DNA of 64,000 bases, from assembly GCF_003967175.1 (NCBI RefSeq), contig NZ_AP018553.1, positions 868,001 through 932,000 on the forward strand. Direction: 5' to 3'. The notes under the pieces were generated by a model. The model was not told the DNA's origin and made no database searches. It saw nothing but the letters and a program-made list of their open reading frames with translations. The position numbers and the translations under genes were made by a program. The stretch is from Sulfodiicoccus acidiphilus. GTDB lineage: Archaea; Thermoproteota; Thermoprotei_A; Sulfolobales; Sulfolobaceae. Below, piece by piece: positions 1 to 64,000 of the stretch. Positions within the stretch are counted from its first letter, which is position 1, and every line of letters starts with the position of its first letter.

Positions 1-226
1 CCTTATCCCCCAATAGGGAGATCATGCGCACGTCCTCCTTTATGAGGGTTACTGATATGAAGCCCCTTATCTCCAAGCTCATGAGAGCTCTTAAGAAATC
101 GGAGAAGGAAACTTGCGTAGTGGAGCTCTTCACTACGTCGGCATAGAGGTCCTGATCCCTCACTGATGTTCCCATCTTCCTCAGTCTTTCGAGGACCAAG
201 TAATGAAGCGGGACTTCCCTCCACAT
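1..226 (-). CDS. Winged-helix-like hypothetical protein, C-terminus outside window
   Basis: The reading frame is open from an ATG at 226 to the window edge, giving 75 residues that begin MWREVPLHYLVLERL. It starts four bases after the cdc48 stop, so it is probably co-transcribed with cdc48. Alternating helices with a final short strand-like segment (LEIRGFISVTLI) resemble a winged-helix fold. That is a fold guess from residue pattern, not a family assignment. The gene is real rather than a shadow because it has no stop over 225 bases in the cdc48 direction and sits at operon spacing. Its function is unknown; a role linked to the neighbouring AAA+ segregase is only inferred from position. Confidence 0.6.
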   Translation of the reverse strand, partial: MWREVPLHYLVLERLRKMGTSVRDQDLYADVVKSSTTQVSFSDFLRALMSLEIRGFISVTLIKEDVRMISLLGDK

Positions 227-230
227 GCTC

Positions 231-2461
231 TCACGCGAAGGTGCTCGGCTTCACTACCTGCTTGGGGAGTTGCTGCCTAGCCCTTTCGAACCACGAGGCG
301 TAGAACTGCGTCATCTCCTGAGTTATTGAGGGCTTCACCTTCCTCATGGCCTCCATGAAGTGAGTCCAGTTTACCTTTAAGTCCTCAGCCCTTATCCCCT
401 TTCTGAGGCCTTCCCTTAGAGCCACTAGCCCAGCCTCTCTAACTAGGGCAGCTATGTCAGCTCCAGTGTAGCCCTCGGTCTTCGCTCCCAAGTCGCTTAA
501 ATCTACGTCGTTGGCCAGGGGCACTTTGCTGGTGTGGACCTTCAATATCTCCGTCCTAGCATCCCTATCGGGAGGTGGCACAAGTATCATCTTCTCGAAC
601 CTCCCTGGCCTGAGGAGCGCTGGGTCAACTATGTCAGGCCTGTTAGTTGCAGCTATGACAGCAACGTGCTGCATCTCTTCTATTCCGTCCATCTCAGCCA
701 GCAACTGGTTCACCACCCTCTCAGTCACTCCCGAGTCGTAGCCCGCTCCCCTCATTGGAGTTATGGCATCTATCTCATCGAAGAATATCACAGCTGGAGC
801 GTACTGCCTTGCCTTCCTGAATATTTCCCTTATGGCCTTCTCGCTCTCCCCAACCCACTTCGACAGTATCTCGGGGCCCCTGACGGCTATGAAGTTGGCC
901 CCACTCTCCGTGGCCACCGCCTTGGCCAACATGGTCTTACCCGTCCCAGGTGGACCGAAGAGGAGGATGCCCCGGGGCGGCTCTATGCCCACCTTCTCGT
1001 AGTAGTCTGGGAACTTCAGGGGATACTCCACTATCTCCCTCAGCTCCTGCTTGGCCTCCTCCAGTCCACCTATGTCGGACCACTTGACCTCGGGGACCTC
1101 TATATATATCTCCCTGAGTCCACTCGGCACTATCTCCTTCATGGCCTTCATGAAGTCGTCCATCCTCACCTCCATCTTCTCGAGGATCTCGGGCGGGATC
1201 TTGTCTTGGGAGAGATCTATTTCTGGGAGGTACCTCCTCAACGTATTCATGGCTGCCTCCCTCACTAAGGCCGACAGATCGGCACCAGTGTAACCGTGAG
1301 TTATGTCGGCCATCTTCTCTAGGTCGACGTCCTTGGAAAGCGGCATGTTCCTAGTGTGGATCTGTAGTATCTCTAACCTCCCCTGCTTGTCGGGGAGGGG
1401 TATCTCTATCTCTCTATCGAACCTCCCAGGCCTCCTCAGGGCTGGGTCCACCGCCCCCGCCCTGTTGGTGGCTGCTATAACTATGACGTTACCCCTACTC
1501 TCAAGGCCGTCCATGAGAGTAAGGAGCTGAGCCACAACTCTCCTCTCGACCTCCCCTATCACTTCGTCCCTCTTGGGAGCTATCGCGTCTATCTCGTCTA
1601 TGAATATGATGGCGGGAGCGTGTTTCTTGGCGTCCTCAAATATCTCCCTGAGCCTCTGTTCGCTCTCACCGTAGAACTTGCTCATTATCTCGGGGCCGTT
1701 TATGGAGGTGAAGTAAGCCTCAGTCTCGTTGGCCACCGCTTTCGCCAATAAGGTCTTCCCTACTCCTGGAGGACCTATGAGCAGGATCCCCTTGGGTGGC
1801 TCTATGCCCAACCTCTTGAAGAGTTCGGGGTGCCTCAGGGGGAGCTCCACCATCTCCCTGACTTTGTCTATTATGTTCTTCATGCCCCTATGTCCTCATA
1901 GGTTATCCTAGGGAGCCTAGTCTGCTCTATCGGCTTCTCGGATATGGTTATACTAGTCTCGTCGTTAGCTATCACCACTCCGACCGGCTTAACCTGTATT
2001 ACAGTGAACGGTATGGCCTGCCCCAGAACTGGAATCAAGACGGTGTCTCCCTCAACCATGGGGTAGTCCCTCAACTTCTTCTTGACGTAGCTGACGAAGC
2101 CTGGATCGACCGTGATGGAGAAGTTGGAGGGAGCTAGCTTTACGAAGCTGGCTGGCCTGACCTGGGCCTTCCTCACTACCACTCTGTCCCCTATGCTAAC
2201 TCCAGCGTTCTTCCTTGTTATCCCGTCCATTCTTATGACGTCCATCCCTGCGTCCTCGCTGGCGTTTGGCCAGGCTATGGCCGCGGTTTTCCTAGTTCCC
2301 TCTATCTCCACCACGTCCCCTGCGGTGACCCCTATTGACGCCAGGAGATCGGTGTCTATCCTAACCTTACCCCTACCTACGTCCTTCTGTTTCGCCTCGA
2401 GGACCCTGAGCTCGAGCTGCCTCCTCTGTGGCTGTCTCTGCTCCTCAGAACCGCTCGCCAT
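231..2461 (-). CDS. cdc48: Cdc48/p97/VAT-type AAA+ ATPase, interrupted by an apparent frameshift
   Basis: Archaeal Cdc48 is a hexameric unfoldase that extracts and unfolds proteins, often for the proteasome. The first 193 residues (1880-2461) form the N domain (double-psi barrel plus four-stranded barrel) and end in RITYEDIG. The second part (231-1883) holds two AAA+ domains, with Walker A GPPGVGKT and GPPGTGKT and Walker B IIFIDEID and VIFFDEID. The two parts overlap as ATGA. One extra G in the GGGG run at 1885-1888 would join them into about 743 residues, the normal family length. The break falls at the N/D1 boundary. Without that base, the D1-D2 part would need its own start at the overlapping ATG. 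Upstream lies an ESCRT-III gene. Confidence 0.93.
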
Positions 2462-2530
2462 GGTAATCTACTACTATCTCTCGGAGAGGAGGTTATTAGA
2501 ACTTGCTATGAGGGGTTTAACCCCAAAAAT

Positions 2531-3169
2531 TCACTGTTTTGAAGTGAGGGTGGAGGAGTGGGGGAGTTCTGGGAACTTCTCCTTCATGCGTTGTTCCGCT
2601 ATCACGGTTGCCTCGCTCAATATCTGCCTAGCCTCGGGGCTCGAGACAGCGTAACCGTACCCTGAGCCGGTGAACTCACCCGCGCTCAACACGACGTCGT
2701 TTAGTCCCTCCCCCAACTCCGAGAGCTCCAGGGAGAGTTCGGGCATCATGCCCCTTATGGAGTTCTTGAGTTCATTTATCACACTCACTACCGGCCCTAG
2801 GCCCACGAAGACGTCCGCGAACTCACCTATCGTCTCTAGCCTCAACTGCACCTGTTCTAGGGCGATCTGTGTGACTAAGAGCTGTTTAGACATCTTCCGC
2901 AGTTCGGCGACCTCGTTAGCGTATATGGATGCCCTCTGACTGTCCTTGCTCATCTGCGCCTCCACTACCCTCTCGAAGAGCACCCTGTCCCTCTCTTGCA
3001 TCCTAGATATCTGAGTCTCCAATCTGCCTATCATGGTCTTCAGCTTGTACTGAGCGTGCACCAGCCTATACTTCAGGGGCTCCTTGTTCTTGAAAGCCCC
3101 TCTGACCCTCTCACCGAGGGAAGGTTCGTCACTTCCTGCCCAATACCTCTGGAAATCCTTGCCCAACAT
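2531..3169 (-). CDS. ESCRT-III-like cell division protein (CdvB paralog, CdvB1/B2 type)
   Basis: About 212 residues with the helical, alternately basic and acidic layout of archaeal ESCRT-III. There is a basic N-terminal part ([19 protein letters not shown]), a long helix with [17 protein letters not shown], and an acidic C-terminal half. No winged-helix tail is visible, so it matches the shorter CdvB1/CdvB2 paralogs that constrict the division neck rather than CdvB itself. Which paralog it is cannot be settled by eye. The ATG at 3169 is preferred over the TTG at 3175: a TATA-like TTTTAAG on the minus strand near 3200 places the transcript start at about 3174. It lies just upstream of cdc48 in the same direction. 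Confidence 0.85.
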
Positions 3170-3275
3170 ACGCAATGTCTATCTTATATCACGGAACTTA
3201 AAAGGGGGTTCCCACGGTAATATCCGATAGGCCGCCCAGGAAACCTGGAGGACCCCTTCGTTCTTGGAAAGAGGC

Positions 3276-3803
3276 TCATCTGTTAGTCACCTCTAGGAGT
3301 TCCACCACGCTAGGGTCTTGTAGCCAGTCGACGCTCCTGCACTCTCCTTCCTCAAAACGCCTTATTACTTCCTGTACTGTGACATTACTACCATCGACCA
3401 CACAAACCTTCCTAAAACTCTCCCAAGCTTCGGCCTCAACCACTCCTAAGGCCTCGGCTTCTACGTTCTCCATCACTTTACTCTCCGGCCACCCCCTGTT
3501 CGACAAGTCCCTGTAAACTAGGAGCGGGTGCCTCCTCAGGACGAGGACTTCGTCCCCTTCCACCATGGATGGATATATGGACTCCACCACTGCGTCCCTT
3601 CCACGCAAGTACATAGAGAGCTCGGCTCTAGTCCTCTCCTCGTCCACCAAATAGCTTAAGCTTCCCTGGTCGAAGGAGGTGTAAAGTCCTCGAGAGACGA
3701 CGAAGGAGGAGAGGGAGACGTACTCGGCCCTTCTCCTTTTGGCCAACTCCGTGGCCACGGCGGTCTTCCCAGTCCCCGGAGTGCCGCTCACCACTAATAT
3801 CAT
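3276..3803 (-). CDS. AK6/Fap7-like adenylate kinase (probable ribosome assembly factor)
   Basis: A small P-loop kinase of 175 residues starting MILVVSGTPGTGKTAVA, the Walker A of the AK6/Fap7 family. In archaea and eukaryotes these proteins bind ribosomal protein S11 and help mature the small subunit besides having adenylate kinase activity. The frame stays open upstream, but the ATG at 3803 is chosen because it begins at the usual family position and overlaps the stop of the preceding small gene as ATGA. The C-terminal half carries VRRHPLLVYRDL-like helices typical of the lid and core; no interruption is seen. Confidence 0.8.
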   Translation of the reverse strand: MILVVSGTPGTGKTAVATELAKRRRAEYVSLSSFVVSRGLYTSFDQGSLSYLVDEERTRAELSMYLRGRDAVVESIYPSMVEGDEVLVLRRHPLLVYRDLSNRGWPESKVMENVEAEALGVVEAEAWESFRKVCVVDGSNVTVQEVIRRFEEGECRSVDWLQDPSVVELLEVTNR

Positions 3804-3958
3804 ACGAGGAGGAAAAAGGTCTCCGCCACAAATAAGACTACCGAGACCGTCAATAGCACCATCCTCGTCCTTCCCCTGAACTCGTTCCATAACTCCCTCA
3901 TTCCGTAGGGAAAGGAGAGGAGCCCAACGACGAAGAGGATCAGTTCCAGCGTCTTCAC
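3800..3958 (-). CDS. Small two-helix membrane protein, translationally coupled to the AK6-like kinase
   Basis: A 52-residue frame starting with GTG at 3958 and reading MKTLELILFVVGLLSFPYG, a charged loop (MRELWNEFRGRTR), then MVLLTVSVVLFVAETFFLLV. Two hydrophobic stretches separated by a basic loop predict a helical hairpin in the membrane. A GAGGT ribosome-binding-site-like sequence lies a few bases before the GTG. The stop overlaps the kinase ATG (ATGA), which argues for real translation. A shared central TATA at about 3985 fits the start. No family is recognised. The pairing suggests coupled expression but gives no function. Confidence 0.6.
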   Translation of the reverse strand: MKTLELILFVVGLLSFPYGMRELWNEFRGRTRMVLLTVSVVLFVAETFFLLV

Positions 3959-3979
3959 GTCGACCTCTTTGCTTAGCTC

Positions 3980-3991
3980 ACCTTTTAAGGG
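3980..3991. promoter_or_regulatory. Shared palindromic TATA box between divergent genes
   Basis: The element CCTTTTAAGG lies midway between the divergent start codons at 3958 (minus) and 4011 (plus). It is about 26 bp from each, the normal distance from an archaeal TATA to the transcript start. It reads as a TATA box on both strands. Confidence 0.55.
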
Positions 3992-4010
3992 CTTCAGCTA
4001 AGTATAACAG

Positions 4011-4352
4011 GTGTTCTCCGAGCTCTTGGACGTGGTGGATAAGCTCAACAAGAACCAAGTGGTGGAGGCGGCCGAGGCCCTGATAAGGTTGGCTAGAGAG
4101 GAAGATGAGGCAGCCCTAGTGTGCTCTGAGATGGAACGTGAGCTGATGGACGTCAGGAGGAGGGCGGAACTAGAGGTAGAAGGGGAACTCGGGAGGAAAC
4201 TTAGGGAAGTGGAGGAGGACCTGAGGAGGCTGAAGCTGAGGAGGCTGAAGCTGCTTACGCTATACGCCGTGCAAGTGCTTAGCAGGGGAAACCCAGTGAT
4301 AATGAACGTTGCTAGAAGGGACGACATAGATACGACACACACGTACCTCTAA
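4011..4352 (+). CDS. Hypothetical charged coiled-coil protein
   Basis: 113 residues from a GTG start, with no recognised family. Residues 10-90 are almost entirely charged helix with leucine spacing (LIRLAREEDEAALV, ELGRKLREVEEDLRRLKL), which predicts a coiled coil. A 15-bp unit, CTGAGGAGGCTGAAG, is tandemly duplicated at 4221-4250 and produces the repeated RRLKL peptide. The start is leaderless relative to the TATA box at 3980-3990, supporting expression. It diverges from the membrane-protein/kinase operon and is the last gene before the rRNA terminator region. Function unknown. Confidence 0.55.
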   Translation: MFSELLDVVDKLNKNQVVEAAEALIRLAREEDEAALVCSEMERELMDVRRRAELEVEGELGRKLREVEEDLRRLKLRRLKLLTLYAVQVLSRGNPVIMNVARRDDIDTTHTYL

Positions 4353-4748
4353 CAGCTGCTACACCTAACGAGAGATCCACGTACGTGAACGCTTCCACTA
4401 TTGAAAATTAAGGCATGAAACTAAAGATCCCGGCACTTCTCGACTTCTCTGAAGTTGTAGAACAATCTACCTTCGTGGCGTATCCTATAAGTGATGCTAG
4501 CCCCACTACTGTCCTTCCCCCGATTCGATTGGAAGAGACTGCCCGGAACTGCCCTAGGCATCCCTCTTGCGGGACTTCCGAGGTTCCAGGATGGAGCCCC
4601 ACCTTCTTAGTTTACACAGCTTTGACCAAGCCATAGAAAATCAAACGAATTCCGCAACGAACCGTGAATCCCAAATCAAACCGATAGCAAACACATCAGT
4701 CCACCAGCCCTGTATACATGCGACAAGCGCTTGGTCGTGGGAGGATTT
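4353..4748. other. Intergenic region downstream of 23S rRNA
   Basis: About 400 bases between the coiled-coil gene and the 23S processing stem. Short frames occur on both strands (for example 4415-4636 plus and 4408-4602 minus) but none has a promoter, a neighbour at operon spacing or a recognisable product. It probably holds the 3' trailer and termination region of the minus-strand rRNA transcript. No tRNA or 5S gene was found here. Confidence 0.5.
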
Positions 4749-4789
4749 GGCCGTGATAAGCGTAGCTTGGCCCAGCCGCCTAGACTCAC

Positions 4790-9489
<4,700 letters not shown>

Positions 9490-9635
9490 TGGTGGGGAAA
9501 CCCTCACGTGGCCATTCCTCCCCCATCAGACGTAAGAATTCCGCAGTTACCACCGCGGGGAGCTTACGTCCTCACATCGCCGGCAACCTTGATTGTAAGG
9601 TGCCTATCGGCGAAATAACCTTATGCACCGAACCC

Positions 9636-9648
9636 CATATAAAATTAT
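9636..9648 (-). promoter_or_regulatory. rRNA operon promoter (TATA box)
   Basis: On the minus strand the sequence AATTTTATATGGGG provides a strong archaeal TATA box. Transcription would start about 25 bp downstream, near 9615, leaving a leader of roughly 125 nt that includes the 5' arm of the 16S processing stem. Confidence 0.6.
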
Positions 9649-9730
9649 CCTCGTAATGGTACGGACTTAGAACTCCTTCACCTGAAGGTAGAGAGGACTT
9701 GGTTTACCTACCTCCTCATTAACGAAACGT

Positions 9731-10282
9731 TTAAGAGCGACTGTCTTCCCGTATCCCTTTTTTCCACGAGGAACCGCTCCACATGACTTCGTCAACGCCT
9801 TCCTTCAAGTTGACCCATAGAGCCATGACAAAGAGTAGAGAAGATAGTCTGTTTAGATACTTCACGTAGACTCCCTGAAGAGAACCCTCCCTAGTCACCC
9901 TCACTAGGGACCTCTCTGCCCTCCTGCACACGGACCTAGCTAAGTGTAGAGTGGACGCGCCGATGTTCCCACCTGGCAGGACGAAGTTCTTAAGCTCCGG
10001 CACCTCGTCAGCGAATTTCTTCAAAGTGAGCTCCAACCTTGTTACCCTGTCCTCCCCGAAACCCAACGGAAAGCCGGCCAGCTCGGAGGAGATTGCTAGG
10101 ATCTCCGATTGAATAGGTAATAGGAACGACCTGAGCCTAGGGTAAATTGAAGCCGCCAGTCCCAAGACAGAATTCAACTCGTCTAAGTCCCCAAGGGCCT
10201 GGACTAGCGCGTCGTCCTTCCAGAGTTCTCCGGCCGAAGGTACCTTAGTCCTCCCTCCGTCGCCCGCACCAGTATACCACAC
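9731..10282 (-). CDS. PduO-type ATP:cob(I)alamin adenosyltransferase
   Basis: 183 residues. The protein transfers the adenosyl group of ATP to cob(I)alamin to make coenzyme B12. Family marks are the N-terminal ATP loop YTGAGDGGRTKV, then LPGGN, the motif RSVCRRAERSLV with the conserved Arg/Glu that contact ATP and the corrin, and YLNRLSSLLFV near the C-terminus. Length and order match the PduO/MmaB class rather than CobA/BtuR. It starts directly after the stop of the cyclodeaminase-like gene (TAAGTG), so the two are likely one transcript, though their reactions have no known link. The nearest genes downstream are the rRNAs. Confidence 0.9.
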   Translation of the reverse strand: MWYTGAGDGGRTKVPSAGELWKDDALVQALGDLDELNSVLGLAASIYPRLRSFLLPIQSEILAISSELAGFPLGFGEDRVTRLELTLKKFADEVPELKNFVLPGGNIGASTLHLARSVCRRAERSLVRVTREGSLQGVYVKYLNRLSSLLFVMALWVNLKEGVDEVMWSGSSWKKGIREDSRS

Positions 10283-11191
10283 TTAGTCCACCTTTGTACC
10301 AATATTCCTTCGGAGAGCCTCCTCGTACACGAGGAGGGCCGCCGCCAAATCCTGTGCTGCCACCCCTACTGACTTGAACACCGTCGGCCTACTAACTCTC
10401 TGGCCCTTTAGAAGGGCTCCTAACTCCACGATCGGTTTGCCCAGTTCTCTCGCTTTCAAGTAGTCTCCGCTTTCTGCCTCTACCGCCTCTATCGAATCCA
10501 CTAAGACGGTGGACGCCCTCTTGAGCACGTCGTCGTCCAGTTCCCTAGAATCAAGCGTGTGAGCGCCAACGCTTGAGATGTGAAAGTCGTCCCGAAGTAA
10601 GGAACCCCTGACTACCGGGGAAGTGGAGGAGGTGGCAGCGTAGATGACGTTGGACTGTCTCATTAGTTCCTCCAACGTTACCGCATCTGCGCCTAACTCT
10701 GAGGCTAGTTTAACGTGGCTAGTCCTGGCAGTGAAGAGGAATTTGTCTACCTTGAGGTATCCAGAGGCCACCGCGTAGTGGTACCTAGCCTGAGTGCCAG
10801 CCCCCACTATGCCTACCGTACCTACACTCCTTCCTACTACTAGTTCCGTGGAAAGGACACTAGCCGCAGCCGTCCTCCACGCCGTGAGAGTGGGTCCGTC
10901 TATAACGGCGAGGGGAAGGCCATTCTTGGAGGAAGCCAGCACAACTAGGCCGTTTATGGTAGGGAGTCCACGAGACTTATTTCCCTCTATAACGTTTACA
11001 AGTTTAACGGCGAAAACGTCTGGACCGTAGGAGTGCATCAATCCCCACCAATTGCCCTCCACAGTGAACACCTGCCTCTTTGGCTGTGCCACCTGCTTGT
11101 CTATCAACCACGAGAAGGCTACCTTCGCCGCCTCTACGGCCAACTCAGGAGTCATCAACAGGTCCACGTCCCTAGGGCTGATGAGAAGCAC
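10283..11191 (-). CDS. Ornithine cyclodeaminase / mu-crystallin family NAD(P)-dependent enzyme
   Basis: 302 residues with the family's N-terminal catalytic part (MHSYGPDVFAVKLVNV, with the substrate-binding Lys) and a Rossmann domain around residue 125 (VGIVGAGTQARYHY). Members include ornithine cyclodeaminase, alanine dehydrogenase of archaeal type, and ketimine reductases. Sequence reading alone does not fix the substrate; archaeal homologs are often alanine dehydrogenases. The GTG start at 11191 lies 26 bp from a TATA element shared with the divergent xerA gene, so the message is probably leaderless. Confidence 0.85.
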   Translation of the reverse strand: MLLISPRDVDLLMTPELAVEAAKVAFSWLIDKQVAQPKRQVFTVEGNWWGLMHSYGPDVFAVKLVNVIEGNKSRGLPTINGLVVLASSKNGLPLAVIDGPTLTAWRTAAASVLSTELVVGRSVGTVGIVGAGTQARYHYAVASGYLKVDKFLFTARTSHVKLASELGADAVTLEELMRQSNVIYAATSSTSPVVRGSLLRDDFHISSVGAHTLDSRELDDDVLKRASTVLVDSIEAVEAESGDYLKARELGKPIVELGALLKGQRVSRPTVFKSVGVAAQDLAAALLVYEEALRRNIGTKVD

Positions 11192-11209
11192 AGTAACATT
11201 GAGCAGACG

Positions 11210-11221
11210 TCCCTTTTAGGC
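11210..11221. promoter_or_regulatory. Shared TATA box between cyclodeaminase-like gene and xerA
   Basis: The element CCCTTTTAGG is centred at about 11216. Start codons are at 11191 (minus) and 11243 (plus), 25-27 bp away on either side, so one near-palindromic TATA appears to serve two leaderless genes. Confidence 0.5.
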
Positions 11222-11242
11222 GTAGTGTAAAAAGAAGGGTAT

Positions 11243-12061
11243 GTGAAGCTGCAGCTAGGGAGCTGTCCTCGAGGAGTAGAGCCCCTCTCTGCCTTCATAG
11301 AGGCGTTACGGGCGGCTGGGGCCTCAGAGAACACTGTGAAGCTCTACTCCACCGCTGTTAGGGAGTTCCTCGAGTTCGTTGGGAAGGAGGTCGAGAAGGT
11401 GACCCAAGCGGACGTCAACGCGTGGATGGCCGAGATGGTAAAGAGAGGGGGGAGATCTAGCACGATAAGATATTACGTCATCGCTGTAAGGAGATTCCTC
11501 GGTTGGGCGTCAGTAGACGTGAGGCCTCCAGTCCCGAGGAGCAGGCCTAGGAAGGTGAGGGCGTTGACGCCTGAGGAAATAGAAAGGTTGAGGGCTATTG
11601 CTAAGGGGGAAGACGCTGTCGTACTTAACCTCCTCCTGGATACCGGCCTCAGGGCCAAGGAGCTTCTCTCCCTCACTAGGGAGGATATCGACTTGAGGGG
11701 AATGACGATAAGAGTGAGGGAGACTAAGAACGGTGAGGAGAGGGTGGTATTCTTCACAGAAAAGACCAAGAGTCTCCTCGAGGATCACTTGAAGAGGTGT
11801 AAGGGGAGGCTCTTCGACTTAAGCTACCAAGGGCTGTATAAGAGGTTGAGGGAGCTAGGAAGGAGGGCTGGAGTAGAGCTAAGGCCGCACCTGTTGAGGC
11901 ACACCTTCGCCACCAACGCTGTCAGGAAAGCCATGCCCCTCCCGGCGCTCCAGGCCATAATGGGACACAGGGACATAAAGACAACACAGGTTTACCTCCA
12001 TTTGGTGAACAGGGACCTGGAGGAGGCATACAGGAAGTCTTTCGCTGAGAGTCAGAGCTGA
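11243..12061 (+). CDS. xerA: XerA tyrosine recombinase
   Basis: 272 residues. An N-terminal SAM-like core-binding domain ([18 protein letters not shown]) is followed by the catalytic domain. Catalytic residues are all present: Arg in [11 protein letters not shown], Lys in [10 protein letters not shown], His-x-x-Arg in [10 protein letters not shown], His in GHRDIKTTQ and the nucleophile Tyr in QVYLHL. Archaeal XerA resolves chromosome dimers at a dif site without a partner. Size and motifs fit the chromosomal enzyme rather than an SSV-type integrase, and no attachment site or viral genes lie nearby. A dif site was not recognised in this window. Confidence 0.92.
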
Positions 12062-12096
12062 TGCATAGAAAGAGGCCGAATCTTAAGAGGACCTAC

Positions 12097-13071
12097 TCAG
12101 AAGGACCTACCGGTGAACCTCCACCTACCCATCTCCCACACGTAATGGGCTAGGTCTCTTATATCATTGAACATGGATGTCTGAAGGTGAAGGTACTCAA
12201 ACCTGGCTGCATCCAGCAACATCTTGGATTGGAGGTCCTTCACAGTTGAGCTAGACATTATACTCTCTAAACGCTCTCTACTCAGGTTCCCCACCACTAC
12301 TCCCTCCATGTCGTCTGGATAAGGAAGATCTCCGTTGGGATAGATAGTTATAGAATAGCTGGTCAGTCTTTTGGGCCTCCGCTTCGCCACTAGGGCCTCT
12401 ATGAATCCCCACGAGTTGTTGAGGACAGATCCGTACCTTCTCTTCAAGTCGCTAAGAACCTTGTATAATTCCATTGGATCCGGAGCTAACTTAACCTTAG
12501 AGGTAGGGTAGTCTACAGCTGGAAGTACCAACAACTTGTACCGGCACCTCTGTACTGCTTTCACTTTATCCTCTAGCCTGTTCAGGTTGTGTTTCGTCAC
12601 GACAGTCTGCACGTTGACCTTTAATCCGTACTGCCTCAACTTGCAGAGGTCCTCCAACGCCTTCACGTTCCAATGATATTCATCAATGGAGTAGTGCACA
12701 AAGTCTACAACCTCTCCGACCTTGGAGAGGAACGTCTCGTCCGACATTCTGTAGCCGTTCGTGGTGAGCATCACATAGAGGGAGCCGTCGTGGGCATACC
12801 TAAGCAGTTCCAGGATGTCCCTACGGGTTGTAGGCTCACCTCCTTCGAACGAGATGACAACAATTGAGGATCTCCTGATGTTATCTATTATCCGTTTCAC
12901 AGTCTCGGTGTCGGCCTCTCCGAGGGAACCATCGTAGTAGCTTGGACTACAGAACGTGCAGCGCAAATTGCACCTTGAGGTGACCTTGAAAGTGGCATAC
13001 GCTGGCCTGAAGTTATCCCCTAAGAGCTGAGTCCTTAGGAACCAAGATAGTGCCTTTAGGTCTCTATTCAT
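12097..13071 (-). CDS. Radical SAM enzyme of unknown substrate
   Basis: 324 residues. The cluster motif CNLRCTFC (CxxxCxxC) sits at residues 34-41 and is followed by a GGEP-type SAM motif (FEGGEPTTRRD). The C-terminal third has few cysteines, so there is no SPASM or twitch domain with extra clusters. The layout recalls HpnH-like and other lipid or cofactor radical SAM proteins, but this is not enough to name a reaction. It overlaps the hexapeptide-repeat gene by 8 nt, so the two are co-translated. Both lie within a run of minus-strand genes that includes a pterin enzyme. Confidence 0.8.
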   Translation of the reverse strand: MNRDLKALSWFLRTQLLGDNFRPAYATFKVTSRCNLRCTFCSPSYYDGSLGEADTETVKRIIDNIRRSSIVVISFEGGEPTTRRDILELLRYAHDGSLYVMLTTNGYRMSDETFLSKVGEVVDFVHYSIDEYHWNVKALEDLCKLRQYGLKVNVQTVVTKHNLNRLEDKVKAVQRCRYKLLVLPAVDYPTSKVKLAPDPMELYKVLSDLKRRYGSVLNNSWGFIEALVAKRRPKRLTSYSITIYPNGDLPYPDDMEGVVVGNLSRERLESIMSSSTVKDLQSKMLLDAARFEYLHLQTSMFNDIRDLAHYVWEMGRWRFTGRSF

Positions 13072-13570
13072 TCTTCATCCTCTCTATTAGCCTTACGTAG
13101 TCGAGTGCGTTCTCCTCTATGGCCTTCACGTCCTTTTCATTGACTTTCCTGACCACCTTCGCGGGAACCCCTAGGGCGACGCTGTAGGCCGGCACCTCCT
13201 TTCCCTCGGGGATAAGTGCTCCAGCTCCAATTATGGAATATTCCCCTACCTTACTCCCGTTGAGGAGGATGGCACCCATTCCCACTATGACGTTAGAGGA
13301 GACGTGAGCCCCGTGAATCACGGCGTTATGTCCTATCGACACCCTGTCTCCTATGTAGACCCTGAAGCCTCTGTCTGTGTGAACAGTTGAACTCTCCTGC
13401 ACGTTGCTCTCTCTTCCCATGTATATGGAGTCGTTGTCTCCTCGAAGCACTGCGTGATGCCATACGCTGCTTCGTTCATCCACCTCAACATCCCCCACTA
13501 GATAGGCAGTGGGGTGAACATAAGCGTCCCTGACCCTCGGCATCTTCCCTAGGAAAGGTTCTAGTGGCAT
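13064..13570 (-). CDS. Gamma-class carbonic anhydrase-like hexapeptide-repeat protein
   Basis: 168 residues from ATG 13570 (the frame is open further upstream but the family starts here: MPLEPFLGKMPRVRDAYV). It has left-handed beta-helix repeats throughout (VGDVEVDERSSVWHHAVLRG, IGDRVSIGHNAVIHGAHV). Metal-ligand histidines appear in IGHNAVIHGAH and the upstream repeat. Such proteins bind Zn or Fe and may hydrate CO2, although many homologs (YrdA, PaaY type) have weak or other activity. The corrected 3' end of the preceding methyltransferase gene lies 11 bases before this start. Confidence 0.8.
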   Translation of the reverse strand: MPLEPFLGKMPRVRDAYVHPTAYLVGDVEVDERSSVWHHAVLRGDNDSIYMGRESNVQESSTVHTDRGFRVYIGDRVSIGHNAVIHGAHVSSNVIVGMGAILLNGSKVGEYSIIGAGALIPEGKEVPAYSVALGVPAKVVRKVNEKDVKAIEENALDYVRLIERMKNE

Positions 13571-13581
13571 AGGTAACGTTA

Positions 13582-14612
13582 CTAAGTCCTTTTCTTTAAT
13601 TTTGCTATGAAGAACCCCCGGTTCCGTGAGTCTGTGGATGAAAGCGTAGTAGATACTCAATTTCGAATCGAGGATCGTCGATGACTTCCTCGTTCTCTAA
13701 CATAGTTACTGTGCAGGTGGAGTAAACTAGTTCGCCACCAGGTCTGAGAACTCTGTAAGCAGCTTCAATGAACTGCCTCTGATAGTTGTGCAGTCTCAGG
13801 AGCTGGACCCCGTCCTTCTTATCGTATAGCTTGGGTCTCAGTCCTAAAGCCGAGCACGGTGGGTCGACTAGAAGCTTGTCCACCCCCCTGAGGCCTGTCT
13901 CCCAAAGGTAGCGGGAGTCGTATCTGAGGAGCGTCGCCTCAAGTCTCAGTCTAGCCAGAGCTTCCATCACCTTGTTGAGTTTAGACTGAGTCCTATCTAT
14001 ACCTATGACCCTAGCGTGGGGCTCCAACTGAAGAATGTGTGTGAGCTTACCACCGGGGGCCGCGGTTGCGTCTACAATCAGCTCCCCTGGCCTAGGGTCC
14101 AACACGTGCGCCACGAACTGAGAAGGCTTTCCCTGCACGTAAATGAGCCCGTCGGAGAACCACCGTGTCTCCCGCAAAGACGGAACATCGCAGAGCGATT
14201 TCTTTACCTCGACTACAGGTCCAGGTGGTCCCCTCAATTCTCCCTCTCCCACCACCACACCTCCTGGTCCGACTACGGAGACGTAACGTGACTTTGCCCT
14301 AACCTCGATTACGCCCGCAGAGTAGACGTGAGCTCCCTGCATGACGCTCTCAGCAGTTGGGCCGTCAACGATTACGATGTCCCTCCTGAGAGGCAGAGAG
14401 CCGGAACACTTGACCTGAAAGTAGATGGCCTCCTCTAACTCATCGTCGAGCTCCGCCCCCAATTCCCTCGCCAGCTTCTCTGGGTCGGAGAGCCTCGTGT
14501 TTACCCTAAGGTAGAACCTAGGGGGTGGTGTCTTGATTTCCCTCAGGAAATCCTCCAGTTGGGAACCATAAACCCTCCTAAGCTCATCCATCACGAATTG
14601 GTCGTACTCCAC
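13582..14612 (-). CDS. NOL1/NOP2/Sun-family RNA m5C methyltransferase with PUA domain, frameshift near C-terminus
   Basis: S-adenosylmethionine-dependent cytosine-5 methyltransferase for tRNA or rRNA. An N-terminal domain is followed by a PUA RNA-binding domain (residues about 95-165) and a Rossmann core with VDATAAPGGKLTHI. The two catalytic cysteines lie in VDPPCSALGL and YSTCTV. As written, the frame ends abruptly in HGTGGSS at 13605. Adding one G in the run at 13615-13619 gives HGTGGFFIAKLKKRT, the expected family tail, with a stop at 13582. The 5' end overlaps the MptG-like gene by 22 nt. Confidence 0.88.
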
Positions 14613-15463
14613 TCTACCTTAGCACCTCTGTTGTTAGGTTCTGTTACAAATCCCCCGAAGGTCGAAATCAACTCTCTGCCCTCCCTCTCACTAGAGAGAA
14701 AAGTATAGATCGCGGGACCGAAAGAAGATAGTCCCACGTAAAAGCCCCGTGTCCTCATAGAGCTGGCTAGGCTCCTCACCTCCTCACTCTGGAGGAGCCA
14801 CTCAACACGCTTGAAACCCAAGGATTGTATAGCATCTATGGACCTCAGAGCTTCCTCTACGTCTTCCTCTACAACTGAAGGTAGCAGTCCCATAAGTACA
14901 ACTCTAGCCAGCTCAGCGGTTCCCTCAACCCTGGCCCTAAACGCCGCTCTCTCCTCCTCTCCGAATATCCTCCTTCCCCGGCTCGGGATATTAACGTAAA
15001 GCTTCCAAGGGAAACGAAACCTAGCGAGCAAAGGTGGAGGAGGAGCTGAGCTATAGTCTGAGGGGGATGGAGTGGGCTTCACCTTGACGGAGTGTCCACC
15101 GTCCAGCACCATACCTCCCCATTGGAAAGCATGCACCCCAACTCCAGAGGTAGAACCCCTACCTACTAGTCTTGCCAATCTAACTGAGTCCATCGGCACA
15201 CCGTTGAATTCAGCTGAGGCCTTAGCAACTGCCAAGGCTAGCTGAGTTGTGTGGCCCAGACCCACATGAGGCTCATAGTCTTCGTCCAAGCAGACACCTG
15301 GAACTTGGAAGGGCGGCTGTATAGGTGGAGCACACTCCCCAATCCTAACCACCACACGGGGTCTCTCTAACGCTATTCCCACTCCGCCATCTAACCTACC
15401 CCACTTTCCCTCTAGGTCTAAGAGTGTCACGTGCAGCCTAGAGATCCCCACAACCTTGAGCAT
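14591..15463 (-). CDS. Beta-ribofuranosylaminobenzene 5'-phosphate synthase-like protein (MptG family)
   Basis: 290 residues of the GHMP-kinase-fold family that joins 4-hydroxy- or 4-aminobenzoate to PRPP as the first committed step of the methanopterin-type side chain. Visible marks are the N-terminal RLHVTLLDLEG, the glycine-rich GHTTQLALAVAKA and GRGSTSGVGVHAFQWGG (GHMP phosphate loop), and a C-terminal GLSSFGPAIYTF. Sulfolobales make modified tetrahydropterins, so the function fits. A GTP cyclohydrolase gene (19.4 kb) could feed the same pathway. The start is at the first ATG (14-base gap region upstream to the mobile element). Confidence 0.82.
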   Translation of the reverse strand: MLKVVGISRLHVTLLDLEGKWGRLDGGVGIALERPRVVVRIGECAPPIQPPFQVPGVCLDEDYEPHVGLGHTTQLALAVAKASAEFNGVPMDSVRLARLVGRGSTSGVGVHAFQWGGMVLDGGHSVKVKPTPSPSDYSSAPPPPLLARFRFPWKLYVNIPSRGRRIFGEEERAAFRARVEGTAELARVVLMGLLPSVVEEDVEEALRSIDAIQSLGFKRVEWLLQSEEVRSLASSMRTRGFYVGLSSFGPAIYTFLSSEREGRELISTFGGFVTEPNNRGAKVEWSTTNS

Positions 15464-15492
15464 CGCGCTTACTTCGGCAGCTGAAGTAATAT

Positions 15493-15783
15493 GTGAACTA
15501 CCCCGCCCTCATGGACGGGGCATCCCCGCCTCACGATGGAGACTTCCTGCTTCCCGGAGGGACCTAGATCCCCTTCCGTAGCGGAGGTTCAGTGGAACCT
15601 TTCTGTGAAAATCGTGGAAGGGGGGTCGCGGAGGGTTTCCTCTCCACGGGCGTGAGTTCCCCCAGTCCAGAGGGTGCGACCCAGCTCTCACAGTAGAGGT
15701 CGTAGAAATAGTATTTTGACAACCGTAAAGAGGTTTACATAAGGGGGCTGTCCGTCCCCACGGAAGGGGACTTCCGTCCCCTC
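15493..15783 (-). mobile_element. Non-autonomous IS200/IS605-like element, copy A
   Basis: About 290 bp. On the minus strand it ends at 15493 in ...GGGCGGGGTAGTTCAC, the right-end hairpin typical of IS200/IS605 (IS1341-like) elements. It begins near 15783 with the subterminal palindrome GGGGACGGAAGTCCCC. Between them lies a degraded fragment resembling a TnpB C-terminus (GLGELTPVERKP) broken by stops. No complete tnpA or tnpB is present. A second copy, inverted, lies at 23188-23488 and shares long stretches of near identity. It sits between the MptG-like gene and thioredoxin and disrupts neither. It may be a PATE/MITE-type derivative. The family assignment rests on end structure. Confidence 0.65.
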
Positions 15784-15966
15784 AACCCCCGTTAAGTTAA
15801 TGTAAGTCCCAACTTAACGCTCCACTTGGGCCTTTGGGCGCTGAAATTAGCCTAGATTTACACTGCTTTATTATCGAAACACACTTTATACACGGGGACG
15901 TCCTACAGTCCAGGTTCTGCCTAACATCTATATAAGTCAATTGAAATACTAAGCTGGTGAGGTACC

Positions 15967-16365
15967 TTGAGCGAAGCCGAGCTGAGTGAACTGGCCGAGG
16001 CCTTGAGGATTAAGTACGAACAGCTGCAAGAGGGAAAGCCAATTGAGTCTGCTACTGAGGAGACCATAAAGTCAGTGCTAGAAGGAGGTGTAACAGTGCT
16101 AGCCTTCTTGGCGAAGTGGTGCGCCCCGTGTAAGCTATATGAACCGTCCCTGGCTAGGGTGTCAAATAAGCTAGGAGAAGCGGGTTTCTACAAGATCGAT
16201 GTGGACGAGGAGAGGGAGTTAGTCAGAGAGTATCAAGTAAATGAGTTGCCCACAACTCTAGTTTTCGTGAAGGGAAATTTGGTCTGGAGAGAAGAAGGGG
16301 CTATCGACGAAGCGAGGTTAGAAGAGGTAGTAAGGGCAGCTCTGGGAAAGCAATCCGATGAGTGA
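15967..16365 (+). CDS. Thioredoxin-like protein
   Basis: 132 residues with the redox motif WCAPC at residues about 56-60 inside FLAKWCAPCKLYEPSLARV and the cis-proline segment NELPTTLVF. An N-terminal helical extension of about 35 residues precedes the thioredoxin fold. It reduces disulfides in the cytoplasm. The TTG start is supported by GGTGAG a few bases upstream; a TATA (CTATATAAG, near 15930) puts the transcript start close by. The ABC ATPase gene starts six bases after its stop, so they may be one transcript. Confidence 0.88.
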   Translation: MSEAELSELAEALRIKYEQLQEGKPIESATEETIKSVLEGGVTVLAFLAKWCAPCKLYEPSLARVSNKLGEAGFYKIDVDEERELVREYQVNELPTTLVFVKGNLVWREEGAIDEARLEEVVRAALGKQSDE

Positions 16366-16371
16366 GATCGT

Positions 16372-16974
16372 TTGATAGAGGCCCGTTTCAAGGTCCAGTT
16401 GGGGAAATTCTCACTCGATGCTGACCTCCAAGCTGAAGGTTTCACAGGGGTAGTGGGGCCCAACGGTGCAGGTAAGACCACCCTTCTACTTACCATGGCA
16501 GGATTCAGAGAAGCCAACGGAGAACTTAAAGTGGATGGAGTGGACGTGATACGCGAGCCTCCAGAGAGACGAAGGCTAGTTTACGTAGATTCTAACACCT
16601 TCATACCGCACTTGGAAGTCTGGGACCACCTTAGATTTGGGGCCAAGTTGCGAAAAAGAGAAGTCAGCGACGAGGAAGTTAAAGAAGTGGCAGAGATCCT
16701 GGGAGTCCCCGTGAAGGGAAGAGTAGGTAAGCTGAGCTTAGGAAACAAGATCAGGGTAAGCCTAGCCACAGCTCTCCTCTCTGGAAACAGAGGAATCTTA
16801 GTAGACGAGGTCTTTACTAACTTACATGAGAGTTCCAAGGTCGTCAACGAGTTCAAGAGGGCATGCAGGGCAAGGAAAGTGGACGTCGTCTTCACAACTC
16901 ACGTAGAGGAGCTTGCTAGGGAGGCTGAGAGACTCTATCTCGTAAGCTCGGGCAAAACAGTGAGAAAGTTTTAA
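16372..16974 (+). CDS. ABC transporter ATP-binding protein
   Basis: 200 residues: Walker A GPNGAGKTTLLL, signature-like LSLGNKIRVSLATALL (a variant of LSGGQ), Walker B GILVDEVF and the H-loop FTTHVEEL. It is short for an importer ATPase and has no C-terminal regulatory domain. No permease gene adjoins it. The start is the TTG after the thioredoxin stop. Size and signature recall molybdate/tungstate or tungstate-specific ATPases. It is a possible, unproven partner of the ATPase-less permease/binding-protein pair at 54.9-56.8 kb. Confidence 0.82.
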   Translation: MIEARFKVQLGKFSLDADLQAEGFTGVVGPNGAGKTTLLLTMAGFREANGELKVDGVDVIREPPERRRLVYVDSNTFIPHLEVWDHLRFGAKLRKREVSDEEVKEVAEILGVPVKGRVGKLSLGNKIRVSLATALLSGNRGILVDEVFTNLHESSKVVNEFKRACRARKVDVVFTTHVEELAREAERLYLVSSGKTVRKF

Positions 16975-17098
16975 TTTACGTGTAGCGCTCATTTCCACTT
17001 CTCCAAAAACAAATGATAGATTTTAAGCATTGGATTAAACATTGTTTAGAACATACGTGGATCACGCTTTTATGATATGTATTAACTGGGCTTAACCT

Positions 17099-18513
17099 AT
17101 GAATAGTACGATAGAAAAATCCCTGAAGCTGGTCCGTGAAAATCAGATCGAGTGGTTAGACTTACAGTTCACGGACCTTCCAGGCAGGCTTCATCACATA
17201 ACTATACCCGCCAAAGAGTTGACAGAAGAGAGCTTCAAGACAGGATTCGGCAAGTTGGACGGGAGTAGTATAAGGGGGTTCACCACGATCTACGAGAGCG
17301 ACATGGTCCTCAGACCTGTTCCAGAGACCACTGCCCTACTTCCTTGGAACAAGGGAGTGGCGAGGGTTTTGAACCAGGTGTTTTGGGGGGCAGGCAGGGT
17401 AGATTCGAAAGAGACCCGCGGGGTGTGGCCGAGGCTGCGGAGACGTTCCAGGAACAGAGAGGGTTAAAGAGTTATTTCGGACCGGAGTTGGAGTTCTTTC
17501 TTTTCGATAAAGTTGAAATAGACGTCTCTACCCCAAGCAGTGGAACGGGATACAAAATAAAGGCTAGGGAAGCGCCTTGGGAGAAAACAGGGAACTTCCT
17601 CATAAGGTTCAAAGAGGGATACTATCCCGCTCCCCCGGTGGATCAATTGATGGATGTGAGGTTGGAGATCGTGGAGACCCTAACGAAGTTCTTCGGCTTC
17701 GAGATAGAGGCGACTCATCATGAGGTGGCAACCGCAGGACAGGGTGAAATAGACTTCAGGTTCTCAACGCTCGTAGATACAGCGGACAAAGTTCAAACCC
17801 TGAAGTATGTTGGGAAGAACGTGGCAGCGAACAAGGGGCTAGTAATGACTTTCATGCCTAAGCCTATGTTTGGAGACAACGGAACAGGAATGCACACCCA
17901 CTTCAGCCTCTGGACGGCTGACGGAAGTAAGAACCTTATGTATGACCCGTCCGATGAATATGCGGAGCTGAGTCAGACTGGTAGGTACGTGGTTGGAGGA
18001 CTCTTGCATCATGCTAGGGCCCTTTCTGCAATTGTGTCACCAACTACTAACAGCTACAGGAGGCTAATACCAGGTTTCGAAGCCCCAGTTTACTTAGCTT
18101 GGAGTAAGGGAAACAGGAGTGCAGTGATCAGAGTGCCCTCTTACTATAGAGGTATGGAGGTAGCGAAGAGGATCGAATATAGGGCGCCAGATCCTTCCAC
18201 TAATCCATATTTGGCCTTCTCTGCAATCCTTATGGCCGCCCTAGACGGAGTGAACAAGAAAATGGACCCAGGGGATCCGGTAGACGAGAACATATACCAC
18301 CTCACGCCCGAGAGGCGGAAACAGTTGGACATAAGAGAGTTGCCAAGGTCACTGGATGAAGCTCTAGACGAGCTGGAGAGCGACTTAGAGTTCTTAAAGC
18401 CGGTTTTCAACTCATCGATCTTAGACACATACATATCCATGAAGAGGGACGAGGCCAGGGCTGTGGCACAGTATCCCCACCCAGTGGAAATGTACTACTA
18501 CCTAGACTCCTAG
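17099..18513 (+). CDS. glnA: Glutamine synthetase, type I, interrupted by an apparent frameshift
   Basis: Makes glutamine from glutamate, ammonia and ATP. The N-terminal beta-grasp part includes LDGSSIRGF. The catalytic part has [10 protein letters not shown], the glutamate-binding region [12 protein letters not shown] and NRSAVIRVP. As written the frame runs out after [10 protein letters not shown]. One extra G in the run at 17385-17390 yields [16 protein letters not shown] and a 471-residue protein of normal length. A TATA near 17070 supports a leaderless ATG at 17099. The 3' end overlaps the convergent HTH-regulator gene by 12 nt, so antisense effects are possible. Essential for nitrogen assimilation, so true loss would be surprising. 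Confidence 0.93.
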
Positions 18514-19401
18514 CAAACCAGGCACGTAGAAGCGAGCAGTCCTAAGCTTATTTCTAAGCCCCCTCTCATCTAAGTACGGATCGAACACGTAATTACTCAC
18601 GGCTTCAGCGATCAGCGAGTAGTCCTCCCCGAGAACCTCGGCGTACGGAGACAACCACCTCTCTTTACTTGACTTGAAGGAGTCCATGGCTTTCTCGTAG
18701 ATCTTCTTCACGTCATCGCTGTCCACAGTCGAACTTACGGCCATGGTGCAACAAGGCATTAACTCGAAGGGTTCAACGGTGTAGCCCATTCGCTTTAGCT
18801 TCGTGACGAAGGGTTCCCATAGCGCTACTGCACCTACCGTACCTGTCAACAGCATCCTCTCTAGCTCCTCTGCGCTCTTCGCAGGGATCACCGCCTCCTT
18901 TCCCGCCAAGAAGGTCCACAGCTCCATGCTCGAAAGCGAAGTGGAACCAATCGGATCGCCACGCCCAACTAGTGCGCCACCTCCATGTGCGGCGCCAGCT
19001 ACGAGCTTTATGTTAGGGAAGACAGTCGACAATATGAGTTGAGTAATATAGGGGGAAAAACCTACCTCCAACTTCCCTAGAGCCAAGTCTAGCGTGAGTT
19101 CGACACCATTACGATAGAACCTTAGATCTGCGAGCAGGCCTTTCTCCTTCAAGATCTTAATAAAGGGAAGGACAAAGGGATACTCCGCGGCTCTTATGAT
19201 CCCTATACGTAACACCTTAGCCAATCTAACTCTCCTGGTATTGCCAGGTCCCTTGGCCCTTACAACTCTCCCCTCCTTCTCCAGTTCCTTCAGAACTTCG
19301 GATACCCGGCTCTTGGATAGGCCAGCGAGTCTAGGGAGGTCAGTCTGCCTCACATCAATGAGCTTGCTCAGTACATCGAGCAGCCTGTCCCTAGCACTCA
19401 T
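18502..19401 (-). CDS. One-component regulator: N-terminal HTH fused to periplasmic-binding-like (NMT1/ThiY type) domain
   Basis: 299 residues. Residues 1-60 form a winged HTH ([36 protein letters not shown]). Residues 65-295 resemble a type-2 substrate-binding protein: [20 protein letters not shown], a hinge region, and [14 protein letters not shown]. There is no signal peptide, so the binding-protein fold would act in the cytoplasm as a ligand sensor. The ligand is unknown; nitrate, sulfonate, thiamine-precursor or amine compounds are bound by relatives. It is convergent with glnA, overlapping it by 12 nt. The start at ATG 19401 fits the HTH position. Confidence 0.75.
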
Positions 19402-19422
19402 GAGTTAAATATAGAAGGCCCC

Positions 19423-20046
19423 CTAAAATAGGCCCACCTTCTGCGTCTCGAGCAACCTGAAGGCCTGATTCCTGACAGTAGAACTCGTCTTCATCACTCC
19501 GCGAGTTACCATGGTAACTAGATCTGCTTCTCTGTCCTTCACTCCCCTGACGTAGGCACACATGTGGACTCCCCTTATTATAACCATCACTCCCTTAGGC
19601 TTGACGTCACTCTGCATTAATGAGTCGGCGATCTGATTGGCCAACCTCTCCTGAAGCTGCAACCTAGATGCGAAGTGATTGACCAACCTAGAGAGCTTAC
19701 TGAAGCCTGCGACGTATCCTTCCTTCCCGACTACGTAAGCGACGTCCACCTTCCCAAAGAAGGGGAGAACGTGATGTTCACACAGTGATGAGAAGTTCAC
19801 GTTCCTAGCTACCACTATTTCGTCCTCGCCGTAGGTGCTATTTTCCTCCCTTAGACTAAAGACCTTCACCTCTGGCATCTCAGTCCTCATGCCCTCAGTC
19901 ATTTCCAGCAGGGCCCTAGCCACTCTCGCCGGAGTTTCAGCCAGCCCCTCCCTGTTGGGATCCTCACCGAGAAGCTCTAACACCTCCCGAATTCTCTTTG
20001 CTATGGCCTGCACCACCTCTTGCTGGTCGAGTTGCGGTTGCTCCAT
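19423..20046 (-). CDS. folE: GTP cyclohydrolase I (FolE1 type)
   Basis: 207 residues. Converts GTP to dihydroneopterin triphosphate, the entry to pterins. Zinc ligands appear in SSLCEHHVLPF and HMCAYVRG, with the family's GEDPNREGLAETPARVA and GFSKLSRLVN. These mark the FolE1 class rather than the FolE2/MptA class. The start at ATG 20046 is preferred to 20070 because the minus-strand TATA (GTTATATAACC near 20081) places the transcript start at about 20055. Nearby pterin-linked genes are moaA and the MptG-like gene. Confidence 0.93.
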   Translation of the reverse strand: MEQPQLDQQEVVQAIAKRIREVLELLGEDPNREGLAETPARVARALLEMTEGMRTEMPEVKVFSLREENSTYGEDEIVVARNVNFSSLCEHHVLPFFGKVDVAYVVGKEGYVAGFSKLSRLVNHFASRLQLQERLANQIADSLMQSDVKPKGVMVIIRGVHMCAYVRGVKDREADLVTMVTRGVMKTSSTVRNQAFRLLETQKVGLF

Positions 20047-20243
20047 GAAAACACCGAGTACTAAACCCATCGGTGGTTATATAACACTTTATTCAAATTG
20101 GCTTCACGGTTTCTTTTTATTTCAGACAGGAGTCGATGTTTTTGGGGACTCCTTTAGGTCATTGATTTCTGCTTTGACTTATTGGCTTACAGACTAGGGC
20201 CTTGAATGAAGACTGGGCTTCTTCCTAAAGGCCTTCACCGAGT

Positions 20244-21290
20244 TCACGGTAGCTCCTTAGGGAAAGTAGAAAGTACCTTGGGACGGTAGTCGACAATTAT
20301 GGTATCTTCTATCCTGACCCCGAACTTTCCGTTGAAGTAGACCCCCGGCTCCACCGTGATTACCATATTCCTTTCCAACACGTCCTCTGATCTAGGAGAG
20401 ACTGTCGGACTTTCGTGTACCTCAATTCCAACCCCATGCCCAGTGGCATGAATGAAGTAGCGTCCTAGGCCTGCCTTCTCAATCACTTTTCTCGCTGCCA
20501 GGTCTACGTCAGAAGCCCTAACACCTGGTTTTACTAGATCTATCGCCTCACCTTGTGCCTGGAGGACAACCTCATATACCTTCCTCACCTCTCCCTTGAC
20601 CTGAAAGGTCCTGGTACTGTCGAAGCAGTAACCCCCAACTTTAGCTCCTATATCGAACAGTGCATTATCCTCATCTCTCAATTCCCTACCCCTTGGCTGA
20701 GAGTGTGGAAAAGCAGTGTCCGGACCGAAAGCGACTATGCTGGGAAATGCGTAATCCTCTGCACCGCTCTTCCTCATGGTAGCATCAATTTCTCCCGCCA
20801 CTTGGTATTCGGTCACCCCAGAGACTAGGGCCTCCGCTCCCCTCTTCATTGCAGAGGAGGTGACCTCACCCGCGGCGCTTATGCGCTCTAGTTCCCACGA
20901 TTCCTTGATCGCCCTCAGCTTGGAGATCTGTGCAGAGATGTCCACCAGCTCGAACTTTGCTTGGAGGACATTGTAGAGGGGCACTTGTATCCAAGCCAGG
21001 TCTACGGCAAGTCTCTTACCGTTGACAAGTTTCTCTAACGCTGAGATCATGGTGGAAAACCGTCCTGAATTGTAAGGATCGTAGATCACTACCTCTGCCC
21101 CCTTAACGTTCTGCGCCCTATACGCATCCAAAAGAGGGGTTATGACGTAAGTATTCTCGCCACAGCGGAGAACTGCACCTGCTCCTTCATATTCTGCGAA
21201 GTAGTAGAGGTTAGGAGAACCCAATAGTAGGACGCAGGAGCCTGAGTCCCGAGTAATTTGTTCCAACTTTGAAGTTCTTGATGCCATCAT
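20244..21290 (-). CDS. pepQ: Xaa-Pro dipeptidase/aminopeptidase (M24 family)
   Basis: 348 residues, with a creatinase-like N-terminal domain and a C-terminal pita-bread metallopeptidase domain. Metal ligands: the two Asp in DIGAKVGGYCFDSTRTF, His in HATGHGVGIEVHE, Glu in VITVEPGVYF and Glu in GVRIEDTIIV. It removes N-terminal residues before proline or splits X-Pro dipeptides in the cytoplasm. The 5' part overlaps the 3' end of moaA by up to 80 nt. A start at the later TTG (residue 9) would shorten this, so the exact start is uncertain. Confidence 0.9.
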   Translation of the reverse strand: MMASRTSKLEQITRDSGSCVLLLGSPNLYYFAEYEGAGAVLRCGENTYVITPLLDAYRAQNVKGAEVVIYDPYNSGRFSTMISALEKLVNGKRLAVDLAWIQVPLYNVLQAKFELVDISAQISKLRAIKESWELERISAAGEVTSSAMKRGAEALVSGVTEYQVAGEIDATMRKSGAEDYAFPSIVAFGPDTAFPHSQPRGRELRDEDNALFDIGAKVGGYCFDSTRTFQVKGEVRKVYEVVLQAQGEAIDLVKPGVRASDVDLAARKVIEKAGLGRYFIHATGHGVGIEVHESPTVSPRSEDVLERNMVITVEPGVYFNGKFGVRIEDTIIVDYRPKVLSTFPKELP

Positions 21291-22215
21291 CTCTTGGATA
21301 GTATTTGAAGTTGGGCTCCCTTATAAGTAGGGCAGTCCTGAACGCCGTCCTGATGAAGTCGATCTTCTCCTCCTCACCGTAAGCTCCATTGAGAACTTCG
21401 GATATGTCGACTACTTTGTCCTCCCTGTAAAGACAGGTCTTTAACTCTCCCTTAGTGGTCAGCCTTATCCTGTTACATCCAGAGCAGAAGAGTGGATTCC
21501 TGTAGGGCCTTACTACCTCCACGACCATACCAGACGATAGTTTGTATCGAGGTCTCATGTGTTTGCTCCGTTGTTCAATCCTCTTGGTGATCTGGGAGAG
21601 CTTCTCCTCTAAGCGATCTAGCCCTACGTGAGCTGAAAAGGTTTGTTTGCCCAATCCCACCGGATGAAGTTCTATGAGATGAACTTCGTCCACTCCTAAA
21701 GACTGAGCCAACTCTAAGAAGTCAAGCGTTTCACTTTCATTGTAGCTATTGACCACATAGTTGAGCTTGAGAGGTCTTAATCCAGCCTCAAGGGCCGCCC
21801 TCACACCGCCCAATACAGTGTTGAAGGCGTCTACCCCAGTCACCCTACGGAACCCATCTCTACTGATCGCGTGGAGACTTACGTTAACTCTATCAAGTCC
21901 TGCGTCCTTGAGCTTGCGAGCTAGCTTCGCTAGCAAGACTCCGTTAGTGGTCATGGAGAGGTCTTCTACCCCAGTGGACTTGATCGCGGATATGACATCT
22001 AAGAGATCTCTTCTAAGGGTGGGTTCACCTCCTGTGAGCTTTACGCTATCCACTCCGAATTCCCTAGCAACTCGCGTCACGACGGCTAGTTGACTTGGCG
22101 AGAGCAGGTTTTCCACTAAAGGCTCGCCCTCCATGTGACAAAAGAAGCAGCTGAAATTGCAGGTGTGGGTTAGCGTTATTCTTAGGTCCTCTAACGGTCT
22201 TCCGTACCTGTCCAG
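21211..22215 (-). CDS. moaA: GTP 3',8-cyclase, molybdenum cofactor biosynthesis
   Basis: Radical SAM enzyme making 3',8-cyclo-GTP in the first step of molybdopterin synthesis. N-terminal cluster CNFSCFFC; SAM motif TGGEPTLRRD; C-terminal second cluster in NPLFCSGCNRIRLTTKG followed by a third Cys at ELKTC. ATG 22215 is chosen because a minus-strand TATA near 22240 predicts a leaderless start there. The last ~25 residues after REPNFKYYPRDDG extend over the start of pepQ, longer than usual. Its end may therefore be off, but no homopolymer fix is evident. moaC lies at 48.8 kb, and a molybdopterin oxidoreductase at 25.2 kb could use the cofactor. Confidence 0.92.
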   Translation of the reverse strand: MDRYGRPLEDLRITLTHTCNFSCFFCHMEGEPLVENLLSPSQLAVVTRVAREFGVDSVKLTGGEPTLRRDLLDVISAIKSTGVEDLSMTTNGVLLAKLARKLKDAGLDRVNVSLHAISRDGFRRVTGVDAFNTVLGGVRAALEAGLRPLKLNYVVNSYNESETLDFLELAQSLGVDEVHLIELHPVGLGKQTFSAHVGLDRLEEKLSQITKRIEQRSKHMRPRYKLSSGMVVEVVRPYRNPLFCSGCNRIRLTTKGELKTCLYREDKVVDISEVLNGAYGEEEKIDFIRTAFRTALLIREPNFKYYPRDDGIKNFKVGTNYSGLRLLRPTIGFS

Positions 22216-22247
22216 CATTACTAATATAAGCGCCACACCGATTATAA

Positions 22248-22445
22248 ATGGAGATGATGAAGGAAATGGACTGTCCCCGGTGCGGGGTGAGAATGGACTT
22301 TCAGGCAGAGACAGAGATCATGAGTGACAAGTTGAAGAAGATAAGGTACCTCTACAAATGCCCAGCGTGTGGTGTGAAGACTAGCGACTTGGAGCTGAGG
22401 CTGACCAGAGACGGGGGAGTAACAATAAGTGTATACAGTTTTTAG
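22248..22445 (+). CDS. Small zinc-ribbon protein
   Basis: 65 residues with two CxxC knuckles, CPRCG near residue 9 and CPACG near residue 44, separated by a basic segment (DKLKKIRYLYK). A single zinc-ribbon fold is expected. It is divergent from moaA and tail-to-tail with the kinase-like gene (stop codons overlap by about 4 nt). The first ATG at 22248 sits about 26 bp after a TATA-like TAATATAAG, so leaderless initiation is plausible. Partner and function are unknown; nucleic-acid or protein binding is typical of the fold. Confidence 0.7.
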   Translation: MEMMKEMDCPRCGVRMDFQAETEIMSDKLKKIRYLYKCPACGVKTSDLELRLTRDGGVTISVYSF

Positions 22446-23113
22446 GAATTGAGGATCCGTTGTACTGCTCGCCCGTGCAAGATAGGCATGAAAGCCAATA
22501 GGAACGCGTTCTTGGCACTGAAGACAAGCTTACTTACATCCGAAGTAGGTTGGTAAGCGTCGACGAAGAGCTGCACGCCTCTCTCGAACTGGTCTAGATC
22601 GTTGAAGTATTTATATGCGGTGAAAAGGAAGAGAACAAGTAGATCCCACGCCTTCAACTCGCTGGAGTCGGAGGAAGTAGATTGCTCAGCATCAATCACA
22701 TAGAGCCTTTCTTCAGATATTAGAAAGTTCTCTACCTTAGTGTCCCCCATAACTACTCCTCTGTCATGGATTTCCCTGAGTCCTCTTCCAAGTAGCTTCA
22801 TGTCCTCTGCTTCTGGTTCCCTGCCTTCTAGGAACTCTCTAGTTAACGATGGCTCATCCAAGTCAAAGTCTATGACCTTAGGGGTCGAGAACCCTTTCCA
22901 GTTCGTGAGAAGGAAATCTAGTTCCCTGGATAATCTCTTCTTAGGGTCGGCAACATAGGGGTAGGTGAAGAAGGCAGTTGTTATGAAGTACCATTTTATT
23001 GAGTAAGGTGAGCTATAGTTCTTTATGATCACCTTAACGCCTCCGACCGTTGAGACCCTAGACTGAGAATAAGTTTCCCTGATCAATCTCTCGAGGGTGG
23101 TGGCGAGACCCAT
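22442..23113 (-). CDS. Protein kinase-like protein (Bud32/RIO-related)
   Basis: 223 residues with a compact kinase-like C-lobe. The catalytic-loop equivalent is IHDRGVVMGDTKVENFLI and the metal-binding segment is LYVIDAEQS, in place of DFG. The N-lobe is weak but has a candidate Lys in VKVIIKNY. The pattern resembles lipopolysaccharide-kinase/Bud32-like archaeal kinases. Substrate is unknown and activity is not certain. The gene starts shortly downstream (in minus direction) of mobile element copy B. Another small kinase of this kind is at 56.8 kb. Confidence 0.65.
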   Translation of the reverse strand: MGLATTLERLIRETYSQSRVSTVGGVKVIIKNYSSPYSIKWYFITTAFFTYPYVADPKKRLSRELDFLLTNWKGFSTPKVIDFDLDEPSLTREFLEGREPEAEDMKLLGRGLREIHDRGVVMGDTKVENFLISEERLYVIDAEQSTSSDSSELKAWDLLVLFLFTAYKYFNDLDQFERGVQLFVDAYQPTSDVSKLVFSAKNAFLLAFMPILHGRAVQRILNS

Positions 23114-23187
23114 TTACAGTTGCAGCGTAGAGGTGGTGGCTTAAAATTGTGGGAGTTGAACGGCCCTAATTTGACCCTATGGAGGTC

Positions 23188-23488
23188 GAGGGGACGGAAG
23201 TCCCCTTCCGTGGGGACTGATACCCCCTCATAGAAACGTTTTCGTAATGAGACTCCAACGTCTTCTAGACATCGGCCGTGAGAGCTGGGTCGCACCCTCG
23301 GGACTGGGGGAACTCACGCCCGTGGAGAGGAAACCCCCCGTGACCTCTCTTCCACACGGGGCATCACAGGACGGTTCCGTTCGATGGAACCTCCGCTGTG
23401 GGTGAAGGGGGATCGAGGTTTCTCTGAGAAGGAGGAAATCCCCATCGCGAGGTGGGGATGCCCCGTCCGCGAGGGCGTGGTAGTTCAC
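23188..23488 (+). mobile_element. Non-autonomous IS200/IS605-like element, copy B
   Basis: About 300 bp in the opposite orientation to copy A. The left part has the palindrome GGGGACGGAAGTCCCC (near 23189-23204). The right end is a hairpin GGGGATGCCCCGTCC...GAGGGCGTGGTAGTTCAC finishing at 23488. An internal frame encodes a TnpB-like tail, ESWVAPSGLGELTPVERKP, followed by stops. The right end overlaps the 3' end of the cysteine-synthase gene and supplies its TGA stop. No transposase remains, so mobilisation would need a helper elsewhere. The region just outside the right end is where an IS605 omega-RNA guide would lie. Confidence 0.65.
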
Positions 23489-24465
23489 AGACCTAAATAC
23501 CTCTTGTAGAAATCAAGGTACTTCGAGGCGTCGTCTGGGAAGATCAGGACAGTTGTACCCTGAAGAGAGAGCTTCATTGTAGCGGCAACTGTTGCGCCCG
23601 CGCTAGGGCCCACAAGAAGTCCTACAGCCCTGGCCACCCTTAACGCACCTTCAGCGGCCTCCTCAGCCGTGACGTCAACCACTTCGTCTATCTTAGTGGT
23701 CTTAATGAACCTGTTGTCGCTTTCCAGTCTCTTTATACCTGGTATTCCACTCCCAATCGCAGGTTGCACCCCAACGATCCTGACGAGATCTCCATACACC
23801 TCCCTGAGGTATCTTGCCACGCCAATAATGTGGCCTGCTGTGCCTAAGGTAGCCACCAAGTTCTTTGGTACTTTTCCCACTGCTCTCAACTGTCTTTCAA
23901 GTTCAATTCCGGTTGTCCTGTAGTGTGCCTCCACATTCAACTCACTATTGAACTGATCGAGATTGATAGCACCGGAGGCTTGGGCCAGTTGTTTCACTAG
24001 TGGCACTATCTCACTGGTTCTAGAACCCATCTCTTGCACATCAGCGCCTAACATCTTCAACATCACCTTAAAAGAGTTAGGAGAAGTAGTGGGTAGGAAG
24101 CAGGTGAACTTGACTTTGAAGTAAGCAGAGAGTGCGGCCAACGCTAATCCTGTGTTTCCGGAGGTAGCCTCCATTATCCATTTCGAGTCCTTCTTTAGGG
24201 CCTCCTTGAAAAGGAACCAAGCGGTCCTATCCTTAACACTTTTGCTGAACGGGTTATAGAATTCGAGTTTAGCCCATACATCTCCATCAAAGGGTAATCT
24301 AAGTAAAGGAGTGGGCCACATGCCCTCCAATAGCTGAACTGGGTCTTCGAACACGTTCTCCTTCTCGAAGCTCAGGGACACAAATACTGACCACCTTGGA
24401 TAAGCGCTCCAGGGAGGGACTTTAACTCTTTCTCTCAGTGGATTTTTAGGTGAACTTACCTTCAA
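23485..24465 (-). CDS. Cysteine synthase family PLP enzyme
   Basis: 326 residues. The PLP-binding Lys lies in FSKSVKDRTAWF, the phosphate/substrate loop in EATSGNTGLALAA, and the second glycine-rich loop in GTAGHIIGVARYL. It makes cysteine from O-acetyl- or O-phosphoserine and sulfide; crenarchaeal homologs may prefer O-phosphoserine. It overlaps the TusA-like gene by 20 nt, which in turn overlaps a DsrE-like gene, implying a sulfur-handling operon. The stop codon TGA lies inside the right end of the downstream mobile element, so the C-terminus (KRYLGL) may have been trimmed or altered by insertion. Confidence 0.85.
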   Translation of the reverse strand: MKVSSPKNPLRERVKVPPWSAYPRWSVFVSLSFEKENVFEDPVQLLEGMWPTPLLRLPFDGDVWAKLEFYNPFSKSVKDRTAWFLFKEALKKDSKWIMEATSGNTGLALAALSAYFKVKFTCFLPTTSPNSFKVMLKMLGADVQEMGSRTSEIVPLVKQLAQASGAINLDQFNSELNVEAHYRTTGIELERQLRAVGKVPKNLVATLGTAGHIIGVARYLREVYGDLVRIVGVQPAIGSGIPGIKRLESDNRFIKTTKIDEVVDVTAEEAAEGALRVARAVGLLVGPSAGATVAATMKLSLQGTTVLIFPDDASKYLDFYKRYLGL

Positions 24466-24679
24466 GGCGAAGTCTCACGACGTACCTGCCGCCTTCTCGC
24501 TGGACCGAGAGAAAGGTGTTTCCAGTCTCGGTGCACCATTTCCCAAGCTCAGAGGCGGCTCCCTCCCATGGCGTTCTCACCACAACGATGTCTCCAGGAG
24601 AAGCATTACGCCATATCCTCAATAACTTCACTAACACCATACTACAAACATCGTTTGAATCTATCACATACTCGCTCAA
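24446..24679 (-). CDS. TusA/SirA-like small protein with altered active site
   Basis: 77 residues with the TusA-like order of strand, helix starting at a cysteine, then two strands: [49 protein letters not shown]. TusA carries sulfur on the Cys of a CPxP motif; here the corresponding positions read CSMV, so the prolines are missing while the Cys is kept. A second Cys lies in GKWCTETG. It is coupled by overlaps to DsrE-like and cysteine-synthase genes, suggesting sulfur transfer. The family call rests on length, pattern and context. Confidence 0.65.
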
Positions 24680-25077
24680 AGTGTAACCACCACGTCAGAA
24701 TCTCTAGCCTCTTGAAGGAAGGAGACCCCCCCTGATAACTTAACTCCGTCCATGATATCCTCCTTACTGAAGCCGACCATCTTGAGACCTATCTCGTCGA
24801 CGTAAAACTCCACTCCCTCCTGTAAAGCTTCTTTCAACATGTCTTGGGCAGATGACAACCCCAACCTCTTCATAGAATAGTTTACGTAAAGCCTGGCTAG
24901 CGTCCCCATTTTCATCCTACCTTTTCCTTGACTCTTCTTTGTAAAGAGAACTATAGCCTGGGATGTGACGAAGAACTTCACCGTCCAACCCATAGTCTTT
25001 GCGTCTAACGCCATCACCAATCCGTGATAGAGCTTGTCCAACGCGTTATCTGCCAACAAGAGGGTGAGCTTAGACAT
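24676..25077 (-). CDS. DsrE-like protein lacking cysteine
   Basis: 133 residues with DsrE/DsrF-like features: an N-terminal [21 protein letters not shown], a central [13 protein letters not shown], and a C-terminal [17 protein letters not shown] near the end. DsrE2-type sulfur-transfer proteins normally hold persulfide on a Cys in the strand corresponding here to VEFYVDEIG. This protein contains no Cys at all. It may be a structural partner of the adjacent TusA-like protein or a degenerate member. Its stop overlaps the next start as ATGA. A short intergenic region separates it from the divergent oxidoreductase gene. Confidence 0.7.
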
Positions 25078-25164
25078 GCCAATAGCTTTTCCTAAACCCT
25101 AAAAAAGGTGTTAAGGAAAACGTTGTTAACTCAATGTTAATATCCATGCCTCAGTTATGAACCC

Positions 25165-25788
25165 GTGAGCAACACCTCAAAGGGTATTGAGGAGAGAGTC
25201 CCCCCTGGCCAGGTAGTAACTAATAAGTTCCCCGTCCTAAGCCTAGGTCCGACCCCTAAGGTTGAGAGGAGCCGGCTAAGGTTAAGGGTGTTTGGGAGTG
25301 TAGGACGAGTGATGGAGTTAAGTTGGGATGAGCTAATGAAGTTCCCCAAGGTGGAGAAGATTCTCGACTTCCACTGCGTCACTGGATGGAGCCGCCTAGG
25401 AGATCTGTGGGAGGGAATCTCGCTGAGGTCTCTCCTAGAAGCTGCTGGACCTAAGGGTGAGTACATCATGTTACACTCCTACGACGGATATACTACCAAC
25501 GTGCCACTCAGGTACGCAATTGACGATAACTCCATGCTGGCCTACAAACTCAACGGAAAGGAATTAGAACCAGATCACGGGGGTCCGCTCAGAGCGCTAA
25601 TACCGCAACTATATGCTTGGAAGAGTGCCAAGTGGATCTCGGCGATAGAGGTGATGGTCGAGGACTCGCCGGGGTTCTGGGAACAGAGGGGGTACCACAT
25701 GCTGGGAGACTATTGGAAGGAGCAAAGGTACGCTGAGAGCTACGACTTCATGAGCATTATTAATATAAGAAAAAGGCGCAGCAAGTAG
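25165..25788 (+). CDS. Sulfite-oxidase-fold molybdopterin oxidoreductase
   Basis: 207 residues. The core molybdopterin-binding fold of the sulfite oxidase/YedY family is visible: the Mo-ligand Cys in LDFHCVTGWSRLGD, the cofactor-binding GISLRSLLEAAG, DGYTTNVPLRYA, and HGGPLRALIPQLYAWKSAKW near the middle. There is no signal peptide or heme domain. Substrate is unknown; YedY-type proteins reduce sulfoxides, others oxidise sulfite. It is divergent from the sulfur-transfer operon. The downstream DUF711-like gene begins 12 bases after it. The GTG start follows a short AT-rich region. Confidence 0.85.
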   Translation: MSNTSKGIEERVPPGQVVTNKFPVLSLGPTPKVERSRLRLRVFGSVGRVMELSWDELMKFPKVEKILDFHCVTGWSRLGDLWEGISLRSLLEAAGPKGEYIMLHSYDGYTTNVPLRYAIDDNSMLAYKLNGKELEPDHGGPLRALIPQLYAWKSAKWISAIEVMVEDSPGFWEQRGYHMLGDYWKEQRYAESYDFMSIINIRKRRSK

Positions 25789-25800
25789 AAGCGACTGCGG

Positions 25801-26784
25801 TTGAAGCTAAGAGCTTTAACTTACTTCGTTTCCTCCTTAGATAGGGTTGCAGAAGTCTCAGACTCGTTGAGCGCAATACAGTTAGACGTCTGGAGTAAGA
25901 GAGTGGCATTACCGCCAACCCCGCGGGAGATAACAACGTCTAAATTAGTGGAACTCCCCCTGAGGAAGGAACTCATATACGCCTTGGTGCACCTTAGAGG
26001 CAAGGATCCTCGAGTCAAGGACGTACCCGATCTACTTAGATCGGTCCCTAACTCCTTCGGCTCAATACTAGTAGGAAGCGTGCAGCAGGTTGAAGAAGTG
26101 GCCTCTATCATGTCAAAGTTGGAACCCGAAGAGGCCACTAGGCTCCTAATATTGTTAAACCATGACTTCCTTCTTACTCCATACTTTCCGGCGGCATGTT
26201 CGTCAGGGAAGGAAGGCGTGGGAGTGGCCCTCCTTTACGTTCAAGAGTTCAAGGAAGGGAGGGTGAGTGAGAGTCTGAGGATCGCGGAGGAAGTGGGAAT
26301 TAGAGCCGCCTCCTCACTCGGGACAAAGTTCCTCGGTGTGGATCCCTCACTTTCACCTTGGATGGACGAAAGTGTAGGGGCCCTAATAGAAGAAAATAGT
26401 GGAAAGCTCTTCTCCCCAGGAAATATGGGAGTAGTGATGAACTTGAACAGGAAGATAGAGGAAGCATCTAACTTGGTCGACAAGAGATTGGGGTTTTCGG
26501 AAGTGATGCTTCCAGTGGGAGAGGACAACGTCTTAAAGTCTAGGGTTGAGGAAGGGACGCTCACCTTAAGCTCACTGATTTCACTTACGGCAGTATGTGC
26601 AGCCGGGCTAGACATGGTAGCCCTAGGAGAGGTGAACCTTAAGTCATTGCTTCTGGATTTGTTAGCCCTAAGGGCAACAAAGGGTAGGCCTTACGGGGTT
26701 AGGGTAATTCCCACCGGACTAAAATACGGCTCAGTCATTAACCTTGATCAATTCGGCCGTATACCAATCGTCAAAGTCGTGTGA
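25801..26784 (+). CDS. DUF711/UPF0210-like protein
   Basis: 327 residues starting (TTG) MKLRALTYFVSS. The central part TKFLGVDPSLSPWMDESVGALIE matches the family's conserved Asp-Ser-rich segment, and SPGNMGVVMNLNRKIEE and CAAGLDMVALG follow in the expected order. The biochemical role is not established for archaeal members. It follows the molybdopterin oxidoreductase closely and may share its transcript. A TATA-like region after its stop belongs to the next gene. No interruption is visible. Confidence 0.6.
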   Translation: MKLRALTYFVSSLDRVAEVSDSLSAIQLDVWSKRVALPPTPREITTSKLVELPLRKELIYALVHLRGKDPRVKDVPDLLRSVPNSFGSILVGSVQQVEEVASIMSKLEPEEATRLLILLNHDFLLTPYFPAACSSGKEGVGVALLYVQEFKEGRVSESLRIAEEVGIRAASSLGTKFLGVDPSLSPWMDESVGALIEENSGKLFSPGNMGVVMNLNRKIEEASNLVDKRLGFSEVMLPVGEDNVLKSRVEEGTLTLSSLISLTAVCAAGLDMVALGEVNLKSLLLDLLALRATKGRPYGVRVIPTGLKYGSVINLDQFGRIPIVKVV

Positions 26785-26846
26785 CTTCGACTTAAATCAG
26801 TCTTATAAGTCTGTTTGCATTTAAACTCAGCTTAGAGGAGATAAGT

Positions 26847-27890
26847 TTGGAGATAAGGAGAGTACAAAAGTTTGGTAAGTCCACTCTGATGGTGTCCCTC
26901 CCAGCAGGTTGGGTAAAGGAGGTGAGCTTGACCCCAGGAGAGAACGTATACATCGAAGTCGATGAAGACGGAAGTTTGAAGGTCTACCCTCCTTCGATGA
27001 AGGTTGAGTCGTCGTCAAAGGAACTCAAGGTGACCGCGCCTGGAAGCACAATGGGGGAACTGCTGGCCAGGATAGTTTATGCCACCTACATCACAGGGTA
27101 CGACAAACTTACAATTGAGAGCAAGGACGAGCCCTTCAGCGAAGACTCTATGAAGAGAGTTAAGGAGGCGGTTAGAAGCCTGATAGGACTGGAGATCATT
27201 TCTCAGGCCCCCGATAGTATAACTGTTCAGTCCTTCCTAGACCCCACTAAGTACACTATGAGTAGTCTCATGCTCAGAATGACTAGCTCCTTGAAGCAAA
27301 TGCTGCATTACCTGAGCCTAGGAATAAAGGAGTCAAGTAGGACATTCCTTCAGGAGGTAATAGAATTGGAGAAGGAGGTGGACAGGCTCTACTTCCTTGC
27401 ACTAAGGCAATTAATACTCTCCCAGACCAACAGGACCTTGGCATACGTCATAGGTGTGAAGAAGATCCAGATAATCGGTAACAGGATATTAGTCAAGGCA
27501 GTAGAGGAGGCGGCGGACGAGGTATCCGAGGCGGCGACGGATCTCTTAATGTTAAGCCCTGATGAGCTGGAGAGTTTTAAGAGCAGGTGGAATGAGATAA
27601 GTATGCTAATAGAGCAGACCTCAGTGATAATAGATCACGCAACCAAGATGCTCTCCAAGGAAGACATAAAGCTTACCAACGAAGTGATGGAGGAATTAAG
27701 GACAATGAGAAGGACACTCCTGACCGAGATTCCTGAGGTGGAGGTCCCGAAGAACGGGGACGGGAAGAGAGCTGACATGGCCCTAAGGTTACTGTTCATG
27801 AGACTCTACAATTCCATAAGACGCATGGAGCCAATAGCGGAGATATCGTTCAACAGGGCGTTAGAAAACCTAAGGGAAATAATCATTTGA
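26847..27890 (+). CDS. AbrB-PhoU fusion protein (phosphate-signalling regulator)
   Basis: 347 residues. The N-terminal AbrB/SpoVT-like swapped-hairpin domain reads [20 protein letters not shown]. From about residue 120, two PhoU three-helix bundles follow, with acidic E-x-x-x-D type metal sites ([19 protein letters not shown] and [15 protein letters not shown]). Such proteins are thought to regulate phosphate uptake by DNA binding and interaction with transport components. No pst genes adjoin it. It has a TTG start preceded by GAGGAGATAAG. The 3' end overlaps the convergent pncB gene by 8 nt. Confidence 0.85.
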
Positions 27891-29049
27891 TGAGTTCGAG
27901 CTGGGAGAGTTGGGAGATCACGTAGTCCCTGATCTCCTTCAGTGAGGGGAGACTCTGGATTATCTTGCCAGCGCTCATATACTGTCGTAACAACGGTCTG
28001 CAACCTTGGAACTCTACCTTTTCCTCCATGAGCGTGATGTGATCCTGCATTCCTTGACATCGATATACCTGCTTAGCTCCAGGCCACTTTCCCCTCTTAG
28101 TGAACTTAACCCACTGCCCATTCACATACTTCTCTACTATGTCCATACTGAGGTCAACGCTAGGAGGGAACGCTATAGACGTCCCAACTCCGAACCCATC
28201 AACGACGTCTCTCAATTGTAGTATGTCTTCCTCGTCTATACCTCCGCTCACGAAGATCTTAACATGCCCGTGGCCATTTATCCTCAGATTCCACCTGACC
28301 TCCTCTATAATCCTCCTGAAGTTTCCTCTTCTACTACCTGGAGTGTCAAGTCTGACTCCCGTCAACTTCTTCCCAAGTAACCTAGCAGCCTTTAGAGCCT
28401 CGGTCCTTTCATCCTCTAAAGTGTCGACCAACATTATTCGGGGTACCTGAGGCTCCACGAACTCATCGAAGGCCTTCCACGCGCTCTCGTTGTCACCTAC
28501 CGCCAAAACCAAAGCGTGGGGCATTGTGCCTGATGGTTCTAGGCCGAAGTAGTCTCTGCTCACCACCCCCGAGACGGAATCCACCCCTCCAACGTAAGCA
28601 GCCCTATCTAGTACAGGGGCGAGGGCTGGATGAGCAGAGCGTAGTCCAAAAAAGAAGAGGGTCTTGTTAGTAGCAGCGAGCCTTATTCGAGCTGCCTTCG
28701 TCGCTATGCTCGAGGAGTGCCTTAGGACTCCAAGAAGGGCGGTCTCATAAATCGCCATCTCCTCATAGGGCCCCTCAATTATCATTACTGGTTCCACCTC
28801 CCTGAACAGAGTCCCCTCAGGCATAGCGTATACGTCAAGTTGGCGTCCCTCTAGTAACCTCAACGCCTCCTCCAACCCTGCGAAAACCGCCCACTGATAG
28901 CCATGAGGTAGCCCGTAGGAATGCACCTCCATCTTCACTCTGAGGTTGGCGAGTCCCATGGCCTTCAGGACTCTCATTGTTCTTTCAAAATACACATCAG
29001 TAACCTTACCCTCCACTATGTCCCTCTCCTGAGCTGCGAACGTCCTCAT
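27883..29049 (-). CDS. pncB: Nicotinate phosphoribosyltransferase
   Basis: Uses PRPP (and ATP in many family members) to turn nicotinate into nicotinate mononucleotide for NAD salvage. 388 residues from ATG 29049; the frame is open further 5', but a palindromic TATA at 29074-29079 makes 29049 a leaderless start and the family begins at [14 protein letters not shown]. Core motifs include [47 protein letters not shown] and [11 protein letters not shown] for PRPP and base binding. Late cysteines (YRCQGM, EFQGC) resemble a small metal site seen in archaeal members. Full length. Confidence 0.9.
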
Positions 29050-29071
29050 TGCGTGATGAGCTGACTGATAA

Positions 29072-29081
29072 CTTTTAAAGT
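29072..29081. promoter_or_regulatory. Palindromic TATA between pncB and rps19e
   Basis: CTTTTAAAG is centred at about 29076. It lies 26 bp from the leaderless pncB start (29049) on the minus strand. On the plus strand it predicts a transcript start near 29103, giving rps19e a leader of about 20 nt that holds GGGTGGAG at 29108-29115. Confidence 0.5.
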
Positions 29082-29123
29082 TTGGTGGAGTGCAGAGATT
29101 GACGTTCAGAGGGTGGAGTATGA

Positions 29124-29588
29124 ATGATAACTGCGACCATGGTTCCAGCTGACGCCTTGATAAGGAGGCTGTCAAGTTACATAAAGGAGAACTTCAAGGA
29201 GGTCTCGCCTCCTGAATGGGCCCTTGTAGCCAAGACTGGACCTATGAAGGAGAGAGTGCCCGACGAGCCAACAGAATGGTGGTACATCAGAGCCGCATCC
29301 ATAATGAGAAAGATATACATAGAGGGAAAAATAGGGACGTCCTCCCTGAGAACAATATATGGGGGAGCAGCTAGGAGAGGTTCAGCTCCCAACAGGTTCA
29401 CAAAGGCCCCGGGTCACGCAAACAGACTCATAATGCGACAGTTAGAGAAGGCGGGCCTGCTTCACAGGGTGAAGGGAGGAAGGATTCTCAGCGGCAAGGG
29501 CAGATCTTTAATGGATAGAATGTCTATGGAAGTCTTCAAGGAAGTAAGCGAAATAAACCCTGAACTGAAAAAGTACCTAGGGAAGTGA
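29124..29588 (+). CDS. rps19e: Small-subunit ribosomal protein eS19
   Basis: 154 residues, archaeal/eukaryotic S19e, needed for 18S/16S maturation and the head of the small subunit. It has [19 protein letters not shown], the conserved [30 protein letters not shown] and a basic tail. It is the first gene of a long translation-related run; the next gene overlaps its end. A Shine-Dalgarno-like GGTGGAG lies about 8 bases before the ATG. Confidence 0.95.
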
Positions 29589-29938
29589 ATGTTATGTCAG
29601 ACGAGTACGACCCAGAACTAGAGGAACTCCTAAGGAGAAGGGCTAACGAAACGAGAAGGAAGGCAGACGAGGAGAGACAGAGGGCTGAAATGAGAGCAAA
29701 GAAGGACGCCGCGCTAAGGATTATCTTGACGCCAGAGGCCAGGGAAAGATTGAACAACGTCAGGTTAGTAAGGCCTGAAGTCGCCGACGCCATAGAAAAC
29801 CAGCTCATAGCCCTAGCCCAAGCTGGAAGGGTGGCGGTTCCAGTGAGTGAAGAGGACCTGAAAAGGATCCTAGAACAACTCTCAGGACAGGGGAAGAGGG
29901 ACTTCAACATAACAATAAGAGAGAGGGGTTGGAAGTGA
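29585..29938 (+). CDS. PDCD5/TFAR19-family DNA-binding protein
   Basis: 117 residues, a small helical-bundle protein conserved in archaea and eukaryotes. Acidic start [14 protein letters not shown], charged helix, then [20 protein letters not shown], the family signature, and [16 protein letters not shown]. It binds nucleic acid and is usually found among ribosomal genes as here. The 5' end overlaps rps19e by 4 nt and the 3' end overlaps rpl39e by 4 nt, so translation is coupled. Its cellular role in archaea is not settled. Confidence 0.9.
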
Positions 29939-30090
29939 GCAAAGCCAAACCATTGGCGTTAAAGCTTAGGTTGGGAAAGAAGCTTAGGGCCAATAGGGCC
30001 ATTCCAGCTTGGATAATCCTCAGAACCAATAACGAAGTGAGGTACAACCCTATAAGGAGGAACTGGAGGAGAACTAAGCTGAAGGTGTAA
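29935..30090 (+). CDS. rpl39e: Large-subunit ribosomal protein eL39
   Basis: 51 residues: start [23 protein letters not shown], then [18 protein letters not shown] and [11 protein letters not shown]. The very basic composition, the Trp and the NP-R-RNWR ending are diagnostic of L39e, which lies in the peptide exit tunnel. It overlaps the PDCD5 stop by 4 nt (GTGA) and is followed four bases later by rpl31e. Confidence 0.95.
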
Positions 30091-30094
30091 GAAG

Positions 30095-30364
30095 TTGCAG
30101 GAAAAAGAGAATTTCGAGATGGTAATTTCGCTCCGAGAAGTACAGACTGGGAAGAGGGCAGGAAGGGCTAGCAGGGCTATACGTGAAATCAGACGGGAAG
30201 TGAGGAGACACACCGGTGCAACAAGAGTGATAGTGGATCCGTTGTTGGCAGAGCTGGTCTTAGGTAGGGGAAGAAATAGATGTCCCTCCAAGGTTACAGT
30301 GGCCATCTCTAAGATCGGAGAGAAGACCGTTATAGTAAAGTCCGTTCTAAAGGTCAGCGCATGA
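30095..30364 (+). CDS. rpl31e: Large-subunit ribosomal protein eL31
   Basis: 89 residues with the L31e pattern: NFEMVISLREVQTGKRAGRA, AIREIRREVRRHTGATRVIV and the GRNRCPSKVTVAIS segment. It sits near the tunnel exit on the 50S subunit. TTG start four bases after rpl39e; it overlaps eif6 by 4 nt (ATGA), so the L39e-L31e-aIF6 order typical of archaea is kept. Confidence 0.95.
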   Translation: MQEKENFEMVISLREVQTGKRAGRASRAIREIRREVRRHTGATRVIVDPLLAELVLGRGRNRCPSKVTVAISKIGEKTVIVKSVLKVSA

Positions 30365-31029
30365 CTCTTCAGAAGGCTTCGGTTTTCGGAAGCGATAACA
30401 TAGGAATATACGTCTTCACCAACAACAAGTACACCCTGATTCCGCCTGGATTGGAGAAGGAGACTAAGAATGCAATCGAGGGAACACTGAGAACCGAACT
30501 AATCGAGATTCAGGTGGCAGGAACCTTCTTAGTGGCAACTCTAATAGCTGGAAATGACAACGGATTGCTAGTACCCAAGGTAATCAGGGAGGAAGAGCTC
30601 AAGACTCTGAAGGCAATACTTCCGGACATGAGGATCGACGTACTCGACACCAAAGCCACCGCCTTAGGAAATATCATTCTAACAAATAACAGGGGGGCTC
30701 TGGTGTTCAAAGATTTCCCTGATGCGGCGTTGAGGGTGATAAAGGACACACTGGACGTAGAGGTACAGAGGGGAACTATAGCCGAGGTGCAGATCGTCGG
30801 CTCCGTGGGAGCTGTTAACAGTAGAGGTGCACTAGTTCACGTTGATGCAACCAAGGAGGACATAGAGTTAGTTTCCTCACTCTTTAAAACTAAGGTCGAC
30901 GTAGGTACCGTTAACTTCGGAAGTGTCTTCGTTAAAAGTGGCGTAGTTACTAACGATAAGGGAATTTTAATAGGGCCTGCTACTACAGGTCCTGAGATAG
31001 TCAGAATAGAAAGAGTGTTGGGTGATTAG
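30361..31029 (+). CDS. eif6: Translation initiation factor aIF6
   Basis: 222 residues made of five pseudo-repeats, visible as recurring segments such as GNDNGLLVPKVI, TNNRGALVFKDF and TNDKGILIGPAT. aIF6 binds the 50S subunit and blocks premature joining with 30S. Length is normal. It overlaps rpl31e and is followed two bases later by the LX gene. Confidence 0.95.
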   Translation: MTLQKASVFGSDNIGIYVFTNNKYTLIPPGLEKETKNAIEGTLRTELIEIQVAGTFLVATLIAGNDNGLLVPKVIREEELKTLKAILPDMRIDVLDTKATALGNIILTNNRGALVFKDFPDAALRVIKDTLDVEVQRGTIAEVQIVGSVGAVNSRGALVHVDATKEDIELVSSLFKTKVDVGTVNFGSVFVKSGVVTNDKGILIGPATTGPEIVRIERVLGD

Positions 31030-31031
31030 GG

Positions 31032-31286
31032 ATGGAAGTGAAGAATTACATGGTGAAAGGGCGAGCTAAATTCAATACAGACAAGTTTCCTATTGAACAA
31101 CAGTTCACAAAGTACGTTAGGGCAGTTAATAAGAAGGAAGCTATAGAGAAAGTCTACTCACATTTCGGAAGTAAGAACGGTATAAGAAGGGACGAAATAA
31201 AGATCACGTCGATTGAGGAGATCTCGTTGGAACAGGTACCCGACAAGAGAATAACAGATCTAGCATCGATGAGCAGAGTAATATGA
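31032..31286 (+). CDS. rplX: Large-subunit ribosomal protein eL20 (LX/L18a type)
   Basis: 84 residues: VKNYMVKGRAKFNTDKFPIE, then QFTKYVRAVNKKEAIEKVYSHFGSKNG split by short turns, and RRDEIKITSIEEIS. These match the archaeal LX/L20a protein, a small double-stranded-RNA-binding-like fold on the 50S. It is placed between aIF6 and prefoldin alpha, the usual archaeal order. Confidence 0.93.
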   Translation: MEVKNYMVKGRAKFNTDKFPIEQQFTKYVRAVNKKEAIEKVYSHFGSKNGIRRDEIKITSIEEISLEQVPDKRITDLASMSRVI

Positions 31287-31296
31287 GGCGGGGAAG

Positions 31297-31749
31297 GTGA
31301 CGGAGCAAAATAGGGTCGAGGTGTCGGTAGATCAGTTGGTGGCCCAAGCAGAGCAATTGAGAGACTACATAAATAGGTTGCAAAACATGGTCAGGGAACT
31401 CACAGACTCCCTGATATCTATAGAGAGCAGTAAGGAAGCCATAGGACTCCTCGGCTCGGGTGGAAGGGAGCTGTTGCTCGCTACAGATAGGAAAGGCTAC
31501 GTGATTCTAGAAGGCGTCACTGTGTCATTAGGGAAGGTGTTGGTGAACCTAGGAATGAATTACTATGTGGAAGTTGACCCTAAGACGGGAGTAGAAATGC
31601 TCAACAAGGAGGAAGAGAGCGTTAAAACCAACATCCAAACACTGCAGGAGGAACTATCTAAAAGCGTCAGTGCCTATAACGAAATAGCGGCGATCCTGAA
31701 CCAGATACAGCAAGCGGAGAGACAAGGTCCCTCAGGAGAGGGCGAGTGA
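31297..31749 (+). CDS. pfdA: Prefoldin alpha subunit
   Basis: 150 residues with long N- and C-terminal coiled coils (residues about 10-45 and 95-145) and a central beta-hairpin region ELLLATDRKGYVILEG to VTVSLGKVLVNLGMNYYVE. Prefoldin hands unfolded proteins to the thermosome. The GTG start follows a GGGGAAGGTGA stretch. Its stop overlaps the expected GTG start of ftsY (GTGA). Confidence 0.9.
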   Translation: MTEQNRVEVSVDQLVAQAEQLRDYINRLQNMVRELTDSLISIESSKEAIGLLGSGGRELLLATDRKGYVILEGVTVSLGKVLVNLGMNYYVEVDPKTGVEMLNKEEESVKTNIQTLQEELSKSVSAYNEIAAILNQIQQAERQGPSGEGE

Positions 31750-32775
31750 ATTTGTTTCGACAGATTAAAGAAGGCGTTTTCCAACCTCTTCGGTAAAGAT
31801 GAGAAGGAACACATCGAACAGGGAACTCGGGTCACTGCGGAGTCATCGCTGCCCCTGCAGCCAGGGGAACAGGGAAAACAGGAGACTACTCAGGGTGAAG
31901 GTAAGGGTGGCATCCTTGACTTCCTGAAATACAGGGAGGTCAAGGAAGACGAACTTAATCAGCTACTGGAGGAGCTGAGAACAGAACTGCTGGAAAGTGA
32001 CGTGTCTTACACCGTAACTGAATCATTGTTGAACGACTTGAAGACTGCACTAATGGGAAGGAAGTTGAGGAGGGGAACTGATGTGGAGGAGGTGGTGCGA
32101 ACCACCTTAAAAAAAAGCATTTACGAGATCGTGGCCCAGGGGGCCGGACTCGATCTAATAGAAGCAGTTAAAGTTGGGCCAAAACCATACGTAATCGTTT
32201 TCTTCGGCATAAACGGTGTAGGTAAGACTACTACCATTGCCAAGGTGGCCTACATGATGAAGAAGGCCGGCCTGGTTCCCGTGGTTGCAGCGGCGGACAC
32301 GTTCAGAGCTGCAGCCCAAGAGCAATTGGAATATCACTGCAAGAAACTCGAGGTGACTCTAATCAAGGGCAAGTACGGTTCAGATCCAGCCTCTGTGGCC
32401 TACTCGGCCATAACCCACGCCAAGAAGGTGGGGGCTCAAGTGGTCTTAGTAGACACCGCTGGAAGGATGAACACTGACGCCGACTTAATGGAGGAACTGA
32501 AGAGAGTCGTCCGCATCTCGAAACCCAACATGAGGATCTTGGTCTTAGACTCTTTGGCTGGAAACGACGCGCTTAACCAAGCCAAGGCCTTCGAGGAGAA
32601 CGTAGGCTACGACGGTGTTATACTAACTAAAGTGGACGCAGACGTTAAAGGTGGCACCATACTTTCCGTGGCCAAGGAGCTTGGGAAACCAGTTGTTATG
32701 CTGGGCGTTGGACAAGAATACGACAGTTTAGTCAAGTTCGATCCAGAATGGTTCGTAGAGAGGGTATTCAGTTAG
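31746..32775 (+). CDS. ftsY: Signal recognition particle receptor FtsY, 5' end uncertain
   Basis: GTPase that docks SRP-ribosome complexes at the membrane. NG domain: four-helix N part (LNQLLEELRTELLESDV), G1 FGINGVGKTTTIAKVA, AADTFRAAAQEQL, G3 DTAGRMNTD and G4 TKVD. In-frame coding begins at least at 31750 (CFDRLKKAFSNLFGK), but no ATG/GTG/TTG occurs in that frame before 32002. The GTG at 31746, overlapping the prefoldin stop, is one base out of frame. Dropping one T from TTT at 31755-31757 would give MNLFDRLKKAFSNLFGK. So there is either an ATT start or a one-base error. Confidence 0.88.
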
Positions 32776-32806
32776 ATTAATTTAGTCCCGTTTACACCTT
32801 TTCACC

Positions 32807-32986
32807 ATGAACATTAGGGAGAGTCTTAGAGAGCTAGCAGATGGCTGGAAGAGGCTAATGACTTCGTCCAGTAAACCAGACAGGAAGAACTTCACCTTCA
32901 ACTTAAGGACGGTGTTTCTGGTACTTGTGGTGATTGGTGTTTTGGCGTTGGTGATTCAGCTGGCCACAGTCCTTTTAGGGGTATGA
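32807..32986 (+). CDS. secE: Preprotein translocase subunit SecE
   Basis: 59 residues, too short for usual gene calls: MNIRESLRELADGWKRLMTS, then a basic linker and a single transmembrane helix RTVFLVLVVIGVLALVIQLA. SecE/Sec61-gamma clamps SecY in the membrane. It sits directly before spt5 (three bases), the order seen in archaea. TTAATTTAG at 32776-32783 is a TATA giving a leaderless ATG. Confidence 0.93.
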   Translation: MNIRESLRELADGWKRLMTSSSKPDRKNFTFNLRTVFLVLVVIGVLALVIQLATVLLGV

Positions 32987-32989
32987 GAG

Positions 32990-33442
32990 TTGCAAGAAGC
33001 AAGGAACTACTACGTTTTAAAGGTGACCAGTGGGCAGGAACTTAACGTAGCACTTATGATGGAGGAGAGAATAAAGGCGAATAATATAAGCGAGGTCTAT
33101 GCCATACTCATTCCCCCAGAGCTCAAGGGGTACGTGGTAGTGGAGGCCTCTGGGGCACACGTGGTGAGGCTCATAACCGCGGGGATAAGATACTTCAGGG
33201 GCCTTGCCCATGGCCTGCTGACTAGGGAAGAGGTGCTCTCCTTCGTTAGCAAGAGAACAGTACAGATAGGACTCAAGCCGGGAGACGTCGTGGAGATCGC
33301 CTCTGGGCCATTCAGAGGATTCCAAGCACAGGTTGCTAGAGTTGAGGAAGCAAAAGGAGAGGTAGTGTTAAATATACTGGAGTCCGCATACCCCTTGCAG
33401 GTCACAGTCCCTGCGGATAACGTGAAACAGATTAAGAGGTAG
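32990..33442 (+). CDS. spt5: Transcription elongation factor Spt5 (NusG family)
   Basis: 150 residues: an NGN domain (YYVLKVTSGQELNVALMMEE ... YVVVEASGAHVVRLI) and a C-terminal KOW domain (LKPGDVVEIASGPFRGFQAQ). It clamps RNA polymerase with Spt4 and raises processivity. The TTG start lies three bases after secE; the L11 gene follows seven bases after its stop. Confidence 0.94.
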   Translation: MQEARNYYVLKVTSGQELNVALMMEERIKANNISEVYAILIPPELKGYVVVEASGAHVVRLITAGIRYFRGLAHGLLTREEVLSFVSKRTVQIGLKPGDVVEIASGPFRGFQAQVARVEEAKGEVVLNILESAYPLQVTVPADNVKQIKR

Positions 33443-33448
33443 AGAAGT

Positions 33449-33955
33449 ATGCCCATCAAGTCCATCAAGATAGTGGTAGAGGGAGGCAACATTAAGCCAG
33501 GACCTCCTCTAGCGCCAACTCTCTCTCAGTTAGGACTTAACGTCGGAGAGGTAGTTAAGAGGCTCAACGAGGCTACCTCACAGTTCAAGGGAATGAGCCT
33601 CCCAGTCACTCTCGAAGTGGACGTTGATTCGAAGAGATACGAGATTAGAGTTGGAATACCCACAACAACTTCCCTACTAGTGAAGTACGCGGGAGCCCAA
33701 GGCCCTTCTGGTGATCCCGCCCACAACAAGGTGGGAAACATAACGATGGAACAACTTGTAGAGGTCTGTTTAATGAAGAGGGAAGGAATGCTCTCTAGGA
33801 CGTTAAAGGCAGCAGCTCTAAGCGTCCTTGGAACTGCCCACAGTGTAGGCGTAACGGTGGAGGGGAAGGATGCCAAGGAGGTAGCAAAGGAGGTGAAACA
33901 GGGGGTGCATGACGAACTTTTTAGTAAGTACGAGGAAAAGTGGAGGGGGAACTGA
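33449..33955 (+). CDS. rpl11: Large-subunit ribosomal protein uL11
   Basis: 168 residues with the L11 start [20 protein letters not shown], the family [19 protein letters not shown], and the RNA-binding C-terminal domain with [19 protein letters not shown]. It forms the GTPase-associated centre with L10/L12 on 23S rRNA. First of the L11-L1-L10-L12 cluster, closely spaced. Confidence 0.97.
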
Positions 33956-33958
33956 AAC

Positions 33959-34609
33959 TTGATCGTCACCCAAGAGAAGCTGGCGGAGGCCCTGAGCGAA
34001 GCACTTTCAGAGGGACTCAATCCAAAGAGGAACTTCACCCAAGCTGTTGATGTGATAGTGGTCTTCAAGGATGTCAACATGAAGGTTGGAGACGTGAAGC
34101 TCAGGGAGACGGTTTTCCTGCCTAACAGACCATCAGTGGAGAGGAGAGTTCTCGTCGTGCCCAACTTCGAACAACTAGAGAACGCTAAGAAGGCCCAACC
34201 AGCCGTCGTAATGAGCAAGGACGAACTACAGAAGCTTCAGGGGAACAAAAGGGCAGTGAAGAAACTAGCCAGCCAAAACCAATGGTTCCTCATTTCCCAA
34301 GATAATATGGCCCTAGCTGGTAGGGTCCTAGGACCAGCCCTTGGTCCTCGAGGCAAATTCCCGGTTCCTATGCCCAACAACCTAGACCCAGTGGAGGTCA
34401 TCTCCAACTACAAAAGGGCAACACTTCTTAGGACCAAGGATCAACCTCACGTACAAGCATTCATAGGTACAGTGGACCTAGGTCCGGATAAGCTTGCCGC
34501 CAACGCTTTAGCTGTGCTCAACGTAGTCGAGTCGAAGCTCAAGAGCCAATCTAACGTGAAGGCAATCTACGTGAAGACCACGATGGGGAAGCCAGTCAGG
34601 GTGAAGTGA
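33959..34609 (+). CDS. rpl1: Large-subunit ribosomal protein uL1
   Basis: 216 residues, L1 stalk protein that helps move deacylated tRNA to the E site. It has [18 protein letters not shown], the signature [20 protein letters not shown], and a C-terminal [18 protein letters not shown]. In many archaea L1 also represses its own operon; no clear L1-binding hairpin was identified here. The TTG start is three bases after rpl11, and the ATG of rplP0 follows immediately. Confidence 0.97.
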
Positions 34610-35596
34610 ATGGCACTTGCTATGAAGGCCAAGAAGATTGCAGACTGGAAGATTAAAGAAGTCGAGGAGCTAGCTCAGAGACTAAGCGAGACAAAGACTT
34701 TCATAGTCGCCAGCATAGAGGGATTCCCCGCAGATAAGCTAGGAGAGATAAGGAAGAGGCTAAGAGGTAAAGCAGAGGTCAGGGTGGTCAGGAACACTTT
34801 ATTTCAGCTCGCCGCCAAGAAGGCTGGAATAGAGATTGGTGAACTAGAGAGAACTCTGACCGGACCGAACGCCTTCATCATAACTGACAAGAATCCGTTC
34901 GAGGTCTCAATAGACATCTCAAAATTCAAGCTGAAGAGGTTCGCCAGGCCAGGTGATAAAGCAGATGAGGAAATAGTGATACCGGCCGGAGACACTGGAA
35001 TGCAAGCTGGGCCCATCCTCAGCACGTTCGGGAAGCTCAAGGTGCAAACCAGAGTTCAGGAGGGAAGGGTCTTTGTCGTAAAGGACGCTGTCATAGCTAG
35101 GCCTGGAGATCCCATACCTATAGACGCTCTGGCCATATTGCAGAAGCTAGGAGTACAGCCAGTCTACATCCAACTGAAAATGAAGGGGGCCTACCAAGAT
35201 GGTGTTGTCATAGATGCGGAACAACTGAAGATAGACTTGGATTCCTACAGGAATGAGGTAGCCGTAGCTGGGAGAAACTCAGCGACTCTAGCGTCTGAGA
35301 TAGCCCTTCCGATACCCGAGGTGTTGAAGGCGAGCATAACCAAGGCGTTCCAAAGGGCCACGGCAGTCTCGGCTGAAGCTGGGTTCGTAACACCAGAGAC
35401 GGCCCAGGCCGTGTTCAGCAGGGCAGTGGCAAAAGCGACGGCCCTAGCGTTAGCAATCTCGGGCTCTGTCAACCTCGGGGTGGTGCCAGCACAGCAGGCT
35501 GCTCCACAGCAGGAGGCCAAGAAGGAGAAAGAAGAGGAGAAGAAGGGACCAAGCGAGGAGGAATTGGCGGAAGGACTGTCCTCCCTCTTCGGCTAA
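34610..35596 (+). CDS. rpl10: Large-subunit ribosomal protein uL10 (P0)
   Basis: 328 residues: an RNA-binding N-terminal domain ([20 protein letters not shown]), the archaeal insertion ([14 protein letters not shown]), helical spine segments that bind L12 dimers, and an acidic Ala/Gln/Lys/Glu-rich tail ending GLSSLFG. The last 112 bases are identical to the end of the L12 gene. It begins directly after the L1 stop. Confidence 0.97.
35483..35594 (+). repeat. 112-nt exact repeat, copy in L10 gene
   Basis: Identical base for base to 35838-35949 in the L12 gene. It encodes the shared acidic factor-binding tail. The stop codons differ (TAA versus TGA), and identity stops at the base before 35483. 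Confidence 0.95.
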
Positions 35597-35639
35597 AGCT
35601 TTTTATAGGGAGCTTCAGATGTCAGTGAAGTGAGAAGTT

Positions 35640-35951
35640 ATGGAGTATATATACGCTAGTCTCCTGCTACATGCTGCGAAGAAAGACATAAACGAGGACG
35701 CTCTAAAGAACGTTCTAAGTGCAGCTGGCATTGAGGTGGACGAAGTGAGACTCAAGGCTGTTGCCGCGGCCCTCAAGGAGGTCAACATAGACGAAGTCTT
35801 GAAGTCGGCTGCCACGGCCCCGGTCGCGGTAGCAGCTGTGCCAGCACAGCAGGCTGCTCCACAGCAGGAGGCCAAGAAGGAGAAAGAAGAGGAGAAGAAG
35901 GGACCAAGCGAGGAGGAATTGGCGGAAGGACTGTCCTCCCTCTTCGGCTGA
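35640..35951 (+). CDS. rpl12: Large-subunit ribosomal protein P1/L12
   Basis: 103 residues: a helical dimerisation domain ([40 protein letters not shown]), an alanine-rich hinge, and a highly charged tail ending GLSSLFG that recruits translational GTPases. A TATA-like CTTTTTATAG at 35598-35608 may provide a separate promoter. This is useful because several L12 copies are needed per ribosome. The tail is a nucleotide-exact copy of that in L10. Confidence 0.97.
35838..35949 (+). repeat. 112-nt exact repeat, copy in L12 gene
   Basis: Partner of 35483-35594, offset by 355 bases and in the same direction. The length and lack of even synonymous changes suggest recent gene conversion. Confidence 0.95.
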
Positions 35952-35989
35952 GGTAACTATTTTATTGAACCGTCTCCACTTCTCCTAGA

Positions 35990-38679
35990 ATGTCCAACGC
36001 TCAAGAGAACGAGTACAGGCTTGATTTTTTCAAGGATCGAGGTTACGCGCGCAAGTTGTGCACTTCCTGCGGCACTCCGTTCTGGACAAAAGGCGAGAAT
36101 CAAACTTGTGCTGACGTCCCTTGCACAGAGTATTACTTCTTCGATCTACCAATATCTTCCCATAAACTGAGCGTAAGAGAGGCGCGCAGGAAGTTCATAT
36201 CGTTCTTCGCCTCCAGAGGGCACACGCCTATACCCCCAAAGCCTGTCTTGGCTAGGTGGAGGGAAGACCTCTATCTGACAATAGCCAGCATAGTGGACTT
36301 TCAACCCCATGTAACAAGTGGTATAGCACCTCCACCTGCCAACCCCCTGGTGGTCTCACAACCATGCATCAGGTTAGACGATATAGATAACGTGGGAGTG
36401 ACGTTCGGGCGCCATCTAACCACCTTCGAAATGGCCGCCCACCACGCCTTCAACTACCCCGACAAGTTCATCTACTGGAAAGAGGATACAGTGAGACTAG
36501 CTAAGGAATTCTTCGTCGAGGAGATCGGCGTACCTGAAGAGTTCCTGAACTTCAAGGAGTCCTGGTGGGAAGGAGGAGGGAACGCCGGTCCTTGCTTTGA
36601 GGTCACTGTGGGAGGACTGGAGGTGGCAACGCTGGTGTTCATGCAGTACTCTGCTAGAGACGGAAAGTATGAGCCGCTACAGTTGAAGATCGTTGATACC
36701 GGCTACGGTGTAGAGAGGATCGCTTGGCTAACACAGAAAAGTCCTACTGCATTCCACGCAATATACGGGGACTTAGTTCCGACTTTCTTCAGGAAGCTGG
36801 GCGTCCAAGAACCCGAGGAGGAGGTTTTGAGGACAGCATCTGTTCTGGCAGGCAGAATAGACCCAGATCACTGGGAGACCGTGAAACGCCACAGAGAAGA
36901 GGTGGCCCGCAGAACTGGGAGGAGTTTGAAGCTCGTGGAAGATCAACTAAACGATGCAGCCAAGGTGTTCCAAGTCCTGGATCACACAAAGACGTTGACA
37001 TTGATGTTAGGAGACGGAATGGTACCCTCAAATTCGGGCGAAGGGTATCTAGGGAGGTTAGTTCTGCGCAGGGCTCTCAAGGTTATGAAATTGTTGGGAG
37101 CGGAACCCAACTTAACAGATCTGATAAGGACTCAGATAGGGTTCTGGGGAGATGATTTCCCGCAAATGAAGCGGAATATTAGATATATCCTTGAAGTCGT
37201 AGAGGATGAACAAAGGAAGTTCCAGGAAATCCTGAACAAAGTTCCCTCATTAGCCCTTTCCCTATCCAAGAGGGGTAAGGTGACTTCGGATGACCTAGCG
37301 GCAACTTACGACAGTCATGGGGTACCCCCAGATCTCCTCTCCAGCGAGCTGAGGAAGTACGGAGTAGTGGTAAACGTTCCAGAGAATTTCTACGCGGTCG
37401 TGGCTAGGAGACATCAGGCGGCGCCGCTTAAGGGGGAAAGGAAGAGAGATTGCCAAAGGAACTGCAGCAGTTGGTGGAAGGATTGCCAAAGACAGAGAAG
37501 GTGTTCTATCAAGACCAGTATAGGAGAGAAGTGGAGGCCGTGGTGCTGGCGGCAAACGGGAGGTATGTGGTGCTAGACAGGACGGTCTTCTACCCACAGG
37601 GAGGAGGACAACTTGGAGATAGGGGCAAACTGGTAGGAGATCAGGAGGAGGAGGTCGTCGACACCCAAGAGGTTAAGGGAGTGGTAGTGCACGTTCTAGA
37701 GAGGGACACTGTGTTGAGAGTGGGGCAGAAGGTCAGGGCATCAATAGACTGGGAGAGGAGGTACAGGCTGATGAGACATCACACGGGAACTCACGTGGTC
37801 CTAGCTGCGGCCAAGCGGGTATTGGGCGAACATGTGTGGCAAGCGGGGGCCGAGAAGACACCAGAAAAGGGAAGGCTAGACATAACTCACTACAAGACCC
37901 CGACAGAGGAGGAGGTGAGAGAAATAGAGGAATTGGCCAACTTCGCCGTTATAGATAGAAGACCCGTGAGGTCTATCACGATGACGAGAACCGAAGCGGA
38001 GTCCAAGTTCGGCGTCAATATATACGAGGGAGGTGTCCCCATGACTAGGGACATTAGGCTCCTAGAGATCCAGGACTGGGACGTGGAGGCCTGCGGAGGC
38101 ACTCATGTTCTCAATACTGGGGAAATAGGCTCAATAAAGGTGGTGAACGTTGAAAGAATACAGGATGGAGTGGTAAGACTGGAGTTCGTAGCTGGAGATC
38201 AAGTATCTCGTTACGCTTCCTCCCTAGAGGGGACGATGAAACATATAGCGGAGTTAATTGGGGCCAGCGAGGCACAGTTAGTTGGTAGGTTGCGGAGGAG
38301 GCTCGAGGAAGAACGCCGCACTGAAGACCTCCTCAGGAAGTACAGGGAAGCGTACGAGGAGGCGTTGGTCAGAGGCGTCTCGTGGACTACCGTCGATGGA
38401 TTCAGGATCTCAATTTTGGACGAACTTTTCGACGACGAACTGAGTAAGAGAGTTATGAGGAGACTCACTGAGAGGGAGAGAACAGTAGCGGTTCAAGTGG
38501 GGAAGGAGAGGGTGCAGATAGCGACGTCAAGAGACGTTAAGGTGGAGCCCCTGATCAAGAAGCTAGTGGAAGTGGGAGGGAAAGGCGGAGGGAAGGGCAC
38601 AATGGGGATCGTCTCCATAAGGATGGAGAAGGAGGCAGTGCTGAAACTTCTGAGTGAGGCCTTGAGAGGATCCAGCTAA
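35990..38679 (+). CDS. alaS: Alanyl-tRNA synthetase, interrupted by an apparent frameshift
   Basis: Class II synthetase charging tRNA-Ala. An archaeal zinc-containing N-terminal segment ([10 protein letters not shown]) precedes the aminoacylation core ([33 protein letters not shown]) and the tRNA-binding domain. In the second part (37450-38679) come the editing domain with [17 protein letters not shown] and CGGTHV, and the C-terminal domain ([11 protein letters not shown]). The first frame drifts after [10 protein letters not shown]. One extra G in the run at 37432-37436 gives [14 protein letters not shown] and an 896-residue protein of normal length. A TATA at 35954-35962 supports a leaderless ATG at 35990. 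The gene is essential, so an actual split needs explanation. Confidence 0.94.
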
Positions 38680-39287
38680 AGCCCACCTAGGAAGAACAAA
38701 AGTCCCAAGGCGATCAGCACCACTGCAATCCACCAGGTCTTGCTCCACCTGAATATCTTGTAACCGTCGAAGACTCCGAACGGAATCATGTTGAACAGAG
38801 CCACGAACGCGTTTATGTCTGCAGTGCTGACAAGGAAGAATTGGAGGAGGAAGGGCATCGGAACGAAGAAGACCAAAGCCAGAGATATGAGCGCTACCAC
38901 TAGGTTAGTCACCGGTCCAGCTACGGCGGTCTTCCCAGAGAGCTCTCTGGCCTCACCCATATTGTAGAAGGAACCACAGGATATGGCGGTGTAACCTGAG
39001 GTGAATATCAAAAAGGGAGCGAAGAAGTTCAGGAGAACTGTGAGTATCAGCCCTTGAGGGAAAAGCTGGAACCTAGAGTAGCAACCGTAACGCCTCGCGG
39101 TCTGTCTGTGGGCGATCTCGTGGGGAACTATGGCAAGCGCCGCTCCTCCAGTGTAGACTAGAAACTCGTCCAAAGAGTGGTTATAGAATGGACTCAGGAA
39201 GTGGACGGCTATTGACAATATAGCCACTAAGAAGGCGAGGGCCTCGTTCATGTTTTGTATCCTATACATTATCTCATCGAAAGCCAA
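38676..39287 (-). CDS. Site-2 protease-like membrane metalloprotease (M50 family)
   Basis: 203 residues with about five or six transmembrane helices. The zinc motif HEIAH lies in LAIVPHEIAHRQTARRYG and the third-ligand region is NMIPFGVFDGYKIF (family NxxPxxxxDG). It cuts proteins within the membrane. No PDZ or CBS domain is present, so it is a minimal version. The gene is convergent with alaS, overlapping its end by 4 nt. Substrate unknown. Confidence 0.88.
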   Translation of the reverse strand: MAFDEIMYRIQNMNEALAFLVAILSIAVHFLSPFYNHSLDEFLVYTGGAALAIVPHEIAHRQTARRYGCYSRFQLFPQGLILTVLLNFFAPFLIFTSGYTAISCGSFYNMGEARELSGKTAVAGPVTNLVVALISLALVFFVPMPFLLQFFLVSTADINAFVALFNMIPFGVFDGYKIFRWSKTWWIAVVLIALGLLFFLGGL

Positions 39288-39436
39288 AACTCATCCCTCT
39301 AGCAAAGTGACTATAAGAGATATTAAATGTGGGCCGAGCTCTTCTTACCTGATCTGTGACGACTTTACAGCCCCTAAACCCCTACCACATCTAACGTAAG
39401 TGGAACCGGTTTACTATCTCGTCAGGCCGACAAGGG

Positions 39437-40063
39437 TCAAATCGCTTGCATCACAGCGGCCTTGATGTCCTTGTCCATCCTAACCTCGCTGAGGTAGGAG
39501 AACTTACTCGCCTCCACCGGCCATAGAAGAGCGTTGAACTCTCTGTCAACCGAGGTCATGAACTCCCTTTCCTTGACTTTTACAAAACCGGTGTAGGTGG
39601 GGTTGTAGAGTTGCCTAAAGGTATTGAAGGCCTCGAAGACGATGAACTTGTAGGGATAGTCCATGTCGATCTCTAGACACTGGTACTTACGTGCGAAACC
39701 GAGTATCTTGGAGACCACGGCACCCACCGACGAAATCCTGCTTACACTCACCTGCCCCACGTCTCCGAAACTGGCCAAGGAAATGAACACGTCAAACTGA
39801 TCGACGGGGGTCACCACCCTTGCCCCAACTACCCTGCAGTAGTTGGAGCAGGTGGAGGGAACCTTGAATTTGCCGGTGAAGACGTCCTCCTGGTCCTTAC
39901 CCTCCACCAACATGGTCATGACTACGTTCGCAAGGTGTTCCACTTTGCACGAGAGCCTCTCCAACTCTGCCCATAATCCTGGGGAGATCTCGATTACGTC
40001 TCCCGAGTCTGTGAGTACCCTCTTCCCGCCTCTAAGTATGTTCACCCTGAGCTCATGTAACAT
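39437..40063 (-). CDS. Hypothetical protein
   Basis: 208 residues with no family I recognise. It is soluble, with no signal peptide or membrane span. It contains six cysteines, including a cluster STCSNYCRVVGARV near residue 70. The ATG at 40063 lies about 26 bases from a minus-strand TATA (CGATATAAGCC near 40094), which supports leaderless expression. It diverges from the MMPL transporter gene; nothing in the context points to a role. Confidence 0.7.
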   Translation of the reverse strand: MLHELRVNILRGGKRVLTDSGDVIEISPGLWAELERLSCKVEHLANVVMTMLVEGKDQEDVFTGKFKVPSTCSNYCRVVGARVVTPVDQFDVFISLASFGDVGQVSVSRISSVGAVVSKILGFARKYQCLEIDMDYPYKFIVFEAFNTFRQLYNPTYTGFVKVKEREFMTSVDREFNALLWPVEASKFSYLSEVRMDKDIKAAVMQAI

Positions 40064-40178
40064 TCTGAGGAGAATAATTAGGCTTCAGGGCTTATATCGT
40101 TTTTTCCCGACTGAACTCCAGCCCGTTAAGCCGAGCCTTACAAACACTGAAATTCCACTGGGTCTCCCTTCTCTTGGA

Positions 40179-42706
40179 ATGAGGAGGCAGTTGATAGCCT
40201 GGGTGGTGATCCTAGTGCTTGCTACCTTACCGGCGCTCAACACCCCAAGCAGGTTAGTCTACACCGATTCTCCTTTCCTTTCCAGGAGCTTTCCTAGTCA
40301 AGAGGCCCAAGAGCTCCTCAAAGAGGACTTCCCGTCCTTCTATCCGAACTACTCTACTCTTTACGTGATCTTCGTAGGAGGGAACTTGACTGAGGATGGT
40401 GCTAGACTAGCCCAAGCAGCGAGGTACCTCTACAGGCCCATCCTCCTTTCACCTCCTCAAATCCAATACGAAGAGAACGAGACGGCATACAGGTTAGCCG
40501 AGACCATCGTTGAACCCCAGGTGAAGAACTTGACTACGTTTTACCTCGCGGTTCACGAACTCTACCTCAAACTCAACCAGAGTAGGACGGAGTTCATGCG
40601 GAATCTGAGTGTTATACTCGATCATGCGAACCAAACTTTCACCTTAGCGAGGGAGTTGGACGGTGGACCCAACTACACCGCTGCTTATAATTCTCTATCT
40701 AGGGAATTGAACGGTACTCAACTCATCCTCCTGAAAATGATGTACGGCAACCTGACTAAGTACGGCAACGTGGAGTCGGCGGCCGCCCACATTGGAGCCT
40801 CATACTTCAAGGAGCCTGTAATAGCGAAGCTTGGATTCTCAAACTTCTCTAACGCCTCCAAGGTGGCCTCGCTCTTACCCAACTCCTACTTATACCAGCT
40901 CAACTCCACCGAAACCTACGCCTCGGCAATAGGTGACGCCCTAGGAATTCCGGTAAACTCGACGTTCATGGTGAACCCTTCCCTGGTCCAGGTTTACGTC
41001 ATAAGAGACGTCCTAGGTAACTTCCTCCCTCCTACGCCAAAACCTAAATATATGGATTACCTGTTATTCGCGGTCGAGGTTCCCCCAACGAGAGCCTGGC
41101 AGATGTGGAGCTCTTCTCCTCTCACCTCAACAATGCATACGTCACGGGTCACCTCCCCATATACGCGGAGTCGGCCTTCGCGACCAGCTCGGAGCTTGAG
41201 ATAGTGGACCTTATAACTATTCTAGCAGTTGTCCTCCTCCTTACTCTGCTGTTGAGGGCAGTAGTCCCGATTCTCACCCTGGTGATTACTGCCGGTTCCG
41301 CCCTAGACTTGGCCTACGGACTGACCTACGTCTCTTCCCTACTGGGGTACAGGATGTACTACATATCAGGTTTCGTGGTGGCCCCTATAGTGTTCGGACT
41401 CACAGTGGACTACTCCATGCTCCTACTCTACAGGTACTTCGAGGGACTGAGGACGGCTGAGGGCTCGCTCGATAGGGCACTCAGGAGCTCTAGGAGGACG
41501 GTTTACATGAGCGGGATATCAGTTACCTTGGGGTTCTCTTCGTTCCTCCTCACCCCCTCTCCGCTCCTGAGGAACATAGGCCTCTCGCTCATCATCGCGG
41601 CGGCCAGCTCAGTTGCAGCCTCCACCACGTTCTACCCCTCTCTGCTCTCCATCGTAAATCCAAGGACCATGGCATTCCCTCGACGCGAGTTGCCCGATCC
41701 CGACGACGTAAGACAGAGCTACCTAGAGGCCGCGTCCACCTTCGCGGTCAGAAAGAAGTGGCTAGTCGTAGGACTCATGATTGCCTTAACCGCAGGCTCC
41801 CTCCTCGTCTTGGTTACCCACCCAACTAACCTCAGCGTGGGGGAGATCCTCCCGTCAGGCTCAGGCGCAGTCAAGGGTGAGGCGATACTCTCTTCCATGT
41901 ACAACTACAGCCAGCTATACGCTATAACATCCTCGCAGGAACAGACGAAGGCCCTAACGAAGGCCCTCCTGGAGGAGGGGGCGTGGGTCTACGGCCCTTA
42001 CTCTCTGGGGAGGGGTCTCCTCAGCCGGCCACTGACTGGACCGTTCTACAGGGATGGGCACTACCTTGTGGAAGCCATAGTACCTGGGGCCGTGTTCTCT
42101 AATGAGGCCATACAGGCCACAGCTAGGGTGACTGGACTCGGGTTGGTGGGTGGCTCCAACGCTCAGAGGCTGGACATAGTGAACAACACGGTCTTCAGTT
42201 ACTTTCACTACACTCTACCCATCACCGTGGTCCTCATATTGGCGTACCTGTTCGTCGCGATGGGCTCGGCGATTACACCTCCCAGACTGGCTGCCACGGT
42301 GTTGGTGAGTAGCTTAGCTGGAGTAGCAACAGTGGAGCTGATCTTCGGCTCGGTCTACTGGCTCTCCCCACTAATAGTGTTTGCCCTAATGTTTTCGCTC
42401 GGAATAGACTACGACGTCTTCCTGGTGAGCAGAATTATGGAAGAGGAAGGAGGAGACGAGGAAGTGCGAGTGATCAGGGCCGTGAAGTCCACTGGGTTAG
42501 TCATAACTGCGGCTGGACTTGTCCTAGGAGTCGCCTTTTTCTCCTTAACTACAGCCAACATGCGGTTCCTCGAAGAGATAGGGGTGGGGGTAGGTGTGTC
42601 GGTCTTGGTCGACACCTTCGTAGTTAGAACAGTTTTCGTCCCAGCGGTGATGGCCATCCTCAAGGAACTGAACTGGTGGCCCAAAAAGAGGGTTAAGCCT
42701 TCTTGA
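40179..42706 (+). CDS. MMPL/RND-type membrane transporter, interrupted by an apparent frameshift
   Basis: Starts [20 protein letters not shown] (first transmembrane helix), then a large external loop rich in N-glycosylation-type NxS/T sites. A second frame from 41105 has five further helices, a second external loop, and a repeat of the membrane domain ([17 protein letters not shown] versus [17 protein letters not shown], the paired Asp motifs of MMPL). The 5' frame drifts after FAVEVPP. One extra C in 41082-41086 gives [17 protein letters not shown] and a protein of about 842 residues. Export of a lipid or hydrophobic compound driven by protons is the usual role. Confidence 0.85.
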
Positions 42707-43313
42707 CGGGGAATTCGAACTCCTGATGTCCGTCCTTGTACAGCTTCGCCACTATGACGCTAGTCCCAGTGAAAGAGTCCCTCTTTATTGCAGAAGTTAT
42801 GGCTCTCCTGGCCAAGTCCACAGCTTGGTCCAATTCCATCTCCTCGCTGTACTCGTCCTCCAGGAGACCTATGGCAACGGGTGAACCCGATCCAGTAGCA
42901 ACGAACTTCTCTTCTGTCATGTCTCCTAGGTAGTCCAAGTTGTACAACTTCGGAGCATCGTCGTAGCCGCCTATGAGGAACTGCACAACGTAAGGGAAAT
43001 ATTTGGAACTGGAGAGGATGTTTGCTACGTAAGTTGACATGGCCTTTATTGTAGTGGGCCTACCAATCAAGGAGTTATACCTGTACACGTTACTGAGCAC
43101 GTTGTAAAGGAACTGAATATCAGCCACACTCCCCGCCGTGGTAACGGCGAGCTTATCAGTAACGTAGAGGACCTTCCTGACGTTCTTGTGGGCCACGTAA
43201 AACCCCGCACTGGCCCTCCTATCCGCGGCCAAAACAACACCGTCCTTAGTTCGCAGGCCTACCGTTGTTGTTCCCTTCAGGGTCTTTATCTTCATTTCGT
43301 CAGGTCTTTCCAT
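42693..43313 (-). CDS. psmB: Proteasome beta subunit
   Basis: 206 residues. A short propeptide ends at Gly before [20 protein letters not shown], making Thr the N-terminal nucleophile after self-cleavage, with the conserved Asp (Asp17) and Lys33 equivalents in LRTKDGVV and AADRRAS. It is an active-type subunit. [15 protein letters not shown] is the usual late motif. The minus-strand TATA GAGTTTATAGC near 43336 supports a leaderless ATG. It is tail-to-tail with the MMPL transporter gene, overlapping by 14 nt. Cdc48 at the left of the window is a likely functional partner. Confidence 0.95.
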
Positions 43314-43406
43314 GACTTCTCAACAACACAGAGAGCTATAAACTCTTCTAAGGTGTCCTTGTATACCCTCAACACTTTTAAGAACCTGTGTGAAGAGAAG
43401 GATTGT

Positions 43407-43495
43407 GCCGCGGTAGTATAGTCCGGTCAAGCCTTGCGCCGAAAGTATACGGGCCTTTCGAGCCCGTGACCCGGGTTCAAATCCCGGCCGCGGCA
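43407..43495 (+). tRNA. tRNA-Glu (TTC) with a short D-arm intron
   Basis: Acceptor arms GCCGCGG and CCGCGGC with discriminator A; T arm CCGGG-TTCAAAT-CCCGG. Anticodon stem CGGGC/GCCCG with loop CTTTCGA gives anticodon TTC. The D arm is 14 bases too long: removing CCTTGCGCCGAAAG (43432-43445, ends ambiguous by a few bases) restores a normal Glu D arm of G-T-A-T pairing with G-T-A-T via G-U pairs. CCA is not encoded. No other anticodon-loop intron. Confidence 0.9.
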
Positions 43496-43961
43496 TTTCT
43501 CTCGCGATGAGCTGCAAGGGCTCTTCGTTGGTGAAGCGCTGAAACCGGTTCCAGACAACAGAGACTAATAATTGATAAACGATAATCTGCTAAGACTAAA
43601 TAAGGATAATAAATATCGTGATTGATTAGAAACCTAGTGACCGCACTTACTCTTGTGTTTTGGAACGGATTGCCGCGCTGGACTTCACGATCCTAAAAGA
43701 CAAGGCCGTTAAGGAGTCACCTCCATATTCTTATATGGTCTTAAGTGTTGTATAAGCCCTAGTCACAACTTCGCCTTGCGAAGTAAGTAGAAAGGGACAA
43801 GGAATGCCTCAAATTCCATTACAACAGGAAGTTCCTAAATTTCTACTCTTAGAACATGTCATTTACAACCATAGCTTAACGTTATATTCTAAAATTTGCA
43901 ATCTATCCCGGCCTCCACAGAGTAGATTTCCGTACATGAATTGGTCCTTTTTACCACCAAC
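43496..43961. other. AT-rich intergenic region between tRNA-Glu and mcm
   Basis: 466 bases with no convincing gene. It has inverted repeats ACGATA/TATCGT (43579-43584 and 43614-43619) and CCATAT-TCTT-ATATGG (43723-43738). It is AT-richer than its surroundings. No recognisable origin-recognition box was found. It may be mcm trailer sequence, an unrecognised small RNA, or nothing functional. Confidence 0.4.
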
Positions 43962-46015
43962 TTAGACCTTCCTGTAACACTCGGTCCTCACTTCTATCAC
44001 TAGACCAGACTTCCTCATTTCACTTAATATCTTCTCCACTGCGGCTTTGTCTATACCGTATCCTCTAGCTTCCTCTATCACCTCGCTTAGCTTAGCGCAC
44101 TCAGTCTCTTCGGCTAGAGCATCCACGATCTCACTAACTTTAGCCATCCTGTCGCGAGCGGTCTTGGGTCTTCCGGTCATTATAGTGTCTATATCTAACC
44201 TCCCCGACTCGACGTCTATCCCTACGGCCTCCAGAAATATCCTCATTATGTTGATTGCCCTCTCCGCATCCTCCCTCTCCGCGGTCTGTTTCAGGGCCAT
44301 CCTGGCGTAGGCCTCTGTCATCCTTATCAGGGCCTCGAGTTGCCTAGGAGTGATCAATATTGGACTGTCTGAGCTCTCAGCACTCTTCTTCCTCATCTCC
44401 ACGAAGAAGTCAAGCAATAGTTGTCTAGCTTCCGCAGACAGCACAGGCCTTACGTTCTTCCTTGCGAACGCGATGTATTTCTTGAGGACGTCTATCTGAA
44501 TCGGTTGACCGTAGCTGCTCTCCGAATGCATGTCCAAGATGTGAGAGGCGAGCAGTTGGTCCCCCTCCCCAGGCTTGTCCCTTAAGATGAATATTAGATC
44601 GAACCTGGAAAGGATGGTAGACGGCAAGTTTATGTTGTCGGCCACTCCCCTCTCTGGGATGTAGCGACCGAACTTGGGGTTTCCAGCGGATATGACGGTG
44701 GTTCTTGCGTTTAACTTGGCCACTATTCCAGCCTTGGCTATAGAGACGGTCTGCTGTTCCATGGCCTCGTGTATAGAGACCCTGTCCTCCTCCCTCATCT
44801 TGTCTATTTCGTCTATTACCGCGACCCCCCCGTCCGCTAACACCAGCGCTCCAGCCTCGAGGTAGTAGTCCCCGCTATTCTTGTCTCTCACTACCGCGGC
44901 GGTGAGTCCAGCCGCCGTTGCTCCCTTACCTGTAGTGTATACAGACCGAGGGGCCGTTCTATATGCGAACTGAAGCATCTGGGACTTGGCCGTACCTGGA
45001 TCTCCAACTATGAGTAAGTGTATATCCCCCTTTACCCTAGTTCCGTCGGGCAGGACCTTAGGGACTCCTCCGAAAAGCGAGAGGGCTATCCCTCCTTTAT
45101 CTCCCAGTGACCATAGATGGAGGGAGCTATGGAGGAAATGATCCTTTCCCTTATCCAGGGGTCCTGGGCCAATTCCCTCAACTTGAGCTCGTCCTCCTCC
45201 GAGATCCTGACCTCGTCTAACGCCTTCTCTGACAACTCTATACTATTGGCCCTCATGTACAAATCGAAGACTGCCCTAGCACCCCTCTTCATGGATCCCT
45301 CCTGTTGAAGCTCAAGTATTCCCACCAGCTTCACTCTGTCTCCTGGCCTCACGGAGTCCACCAGATCGTCCTCTACTACCACCGCCAGTTGCCTTGGGAG
45401 CTGCCCAGCCGGGATCTCCTCTGGTCTCTCCTGAAGGATCACCCTCTGCCAGTCCGTCAGCTCCGACTTCTCAGGTATGAGTTTCATCTGACCTGGTTTC
45501 TCACAAACTGGGCAAACTGTAGGGAGTTCCACGTAGTCTCCCATTTCCTCGTCCACCGGCCACACGAATTCGGCCATGCAGGAGGGATCGTTGTGCCTGA
45601 ACGTACCTCTAATCATCCTCTCCTTGACTGGTGTAGACCTCACTAGTATGCCCTCCACGGCTATGAGCTTGTTCAGATCGTCGCTCCTAAGTTTCCTGAG
45701 CTCCACCGAGTTAGGGACGTTAGTTACCCTAACGTGAACTCGAGGAACCTCTTGGGAGAACTGCGGTTCGAGCTGGGATATCGTAGCCATGAGCGCCTTC
45801 TCCATCAGTGGCAACACCTCCTTAGGTCTGTTCACTAGGAGGGTCGCCAGCTCCCTATCGAAGAGTAATAGATCGACGAAGTCGACAGAGAGGCTCCTAC
45901 CCCTCTTAGCGACGATCTCACTCACTCTTGGGAGGTATTTGGACTTCCCCCTCTCATCTTTCCAATCACCCAAAAACTCCCTGAACAGTTCCTCAACGTT
46001 AAGCTCTCTCTCCAA
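43962..46015 (-). CDS. mcm: Replicative helicase MCM, interrupted by an apparent frameshift
   Basis: The first 309 residues (45086-46015) form the N-terminal domain with a zinc site (DPSCMAEFVW ... CPVCEKPGQ) and OB fold, ending IYGHWEIKEG. The AAA+ part follows in another frame: ALSLFGGVPKVLPDG, Walker A VGDPGTAKSQ, Walker B GGVAVIDEIDK, the arginine finger in STILSRFDLIFILRD, and a C-terminal winged helix. One extra G at 45090-45092 gives EGGIALSLFGG and about 684 residues, the normal Sulfolobales length. The 5' end overlaps gins23 by 17 nt. It unwinds DNA 3'-5' as part of the CMG-like complex. Confidence 0.93.
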
Positions 46016-46517
46016 TCAACTCACCATAGTACAGGTTTACCAGCTCACGTATTTCCGAAAAGAGAAGCAGTTCCTCGTCCGTCATTCCTTGAACAATTGA
46101 GGGATCTTGCACCCCCAGGAAAGCCAAGTTCATTATTTTCCTTAGTCTCAAAGTCACCAGCTCCCTGGCCACGGACTCGGCCTTCTTAGACACGTCAGGC
46201 TGGCCCTTTAGTTCGTTGAGGAGTTCCCTCACTCTAGCGTAGAAGTCCCTGTGTAGTGGAACTAGAGACGCGGGCTTGCTGGCGCTCTGAGTCTCCTGAA
46301 AGAGGACCCTGTTGAGCTCCTGTAGGGTCAGCCTCTGAGTCGGCTTGAGGATCTGAGTTACTCCCGTAAGCCACCTGGGAACTTCTCCTTCCTTACCTCG
46401 CTGCAACGACACTGAACCCTCGATTAGTTGCCAAGGGCCTACATCCTCTTCGGCAGTGACCTTTACTCGCTGAAGTTTCCTAGCGGCCTTTAACGCCCTA
46501 AATTTAGCCCGCTGCAC
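45999..46517 (-). CDS. GINS complex subunit Gins23
   Basis: 172 residues from GTG 46517; the frame is open further but would run into the divergent gene. A small N-terminal B-type domain (VGPWQLIEGSVSLQRGKEGE, VPRWLTG) is followed by a helical A domain (DFYARVRELLNELKG, RELVTLRLRKIMNLAF). The B-A order marks the Psf2/Psf3-like subunit. A TATA-like CTTAATTTG near 46544 (minus) fits a leaderless GTG. Immediately upstream of mcm with overlap, as in Sulfolobus, so helicase and GINS are made together. Confidence 0.85.
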   Translation of the reverse strand: MQRAKFRALKAARKLQRVKVTAEEDVGPWQLIEGSVSLQRGKEGEVPRWLTGVTQILKPTQRLTLQELNRVLFQETQSASKPASLVPLHRDFYARVRELLNELKGQPDVSKKAESVARELVTLRLRKIMNLAFLGVQDPSIVQGMTDEELLLFSEIRELVNLYYGELIGERA

Positions 46518-46552
46518 AGGCCATATATTGGCACAATCACAAATTAAGCGAT

Positions 46553-47044
46553 GTGCCCGAGCCCAAGCTACTCGCAACAACGTTGGCCGGTAAGTCGTCC
46601 AGGTGTGTGAGGGAGGTGCTGAATTCCATTATGCCTAGGGACCCAGAGGTCGAGGTGACCGAGGTCTGTCAAAACGTGTTGGTGGTGCGTTCCAACCTCC
46701 TACCCAACGAGGTCTACGGGACGCTTAGGGCGGCTCCACCTTCATGTCTAGCTAGGGCATATCCAGTTCACACTTTGGCTCCGCTGAACGAAGTCGAGGC
46801 GATTAGGGCAAGTCTAGAGTTGGTTGGGAAGTATCAAGGTACGTTTTTAGTAGATTGTGTGAACAGAGGAGCGAAGGTTGACTGCAGGCAAGTGGAAATG
46901 GGGATAGGTATGATGTTGGGCGGAAGAGTGAGCTACGGGAACCCAGACTGGGTATTGACTGTGAACTGTGCCGACATGTGTTATATCTCGGTACTTAGGA
47001 GGGGACAGGAAAAGTTTCGGTCTAGCCTCCCGATGTCCATATAA
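46553..47044 (+). CDS. THUMP-domain protein
   Basis: 163 residues from GTG. It begins KLLATTLAGKSSRCVREVLN and continues with CQNVLVVRSNLLPNEVYGTL, then VGKYQGTFLVDCVNRG and a typical THUMP end NPDWVLTVNCADMCYISVL. THUMP domains bind the tRNA acceptor arm and usually guide a modification enzyme. A stand-alone archaeal THUMP protein (Tan1-like) helps N4-acetylcytidine formation in tRNA. TATA CCATATATTG at 46521-46530 gives a leaderless start. cdc6-2 follows 25 bases later. Confidence 0.85.
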   Translation: MPEPKLLATTLAGKSSRCVREVLNSIMPRDPEVEVTEVCQNVLVVRSNLLPNEVYGTLRAAPPSCLARAYPVHTLAPLNEVEAIRASLELVGKYQGTFLVDCVNRGAKVDCRQVEMGIGMMLGGRVSYGNPDWVLTVNCADMCYISVLRRGQEKFRSSLPMSI

Positions 47045-47069
47045 GGGAAAAGACAGGAATTATAAAGCA

Positions 47070-48310
47070 ATGGAGGAGTCTTCACAATCACCGAGGGACA
47101 TACTCAGCGAGTCAGCCAGCGGGCTGTCGGTCTTCAAGGATAGGAGCAAGCTCTCCCCAGATCATGTGCCAAGTAGGCTTCCATTCAGGGAACAGAAGCT
47201 GAGGGAACTGGGGGTGAGTTTCAAGGGACTAATAGAATCCCCAGGGTCCTCTTCAATGAGGGCCCTCATAGTGGGTAAGACTGGCACGGGGAAGACTGTG
47301 ACGGCCAGGGTGTTCGGAAGGGAGTTCAGGGAATTAGCTAGAAGCCGCGACGTGAAGCTGGAGTACGTTCACGTGAACTGTTACAGACAGAGGACCCTCT
47401 ACATGATCACCTCCGAGATCGCGGGTACCCTAAGACTCCCAATACCGATGAGAGGTTTCTCGTCCCAGGAGGTATTCAGGGCAATAAACGATTATCTTGA
47501 GAAAAGGAACATGCATCTGATAATAACGTTAGACGAGTTCGACTATCTGATAAACAGCGCTCCTCTGGGGAAGTTTACTTCCTTGTCAGACTTTACGATG
47601 AGATAGCGGCTTCGGTGAAGAGAATAAACTACATCTTCATCGTGAGGGACTGGAGCACGGTCAACGTGTTGGATAAGTCCTTAAGAGACCACGTGGTGAG
47701 GAACGTGGTAGAGTTCAAGCCCTACACAGCGTCCGAACTCTACGCTATATTGGAGGACAGGACCAAGGAGGCCTTCCACGAAGGCACTGTTCCTCCTGAA
47801 GCCCTGGAGTTGATCTCCGAGATGCATGGTTATGATAAGGGGGGAATGGGGAACGCGAGGCTGGCGATAGAGGTACTCGAGCTGGCGGGCGACATAGCAG
47901 ATAAGGGAGGACACCAAATGATAACGCGAGAGATAGTTAGGGAAGCCAATGCTAGGGCCAACCCAGAGTCCACGGTGGTGAGCGAGAGCATCTCCTCCCT
48001 CGAACTGCACGAACTGATAACCCTCTACGCGGTGGTCAAACTCTCGGAGTCGAGAAGGGGGGAGTACTTCACAATGGGGGAGGTAGAGGAGGAGTACGCT
48101 TCGGTATGTAGAAGCGTAGGAGAGGAGCCAAGGAAACACACTCAGTTCTACGAGTACGTTAGAAAGATGAGACTGATGGGAATACTCGACACTAAGCAGA
48201 GTGGGAGAGGCATGAGAGGCAGAACTACACTAGTCGCGCTCAACGTCCCCCACTCCAAGGAACTGAAAATGGCGATAGAGTCGAGAATGGGATTGGCGTC
48301 TAGGCCTTGA
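47070..48310 (+). CDS. cdc6-2: Orc1/Cdc6 family protein (Cdc6-2 type), interrupted by an apparent frameshift
   Basis: AAA+ initiator/regulator. ATG 47070 (MEESSQSPRDILSES) is preferred to longer frames reaching into the THUMP gene. Walker A LIVGKTGTGKTVTARVF; Walker B LIITLDEFDYLI; then the frame is lost after SAPLGKFTS. One extra G at 47567-47570 gives APLGEVYFLVRLYDEIAAS and joins the lid and C-terminal winged helix (47615-48310), for about 413 residues. Location beside gins23-mcm matches the cdc6-2 locus of Sulfolobus, where this paralog is thought to act as a negative or stress-related factor. No origin boxes were recognised nearby. Confidence 0.9.
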
Positions 48311-48552
48311 GCCTCTCAGTTAGATTGAAACTGCTCATGGTGCTTTCAGAGGTAGGCGAGGTAAACATAACCAGGTTACTGAGACTAACGGGCCTGAGAT
48401 ATGACGTTTTGGAGAGAAACTTGAAGTATCTAGAGGAGAAAAGGTACGTGGAAGTCACGAGACTGGGGAGAAGTAGAATAGTGAGACTTAACTTCTCCAA
48501 CCCACAGGTGATCGTAATAAGGGATCTGCTGGAAGAACTGTCAGAGCTGTGA
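48307..48552 (+). CDS. Small winged-helix DNA-binding protein
   Basis: 81 residues: LKLLMVLSEVGEVNITRLLR as helices 1-2, LTGLRYDVLERNLKYLEEK as the recognition helix region, and the wing YVEVTRLGRSRIVRLN. Compact MarR/ArsR-like winged HTH with no sensor domain. The TTG start overlaps the cdc6-2 stop (TTGA), so it is translated with it. Its target is unknown; autoregulation of the cdc6-2 operon is a guess. Confidence 0.75.
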   Translation: MSLSVRLKLLMVLSEVGEVNITRLLRLTGLRYDVLERNLKYLEEKRYVEVTRLGRSRIVRLNFSNPQVIVIRDLLEELSEL

Positions 48553-48716
48553 ACCGAATAAAGGTGATCGACGGCGAGAAAGCTTCATACTGGGCGGCTA
48601 TCCCTAGAGGTGGTCTAGTACGTAAGGAATGTTATCCTCTTAATCTCCACGGGGTAAAGGGGCTCTGTATGCCGTGGCGAGCCCGTTTTCGATCCATAGG
48701 CGTTACTTCCACTTAA
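48549..48716 (+). CDS. Possible small protein overlapping the winged-helix gene
   Basis: A 55-residue frame starting with GTG that overlaps the preceding stop as GTGA, reading MNRIKVIDGEKASYWAAIPR and continuing with a basic tail. It matches no family I know. The stop-start overlap is the only evidence; composition is not distinctive and there is no membrane or metal motif. It could be chance. Confidence 0.25.
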   Translation: MNRIKVIDGEKASYWAAIPRGGLVRKECYPLNLHGVKGLCMPWRARFRSIGVTST

Positions 48717-48772
48717 TAACTAGGCCTCCTCATTTGGAAACGAAAGGGGAAAGGAAATTGAAAGGGGCCAAG

Positions 48773-49210
48773 ATGGTGGACGTGTCCTCGAAGGAGTCCG
48801 TTGTAAGAGAAGCTGTAGCAGAAGGTAAGGTTAGGCTGAAGAGGGAAACAATACGAAAGATATTGGAAGGCAAAGTGGAAAAAGGGGACGTTATAGAGGT
48901 TAGTAGGGTTGCTGGGATAATGGCTGCCAAGAGGACCGCTGAGTTCCTTCCATTATGTCATCCCATTCCTCTCACATCTGTCGAGGTCGAAGTTAAGTGT
49001 GAGGAGGAATTCGTCAAAGCTATCTGCACTGTAAAGACAACTTACAAAACTGGAGTAGAAATGGATGCGCTCACTTGCGTCACCTCGACGCTTCTAACCG
49101 TGTGGGATATGGTGAAGAAACACGAAAAGGACGAGAATGGACAGTACCCAGTCACTGAGCTGACAGAGGTGAGAGTAGTGAGGAAGGTCAAAGAGACCAC
49201 AAAGTCTTAA
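48773..49210 (+). CDS. moaC: Cyclic pyranopterin monophosphate synthase
   Basis: 145 residues from ATG 48773 (MVDVSSKESVVREAVAEG); longer starts upstream are possible but the family begins here. Catalytic elements: AEFLPLCHPIPLTSVEVEV, TVKTTYKTGVEMDALTCV with the conserved Lys, Glu and Asp, and LTVWDMVKKHEKDENGQYP near the end. It turns MoaA's cyclo-GTP into cPMP. The 3' end overlaps the convergent rfcL gene by 23 nt. moaA lies 27 kb away. Confidence 0.92.
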   Translation: MVDVSSKESVVREAVAEGKVRLKRETIRKILEGKVEKGDVIEVSRVAGIMAAKRTAEFLPLCHPIPLTSVEVEVKCEEEFVKAICTVKTTYKTGVEMDALTCVTSTLLTVWDMVKKHEKDENGQYPVTELTEVRVVRKVKETTKS

Positions 49211-50414
49211 GGTACTTCAATTCGTCTTCAGTTAAGCCAAAGTAGTCTGCAACCTCCTTAGAGGGTTTCAGCCTTAGTGTGGAGAGGACGTCGTTCTTTA
49301 CCTTCGACATAGAGCAATGAGTCTTAGAGGCGATCTTAGAGAGAAGAGAGTCTCTCACTTCCCTGCTCGACTTAGTTCTTGCCATTGAGGAAATGTATTG
49401 AGGAAACTGGTATTTTCTCCACTTTGCCTTCCACCCAGGCTTAGACTTACCTGCCTCGGCGAAGGCTAAACCAATCCCCATGATGTCGAAAACGTAGCTC
49501 AGGAGGTCCCAGGAAACATACCTAGCCCTAGAGGAGAAGAGGGAGGCCCTAGATAGAGCAGCGTAGGCCCTGCTTAGGTCTTTGAAGTCCTCGAATTGAA
49601 GTGGTAGGTTTTCGTCGAACCATCTTAATAACATCTCATAGTCCACACGAGAACTTGACACGGCGTTTCTGGCCTGCCAAGCGTAACGGGCCCAGAAGAC
49701 ACTTCTCAGCGTCTCGAATGGATCGAGCTCTCGTTCCTTTCTAATGGTGGCCTCTACAGACTGCCTAGTTACCGATCCTCTTCCTTCCGCTACCGCCTGG
49801 AGGGCATTGATCGCGTATCTGAGGTCTCCTTCGCTCTCCTCAATTATCTCATTAAGGGCGTCTTCATCGCACCTGACCTTCTCCATCTCACAGATCCTCT
49901 TGAGCACCCTCCTAGAGCTCACCTTGCCCAACTTCTTGAGCTCTATGAGTTGGCATCTAGCTCTGAGCTCCCTCATGGACGGGTCCCAAGGATCGTTGGC
50001 AGTGAGAAGCACGGGATTGTCAGTAGAGTCAACCAATTGAAGTAATGCCTGAAAGCCTCCCCTGTCCTCCTTTGAATCCATCCCGTCAACCTCATCTAGG
50101 AGAAGTAGCTTGCCCTTCTTTCCGAAGAGAGTTGAGGAGGTGGAAGCAACCTTCGCAGTCCTCTCGATCTCCTGAAGTCTTCTGGAATCGCTTGCGTTGA
50201 GTTCGAACAGTTCGAGATCGAAGTCCCTAGCTAACGCCTCTGCCAAGGTGGTCTTACCTACACCTGGTGGACCGTAGAGAAGTACGGACTTCTTGCCAGG
50301 TTTACCATGGAGCCAGCTAGTTATCCATTCCTTAAGTTGAGACTTAGCTTCTTCTTGGTTCTCGACCTCGGAGAGACTTTTGGGTCTATACTTGACGAAC
50401 CAAGGTAACCTCAA
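49188..50414 (-). CDS. rfcL: Replication factor C large subunit
   Basis: 408 residues. Starts LPWFVKYRPKSLSEVENQEE; Walker [17 protein letters not shown]; Walker B KLLLLDEVDGMDSKEDRG; a lid and a collar domain follow. No PIP-box was identified with confidence at the C-terminus, which ends in a helical FGLTEDELKYLKTLW. One large plus four small subunits load PCNA at primer ends. It overlaps rfcS by 4 nt. Confidence 0.95.
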   Translation of the reverse strand: MRLPWFVKYRPKSLSEVENQEEAKSQLKEWITSWLHGKPGKKSVLLYGPPGVGKTTLAEALARDFDLELFELNASDSRRLQEIERTAKVASTSSTLFGKKGKLLLLDEVDGMDSKEDRGGFQALLQLVDSTDNPVLLTANDPWDPSMRELRARCQLIELKKLGKVSSRRVLKRICEMEKVRCDEDALNEIIEESEGDLRYAINALQAVAEGRGSVTRQSVEATIRKERELDPFETLRSVFWARYAWQARNAVSSSRVDYEMLLRWFDENLPLQFEDFKDLSRAYAALSRASLFSSRARYVSWDLLSYVFDIMGIGLAFAEAGKSKPGWKAKWRKYQFPQYISSMARTKSSREVRDSLLSKIASKTHCSMSKVKNDVLSTLRLKPSKEVADYFGLTEDELKYLKTLWSL

Positions 50415-51391
50415 CCCTCCCCACCCACGTACTTGGCCCCGAAGACGCTGAGCTTGGCCAGAAAAGCGCTGAGTTGAATCTCATCATCCGCCCCCTCGAC
50501 TATTCTGAACTCCGTCTCCCCCACGTAGTCAACTAGGAGGGCCCTCAACTCTTCGGGAATTGAGAGATCCCCAGACAAGACTTCCCTGTGGATCTGCTTA
50601 ACTATGTCTTCACCTGAGAGACCGGAATTTACCATGAGGGACCTAACCTTCTCCCTCGCTTCGATAAACTTCCCAGCTAACGCCAGCTTCAGGGCGTCCC
50701 TAACCTCCTTGGGTTGAGACACACCAACTGCCTTGTAAATCGATTCTACTGTGATCTTACCGTAGGTGGAAGCGGATTGGAGGAGGTTTATGGACTTCCT
50801 CAGGTCTCCCATAGTGACGTTGTATATTTCCTCCAGTCCACCCTCGTCATAACTTACACCCTCTTTTTCAGCAATGAACCTCAGTCTAGCTATGACGTCT
50901 TCCTTCTTCAAGGGATAAAACCTGAAGAGGGCTGTCCTAGACTGGATCGGCTCAATTATCTTGCTAAGATAGTTGCAGGCCAATATGAAACGAGTTGTCT
51001 CGGTGTAAATTTCCATTATCCTTCTGAGCGCTTGTTGGGCGTCCGCCGTCATGTTGTCGGCCTCGTCTAGCAATATAACCTTAAACGGGACTTCACCCAA
51101 CGTTACTGTGCGGGCGAAGTCCTTAACCTTAGTTCTTATGACGTTTATCCCACTTTCATCACTGGCGTTAAGCTCGAGGAAATACCTCTCATAGTCCTCC
51201 CCGTAGAGGTCCCTGACTAAGGCGAGGGCGGCTGTAGTCTTTCCCGTCCCAGGAGAGCCAGCGAAGAGGAGGTGAGGCATATTCCTTTCCTTTACGAACT
51301 GCTTCAGTCTGCTGACATTCTCCTCCTGATCCACGATGTCGTCGAGATGTCTAGGCCTGTACTTTTCACTCCACATTAACTCCTCGCTCAC
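50411..51391 (-). CDS. rfcS: Replication factor C small subunit
   Basis: 326 residues. RFC box WSEKYRPRHLDDIVDQEE; Walker A FAGSPGTGKTTAALAL; Walker B VILLDEADNMTADAQQALRR; SRC motif region IEPIQSRTALFRF with the arginine finger (family SRC reads QSRT here, as Gln-Ser-Arg). Forms the clamp loader with RfcL. Overlaps both the PEBP gene upstream and rfcL downstream by 4 nt (ATGA), so all three are likely co-translated. Confidence 0.95.
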   Translation of the reverse strand: MSEELMWSEKYRPRHLDDIVDQEENVSRLKQFVKERNMPHLLFAGSPGTGKTTAALALVRDLYGEDYERYFLELNASDESGINVIRTKVKDFARTVTLGEVPFKVILLDEADNMTADAQQALRRIMEIYTETTRFILACNYLSKIIEPIQSRTALFRFYPLKKEDVIARLRFIAEKEGVSYDEGGLEEIYNVTMGDLRKSINLLQSASTYGKITVESIYKAVGVSQPKEVRDALKLALAGKFIEAREKVRSLMVNSGLSGEDIVKQIHREVLSGDLSIPEELRALLVDYVGETEFRIVEGADDEIQLSAFLAKLSVFGAKYVGGEG

Positions 51392-51837
51392 TTTCCTCCC
51401 CTCCTATACTTTCCCATGATCTCTCCTACGTCCACAGCGATGGACTCAGCCACTGTGGCCACCTCCCTCACTCCAATGCGCGCTGGTAACATCATTCTTT
51501 CCTTAAGCGCATAGACCTTGACGAAGTATCTGTGTGGAGGACCTCGTGGAGGACATGGCCCTCCATACCCCACTCTTCCAAAGTCGTTTATAGCTTGATC
51601 GCCGTACTGCGTAGAGGTCATTTTAGGTATCGCCTCAGGGAGTTCCGTGGTCGTCACGTTGTAAATCGCCCAATGATAAAAAGTTCCTCCAGGGGCGTCT
51701 GGGTCCTCCATTATGACCGCGTATAATCCTTTTCCCACCTTTTCCCACTGAAGATGGGGAGATATGTCCTCACCGTCGCAAGTGTACCTAACTGGTATGT
51801 CCGATTTGTCATGGAAGGAATTGCTAATTACCTTCAC
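51388..51837 (-). CDS. YbhB/YbcL-type PEBP-family protein
   Basis: 149 residues with IPVRYTCDGEDISPHLQWE, the ligand-site DPDAPGGTFYHWAIYNV, and GYGGPCPPRGPPHRYFVKVY, all hallmarks of the phosphatidylethanolamine-binding fold. Archaeal members have been linked to chymotrypsin inhibition in one species, but the general role is unknown. It is cotranscribed with rfcS and rfcL by overlaps, though no replication function is known for it. Confidence 0.92.
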   Translation of the reverse strand: MKVISNSFHDKSDIPVRYTCDGEDISPHLQWEKVGKGLYAVIMEDPDAPGGTFYHWAIYNVTTTELPEAIPKMTSTQYGDQAINDFGRVGYGGPCPPRGPPHRYFVKVYALKERMMLPARIGVREVATVAESIAVDVGEIMGKYRRGGK

Positions 51838-51868
51838 GTGAGCAATGAGAGTACCTTCGTTTTAAACT

Positions 51869-52099
51869 TTAAGACTGTGGTGTCGGTTCTTTCTTCTGAA
51901 TTGAAAGGGGAACCCACATGAGCCAAGCTGGTATCTGGTTAATTAATTCATAGGCCTCCTCCCACGTTGCTAAGCTTAACTCCCTAGCTAACTCCTCCAA
52001 CGTCATCATCGTCCTTACGTACTTGTTTAGAATGGCCACGACATCCTCATTTATCTCCAGCTCACGGCCGCTGCTGAGCTTTACCTTAAGTGCCTCCAC
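51869..52099 (-). CDS. Small hypothetical protein
   Basis: 76 residues: KVKLSSGRELEINEDVVAIL, then MMTLEELARELSLATWEEAY, resembling a beta-hairpin followed by an HTH-like helical pair, and a Pro/Trp-rich end IPAWLMWVPLSIQ. No family is recognised. It lies between the PEBP gene and a membrane protein, all minus-strand with short gaps, so it is probably in the same run. Coding seems likely from codon use and spacing. Confidence 0.55.
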   Translation of the reverse strand: MEALKVKLSSGRELEINEDVVAILNKYVRTMMTLEELARELSLATWEEAYELINQIPAWLMWVPLSIQKKEPTPQS

Positions 52100-52111
52100 A
52101 ACTTAGCGGAA

Positions 52112-52447
52112 TCAGGGTGAAGTTAAATAGTTAACCGTATTCACACCGTAGAGGGCCCAAATACTCAATACCGAAATTACGAGGACTGCTATAATGAGGG
52201 CATAACCCCACTCAACCTGTCTCCTCTCCAACAAATACACTCCGCCCGTCATGAGCATTAGCATGATAATGAATAGGGCGAGAAATCCTCCGCTTCCTGC
52301 CTTCTCAGCACCAGACACTAAGGGAGAAATGTAATAGGGGAATGCAATGATACCGAGGATCGCGAACGCCACCACTACGACTGTCACGAACACTACCAAC
52401 GCGGAGATCGACTGCACGTAGAGCCTAGGGTACTTCTTACCCGACAT
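52112..52447 (-). CDS. Small membrane protein of unknown function
   Basis: About 111 residues from ATG 52447 (an earlier GTG would overlap carS). Three or four hydrophobic helices: LVVFVTVVVVAFAILGIIAF, GGFLALFIIMLMLMTGGVYL, YALIIAVLVISVLSIWALYG. No catalytic motif. It lies just downstream of carS in the same direction and might share its transcript, but no link to lipid synthesis is visible. Confidence 0.6.
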   Translation of the reverse strand: MSGKKYPRLYVQSISALVVFVTVVVVAFAILGIIAFPYYISPLVSGAEKAGSGGFLALFIIMLMLMTGGVYLLERRQVEWGYALIIAVLVISVLSIWALYGVNTVNYLTSP

Positions 52448-52455
52448 CACACTTA

Positions 52456-52953
52456 CTACCACGGGACCCTTTTAATCTTTAATCGATAGGCCACTGCATT
52501 AGTTCCCAAGTGCAGTACGAAGGCCAAAGCTGCAACGAAGAGAAACTCTGATAGAGATAATGGAACGCCTGTGGCCAGCATGAAAGCGGTGGCGCCTACG
52601 ACGAAGTCCAACTGGTCCAACCCCAATGCCCTTTGTCCCCTCGTCATACCCATTCTTCTTTTAAAGAATGCGCCTACTAAATCTCCTACCATAGCCCCAA
52701 GTGCTCCCATGAACCCTTTCGTGATCCAAGGTTCTCCCAGAAACCTACTTATCCCAATCGAAACGGTCAACCCGAAAGATAGGGACAAGAGTAACCCTTC
52801 AAACGTTTTTCCATCCCCTAGAATCCTCCTTCCATCTCCCAAGCTCCTGCCGAAGTCGAGTGGAGTTCCCTCTCTGATGAACGTGGCTCCTCCGTTGGCT
52901 GCCAACGCGGGCGAGTAAATAACGAAAGCGTAAAGGAGGGTATACAGCTCCAC
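52456..52953 (-). CDS. carS: CDP-archaeol synthase
   Basis: 165 residues, four to five membrane helices. Conserved loops: DFGRSLGDGRRILGDGKTFE (close to the CTP-binding signature) and LDQLDFVVGATAF. CarS activates digeranylgeranylglyceryl phosphate with CTP, the step before head-group attachment to archaeal membrane lipids. The archaeal-only family supports the taxonomic call. Start is the first ATG, just past a short intergenic gap. Confidence 0.92.
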   Translation of the reverse strand: MELYTLLYAFVIYSPALAANGGATFIREGTPLDFGRSLGDGRRILGDGKTFEGLLLSLSFGLTVSIGISRFLGEPWITKGFMGALGAMVGDLVGAFFKRRMGMTRGQRALGLDQLDFVVGATAFMLATGVPLSLSEFLFVAALAFVLHLGTNAVAYRLKIKRVPW

Positions 52954-52983
52954 ACCTCGTTTTAAGTCGAACTGAAGAAAAAG

Positions 52984-53529
52984 CTAACTTCCTCTGGCTG
53001 CTCTCAACGCTATAGCACAGGCTGCCCTAACGTCCCTGTCCTTCACTCTTATGTAGGGGTTATTCTTACTTGTCATCTTTTCGTCGACTCTCTCCGCGTC
53101 GAATGAAGTAGTGAGCATTCGATAGGTAAATTCCCCTAGCTTATTTCCAACTCCAACTCCAATACGATGAACTCTGTGAGGGTAAACATTTATTACGTGC
53201 TGGATGAACTCTTCTATTCTATTAAAGTTAACTTTAGCGGACGTGAGCAACTCGCCGTCCCCGAGAACAGCAACTGTGAGTTCGTCGCTATTTGTATCAA
53301 TTCCTATAAGTAGCTCGTCGTAGAGGCTCTTTCCCTTTAATAAACAGATAGCTCTCTCCACCCCAGGTTCAATGTCTTCTATCCTCCTAACTACGATATC
53401 TCCTTTAGTGTCAGATATGGTAACCTCTGCTACCCCTTCAGTAAGCGATACACCTCTGTCCCTCAGAGCTAAGACGACGAGGTGAAACAGTTTTGGGTCA
53501 TTTATTTTCACGGCTAACCTGTTACCCAA
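52984..53529 (-). CDS. RNase H/RuvC-fold-like archaeal protein of unknown function
   Basis: 181 residues. The middle segment LLIGIDTNSDELTVAVLGDG has the Asp-bearing first strand of the RNase H-like fold. HRIGVGVGNKLGEFTYRML follows, and the end RVKDRDVRAACAIALRAA recalls the Asp-rich C-terminal helix of RuvC-type resolvases. The first 75 residues are an unknown domain. The catalytic set is not proven; this is a fold suggestion only. It diverges from the LysE-type exporter gene. Confidence 0.45.
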   Translation of the reverse strand: MGNRLAVKINDPKLFHLVVLALRDRGVSLTEGVAEVTISDTKGDIVVRRIEDIEPGVERAICLLKGKSLYDELLIGIDTNSDELTVAVLGDGELLTSAKVNFNRIEEFIQHVINVYPHRVHRIGVGVGNKLGEFTYRMLTTSFDAERVDEKMTSKNNPYIRVKDRDVRAACAIALRAARGS

Positions 53530-53589
53530 GCCTCGCGTAGCGTTAACTATTACGGGCTTTAAGTTTTTAGTTGGTTTGATGTAGGTGGA

Positions 53590-54207
53590 TTGAAGCTCGA
53601 GGAATTCAGAAAAGAACTTGAGGGGATGGGATTGGAAGATTTGCTGTTAGGTATAGGTCTAGGAGTAGCTATGGGGCTCTCCTTGGCTGCCCCTCCAGGT
53701 CCAGTCAATGCCTTGATAGCTACAGAGGCGGCCAAGTCTCCGTTACATGGAACTAGCGTCGGAGTTGGCGCTATGACTGCTGACGCGGTTTTCATGACAA
53801 TCACGTTAATAATAGGGAGATTTCTGCCCAGTTTTGTAATACACTCTCTCTTCTTAGCTGGCGGCGGTGTGATGCTTTACTTAGCATACGATGTGTGGAG
53901 AAGCAAGGGACCGAGCGGGAGGGGGAAGAAGGGAAACTTCGTAGTGGGTCTAGGGATGGGTCTCAGTAATCCTTTTCAAATAACTTGGTGGTTAACCGCC
54001 GGCTTGTTCATGATTCGAGAAATTTCGCTCACGACAATACCGGGATTCTTTGCAGGTATTCTCCTTTGGATTTTCTCATTTCCTCTCACTATACACAAAA
54101 TACGAGCAAGATATAAGTACATAAAGTATGCGTCGGCAACGATCTTGTTGTTATTCGGTGCCTACATGCTATACATCGGTGTCGCCTACGCACTCAAAAC
54201 TACTTAA
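53590..54207 (+). CDS. LysE-family exporter
   Basis: 205 residues with six predicted helices: GIGLGVAMGLSLAAPPGPVN contains the family PGP signature, then GVGAMTADAVFMTITLIIG, and a C-terminal LLLFGAYMLYIGVAYAL. Exports amino acids or related small molecules, with the substrate not predictable. The TTG start precedes a charged N-terminal helix of 20 residues that is longer than usual, so the true start might be a little later. Confidence 0.85.
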   Translation: MKLEEFRKELEGMGLEDLLLGIGLGVAMGLSLAAPPGPVNALIATEAAKSPLHGTSVGVGAMTADAVFMTITLIIGRFLPSFVIHSLFLAGGGVMLYLAYDVWRSKGPSGRGKKGNFVVGLGMGLSNPFQITWWLTAGLFMIREISLTTIPGFFAGILLWIFSFPLTIHKIRARYKYIKYASATILLLFGAYMLYIGVAYALKTT

Positions 54208-54498
54208 TTTCATTGTTCTACGCGACTCGGAGGAGAAGTTAAGTCCACCTAAGGTCGACCCTTTGGGAAACAACTTAGGAATCATGCACAACAGAAATGA
54301 CTTAGCCCTCCTAGACAAGTCGTGGAAGTCCTTTCCACTCTTGCCGAGACAATAAAATGTCCTCACTCCGTATCGCAAGTTAGACTTACGCGATCCCGCG
54401 AGAAGTAAGCGTGAGAAGAACAGGACGTGAAGTGAAAACGGCCACCAACTAACATCGACTGGAGCTTAGACTCTGGAAAATTCTTATGAGATCTCCAG
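54208..54498. other. Intergenic region without recognised gene
   Basis: 291 bases between the LysE gene and the zinc-ribbon gene. Short frames on both strands have no promoter or family signal. No tRNA or C/D-box RNA was recognised. Confidence 0.4.
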
Positions 54499-54714
54499 TC
54501 ACATTGCTCTAACGTTTAAACTACCGAAACCCACCCTTACCCTCTGGCGCAATAGTATGTCTGAGATTGACGGTATTTCCAGCTGTTTTCCACATTTAGG
54601 GCACTTATTACTATACATTCCCATTATTTCAGTAGGAGTTCTCACACCATAAAAGTCTTGTCCCACCCTTTCAAACTTAAATAGCTCGGACCCACAACCT
54701 TTACACTGATACAT
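54499..54714 (-). CDS. Small zinc-ribbon protein
   Basis: 71 residues from ATG 54714 (MYQCKGCGSELFKFERVG); the TTG/ATG codons 5-15 bases further out are less likely. Two knuckles, CKGCG and CPKCG, separated by about 34 residues form one zinc ribbon. The tail is basic. Function unknown; such proteins may be transcription- or translation-associated. It is isolated between non-coding stretches. Confidence 0.65.
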   Translation of the reverse strand: MYQCKGCGSELFKFERVGQDFYGVRTPTEIMGMYSNKCPKCGKQLEIPSISDILLRQRVRVGFGSLNVRAM

Positions 54715-54894
54715 TATCATGGAAATCATTCAATTACTTCTAACACATAGATATAACCGCTGTTCCTTCTATACTAAATACTTTCAGCGACCTCTCTCCC
54801 CTTTTAATGCGGGACCAACGATGTGCAACTAAGATGCTTCCTGGAGGTATTAGGAGCTATACTATTTTTAAGCCAAACGCGGAGAGATTTCGCT

Positions 54895-54991
54895 GGGGCC
54901 GTAGTCTAGCTTGGTCCAGGATGCCAGCCTGGGGATGAATCCCCAACCACCAGACCGCTGGTGGTCCCGGGTTCAAATCCCGGCGGCCCCA
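54895..54991 (+). tRNA. tRNA-Pro (GGG) with an intron after position 37
   Basis: Acceptor GGGGCCG/CGGCCCC with discriminator A; T arm CCCGG-GTTCAAATC-CCGG type. Anticodon stem CCAGC/GCTGG with CT-GGG-G reads Pro, and G37 fits the m1G of Pro tRNAs. About 21 extra bases (54935-54955) interrupt the loop, including CCCC that can pair with GGGG to form the bulge-helix-bulge. A TATA-like TTTTTAAG lies near 54864. The last 19 bases overlap the convergent permease gene. No encoded CCA. Confidence 0.88.
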
Positions 54992-55751
54992 TAGGTTCTC
55001 TTATATATCCTCGTTATTATTAGTATCACTAGTGAAATAATTAGAAGGAAAGCCGCCTCTGGTATTGAGGACCTGAAATAATACTCGTATTGAGAATAGA
55101 TGTATACTGAGGCTGGACTTACGAGGTTAAACGGACCCCCTTGAACGTAAAATGCTACTATAGCAATCGAGCCGAACTCGCTCATTGCTCGGGCCATTGC
55201 GGTTAAGGCCGCAGATACGAGGCTAGCCCTTGAGCTAGGGAAGACCACTCGAATAAACGTTGTAAGCTCGTCCGCCCCTAAGGTCCTTGAGAACATCTCT
55301 GGGCCTCGGTTCATTCCCTCAAATAGGTTCTGGGCTGCTCTCACGTAAATTGGAGTGGAAACGATTATGAGGGCGGTGACCAAACCTAAATAGGAGTCGA
55401 AAAGGTTGAGTCCAATAGAGTTCAGGAATTGGCCAGTTGGTGTATATGGGCTATCCAGTATGACTAAAGCTATTCCCACTATGGGGTGGGGGATTGATGC
55501 GGGTACGTCGACTAACCCTTCGAGGAATGGATTTCTTCGTCTAGATAAAAAGTAAGCCACGTGAGTGAAGAACAAGATTTCTATAGCTGCTGTCAAACCT
55601 GATGCCACTATTGTGAGCTCAACCGCTTTCAAGAAGGAAAGACCTAACGCCGAGAGGGAGAAGAAAGGCCCTAGGCCGTAAAAAAGTAGAACAACGAGCG
55701 GTGCTGCTAGTAATAGGAGAGGGATAACAGAAAGGGAGAATAGTCTATCAA
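54973..55751 (-). CDS. Molybdate/tungstate-type ABC transporter permease, interrupted by an apparent frameshift
   Basis: Six-helix binding-protein-dependent permease. The cytoplasmic EAA-type loop is FSRTLGADELTTFIRVVFPS. Clear coding from 54973 to 55632 continues 5' without a usable start. Adding one C (plus-strand GGG at 55734-55736) lets it begin with TTG 55751: MIDYSPLSVIPLLLLAAP, a first helix, giving about 259 residues. That TTG overlaps the binding-protein stop (TTGA). The C-terminal codons and stop lie in the reverse complement of the tRNA-Pro T arm. No ATPase gene adjoins. Confidence 0.82.
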
Positions 55752-56788
55752 AGCTCCGCGAGCGGCCCAGCGTAGGTCACTTCTCCAGAGCTCTCAAGCT
55801 CAGAGATTTGAGGCGGGAGAGTGTTATTAGAAGCGAAAAGTGGGGCAGGAATTGCAGGCGTCAGGCCATATCGCTCCAATTCGTCCACGTGACTGAGAAC
55901 GAAACGCAAGAACGCGTATGAGGCCTGCGGGTTCTGCGGCTTAGTGGGAACGGTTATGTAGAGGTAGACAGGGCTGCCACTTACGTTGACGTCCTTTCCT
56001 TCTAGGTTAACTGGCCAAGAGAACTTTGAGTAGAACGATGAATACTGAGAACTCCCGAAATTCAACCAAGGTGGGAGCTGTAAGTAGGAGAATCCCTGCG
56101 CCATGGCGTAAGACCTATAGGAGAAAACTAACTGCACTTCCCCCTCCTCCAATGGCCCGACGTATTCTCCTGTGCTCGACCTCGTCACGTTCGCTCCAGT
56201 TTCTATCACCCTGTCGAGGAAGTAACTGGAGTTGTGAGCGTAAATCTTTCCCGCTATCTCTAACATAAGGAACGCATATAGTCCCTCTGGGTCCGTACTA
56301 GGATTGGATATACCAAGCTTCACACTGCCAGAGGTGATCGTTTCGAAAAAATCAAACCAGTAAGTAGAATCATTGGTGGACATGGCCTCGTGATAATAGG
56401 ATAGAGCCTCCCTCACGGAAGGATTCTGGAGGGAAGCGTTAGAATAGACTATGGCCATTTGATCCGTGAAGATTCCTATTGCCCACCCTGGATTCCTCTG
56501 TCCCAACACGTCTACGGCCTGAGTAAACGCAACTGGCATAAATACGCTAGCTGGTTCTCCTGCGGCTATATCCGAAGCTAGCTTGAAGCTACCTCCCGGA
56601 ATTACTGTAACCTGGACTCCAGTTGAATTATGAAAGGCTTGCGCCAAGAACTGCGCCTCAGCAGTATATGCCCCAGCCACATACACGGCGAGTGGTCTAG
56701 AGTGAGGAGCAAAAAGGCCATAGGCGGCTGCGGCGACCACAACAGCTACAACTAATCCGACAGCCAGATACTTTAAGGAGCTCATCAC
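55748..56788 (-). CDS. Molybdate/tungstate-type solute-binding protein
   Basis: 346 residues: an N-terminal membrane anchor (LAVGLVVAVVVAAAAYGLFA), then a type-2 binding fold beginning LAVYVAGAYTAEAQFLAQAF, with PGGSFKLASDIAAGEPASVF and DQMAIVYSNASL resembling WtpA/ModA. Many NxS/T sequons suit an extracellular, glycosylated protein. It captures oxyanions such as tungstate or molybdate for the permease; the specificity is inferred. Given moaA, moaC and a molybdopterin enzyme in the window, metal uptake for that cofactor is a sensible role. Confidence 0.8.
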   Translation of the reverse strand: MMSSLKYLAVGLVVAVVVAAAAYGLFAPHSRPLAVYVAGAYTAEAQFLAQAFHNSTGVQVTVIPGGSFKLASDIAAGEPASVFMPVAFTQAVDVLGQRNPGWAIGIFTDQMAIVYSNASLQNPSVREALSYYHEAMSTNDSTYWFDFFETITSGSVKLGISNPSTDPEGLYAFLMLEIAGKIYAHNSSYFLDRVIETGANVTRSSTGEYVGPLEEGEVQLVFSYRSYAMAQGFSYLQLPPWLNFGSSQYSSFYSKFSWPVNLEGKDVNVSGSPVYLYITVPTKPQNPQASYAFLRFVLSHVDELERYGLTPAIPAPLFASNNTLPPQISELESSGEVTYAGPLAEL

Positions 56789-56806
56789 GTCTTCAAATAT
56801 ATTTAG

Positions 56807-57370
56807 CTATATATATTTGTTATGCAGGGAGGCGTTTAACAAACTTCTCCTGAAGGCCGAAAATAGCCTAACGAAGTTCGTAGGGGATGGGGACGGCCTA
56901 GCGTCCTCGAAGTCGATTATGAACGCCCTCTTATCTCCGATGAGGACGTTCCCCCAAGGTCTCGTAATCTCTCTGTGTTCGATCTCTAACTGATCCAGAG
57001 AAAATCCAGCACGTAAAACTTGGATAATGACGTCGATTCCCTCAGTCCTCATCAGCTCTCTTCCCTTGATATACTCCATCAAAATAAAGTGGCACCCGTA
57101 GTTTAACACTCGTGGGGCAACACCAATTGCCCTCTCTTGCATCCTAGCCTCAAACTTCAGGCATCTCTTAGGCGAATCGCTCCTCCTAATCTTGACAACG
57201 TTTAGATCCTCTGTGAGCGCGACTACACCACTCTTCCCCTTTCCTATCACATTCACTCCTCCCAGCTTTACCTTACCGAACGACAGTAGGTGTGCTAATC
57301 CAGCTTCTTGGAGTTCTTTTTCGGCCTCCGAATAAGGGTGAGGAAATATGAAGTCCCTTAGTGGAGCCAC
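56807..57370 (-). CDS. Small protein kinase-like protein (Bud32/RIO-related)
   Basis: 187 residues from GTG 57370 (MAPLRDFIFPHPYSEAEK). Nucleotide loop GKGKSGVVAL with a candidate Lys in LNVVKIRRSD, hinge FILMEYIKGREL, catalytic region EHREITRPWGNVLI and metal-binding FIIDFEDARP. The minimal kinase fold resembles archaeal RIO/Bud32 enzymes and a predicted Ser/Thr kinase group. Substrate is not known. It overlaps the 3' end of cca by 13 nt, suggesting co-translation with tRNA maturation genes. Confidence 0.7.
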   Translation of the reverse strand: MAPLRDFIFPHPYSEAEKELQEAGLAHLLSFGKVKLGGVNVIGKGKSGVVALTEDLNVVKIRRSDSPKRCLKFEARMQERAIGVAPRVLNYGCHFILMEYIKGRELMRTEGIDVIIQVLRAGFSLDQLEIEHREITRPWGNVLIGDKRAFIIDFEDARPSPSPTNFVRLFSAFRRSLLNASLHNKYI

Positions 57371-58584
57371 GTTGGGGTCTTCCTCAGAAATGCCGCGACG
57401 CAAGGATCGTCCCCCTTGGACACCCACTTAAAGCTTAGATCGAAGTCGAATTTGAAGGTGAGGCATCCCTTCACAACGTCCTCCATGACTCCTGTTCTCC
57501 TCTTGATGGAAAGTAACCTCCCATCCTCACCTATCCACACTTGGTCGTTGGATGCTATGAAGGAGGATACGTCGTCTCGCATATAGAAAGGTGGTCCCTG
57601 ATGTAGCTTAAAACGTCCGATCTCCTTAGACTCAACTTGAACAAGTAGTTTCAACCCCTCGCAGGCCCCTACATCGATCACTCTGAATCCCGCTTCTCCC
57701 AAAGATCTCCTAACTTTAGTCAGCACACTATTAACCTGTCCCCAAAGTACTTCCTCAGCAACATATTCCCGAGGTTTAACTTCTACCACCAAAACATCAC
57801 CAACCGCTGGGACGTCTGAGACAGTTGGGGGATAGAAGAAACGAAGTGAAGGAGAAGTTAGGTAATATCTGGCTGCTAGCGAAAACTCCGCCAACCTCTT
57901 GATCGAAACAGCCGCTGCAACGTTCCTGTGAGGATCTATGGGATCTGGAACAACTAAGGGTTCTGGAAAATTCCTTATAGGCTCGCCCAGAACCACCTTG
58001 GGGCCCCAGGAAGAGGCGGCGCTCAGAACTCCTTTGAAGTCCCTGAGGTGATAGATCAGTAGTTCCGCTAGATATCCCGAGAAGCCCTTGACTCGCTGTT
58101 CAGCACCGTAGACACCTATCCCCTTCATAAAAGCCTTGAGTAGTCTAACCTGATCCTTCATTTCAGGAGTGAAGTTACCTCTCACAAACACGGTGTGGAA
58201 TCGAGTCCTGTCTACGGGAGTCACAGGCTTGGACCCCTCTTCTACAGCTACCGCTGGCACTACGTCAATCCAGATTCCATCCACTAGTACCTTTAGGTAG
58301 GGATGATCGGCGTACTCAATTTGCCAAGGCAGGTCACTTAACTTAGCCTTAATGAGAGACAGGGCCTGACTTCGAATCCACTCTAAGCTAGTTGTAGACG
58401 GAAAGAATACGAAGACGTCTACATCTGAAGCTCCAGAAAGCCAAGTGTCCTTAGCGAACGAGCCATGCACTTCGGGGTTAAATCCTTCTAATCTCTGGAC
58501 AACTTTTCTAATTGCGTCATTGATCTTGACATATTCTTGCGGAGAGGGTTTAATCTTGCTTAGAACTTCATCCTCGACGTTCAG
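57358..58584 (-). CDS. cca: CCA-adding enzyme (class I archaeal tRNA nucleotidyltransferase), unusual start
   Basis: About 408 residues. Catalytic head: HGSFAKDTWLSGASDVDVF with the two metal-binding Asp, then WIDVVPAVAVEEG with the third. RNA-binding neck and tail domains follow, with a GCLTFKFDFDL-type tail. It adds CCA to tRNA 3' ends, needed here since neither tRNA gene encodes CCA. The frame extends upstream of the first GTG at 58470 through the family's N-terminal helix (VEDEVLSKIKPSPQEYVKI), back to CTG at 58584, which overlaps the thpR stop as CTGA. So CTG may be the start. Confidence 0.9.
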   Translation of the reverse strand: MNVEDEVLSKIKPSPQEYVKINDAIRKVVQRLEGFNPEVHGSFAKDTWLSGASDVDVFVFFPSTTSLEWIRSQALSLIKAKLSDLPWQIEYADHPYLKVLVDGIWIDVVPAVAVEEGSKPVTPVDRTRFHTVFVRGNFTPEMKDQVRLLKAFMKGIGVYGAEQRVKGFSGYLAELLIYHLRDFKGVLSAASSWGPKVVLGEPIRNFPEPLVVPDPIDPHRNVAAAVSIKRLAEFSLAARYYLTSPSLRFFYPPTVSDVPAVGDVLVVEVKPREYVAEEVLWGQVNSVLTKVRRSLGEAGFRVIDVGACEGLKLLVQVESKEIGRFKLHQGPPFYMRDDVSSFIASNDQVWIGEDGRLLSIKRRTGVMEDVVKGCLTFKFDFDLSFKWVSKGDDPCVAAFLRKTPTWLH

Positions 58585-59117
58585 GCTCCCCTCACCTCTA
58601 TTAAGCTGTCGTATATGGGTCCTTTCGGGGTTAGAATACTCCTCATGAGGTGAAAACTTTCAAGTTTAACTTTCCCGAAACTGGTAGAGCCATATATGTC
58701 TATAAGCTCTATAAGTTCCTTTGGTGGCCTACTCTTCACTCTACCAAGCGTAACGTGAGGCGAGAACTCCTTTTTGTCGTAATGGACGCGCAGTTCCCTT
58801 AGCAGGCCTTCTTGCTTTAACCTGAGCTCCCTTACCGGATCCAAATTTCCCGCTAGCCCCACCCAAACCACTCTTGCTGAGAAGGGTGAGGGAAAGACGC
58901 CCAGCCCCTTTAGTTCCACTTCAACCGACTTGAATTTCATAGACGATAGACCCTCCTTAAGTAGAGGTACAACACTTTCTGGAACCTCTCCTAGGAACAA
59001 CAAGGTGACGTGGAGAGATTCTTTATCCACCGGTTTAATGCCAGGAATTTGCTCGATTTCCCTCAGAATCGAGATCAGAGGTTCTCCAGGTATTCTTAAG
59101 GCTGTGAACAGTCTCAA
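58581..59117 (-). CDS. thpR: RNA 2',3'-cyclic phosphodiesterase (2H family, ThpR/LigT)
   Basis: 178 residues with the two catalytic histidine motifs HVTLLFLGEV and HVTLGRVKS, and an N-terminal RLFTALRIPG. Hydrolyses 2',3'-cyclic phosphate RNA ends; in archaea it may process tRNA splicing products. TTG start at 59117. It is coupled to cca, so the pair likely handles tRNA ends. Divergent from the UPF0200 kinase gene. Confidence 0.9.
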   Translation of the reverse strand: MRLFTALRIPGEPLISILREIEQIPGIKPVDKESLHVTLLFLGEVPESVVPLLKEGLSSMKFKSVEVELKGLGVFPSPFSARVVWVGLAGNLDPVRELRLKQEGLLRELRVHYDKKEFSPHVTLGRVKSRPPKELIELIDIYGSTSFGKVKLESFHLMRSILTPKGPIYDSLIEVRGA

Positions 59118-59156
59118 TTCGAATCACTTTATATAACGTTTGTTCTAGCCTCTTGA

Positions 59157-59719
59157 GTGTCCTCAAAAAAAATCGTTTGTGTGACTGGGATGCCTGGGGC
59201 CGGGAAGAGCGTCGTATCTGAGGTCTTTCGAAATAAGGGCTGGAAGATAGTTGTTATGAGTGAACAGTTGAAGAGGAGGTACGTAAAAGAAGGGCTTCCT
59301 GGAGAGTCGTTTGAGAAGTTTGCCTCAAGGATGAGGGAGAAGTATGGACGAGACATAGTTGCTAGACTATGCCTCGAGGAAGTTAGGGAAGAGGACAAGT
59401 TAATAGTTATGGAGGGAGTGAGAAATTGGGAAGAAGTGGAGCTTTTTAAAAGAGTAGGAGAGACGCTGATATTAGCAGTCCACGCCCCCCAAAGCTTAGG
59501 AAGGAGAGGTTACTGTCTAGGATGAGGGACTCAGAGGAGAGCTCGGTGGAGGCGATAGAGAGGAGGGACAGAGAGAACCTGAAGTTGGGAATTGGAGAGG
59601 TAATTGCGTTGGCAGACTTCATGTTAGTTAACGACGGTGAGCTAGACCTTTTTAAAAGGAAGACGGAGGAGTTAGTTAAGAAGATCCTTGACCAAGGTGA
59701 GTGTGGAGACCGAGGTTAG
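59157..59719 (+). CDS. UPF0200-type P-loop kinase-like protein, interrupted by an apparent frameshift
   Basis: A predicted dephospho-CoA-kinase/adenylate-kinase-like nucleotide kinase. Walker A VTGMPGAGKSVVSEVF and an LIVMEGVRN strand lie in the first frame, which ends HAPQSLGRRG. One extra C in the run at 59485-59490 gives HAPPKLRKERLLSRMRD and continues into ERRDRENLKLGIGEVIALAD, for about 187 residues. GTG start 26 bases after TTTATATAAC. The downstream UPF0201 gene overlaps its 3' end, the usual archaeal pairing. The exact substrate is not established. Confidence 0.8.
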
Positions 59720-60116
59720 ACCCTCTGAGGTCCGGGATAAGGTCCTGAAGGCCGTGAGTAACTTCTTCGATCATGAGGAACTAAGAGAAGAGACTAAAGG
59801 CCTTGGAGTAAGTCTCATAGCGGAGGCTTCCTCTCTCAGATCCCTAATTAAATTGCACTCTGCCCTTAGACAGCAGCGCATACTAGACGCCGCTAGGAAA
59901 CATATGCTAAATGGTAGGACGGCTAACACTGTCAGCTTCATGCTCCACAAACAGGCTGCAGCCGTGGGAAAACTCAGCTTCGTCGACGTAGAAAGTGAGT
60001 CACCCTGCGGTCCAATAAGGGTATTCATCTTGCACGATAATCCTACTGGTGTAATAGAGTGGCTAGCACCTAAAACCTCTAGAGGTGTACCAATAAGGGA
60101 GATCCCTATGCCCTAA
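59697..60116 (+). CDS. UPF0201-like RNA-binding-fold protein
   Basis: About 139 residues from GTG 59697 (a TTG at 59688 is also possible). Conserved order: VETEVRPSEVRDKVLKAVSN, QQRILDAARKHMLNGRTANT, FMLHKQAAAVGKLSFVD, CGPIRVFI. It is related to a small archaeal family with a ribosomal L5-like fold; its activity is unknown. It overlaps the UPF0200 gene by 23 nt and is convergent with the tRNase Z gene, overlapping by 11 nt. Confidence 0.8.
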   Translation: MSVETEVRPSEVRDKVLKAVSNFFDHEELREETKGLGVSLIAEASSLRSLIKLHSALRQQRILDAARKHMLNGRTANTVSFMLHKQAAAVGKLSFVDVESESPCGPIRVFILHDNPTGVIEWLAPKTSRGVPIREIPMP

Positions 60117-60981
60117 CGTCGTAGAAGGAGACGTCTTCGGCTAAGAAACAGTGTGGAAAGAACCTTCTAGCGTCCTGGACTAGAGGGGAAGCGTCTCTAT
60201 AGCGAGCGCTTATGTGGAACAGAGCCAATGCTTTGACATGCGATTTTGAGGCTGTCGTGGCTGCGTCTCTGGCCAAAGAGTGTCCGAAGGAGTGTGCCTC
60301 CTTTTCGTCTAAAAAGGTGGAATCATGAATGAGGAGATCGGCCTCCTCTGCGGCTCTAATCACTTGTTCACAGGGCATCGTGTCACCAGTGTATACTACC
60401 TTCACGCCCCTCCGCGTAGTGAGGTAAGTCTCGGGATCCAATTTCACACCTTTCACCTCAACCGATTTTCCCTCTTTGAGGAGGCGGAACACCCTCCAAT
60501 CCTTTACACCAGTTTCCCTCAGACGTTCGACGTTTAGGTTTACGCGATCTTTTTCCTTAACTACGTAGCCTAAGGAGTCTATTGTGTGGCAAGAGGGAAA
60601 TGAAGATATGCTCATTCCTCCAACCTCCAAGCTATCGACGAATTCCAGTGGAAAAGGAGGATTAAACCTTGTCCACTTAAAGGACTCCGTCAGGAATTCC
60701 CTAAGACCTCTGGGCCCCCCAACATAGAGTTTCTTCTCCCTACCCAAGAGTCCCATGCTCTCTATCAGGCCTGGCAGTCCTAGAACATGGTCTCCGTGCA
60801 TATGAGTTACGAATACCGCATCCAACGATGTCAACCCTAAGCCATACTTCATCAATCTCCACTGAGTTCCCTCTCCACAATCAAAGAGGACAGACCAACC
60901 TTCCCTTTTAACGAGAATTGCAGGCAGTCCCCTGAACGACGGAGAGCCTCCTCCACTTCCAACGAAGTAGACCCTTATCAT
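60106..60981 (-). CDS. rnz: tRNase Z
   Basis: 291 residues of the beta-lactamase fold. Zinc motif THMHGDHVLGLPGL, N-terminal GSGGGSPSFRGLPA, TGDTMPCEQVI with the bridging Asp, and a late HISARY. The flexible exosite arm is shortened and Cys/His-poor relative to some homologs (LTESFKWTRFNPPFP region). It cuts pre-tRNA 3' trailers before CCA addition. It overlaps the Trm-G10 gene by 4 nt, forming a tRNA maturation pair. Confidence 0.93.
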   Translation of the reverse strand: MIRVYFVGSGGGSPSFRGLPAILVKREGWSVLFDCGEGTQWRLMKYGLGLTSLDAVFVTHMHGDHVLGLPGLIESMGLLGREKKLYVGGPRGLREFLTESFKWTRFNPPFPLEFVDSLEVGGMSISSFPSCHTIDSLGYVVKEKDRVNLNVERLRETGVKDWRVFRLLKEGKSVEVKGVKLDPETYLTTRRGVKVVYTGDTMPCEQVIRAAEEADLLIHDSTFLDEKEAHSFGHSLARDAATTASKSHVKALALFHISARYRDASPLVQDARRFFPHCFLAEDVSFYDVRA

Positions 60982-61901
60982 TTCTTCTCCACCACATAAA
61001 TAGCCCGGGATAGGCTTCTATGGGAATAAACGTAATGTATCCTTCTAGGGGTTAAACCCGTTGAGACTAGATCGTCGGTCCAATCGAACTTAGAGTCGGT
61101 CGAGAAGGACAGGAATCCTCCTTTCTTCAAGACCTCCGAAGCTGACAGGAAAAACTGTTGATAGAGTAAGCGCAGCTCTGTGCCCCACACTTTGGTCGAC
61201 CTCCCGTAGGGAGGATCCGTTGCTATAGCTTCGACATGGACCAATGGGATCTGAGTAGCAGAACCGTTGAGCAGGAGACACTGGTAGTCCAGCGCCTCGA
61301 GGTTAGCCCTAGCTTTAATTAGCATATTTCTCTCAGCATCAATTCCGACACATCGAAAGCCTCTCCATGCAGCCTCGATTAGCAATGAGCCTGTACCCGC
61401 GAAGGGATCGAGGACCGTCCGTTTAGGTCTAGAGAGGTTAACTAGGGCCCTCGCCAGCTCCGGATTCATTATTCCAGACTGCACGAACGGCCTCCTGAGA
61501 TGAGAGGCGAGGCTCTTGGTGTCTCTACTGGAGCTCCTCAAGCCCACCAGAAAGAGACCATCACTTACAATTAGGTCTGCCGGCCTACAACGACGGGAAA
61601 GCGACAAAGACCTACTGAGTCTCGAGACCTCACTCAACTCGTCTCTCCTAGACCCCATCACGACGTCTAAGTCCAAGGAGACACAAATCCCCCTCAGAGA
61701 CGAGAGTGCCTCATCAAGATCTGAGGAAATCTTCAGTAAGAGTCCTGAGGACTTGAGAAAGGACGCCTTAGAGGCTACTGTGGGATCACCTTCGTATAGC
61801 GCAACTGCATTAAAATGGTGCAGAGGAGGGGATCCGTTCAAGGCTTCTAGTTCATCTAGCGCTAGAAACTGGTTGTCAGCCCTTAGTCTGGCGTAGTTCA
61901 T
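60978..61901 (-). CDS. tRNA (guanine-10-N2) methyltransferase (Trm-G10/Trm11 type)
   Basis: 307 residues: an N-terminal ferredoxin-like plus THUMP region (about 1-140, where VRLVGL-type signals are weak), then the Rossmann methyltransferase with TVLDPFAGTGSLLIEAAWRG, VGIDAERNMLIKARANL and the N-methyltransferase motif ATDPPYGRSTKV. Makes m2G or m2,2G at position 10. It overlaps both rnz and prs by 4 nt. Confidence 0.9.
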   Translation of the reverse strand: MNYARLRADNQFLALDELEALNGSPPLHHFNAVALYEGDPTVASKASFLKSSGLLLKISSDLDEALSSLRGICVSLDLDVVMGSRRDELSEVSRLSRSLSLSRRCRPADLIVSDGLFLVGLRSSSRDTKSLASHLRRPFVQSGIMNPELARALVNLSRPKRTVLDPFAGTGSLLIEAAWRGFRCVGIDAERNMLIKARANLEALDYQCLLLNGSATQIPLVHVEAIATDPPYGRSTKVWGTELRLLYQQFFLSASEVLKKGGFLSFSTDSKFDWTDDLVSTGLTPRRIHYVYSHRSLSRAIYVVEKK

Positions 61902-62764
61902 AATCTCTTCGCTATCTCCTCCGATAAATCAACAACATTTATTCCGCTCACTGGAACCGTGTTTGTGCCTACCAGTCTGGATATCCCGCTCTCCTGCATC
62001 CTCTTTATGGAAGCTTGATCTGAGAGGAAGTGTATAGCAACAGCGGTAATACTTCTAGCGCCACCCCGAGTGGCCGCGGATGCCACCTTGGTCATTGTGG
62101 AACCTGTACTCACTATGTCGTCTATCAATATCACGTCCTTACCATGAACTTCCTTAGGTACCTCACCTATCTTCACTTCTCCAGTGTCTCTGTTCCTTTC
62201 CTTCTCCACATGGGCAAAAGAAGCGTTCAGTAGAGAAGCCAGTCTCCTAGCCCTGTCCAAAGCTCCTCTGTCTGGTGCCAAAACAAACGGGTGAGTTAAA
62301 TCGCCCTTAAGACGATAGGCAATGGCTGGAGTGGGATCCACTATTCTCACATCTCCCCTGAAGTAATTCAGGGCTTCAGGCTTGTGGGGCTCCACCACTA
62401 CAAGAGCATCGGCTCCGCTCCTCCATATTAAGTTGAGGATGGTCTTGGAACTTAGAGCTTCCCCTTCCTTGAAACGTCTGTCTTGCCTAGAGTAGGCGAG
62501 GTAGGGCACGACTGCCGTTACCTTGCTTGCCTTGAGGTCCTTCAGTGCTTCCAGCATGAGACAGAGCTCTACGATGTGTTTGTCCTGAGGATTGTAAGTG
62601 GATTGTACCACAATCACCTCCTCGCCCTCGACCGCCCTAGGGATCCTTATGTAGGATTCTCCGTCAGGAAAAACCTTGTGGTCGACTTTGACGAGCTCTA
62701 CCGACAGGTTCCTAGCTATTCCATCGTCCAATCCGTTAGCCGCTGGTCCTCCTAGGACTATCAT
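61898..62764 (-). CDS. prs: Ribose-phosphate pyrophosphokinase
   Basis: 288 residues from ATG 62764 (MIVLGGPAANGLDDGIA); earlier codons would precede the predicted transcript start. It has KVFPDGESYIRIP, the ATP site YSRQDRRFKEGEALSS, and the PRPP loop VILIDDIVSTGSTM. Makes PRPP for purine, pyrimidine, NAD and, via MptG, pterin synthesis. Length matches the class III archaeal enzyme. It shares a symmetric TATA with the divergent GPN GTPase gene. Confidence 0.95.
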   Translation of the reverse strand: MIVLGGPAANGLDDGIARNLSVELVKVDHKVFPDGESYIRIPRAVEGEEVIVVQSTYNPQDKHIVELCLMLEALKDLKASKVTAVVPYLAYSRQDRRFKEGEALSSKTILNLIWRSGADALVVVEPHKPEALNYFRGDVRIVDPTPAIAYRLKGDLTHPFVLAPDRGALDRARRLASLLNASFAHVEKERNRDTGEVKIGEVPKEVHGKDVILIDDIVSTGSTMTKVASAATRGGARSITAVAIHFLSDQASIKRMQESGISRLVGTNTVPVSGINVVDLSEEIAKRL

Positions 62765-62785
62765 GGAGCAACTCTGCGGGCTCAC

Positions 62786-62795
62786 AATTTAAAAC
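62786..62795. promoter_or_regulatory. Shared palindromic TATA between prs and the GPN GTPase gene
   Basis: CAATTTAAAAC centred at about 62790. Start codons at 62764 (minus) and 62817 (plus) lie 26 bp to either side, so both messages can be leaderless from one element. Confidence 0.55.
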
Positions 62796-62816
62796 TCTGG
62801 GGGTCCTGTCCTCCTA

Positions 62817-63586
62817 TTGGGGATGTATTTCATTTTCGTGACAGGCACGGCCGGATCTGGTAAGACAACACTCACCGCCTCCCTAATTGATTTCCTGACT
62901 CAGGCAGGGATGGATGTGGCTGCGGCTAACCTAGATCCCGCTGTGGAGAGGTTACCTTATGTCCCTGACTTCGATGTGAGACAGTATGTAGATGCTGGCG
63001 AGATAATGAGAAAGTACGGGCTTGGTCCAAACTCCTCTCTCGTCGCCGCGACGGATATGGCGCTAACAAAAGCGACTGAGATAAGGGAAGAGATGGATAA
63101 GTTGAGGGCCAACTACGTAATAGTGGATACCCCAGGACAAATAGAGTTGTTCGCCTACAGGAATTCAGGAAGGATGTTACTAACACTCCTGTCAGAGGAC
63201 TCTAAGAGCGTAAATCTGTTCCTTTTGGACTCCTTTTTGACAAAGGAACCTAGAAGTTATCTGTCCTTATTGTTGCTGTCCAGCTCAGTGAAATTCAGGC
63301 TTAACCTCCCACAAGTTAACTTACTGTCCAAAGTGGATCTCCTCACTCCCCAAGAGTTGGAGAAAATTACGGCGTGGAGCGAAGGAGAAGAACTAATAGA
63401 CGCACTAGGAATAGTAGATGACAACTCCTACGAACTGGCCTCTTCAGTGATCCAGTATGCTTCCTCCCCTCCCACGCCTGTCTCTGCCATAGAAGGAAAG
63501 GGACTAGGGAAGTTTACGCTCAAGTTCAGAGAATTCTCGCAGGCGGAGAGGACTACTACACCGAGGAACCTAACCCCAATCTATAA
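62817..63586 (+). CDS. GPN-loop GTPase, interrupted by an apparent frameshift
   Basis: Homodimeric archaeal GTPase related to eukaryotic Gpn1-3. G1 FVTGTAGSGKTTLTASL, GPN loop as YGLGPNSSLVAA, G3 VDTPGQIELFAYRNS, and G4 LLSKVD. TTG 62817 fits the shared TATA; ATG 62823 is an alternative. The first frame loses the family tail after GKGLGKFTL. One extra G at 63507-63509 gives GLGEVYAQVQRILAGGEDYY and a stop at 63584-63586, for about 256 residues. It is followed by a PCNA gene 26 bases later. Role in archaea is not settled. Confidence 0.87.
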
Positions 63587-63612
63587 TATCCTGCTGACGA
63601 GGTTCTACACGA

Positions 63613-64000
63613 ATGAAAGCAAAGGTAGTAGATGCCCCGGCCTTCAGGAGAATAATCGAGGGTGTAGCTGAGTTCTTAGACGATGTGACTTTCGTAGTGG
63701 ATAAAGAGGGCATGAGGCTAAGGGGTGTAGATGGCTCTAGAGTGGCTCTCCTGGACGTCGAGTTGCGTCCAGGGTTCTTTCAGGAATATGAAGTAAGTGA
63801 AAAAGAGGCAATTGTAACCTTCAAATCAGAGGAAGTTACGGCCATCCTAAGAAGGGTGGGAAAGGAGGACCTGCTGTCCGTAATTTCTAACGATAAATCA
63901 GTCAAGCTAGAGTTGGAAGGAGAGTTCTTCAGAATGTACGAGCTGCCCTCTACTACAGCGAGAGTGGATAAGGGGCCAACTATAAATATACAATATCCCT
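63613..64000 (+). CDS. PCNA sliding-clamp subunit, 3' end outside window
   Basis: 129 residues are visible: MKAKVVDAPAFRRIIEGVAE, VVDKEGMRLRGVDGSRVALL, VTFKSEEVTAILRRVGKEDL, then FFRMYELPSTTARVD. These match the first PCNA domain and the start of the interdomain loop. Sulfolobales have three PCNA subunits forming a heterotrimer; which one this is cannot be told here. The frame is open to the edge. It loads through the RFC proteins encoded at 49-51 kb. Confidence 0.9.
   Translation, partial: MKAKVVDAPAFRRIIEGVAEFLDDVTFVVDKEGMRLRGVDGSRVALLDVELRPGFFQEYEVSEKEAIVTFKSEEVTAILRRVGKEDLLSVISNDKSVKLELEGEFFRMYELPSTTARVDKGPTINIQYP

What the first reader, a model, noticed from the sequence alone, without database searches (positions are those of the whole stretch)
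231..63586. Ten genes broken by the same kind of event: one missing base in a G/C homopolymer
cdc48, the NSUN-like gene, glnA, alaS, the MMPL gene, mcm, cdc6-2, the permease, UPF0200 and the GPN GTPase are each split. In all ten, adding one G (or C) inside a run of 3-6 identical bases restores the family's length and conserved motifs. No case needs a different fix. Several genes are essential and single-copy. The simplest reading is homopolymer undercalling in the sequence. A biological alternative (transcriptional slippage at G runs restoring the frame in part of the mRNA) is less likely because runs as short as GGG are involved.
Basis: partly seen in the sequence, partly recalled or inferred. 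Interest (0 to 1): 0.75.

Follow-up and report, generated by a model that had tools for sequence, protein, structure and literature searches.

The report
Sequencing errors split nine archaeal genes
Nine genes in this stretch of an acid-loving archaeon's published genome look broken most likely because the sequencing dropped one base in short runs of G or C, a known fault of the method used, which has probably also hidden a gene that the genome paper did not count.

Summary
The window is bases 868,001-932,000 of a single 2,353,189 bp contig. The exact length and the cdc6 position match Sulfodiicoccus acidiphilus HS-1T, sequenced with PacBio RS II alone and HGAP v3. Nine of the ten named genes are really split, each by one missing base (net -1), while relatives carry the gene whole. 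The tenth, 'the permease', is not shifted in either candidate I found. Breaks sit at G/C runs far more often than simulated random deletions do (10 of 10 at runs of at least 3, null 37%; 8 of 10 at runs of at least 4, null 11%). The pattern extends beyond the window: one more break against the sister genome and five Pfam-confirmed splits. Thermus thermophilus NAR1, also PacBio/HGAP3, shows the same error: 2,927 deletions and 1 insertion against Illumina, mostly in runs of 5-6 G or C, with >90% of PacBio reads at the sites concerned carrying it. The best reading is a systematic PacBio undercall, so HS-1's own PacBio reads cannot settle it; Illumina or Sanger can. One consequence is that the genome paper's 'only one copy of cdc6' overlooked a second, split cdc6 beside mcm.

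The parts
234..2467 (-). cdc48 AAA ATPase gene, split; break at GGGG (coding strand) 1885-1888
   Evidence: CDC48_N/CDC48_2 on one frame, two AAA domains on the other; one -1 at ~1887 against the 745-aa G001 orthologue, 97% identity
13582..14618 (-). NSUN/RsmB-F-like RNA methyltransferase gene, C-terminal end out of frame; break at GGGGG 13615-13619
   Evidence: PF01189 matched only to position 152 of 199; -1 in 12 and +2 in 2 of 14 references
17096..18513 (+). glnA glutamine synthetase gene, split; break at GGG 17397-17399 (a GGGGGG lies about 12 nt upstream)
   Evidence: PF03951 on one frame, PF00120 on the other; -1 in the 14 of 14 best of 34 matching proteins
35969..38679 (+). alaS alanyl-tRNA synthetase gene, split; break at GGGGG 37432-37436
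   Evidence: PF01411 positions 1-435 on one frame and 471-552 on the other; -1 against the 905-aa G001 orthologue, itself over the NCBIfam archaeal AlaRS cut-off
39843..42706 (+). MMPL-family transporter gene, split; break at CCCCC 41082-41086
   Evidence: PF03176 on the second piece; -1 against the 947-aa G001 orthologue
43962..46015 (-). mcm replicative helicase gene, split; break at GGG 45090-45092
   Evidence: MCM_N and MCM_OB on one frame, MCM, MCM_lid and MCM_C on the other; only MCM gene of the genome; -1 in the 14 of 14 best references, two genomes being counted twice
46965..48310 (+). second cdc6/orc1 gene (cdc6-2), split; break near GGGG 47567-47570
   Evidence: AAA part on one frame, Cdc6 lid and winged helix on the other; -1 in 6 of 6 cdc6 proteins next to mcm in relatives; the second of two Cdc6_C matches in the genome
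   Evidence: PF13238 on the first piece; -1 against G001 and L117
62793..63586 (+). GPN-type GTPase gene, C-terminal end out of frame; break at GGG 63507-63509
   Evidence: PF03029; -1 near the end against G001 and L117
54976..55776 (-).
   Evidence: aligned to G001 residues 5-267 without a shift; no ATG/GTG/TTG at the place of G001's ATG
52987..53646 (-). other candidate for the tenth gene; not frameshifted
   Evidence: five relatives' 192-218 aa orthologues align with no shift

Best explanation
The nine breaks are errors in the deposited sequence. Each true run of G or C is one base longer (4 to 7 bases) than written. The PacBio RS II reads lack that base systematically at a small share of G/C runs, so deep coverage and the HGAP consensus kept the error. 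The real genes are whole and make ordinary full-length proteins. Shown here: the breaks, their -1 direction, their G/C-run bias, unbroken relatives, retained selection, and the platform used. Inferred: that the reads themselves carry the deletion, as was shown for Thermus NAR1.
For: Identity and method: 2,353,189 bp single contig equals S. acidiphilus HS-1T, PacBio RS II + HGAP v3, 1.538 Gb of subreads, no short reads mentioned, 244 genes already called pseudogenes. Direction: all 10 breaks kept from protein alignment are -1 (8 against the same-genus genome; NSUN and cdc6-2). Five Pfam-confirmed splits in other stretches are also -1, but 18 of the 21 pairs scanned there were in that frame to begin with. 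Runs: enrichment over 1,500 simulated deletions; rate rises with run length (3/2132, 2/517, 2/144, 1/19 for lengths 3, 4, 5, 6), with 0 of 2,447 A/T runs of >=3 assigned a break. Function: mcm is single-copy and cannot plausibly be dead. Selection: codon positions 1+2 are conserved on both sides of the breaks as in 111 other genes, save the upstream part of MMPL. Controls: after inspection, no internal break of its own in G001 (104 genes, 79.6 kb) and one doubtful case in six relatives' loci (122 genes, 88.6 kb). Precedent: Thermus NAR1, same assembler, 2,927 deletions and 1 insertion, chiefly in 5-6-base G/C runs, >90% of PacBio reads at the sites concerned showing a G deletion, Illumina reads unbroken, gyrA and gyrB split.
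Against: No independent reads of HS-1 could be examined. Three of the ten measured breaks are at runs of only three G as assembled (four if corrected), shorter than the 5-6 reported for Thermus. DNA alignment to G001 puts the gap in or beside the run at 5 of 8 sites, 2 nt past it in cdc48, and elsewhere in MMPL and UPF0200, so the run assignment of those rests on the protein frame. The breaks are uneven: 7 of the 8 found against the same-genus genome fall in the window, which is 46.5 of 116.0 kb covered. The 23S rRNA gene shows no missing base against G001, though less than one was expected at this rate. About 650x coverage should remove random error, so the error must be systematic, which is assumed by analogy.
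Confidence: 0.95

Rival explanations
1. The genome is correct and the frame is restored in part of the mRNA or protein by transcriptional slippage or programmed frameshifting at the G/C runs.
For: Breaks do lie at homopolymers, and the downstream frames stay under selection.
Against: Relatives have the genes unbroken, so the sites are not conserved. In-frame X_XXY_YYZ heptamers are within 24 nt of only 1 of 9 sites. Runs of 3-4 are far shorter than known slippage runs (recalled). It would be needed at many sites, while thousands of equal runs in aligned genes keep frame.
Confidence: 0.02
2. The genes are real, recent pseudogenes or laboratory mutations of the sequenced culture.
For: The authors list 244 pseudogenes, and single-base deletions in runs are a common spontaneous mutation (recalled).
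Against: mcm is single-copy and the strain grows; the spectrum is one-sided; each of the nine genes has one lesion and no stop; selection is not relaxed in most parts. A growing culture cannot plausibly hold that many fresh lesions in core genes.
Confidence: 0.02
3. Some of the nine are true pseudogenes or natural gene splits mixed with errors.
For: MMPL is less conserved than the others (58% identity; positions 1+2 to 3 ratio 0.56 upstream, above the 95th percentile of 0.495 for other genes) and may be dispensable. glnA and NSUN have paralogues.
Against: Each has only one lesion, and its downstream part is conserved where tested; the direction and run type are those of the error class.
Confidence: 0.1

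Closest known systems
Systematic PacBio/HGAP3 deletions in G/C homopolymers of Thermus thermophilus NAR1 (PMC7694296; sections 6 and 10 read)
   Same: PacBio consensus with HGAP3 before correction; single-base deletions almost exclusively; G/C runs; essential genes apparently split; only a small share of runs hit (1.64% there; 8 of 2,814 runs of >=3 here); no clear context motif.
   Different: About one per 1,000 bases there against roughly one per 14.5 kb of covered coding sequence here (8 in 116 kb); Illumina reads were available there and not here; runs of 3-4 are also hit here.
Quiver frameshifts at nine-G runs in Xanthomonas oryzae tal genes (PMC4853030; passages only)
   Same: Long-read consensus fails at a G run and makes a false frameshift.
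   Different: Longer runs; mostly cured by re-running the consensus with newer-chemistry data.

Membership tests
Systematic PacBio G/C-homopolymer deletion artefact | Consensus built from PacBio reads only, without short-read polishing | tested here: met
   Methods of PMC6647314 name PacBio only; identity by exact genome length
Systematic PacBio G/C-homopolymer deletion artefact | Deletions with almost no insertions | tested here: met
   10 of 10 breaks kept from protein alignment are -1; 5 Pfam splits also -1 but from a set mostly in that frame
Systematic PacBio G/C-homopolymer deletion artefact | Located in G/C runs | tested here: met
   10 of 10 within 8 nt of a G/C run of >=3 (null 37%), 8 of 10 of >=4 (null 11%)
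Systematic PacBio G/C-homopolymer deletion artefact | Essential genes hit as well as others | tested here: met
   single-copy mcm; alaS and cdc48 by family, essentiality recalled
Systematic PacBio G/C-homopolymer deletion artefact | Short reads show the longer run; PacBio reads show the deletion | not testable with these tools
   no reads of HS-1 are held
Programmed -1 ribosomal frameshifting | In-frame slippery heptamer X_XXY_YYZ at the site | tested here: not met
   1 of 9 sites has one within 24 nt
Programmed -1 ribosomal frameshifting | Frame change conserved in relatives | tested here: not met
   relatives carry unbroken frames
Transcriptional slippage | Long homopolymer (about nine or more A/T, or long G; recalled) | tested here: not met
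   runs are 3-6 as assembled
Pseudogenes | Relaxed selection or several lesions per gene | tested here: not met
   one lesion each, no stops; position 1+2 to 3 ratios not above the 5-95% range of other genes, except the MMPL upstream part; NSUN and cdc6-2 not tested for selection

The most novel reading that the evidence does not exclude
The hit runs carry a chemical feature of the DNA itself, such as a modified or damaged G or C particular to some thermophiles, that makes the PacBio polymerase skip one base in nearly every read. Archaeal HS-1 and bacterial Thermus would then share a hidden DNA modification that shows up only as false deletions.
Probability: 0.08. Interest if true: 0.5.

Novelty: not a real feature. 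Interest (0 to 1): 0.2.

Why it matters
The genome is that of the type species of its genus, and later work cites it for a gene absence (polB3, passage). Its paper states that HS-1 has a single cdc6, unlike other Sulfolobales with three. A second cdc6 lies beside mcm, as it does in 6 of 6 relatives' loci compared, and was probably missed because of the artefactual break; a third was not found. Many of the '244 pseudogenes' may be of this kind (inferred). By contrast, the claim that polB3 is missing is not undone by my search: six frames show only two family-B polymerase matches. Users should polish or re-read the genome before drawing conclusions from missing or broken genes.

Tried and rejected
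The 'permease' was sought in two places and no convincing shift was found in either.

Context motif: of 26,866 k-mer features none survives correction for testing (smallest p 6e-4). The 11-mer GGGAAGTTTAC occurs at two broken sites (cdc6-2, GPN), but a third copy in 440 kb, with a run of six G, lies in an aligned gene without a break, so it is not a strict trigger. AA follows 5 of 10 hit runs against 13-19% of background runs, by run length; this is uncorrected and treated as a lead only.

rRNA: no missing base in HS-1 23S against G001; uninformative because less than one was expected. 16S was not compared.

An origin-recognition box in the window: none with up to 3 mismatches to the published HS-1 motif.

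Ab initio overlap search: 29 overlapping ORF pairs in 13 stretches, 24 in the frame a missing base would give and 5 in the other. Natural ATGA/TAATG overlaps share the first frame, so the skew alone proves little. I scanned 18 of the 24 and 3 of the 5; the 6 left out have a start codon exactly at the stop. 5 of 18 and 0 of 3 are one Pfam family cut in two; a sixth (HerA) is likely but not counted; the others show different families, too little, or nothing.

Rows dropped: one search tagged 16 shifts as internal in 146 aligned genes and 14 more as weak. I kept 8, all -1. glnA, at residue 13 of a contig-truncated reference, is kept because 14 of 14 longer relatives agree. I dropped a compensating -1/+1 pair five residues apart (854,109/854,125); a -1 at residue 31 with a stop and poor similarity beside it (940,501); three +1 at residues 13-32 and two +2 at residues 24-27, near the start of stop-to-stop reference ORFs; and the 14 weak rows, 12 of them at residues 6-33 and the others at residues 35 and 69. 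In the reverse control 11 shifts were flagged on G001: 4 mirror HS-1's own breaks; the other 7 are in rRNA (1), near ORF starts (4) or in a 45%-identity pair (2). In the six relatives' loci 6 were flagged, one beyond residue 32 (L115, residue 50, 42% identity).
Full report
Identity. The window is bases 868,001-932,000 of a single contig of 2,353,189 bp. Sulfodiicoccus acidiphilus HS-1T has a published genome of exactly that length and 51.15% G+C (the window has 51.4%), and its cdc6 beside oriC-1 at 87 kb agrees with the Cdc6_C match at 85,900-86,178. I read parts 1 and 2 of 3 of that paper; part 2 runs into the reference list. It states PacBio RS II, HGAP v3, 1.538 Gb of subreads (about 650x by my arithmetic), 244 pseudogenes and one cdc6, and mentions no short reads.

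The observation. A frameshift-aware protein-to-DNA aligner was written and run with ORFs of G001, the only same-genus genome among the 40 relatives, and with other Sulfolobaceae. Nine of the ten genes have one net -1 break (the frame-equivalent +2 in 2 of 14 NSUN references) and no internal stop. Pfam agrees for cdc48, alaS, mcm, glnA and cdc6-2, whose domains are divided between two frames. DNA alignment at the eight sites with a G001 counterpart (seven in the window, one in L099) puts the gap in or beside the G/C run at five, 2 nt past it in cdc48, and elsewhere in MMPL and UPF0200, where divergence makes it ambiguous. The tenth gene is not convincingly shifted in either of the two ORFs that could be meant.

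Chance. Deleting one random base 1,500 times from 92 intact genes and locating it the same way gives a median location error of 1 base. A G/C run of >=3, >=4, >=5 lies within 8 nt in 36.9%, 10.9% and 2.9% of cases. The ten breaks (nine here, one in L099) give 10, 8 and 5 of 10; the glnA value uses a six-G run about 12 nt from its nearest run, and without it the last two counts are 7 and 4. From those fractions the binomial probabilities of 10, 8 and 5 are about 5e-5, 7e-7 and 5e-6 (my arithmetic). No A/T run of >=4 lies within 8 nt of a break (0 of 10, null 9.5%).

Rate and spread. In 116.0 kb of HS-1 coding sequence aligned to G001, 8 breaks were kept. Assigned to their nearest G/C run they hit 3 of 2,132 runs of three, 2 of 517 of four, 2 of 144 of five and 1 of 19 of six, and none of 2,447 A/T runs of three or more. 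Seven of the eight lie in the window, which is 46.5 kb of that sequence, so density is uneven. In 13 further stretches (260 kb), 5 of 18 scanned ORF pairs in the -1 frame proved to be one Pfam family cut in two (FAD_binding_4, Semialdhyde_dhC, CitMHS, HpaB, Glycos_transf_2), against 0 of 3 in the other frame. Their overlap intervals hold G/C runs of four to six, weaker evidence because the intervals are long. With NSUN and cdc6-2 there are 15 breaks, all -1; the last five come from a set chosen mostly in that frame.

Controls. G001 compared with HS-1 (104 genes, 79.6 kb) had 11 shifts flagged, of which 4 mirror HS-1's breaks and none of the rest looks internal to a conserved gene; six relatives' loci (122 genes, 88.6 kb) had 6 flagged, one doubtful internal case. 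All 40 relatives have an MCM match. In 39 of the 40 the best match lies in an open frame of 683-746 aa; in the fortieth, G034, the matches are spread over a 2,098-aa frame. In HS-1 the frame is 426 aa.

Selection. For the eight broken genes with a G001 partner, substitutions at codon positions 1+2 relative to position 3 range from 0.03 to 0.35 on either side of the break, except 0.56 for the upstream part of MMPL. In 111 other genes of more than 50% identity the median is 0.31 and the 5-95% range 0.15-0.495. The downstream frames are therefore still selected as protein.

Mechanism. About 650x raw coverage makes random error unlikely, so the reads must lack the base systematically. That was shown directly in Thermus thermophilus NAR1: HGAP3 assembly, 2,927 deletions and one insertion against Illumina, essentially in 5-6-base G/C runs, 1.64% of G/C homopolymers hit, >90% of PacBio reads at the points concerned carrying the same deletion, split gyrA and gyrB, no context motif; about a tenth as many were cited for Mycolicibacterium hassiacum. 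HS-1 fits that class with a lower rate. What marks the hit runs is unknown in both cases.

Rivals. Recoding or slippage is disfavoured by unbroken relatives, by short runs, and by an in-frame slippery heptamer near only 1 of 9 sites. Real lesions are disfavoured by a single-copy mcm, by the one-sided spectrum and by retained selection.

Consequence. The genome holds two Cdc6_C matches, not one. The second is the split gene beside mcm, aligned to cdc6 proteins next to mcm in 6 of 6 relatives' loci. The paper's statement of a single cdc6 is thus probably a result of the artefact. Searches of the paper library for Sulfodiicoccus with frameshift, cdc6 or pseudogene returned 2, 2 and 1 papers. The pseudogene hit and one of the cdc6 hits are the genome paper itself; of the other three papers I saw only passages, none of which discusses this. 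The lack of polB3 is not overturned by a six-frame family search, which gives two family-B polymerase matches.

Noticed in passing
window 54976-55776 (-): ABC permease overlapping the end of its substrate-binding-protein gene; its frame is conserved with G001, but HS-1 has ACG/CTG where G001 has ATG, so the start codon is unclear.
   Followed up: partly
window 15489-15800 and 23169-23500: Repeat of about 300 bp; its end of about 55 bp recurs at many contig ends of the same-genus genome G001, like a small mobile element.
   Followed up: no
window 47568 and 63507; L099:4851: Two broken sites share the 11-mer GGGAAGTTTAC; the third copy in 440 kb, with a six-G run, is in a gene without a break.
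   Followed up: yes
window 43407-43495 and 54895-54991 (+): Two tRNA genes found by Rfam but not by ARAGORN, perhaps intron-bearing.
   Followed up: no
window 35640-35951 (+): Small ORF resembling the C-terminal part of the upstream gene 34610-35593, perhaps a partial duplication; G001 has a like pair.
   Followed up: no
window 9734-17000: Stretch with an integrase-family gene (11231-12058) and no DNA match listed in G001 apart from the repeat.
   Followed up: no
genome 103,135 and 1,621,550: Only two family-B DNA polymerase matches in six frames, in line with the published absence of polB3.
   Followed up: yes
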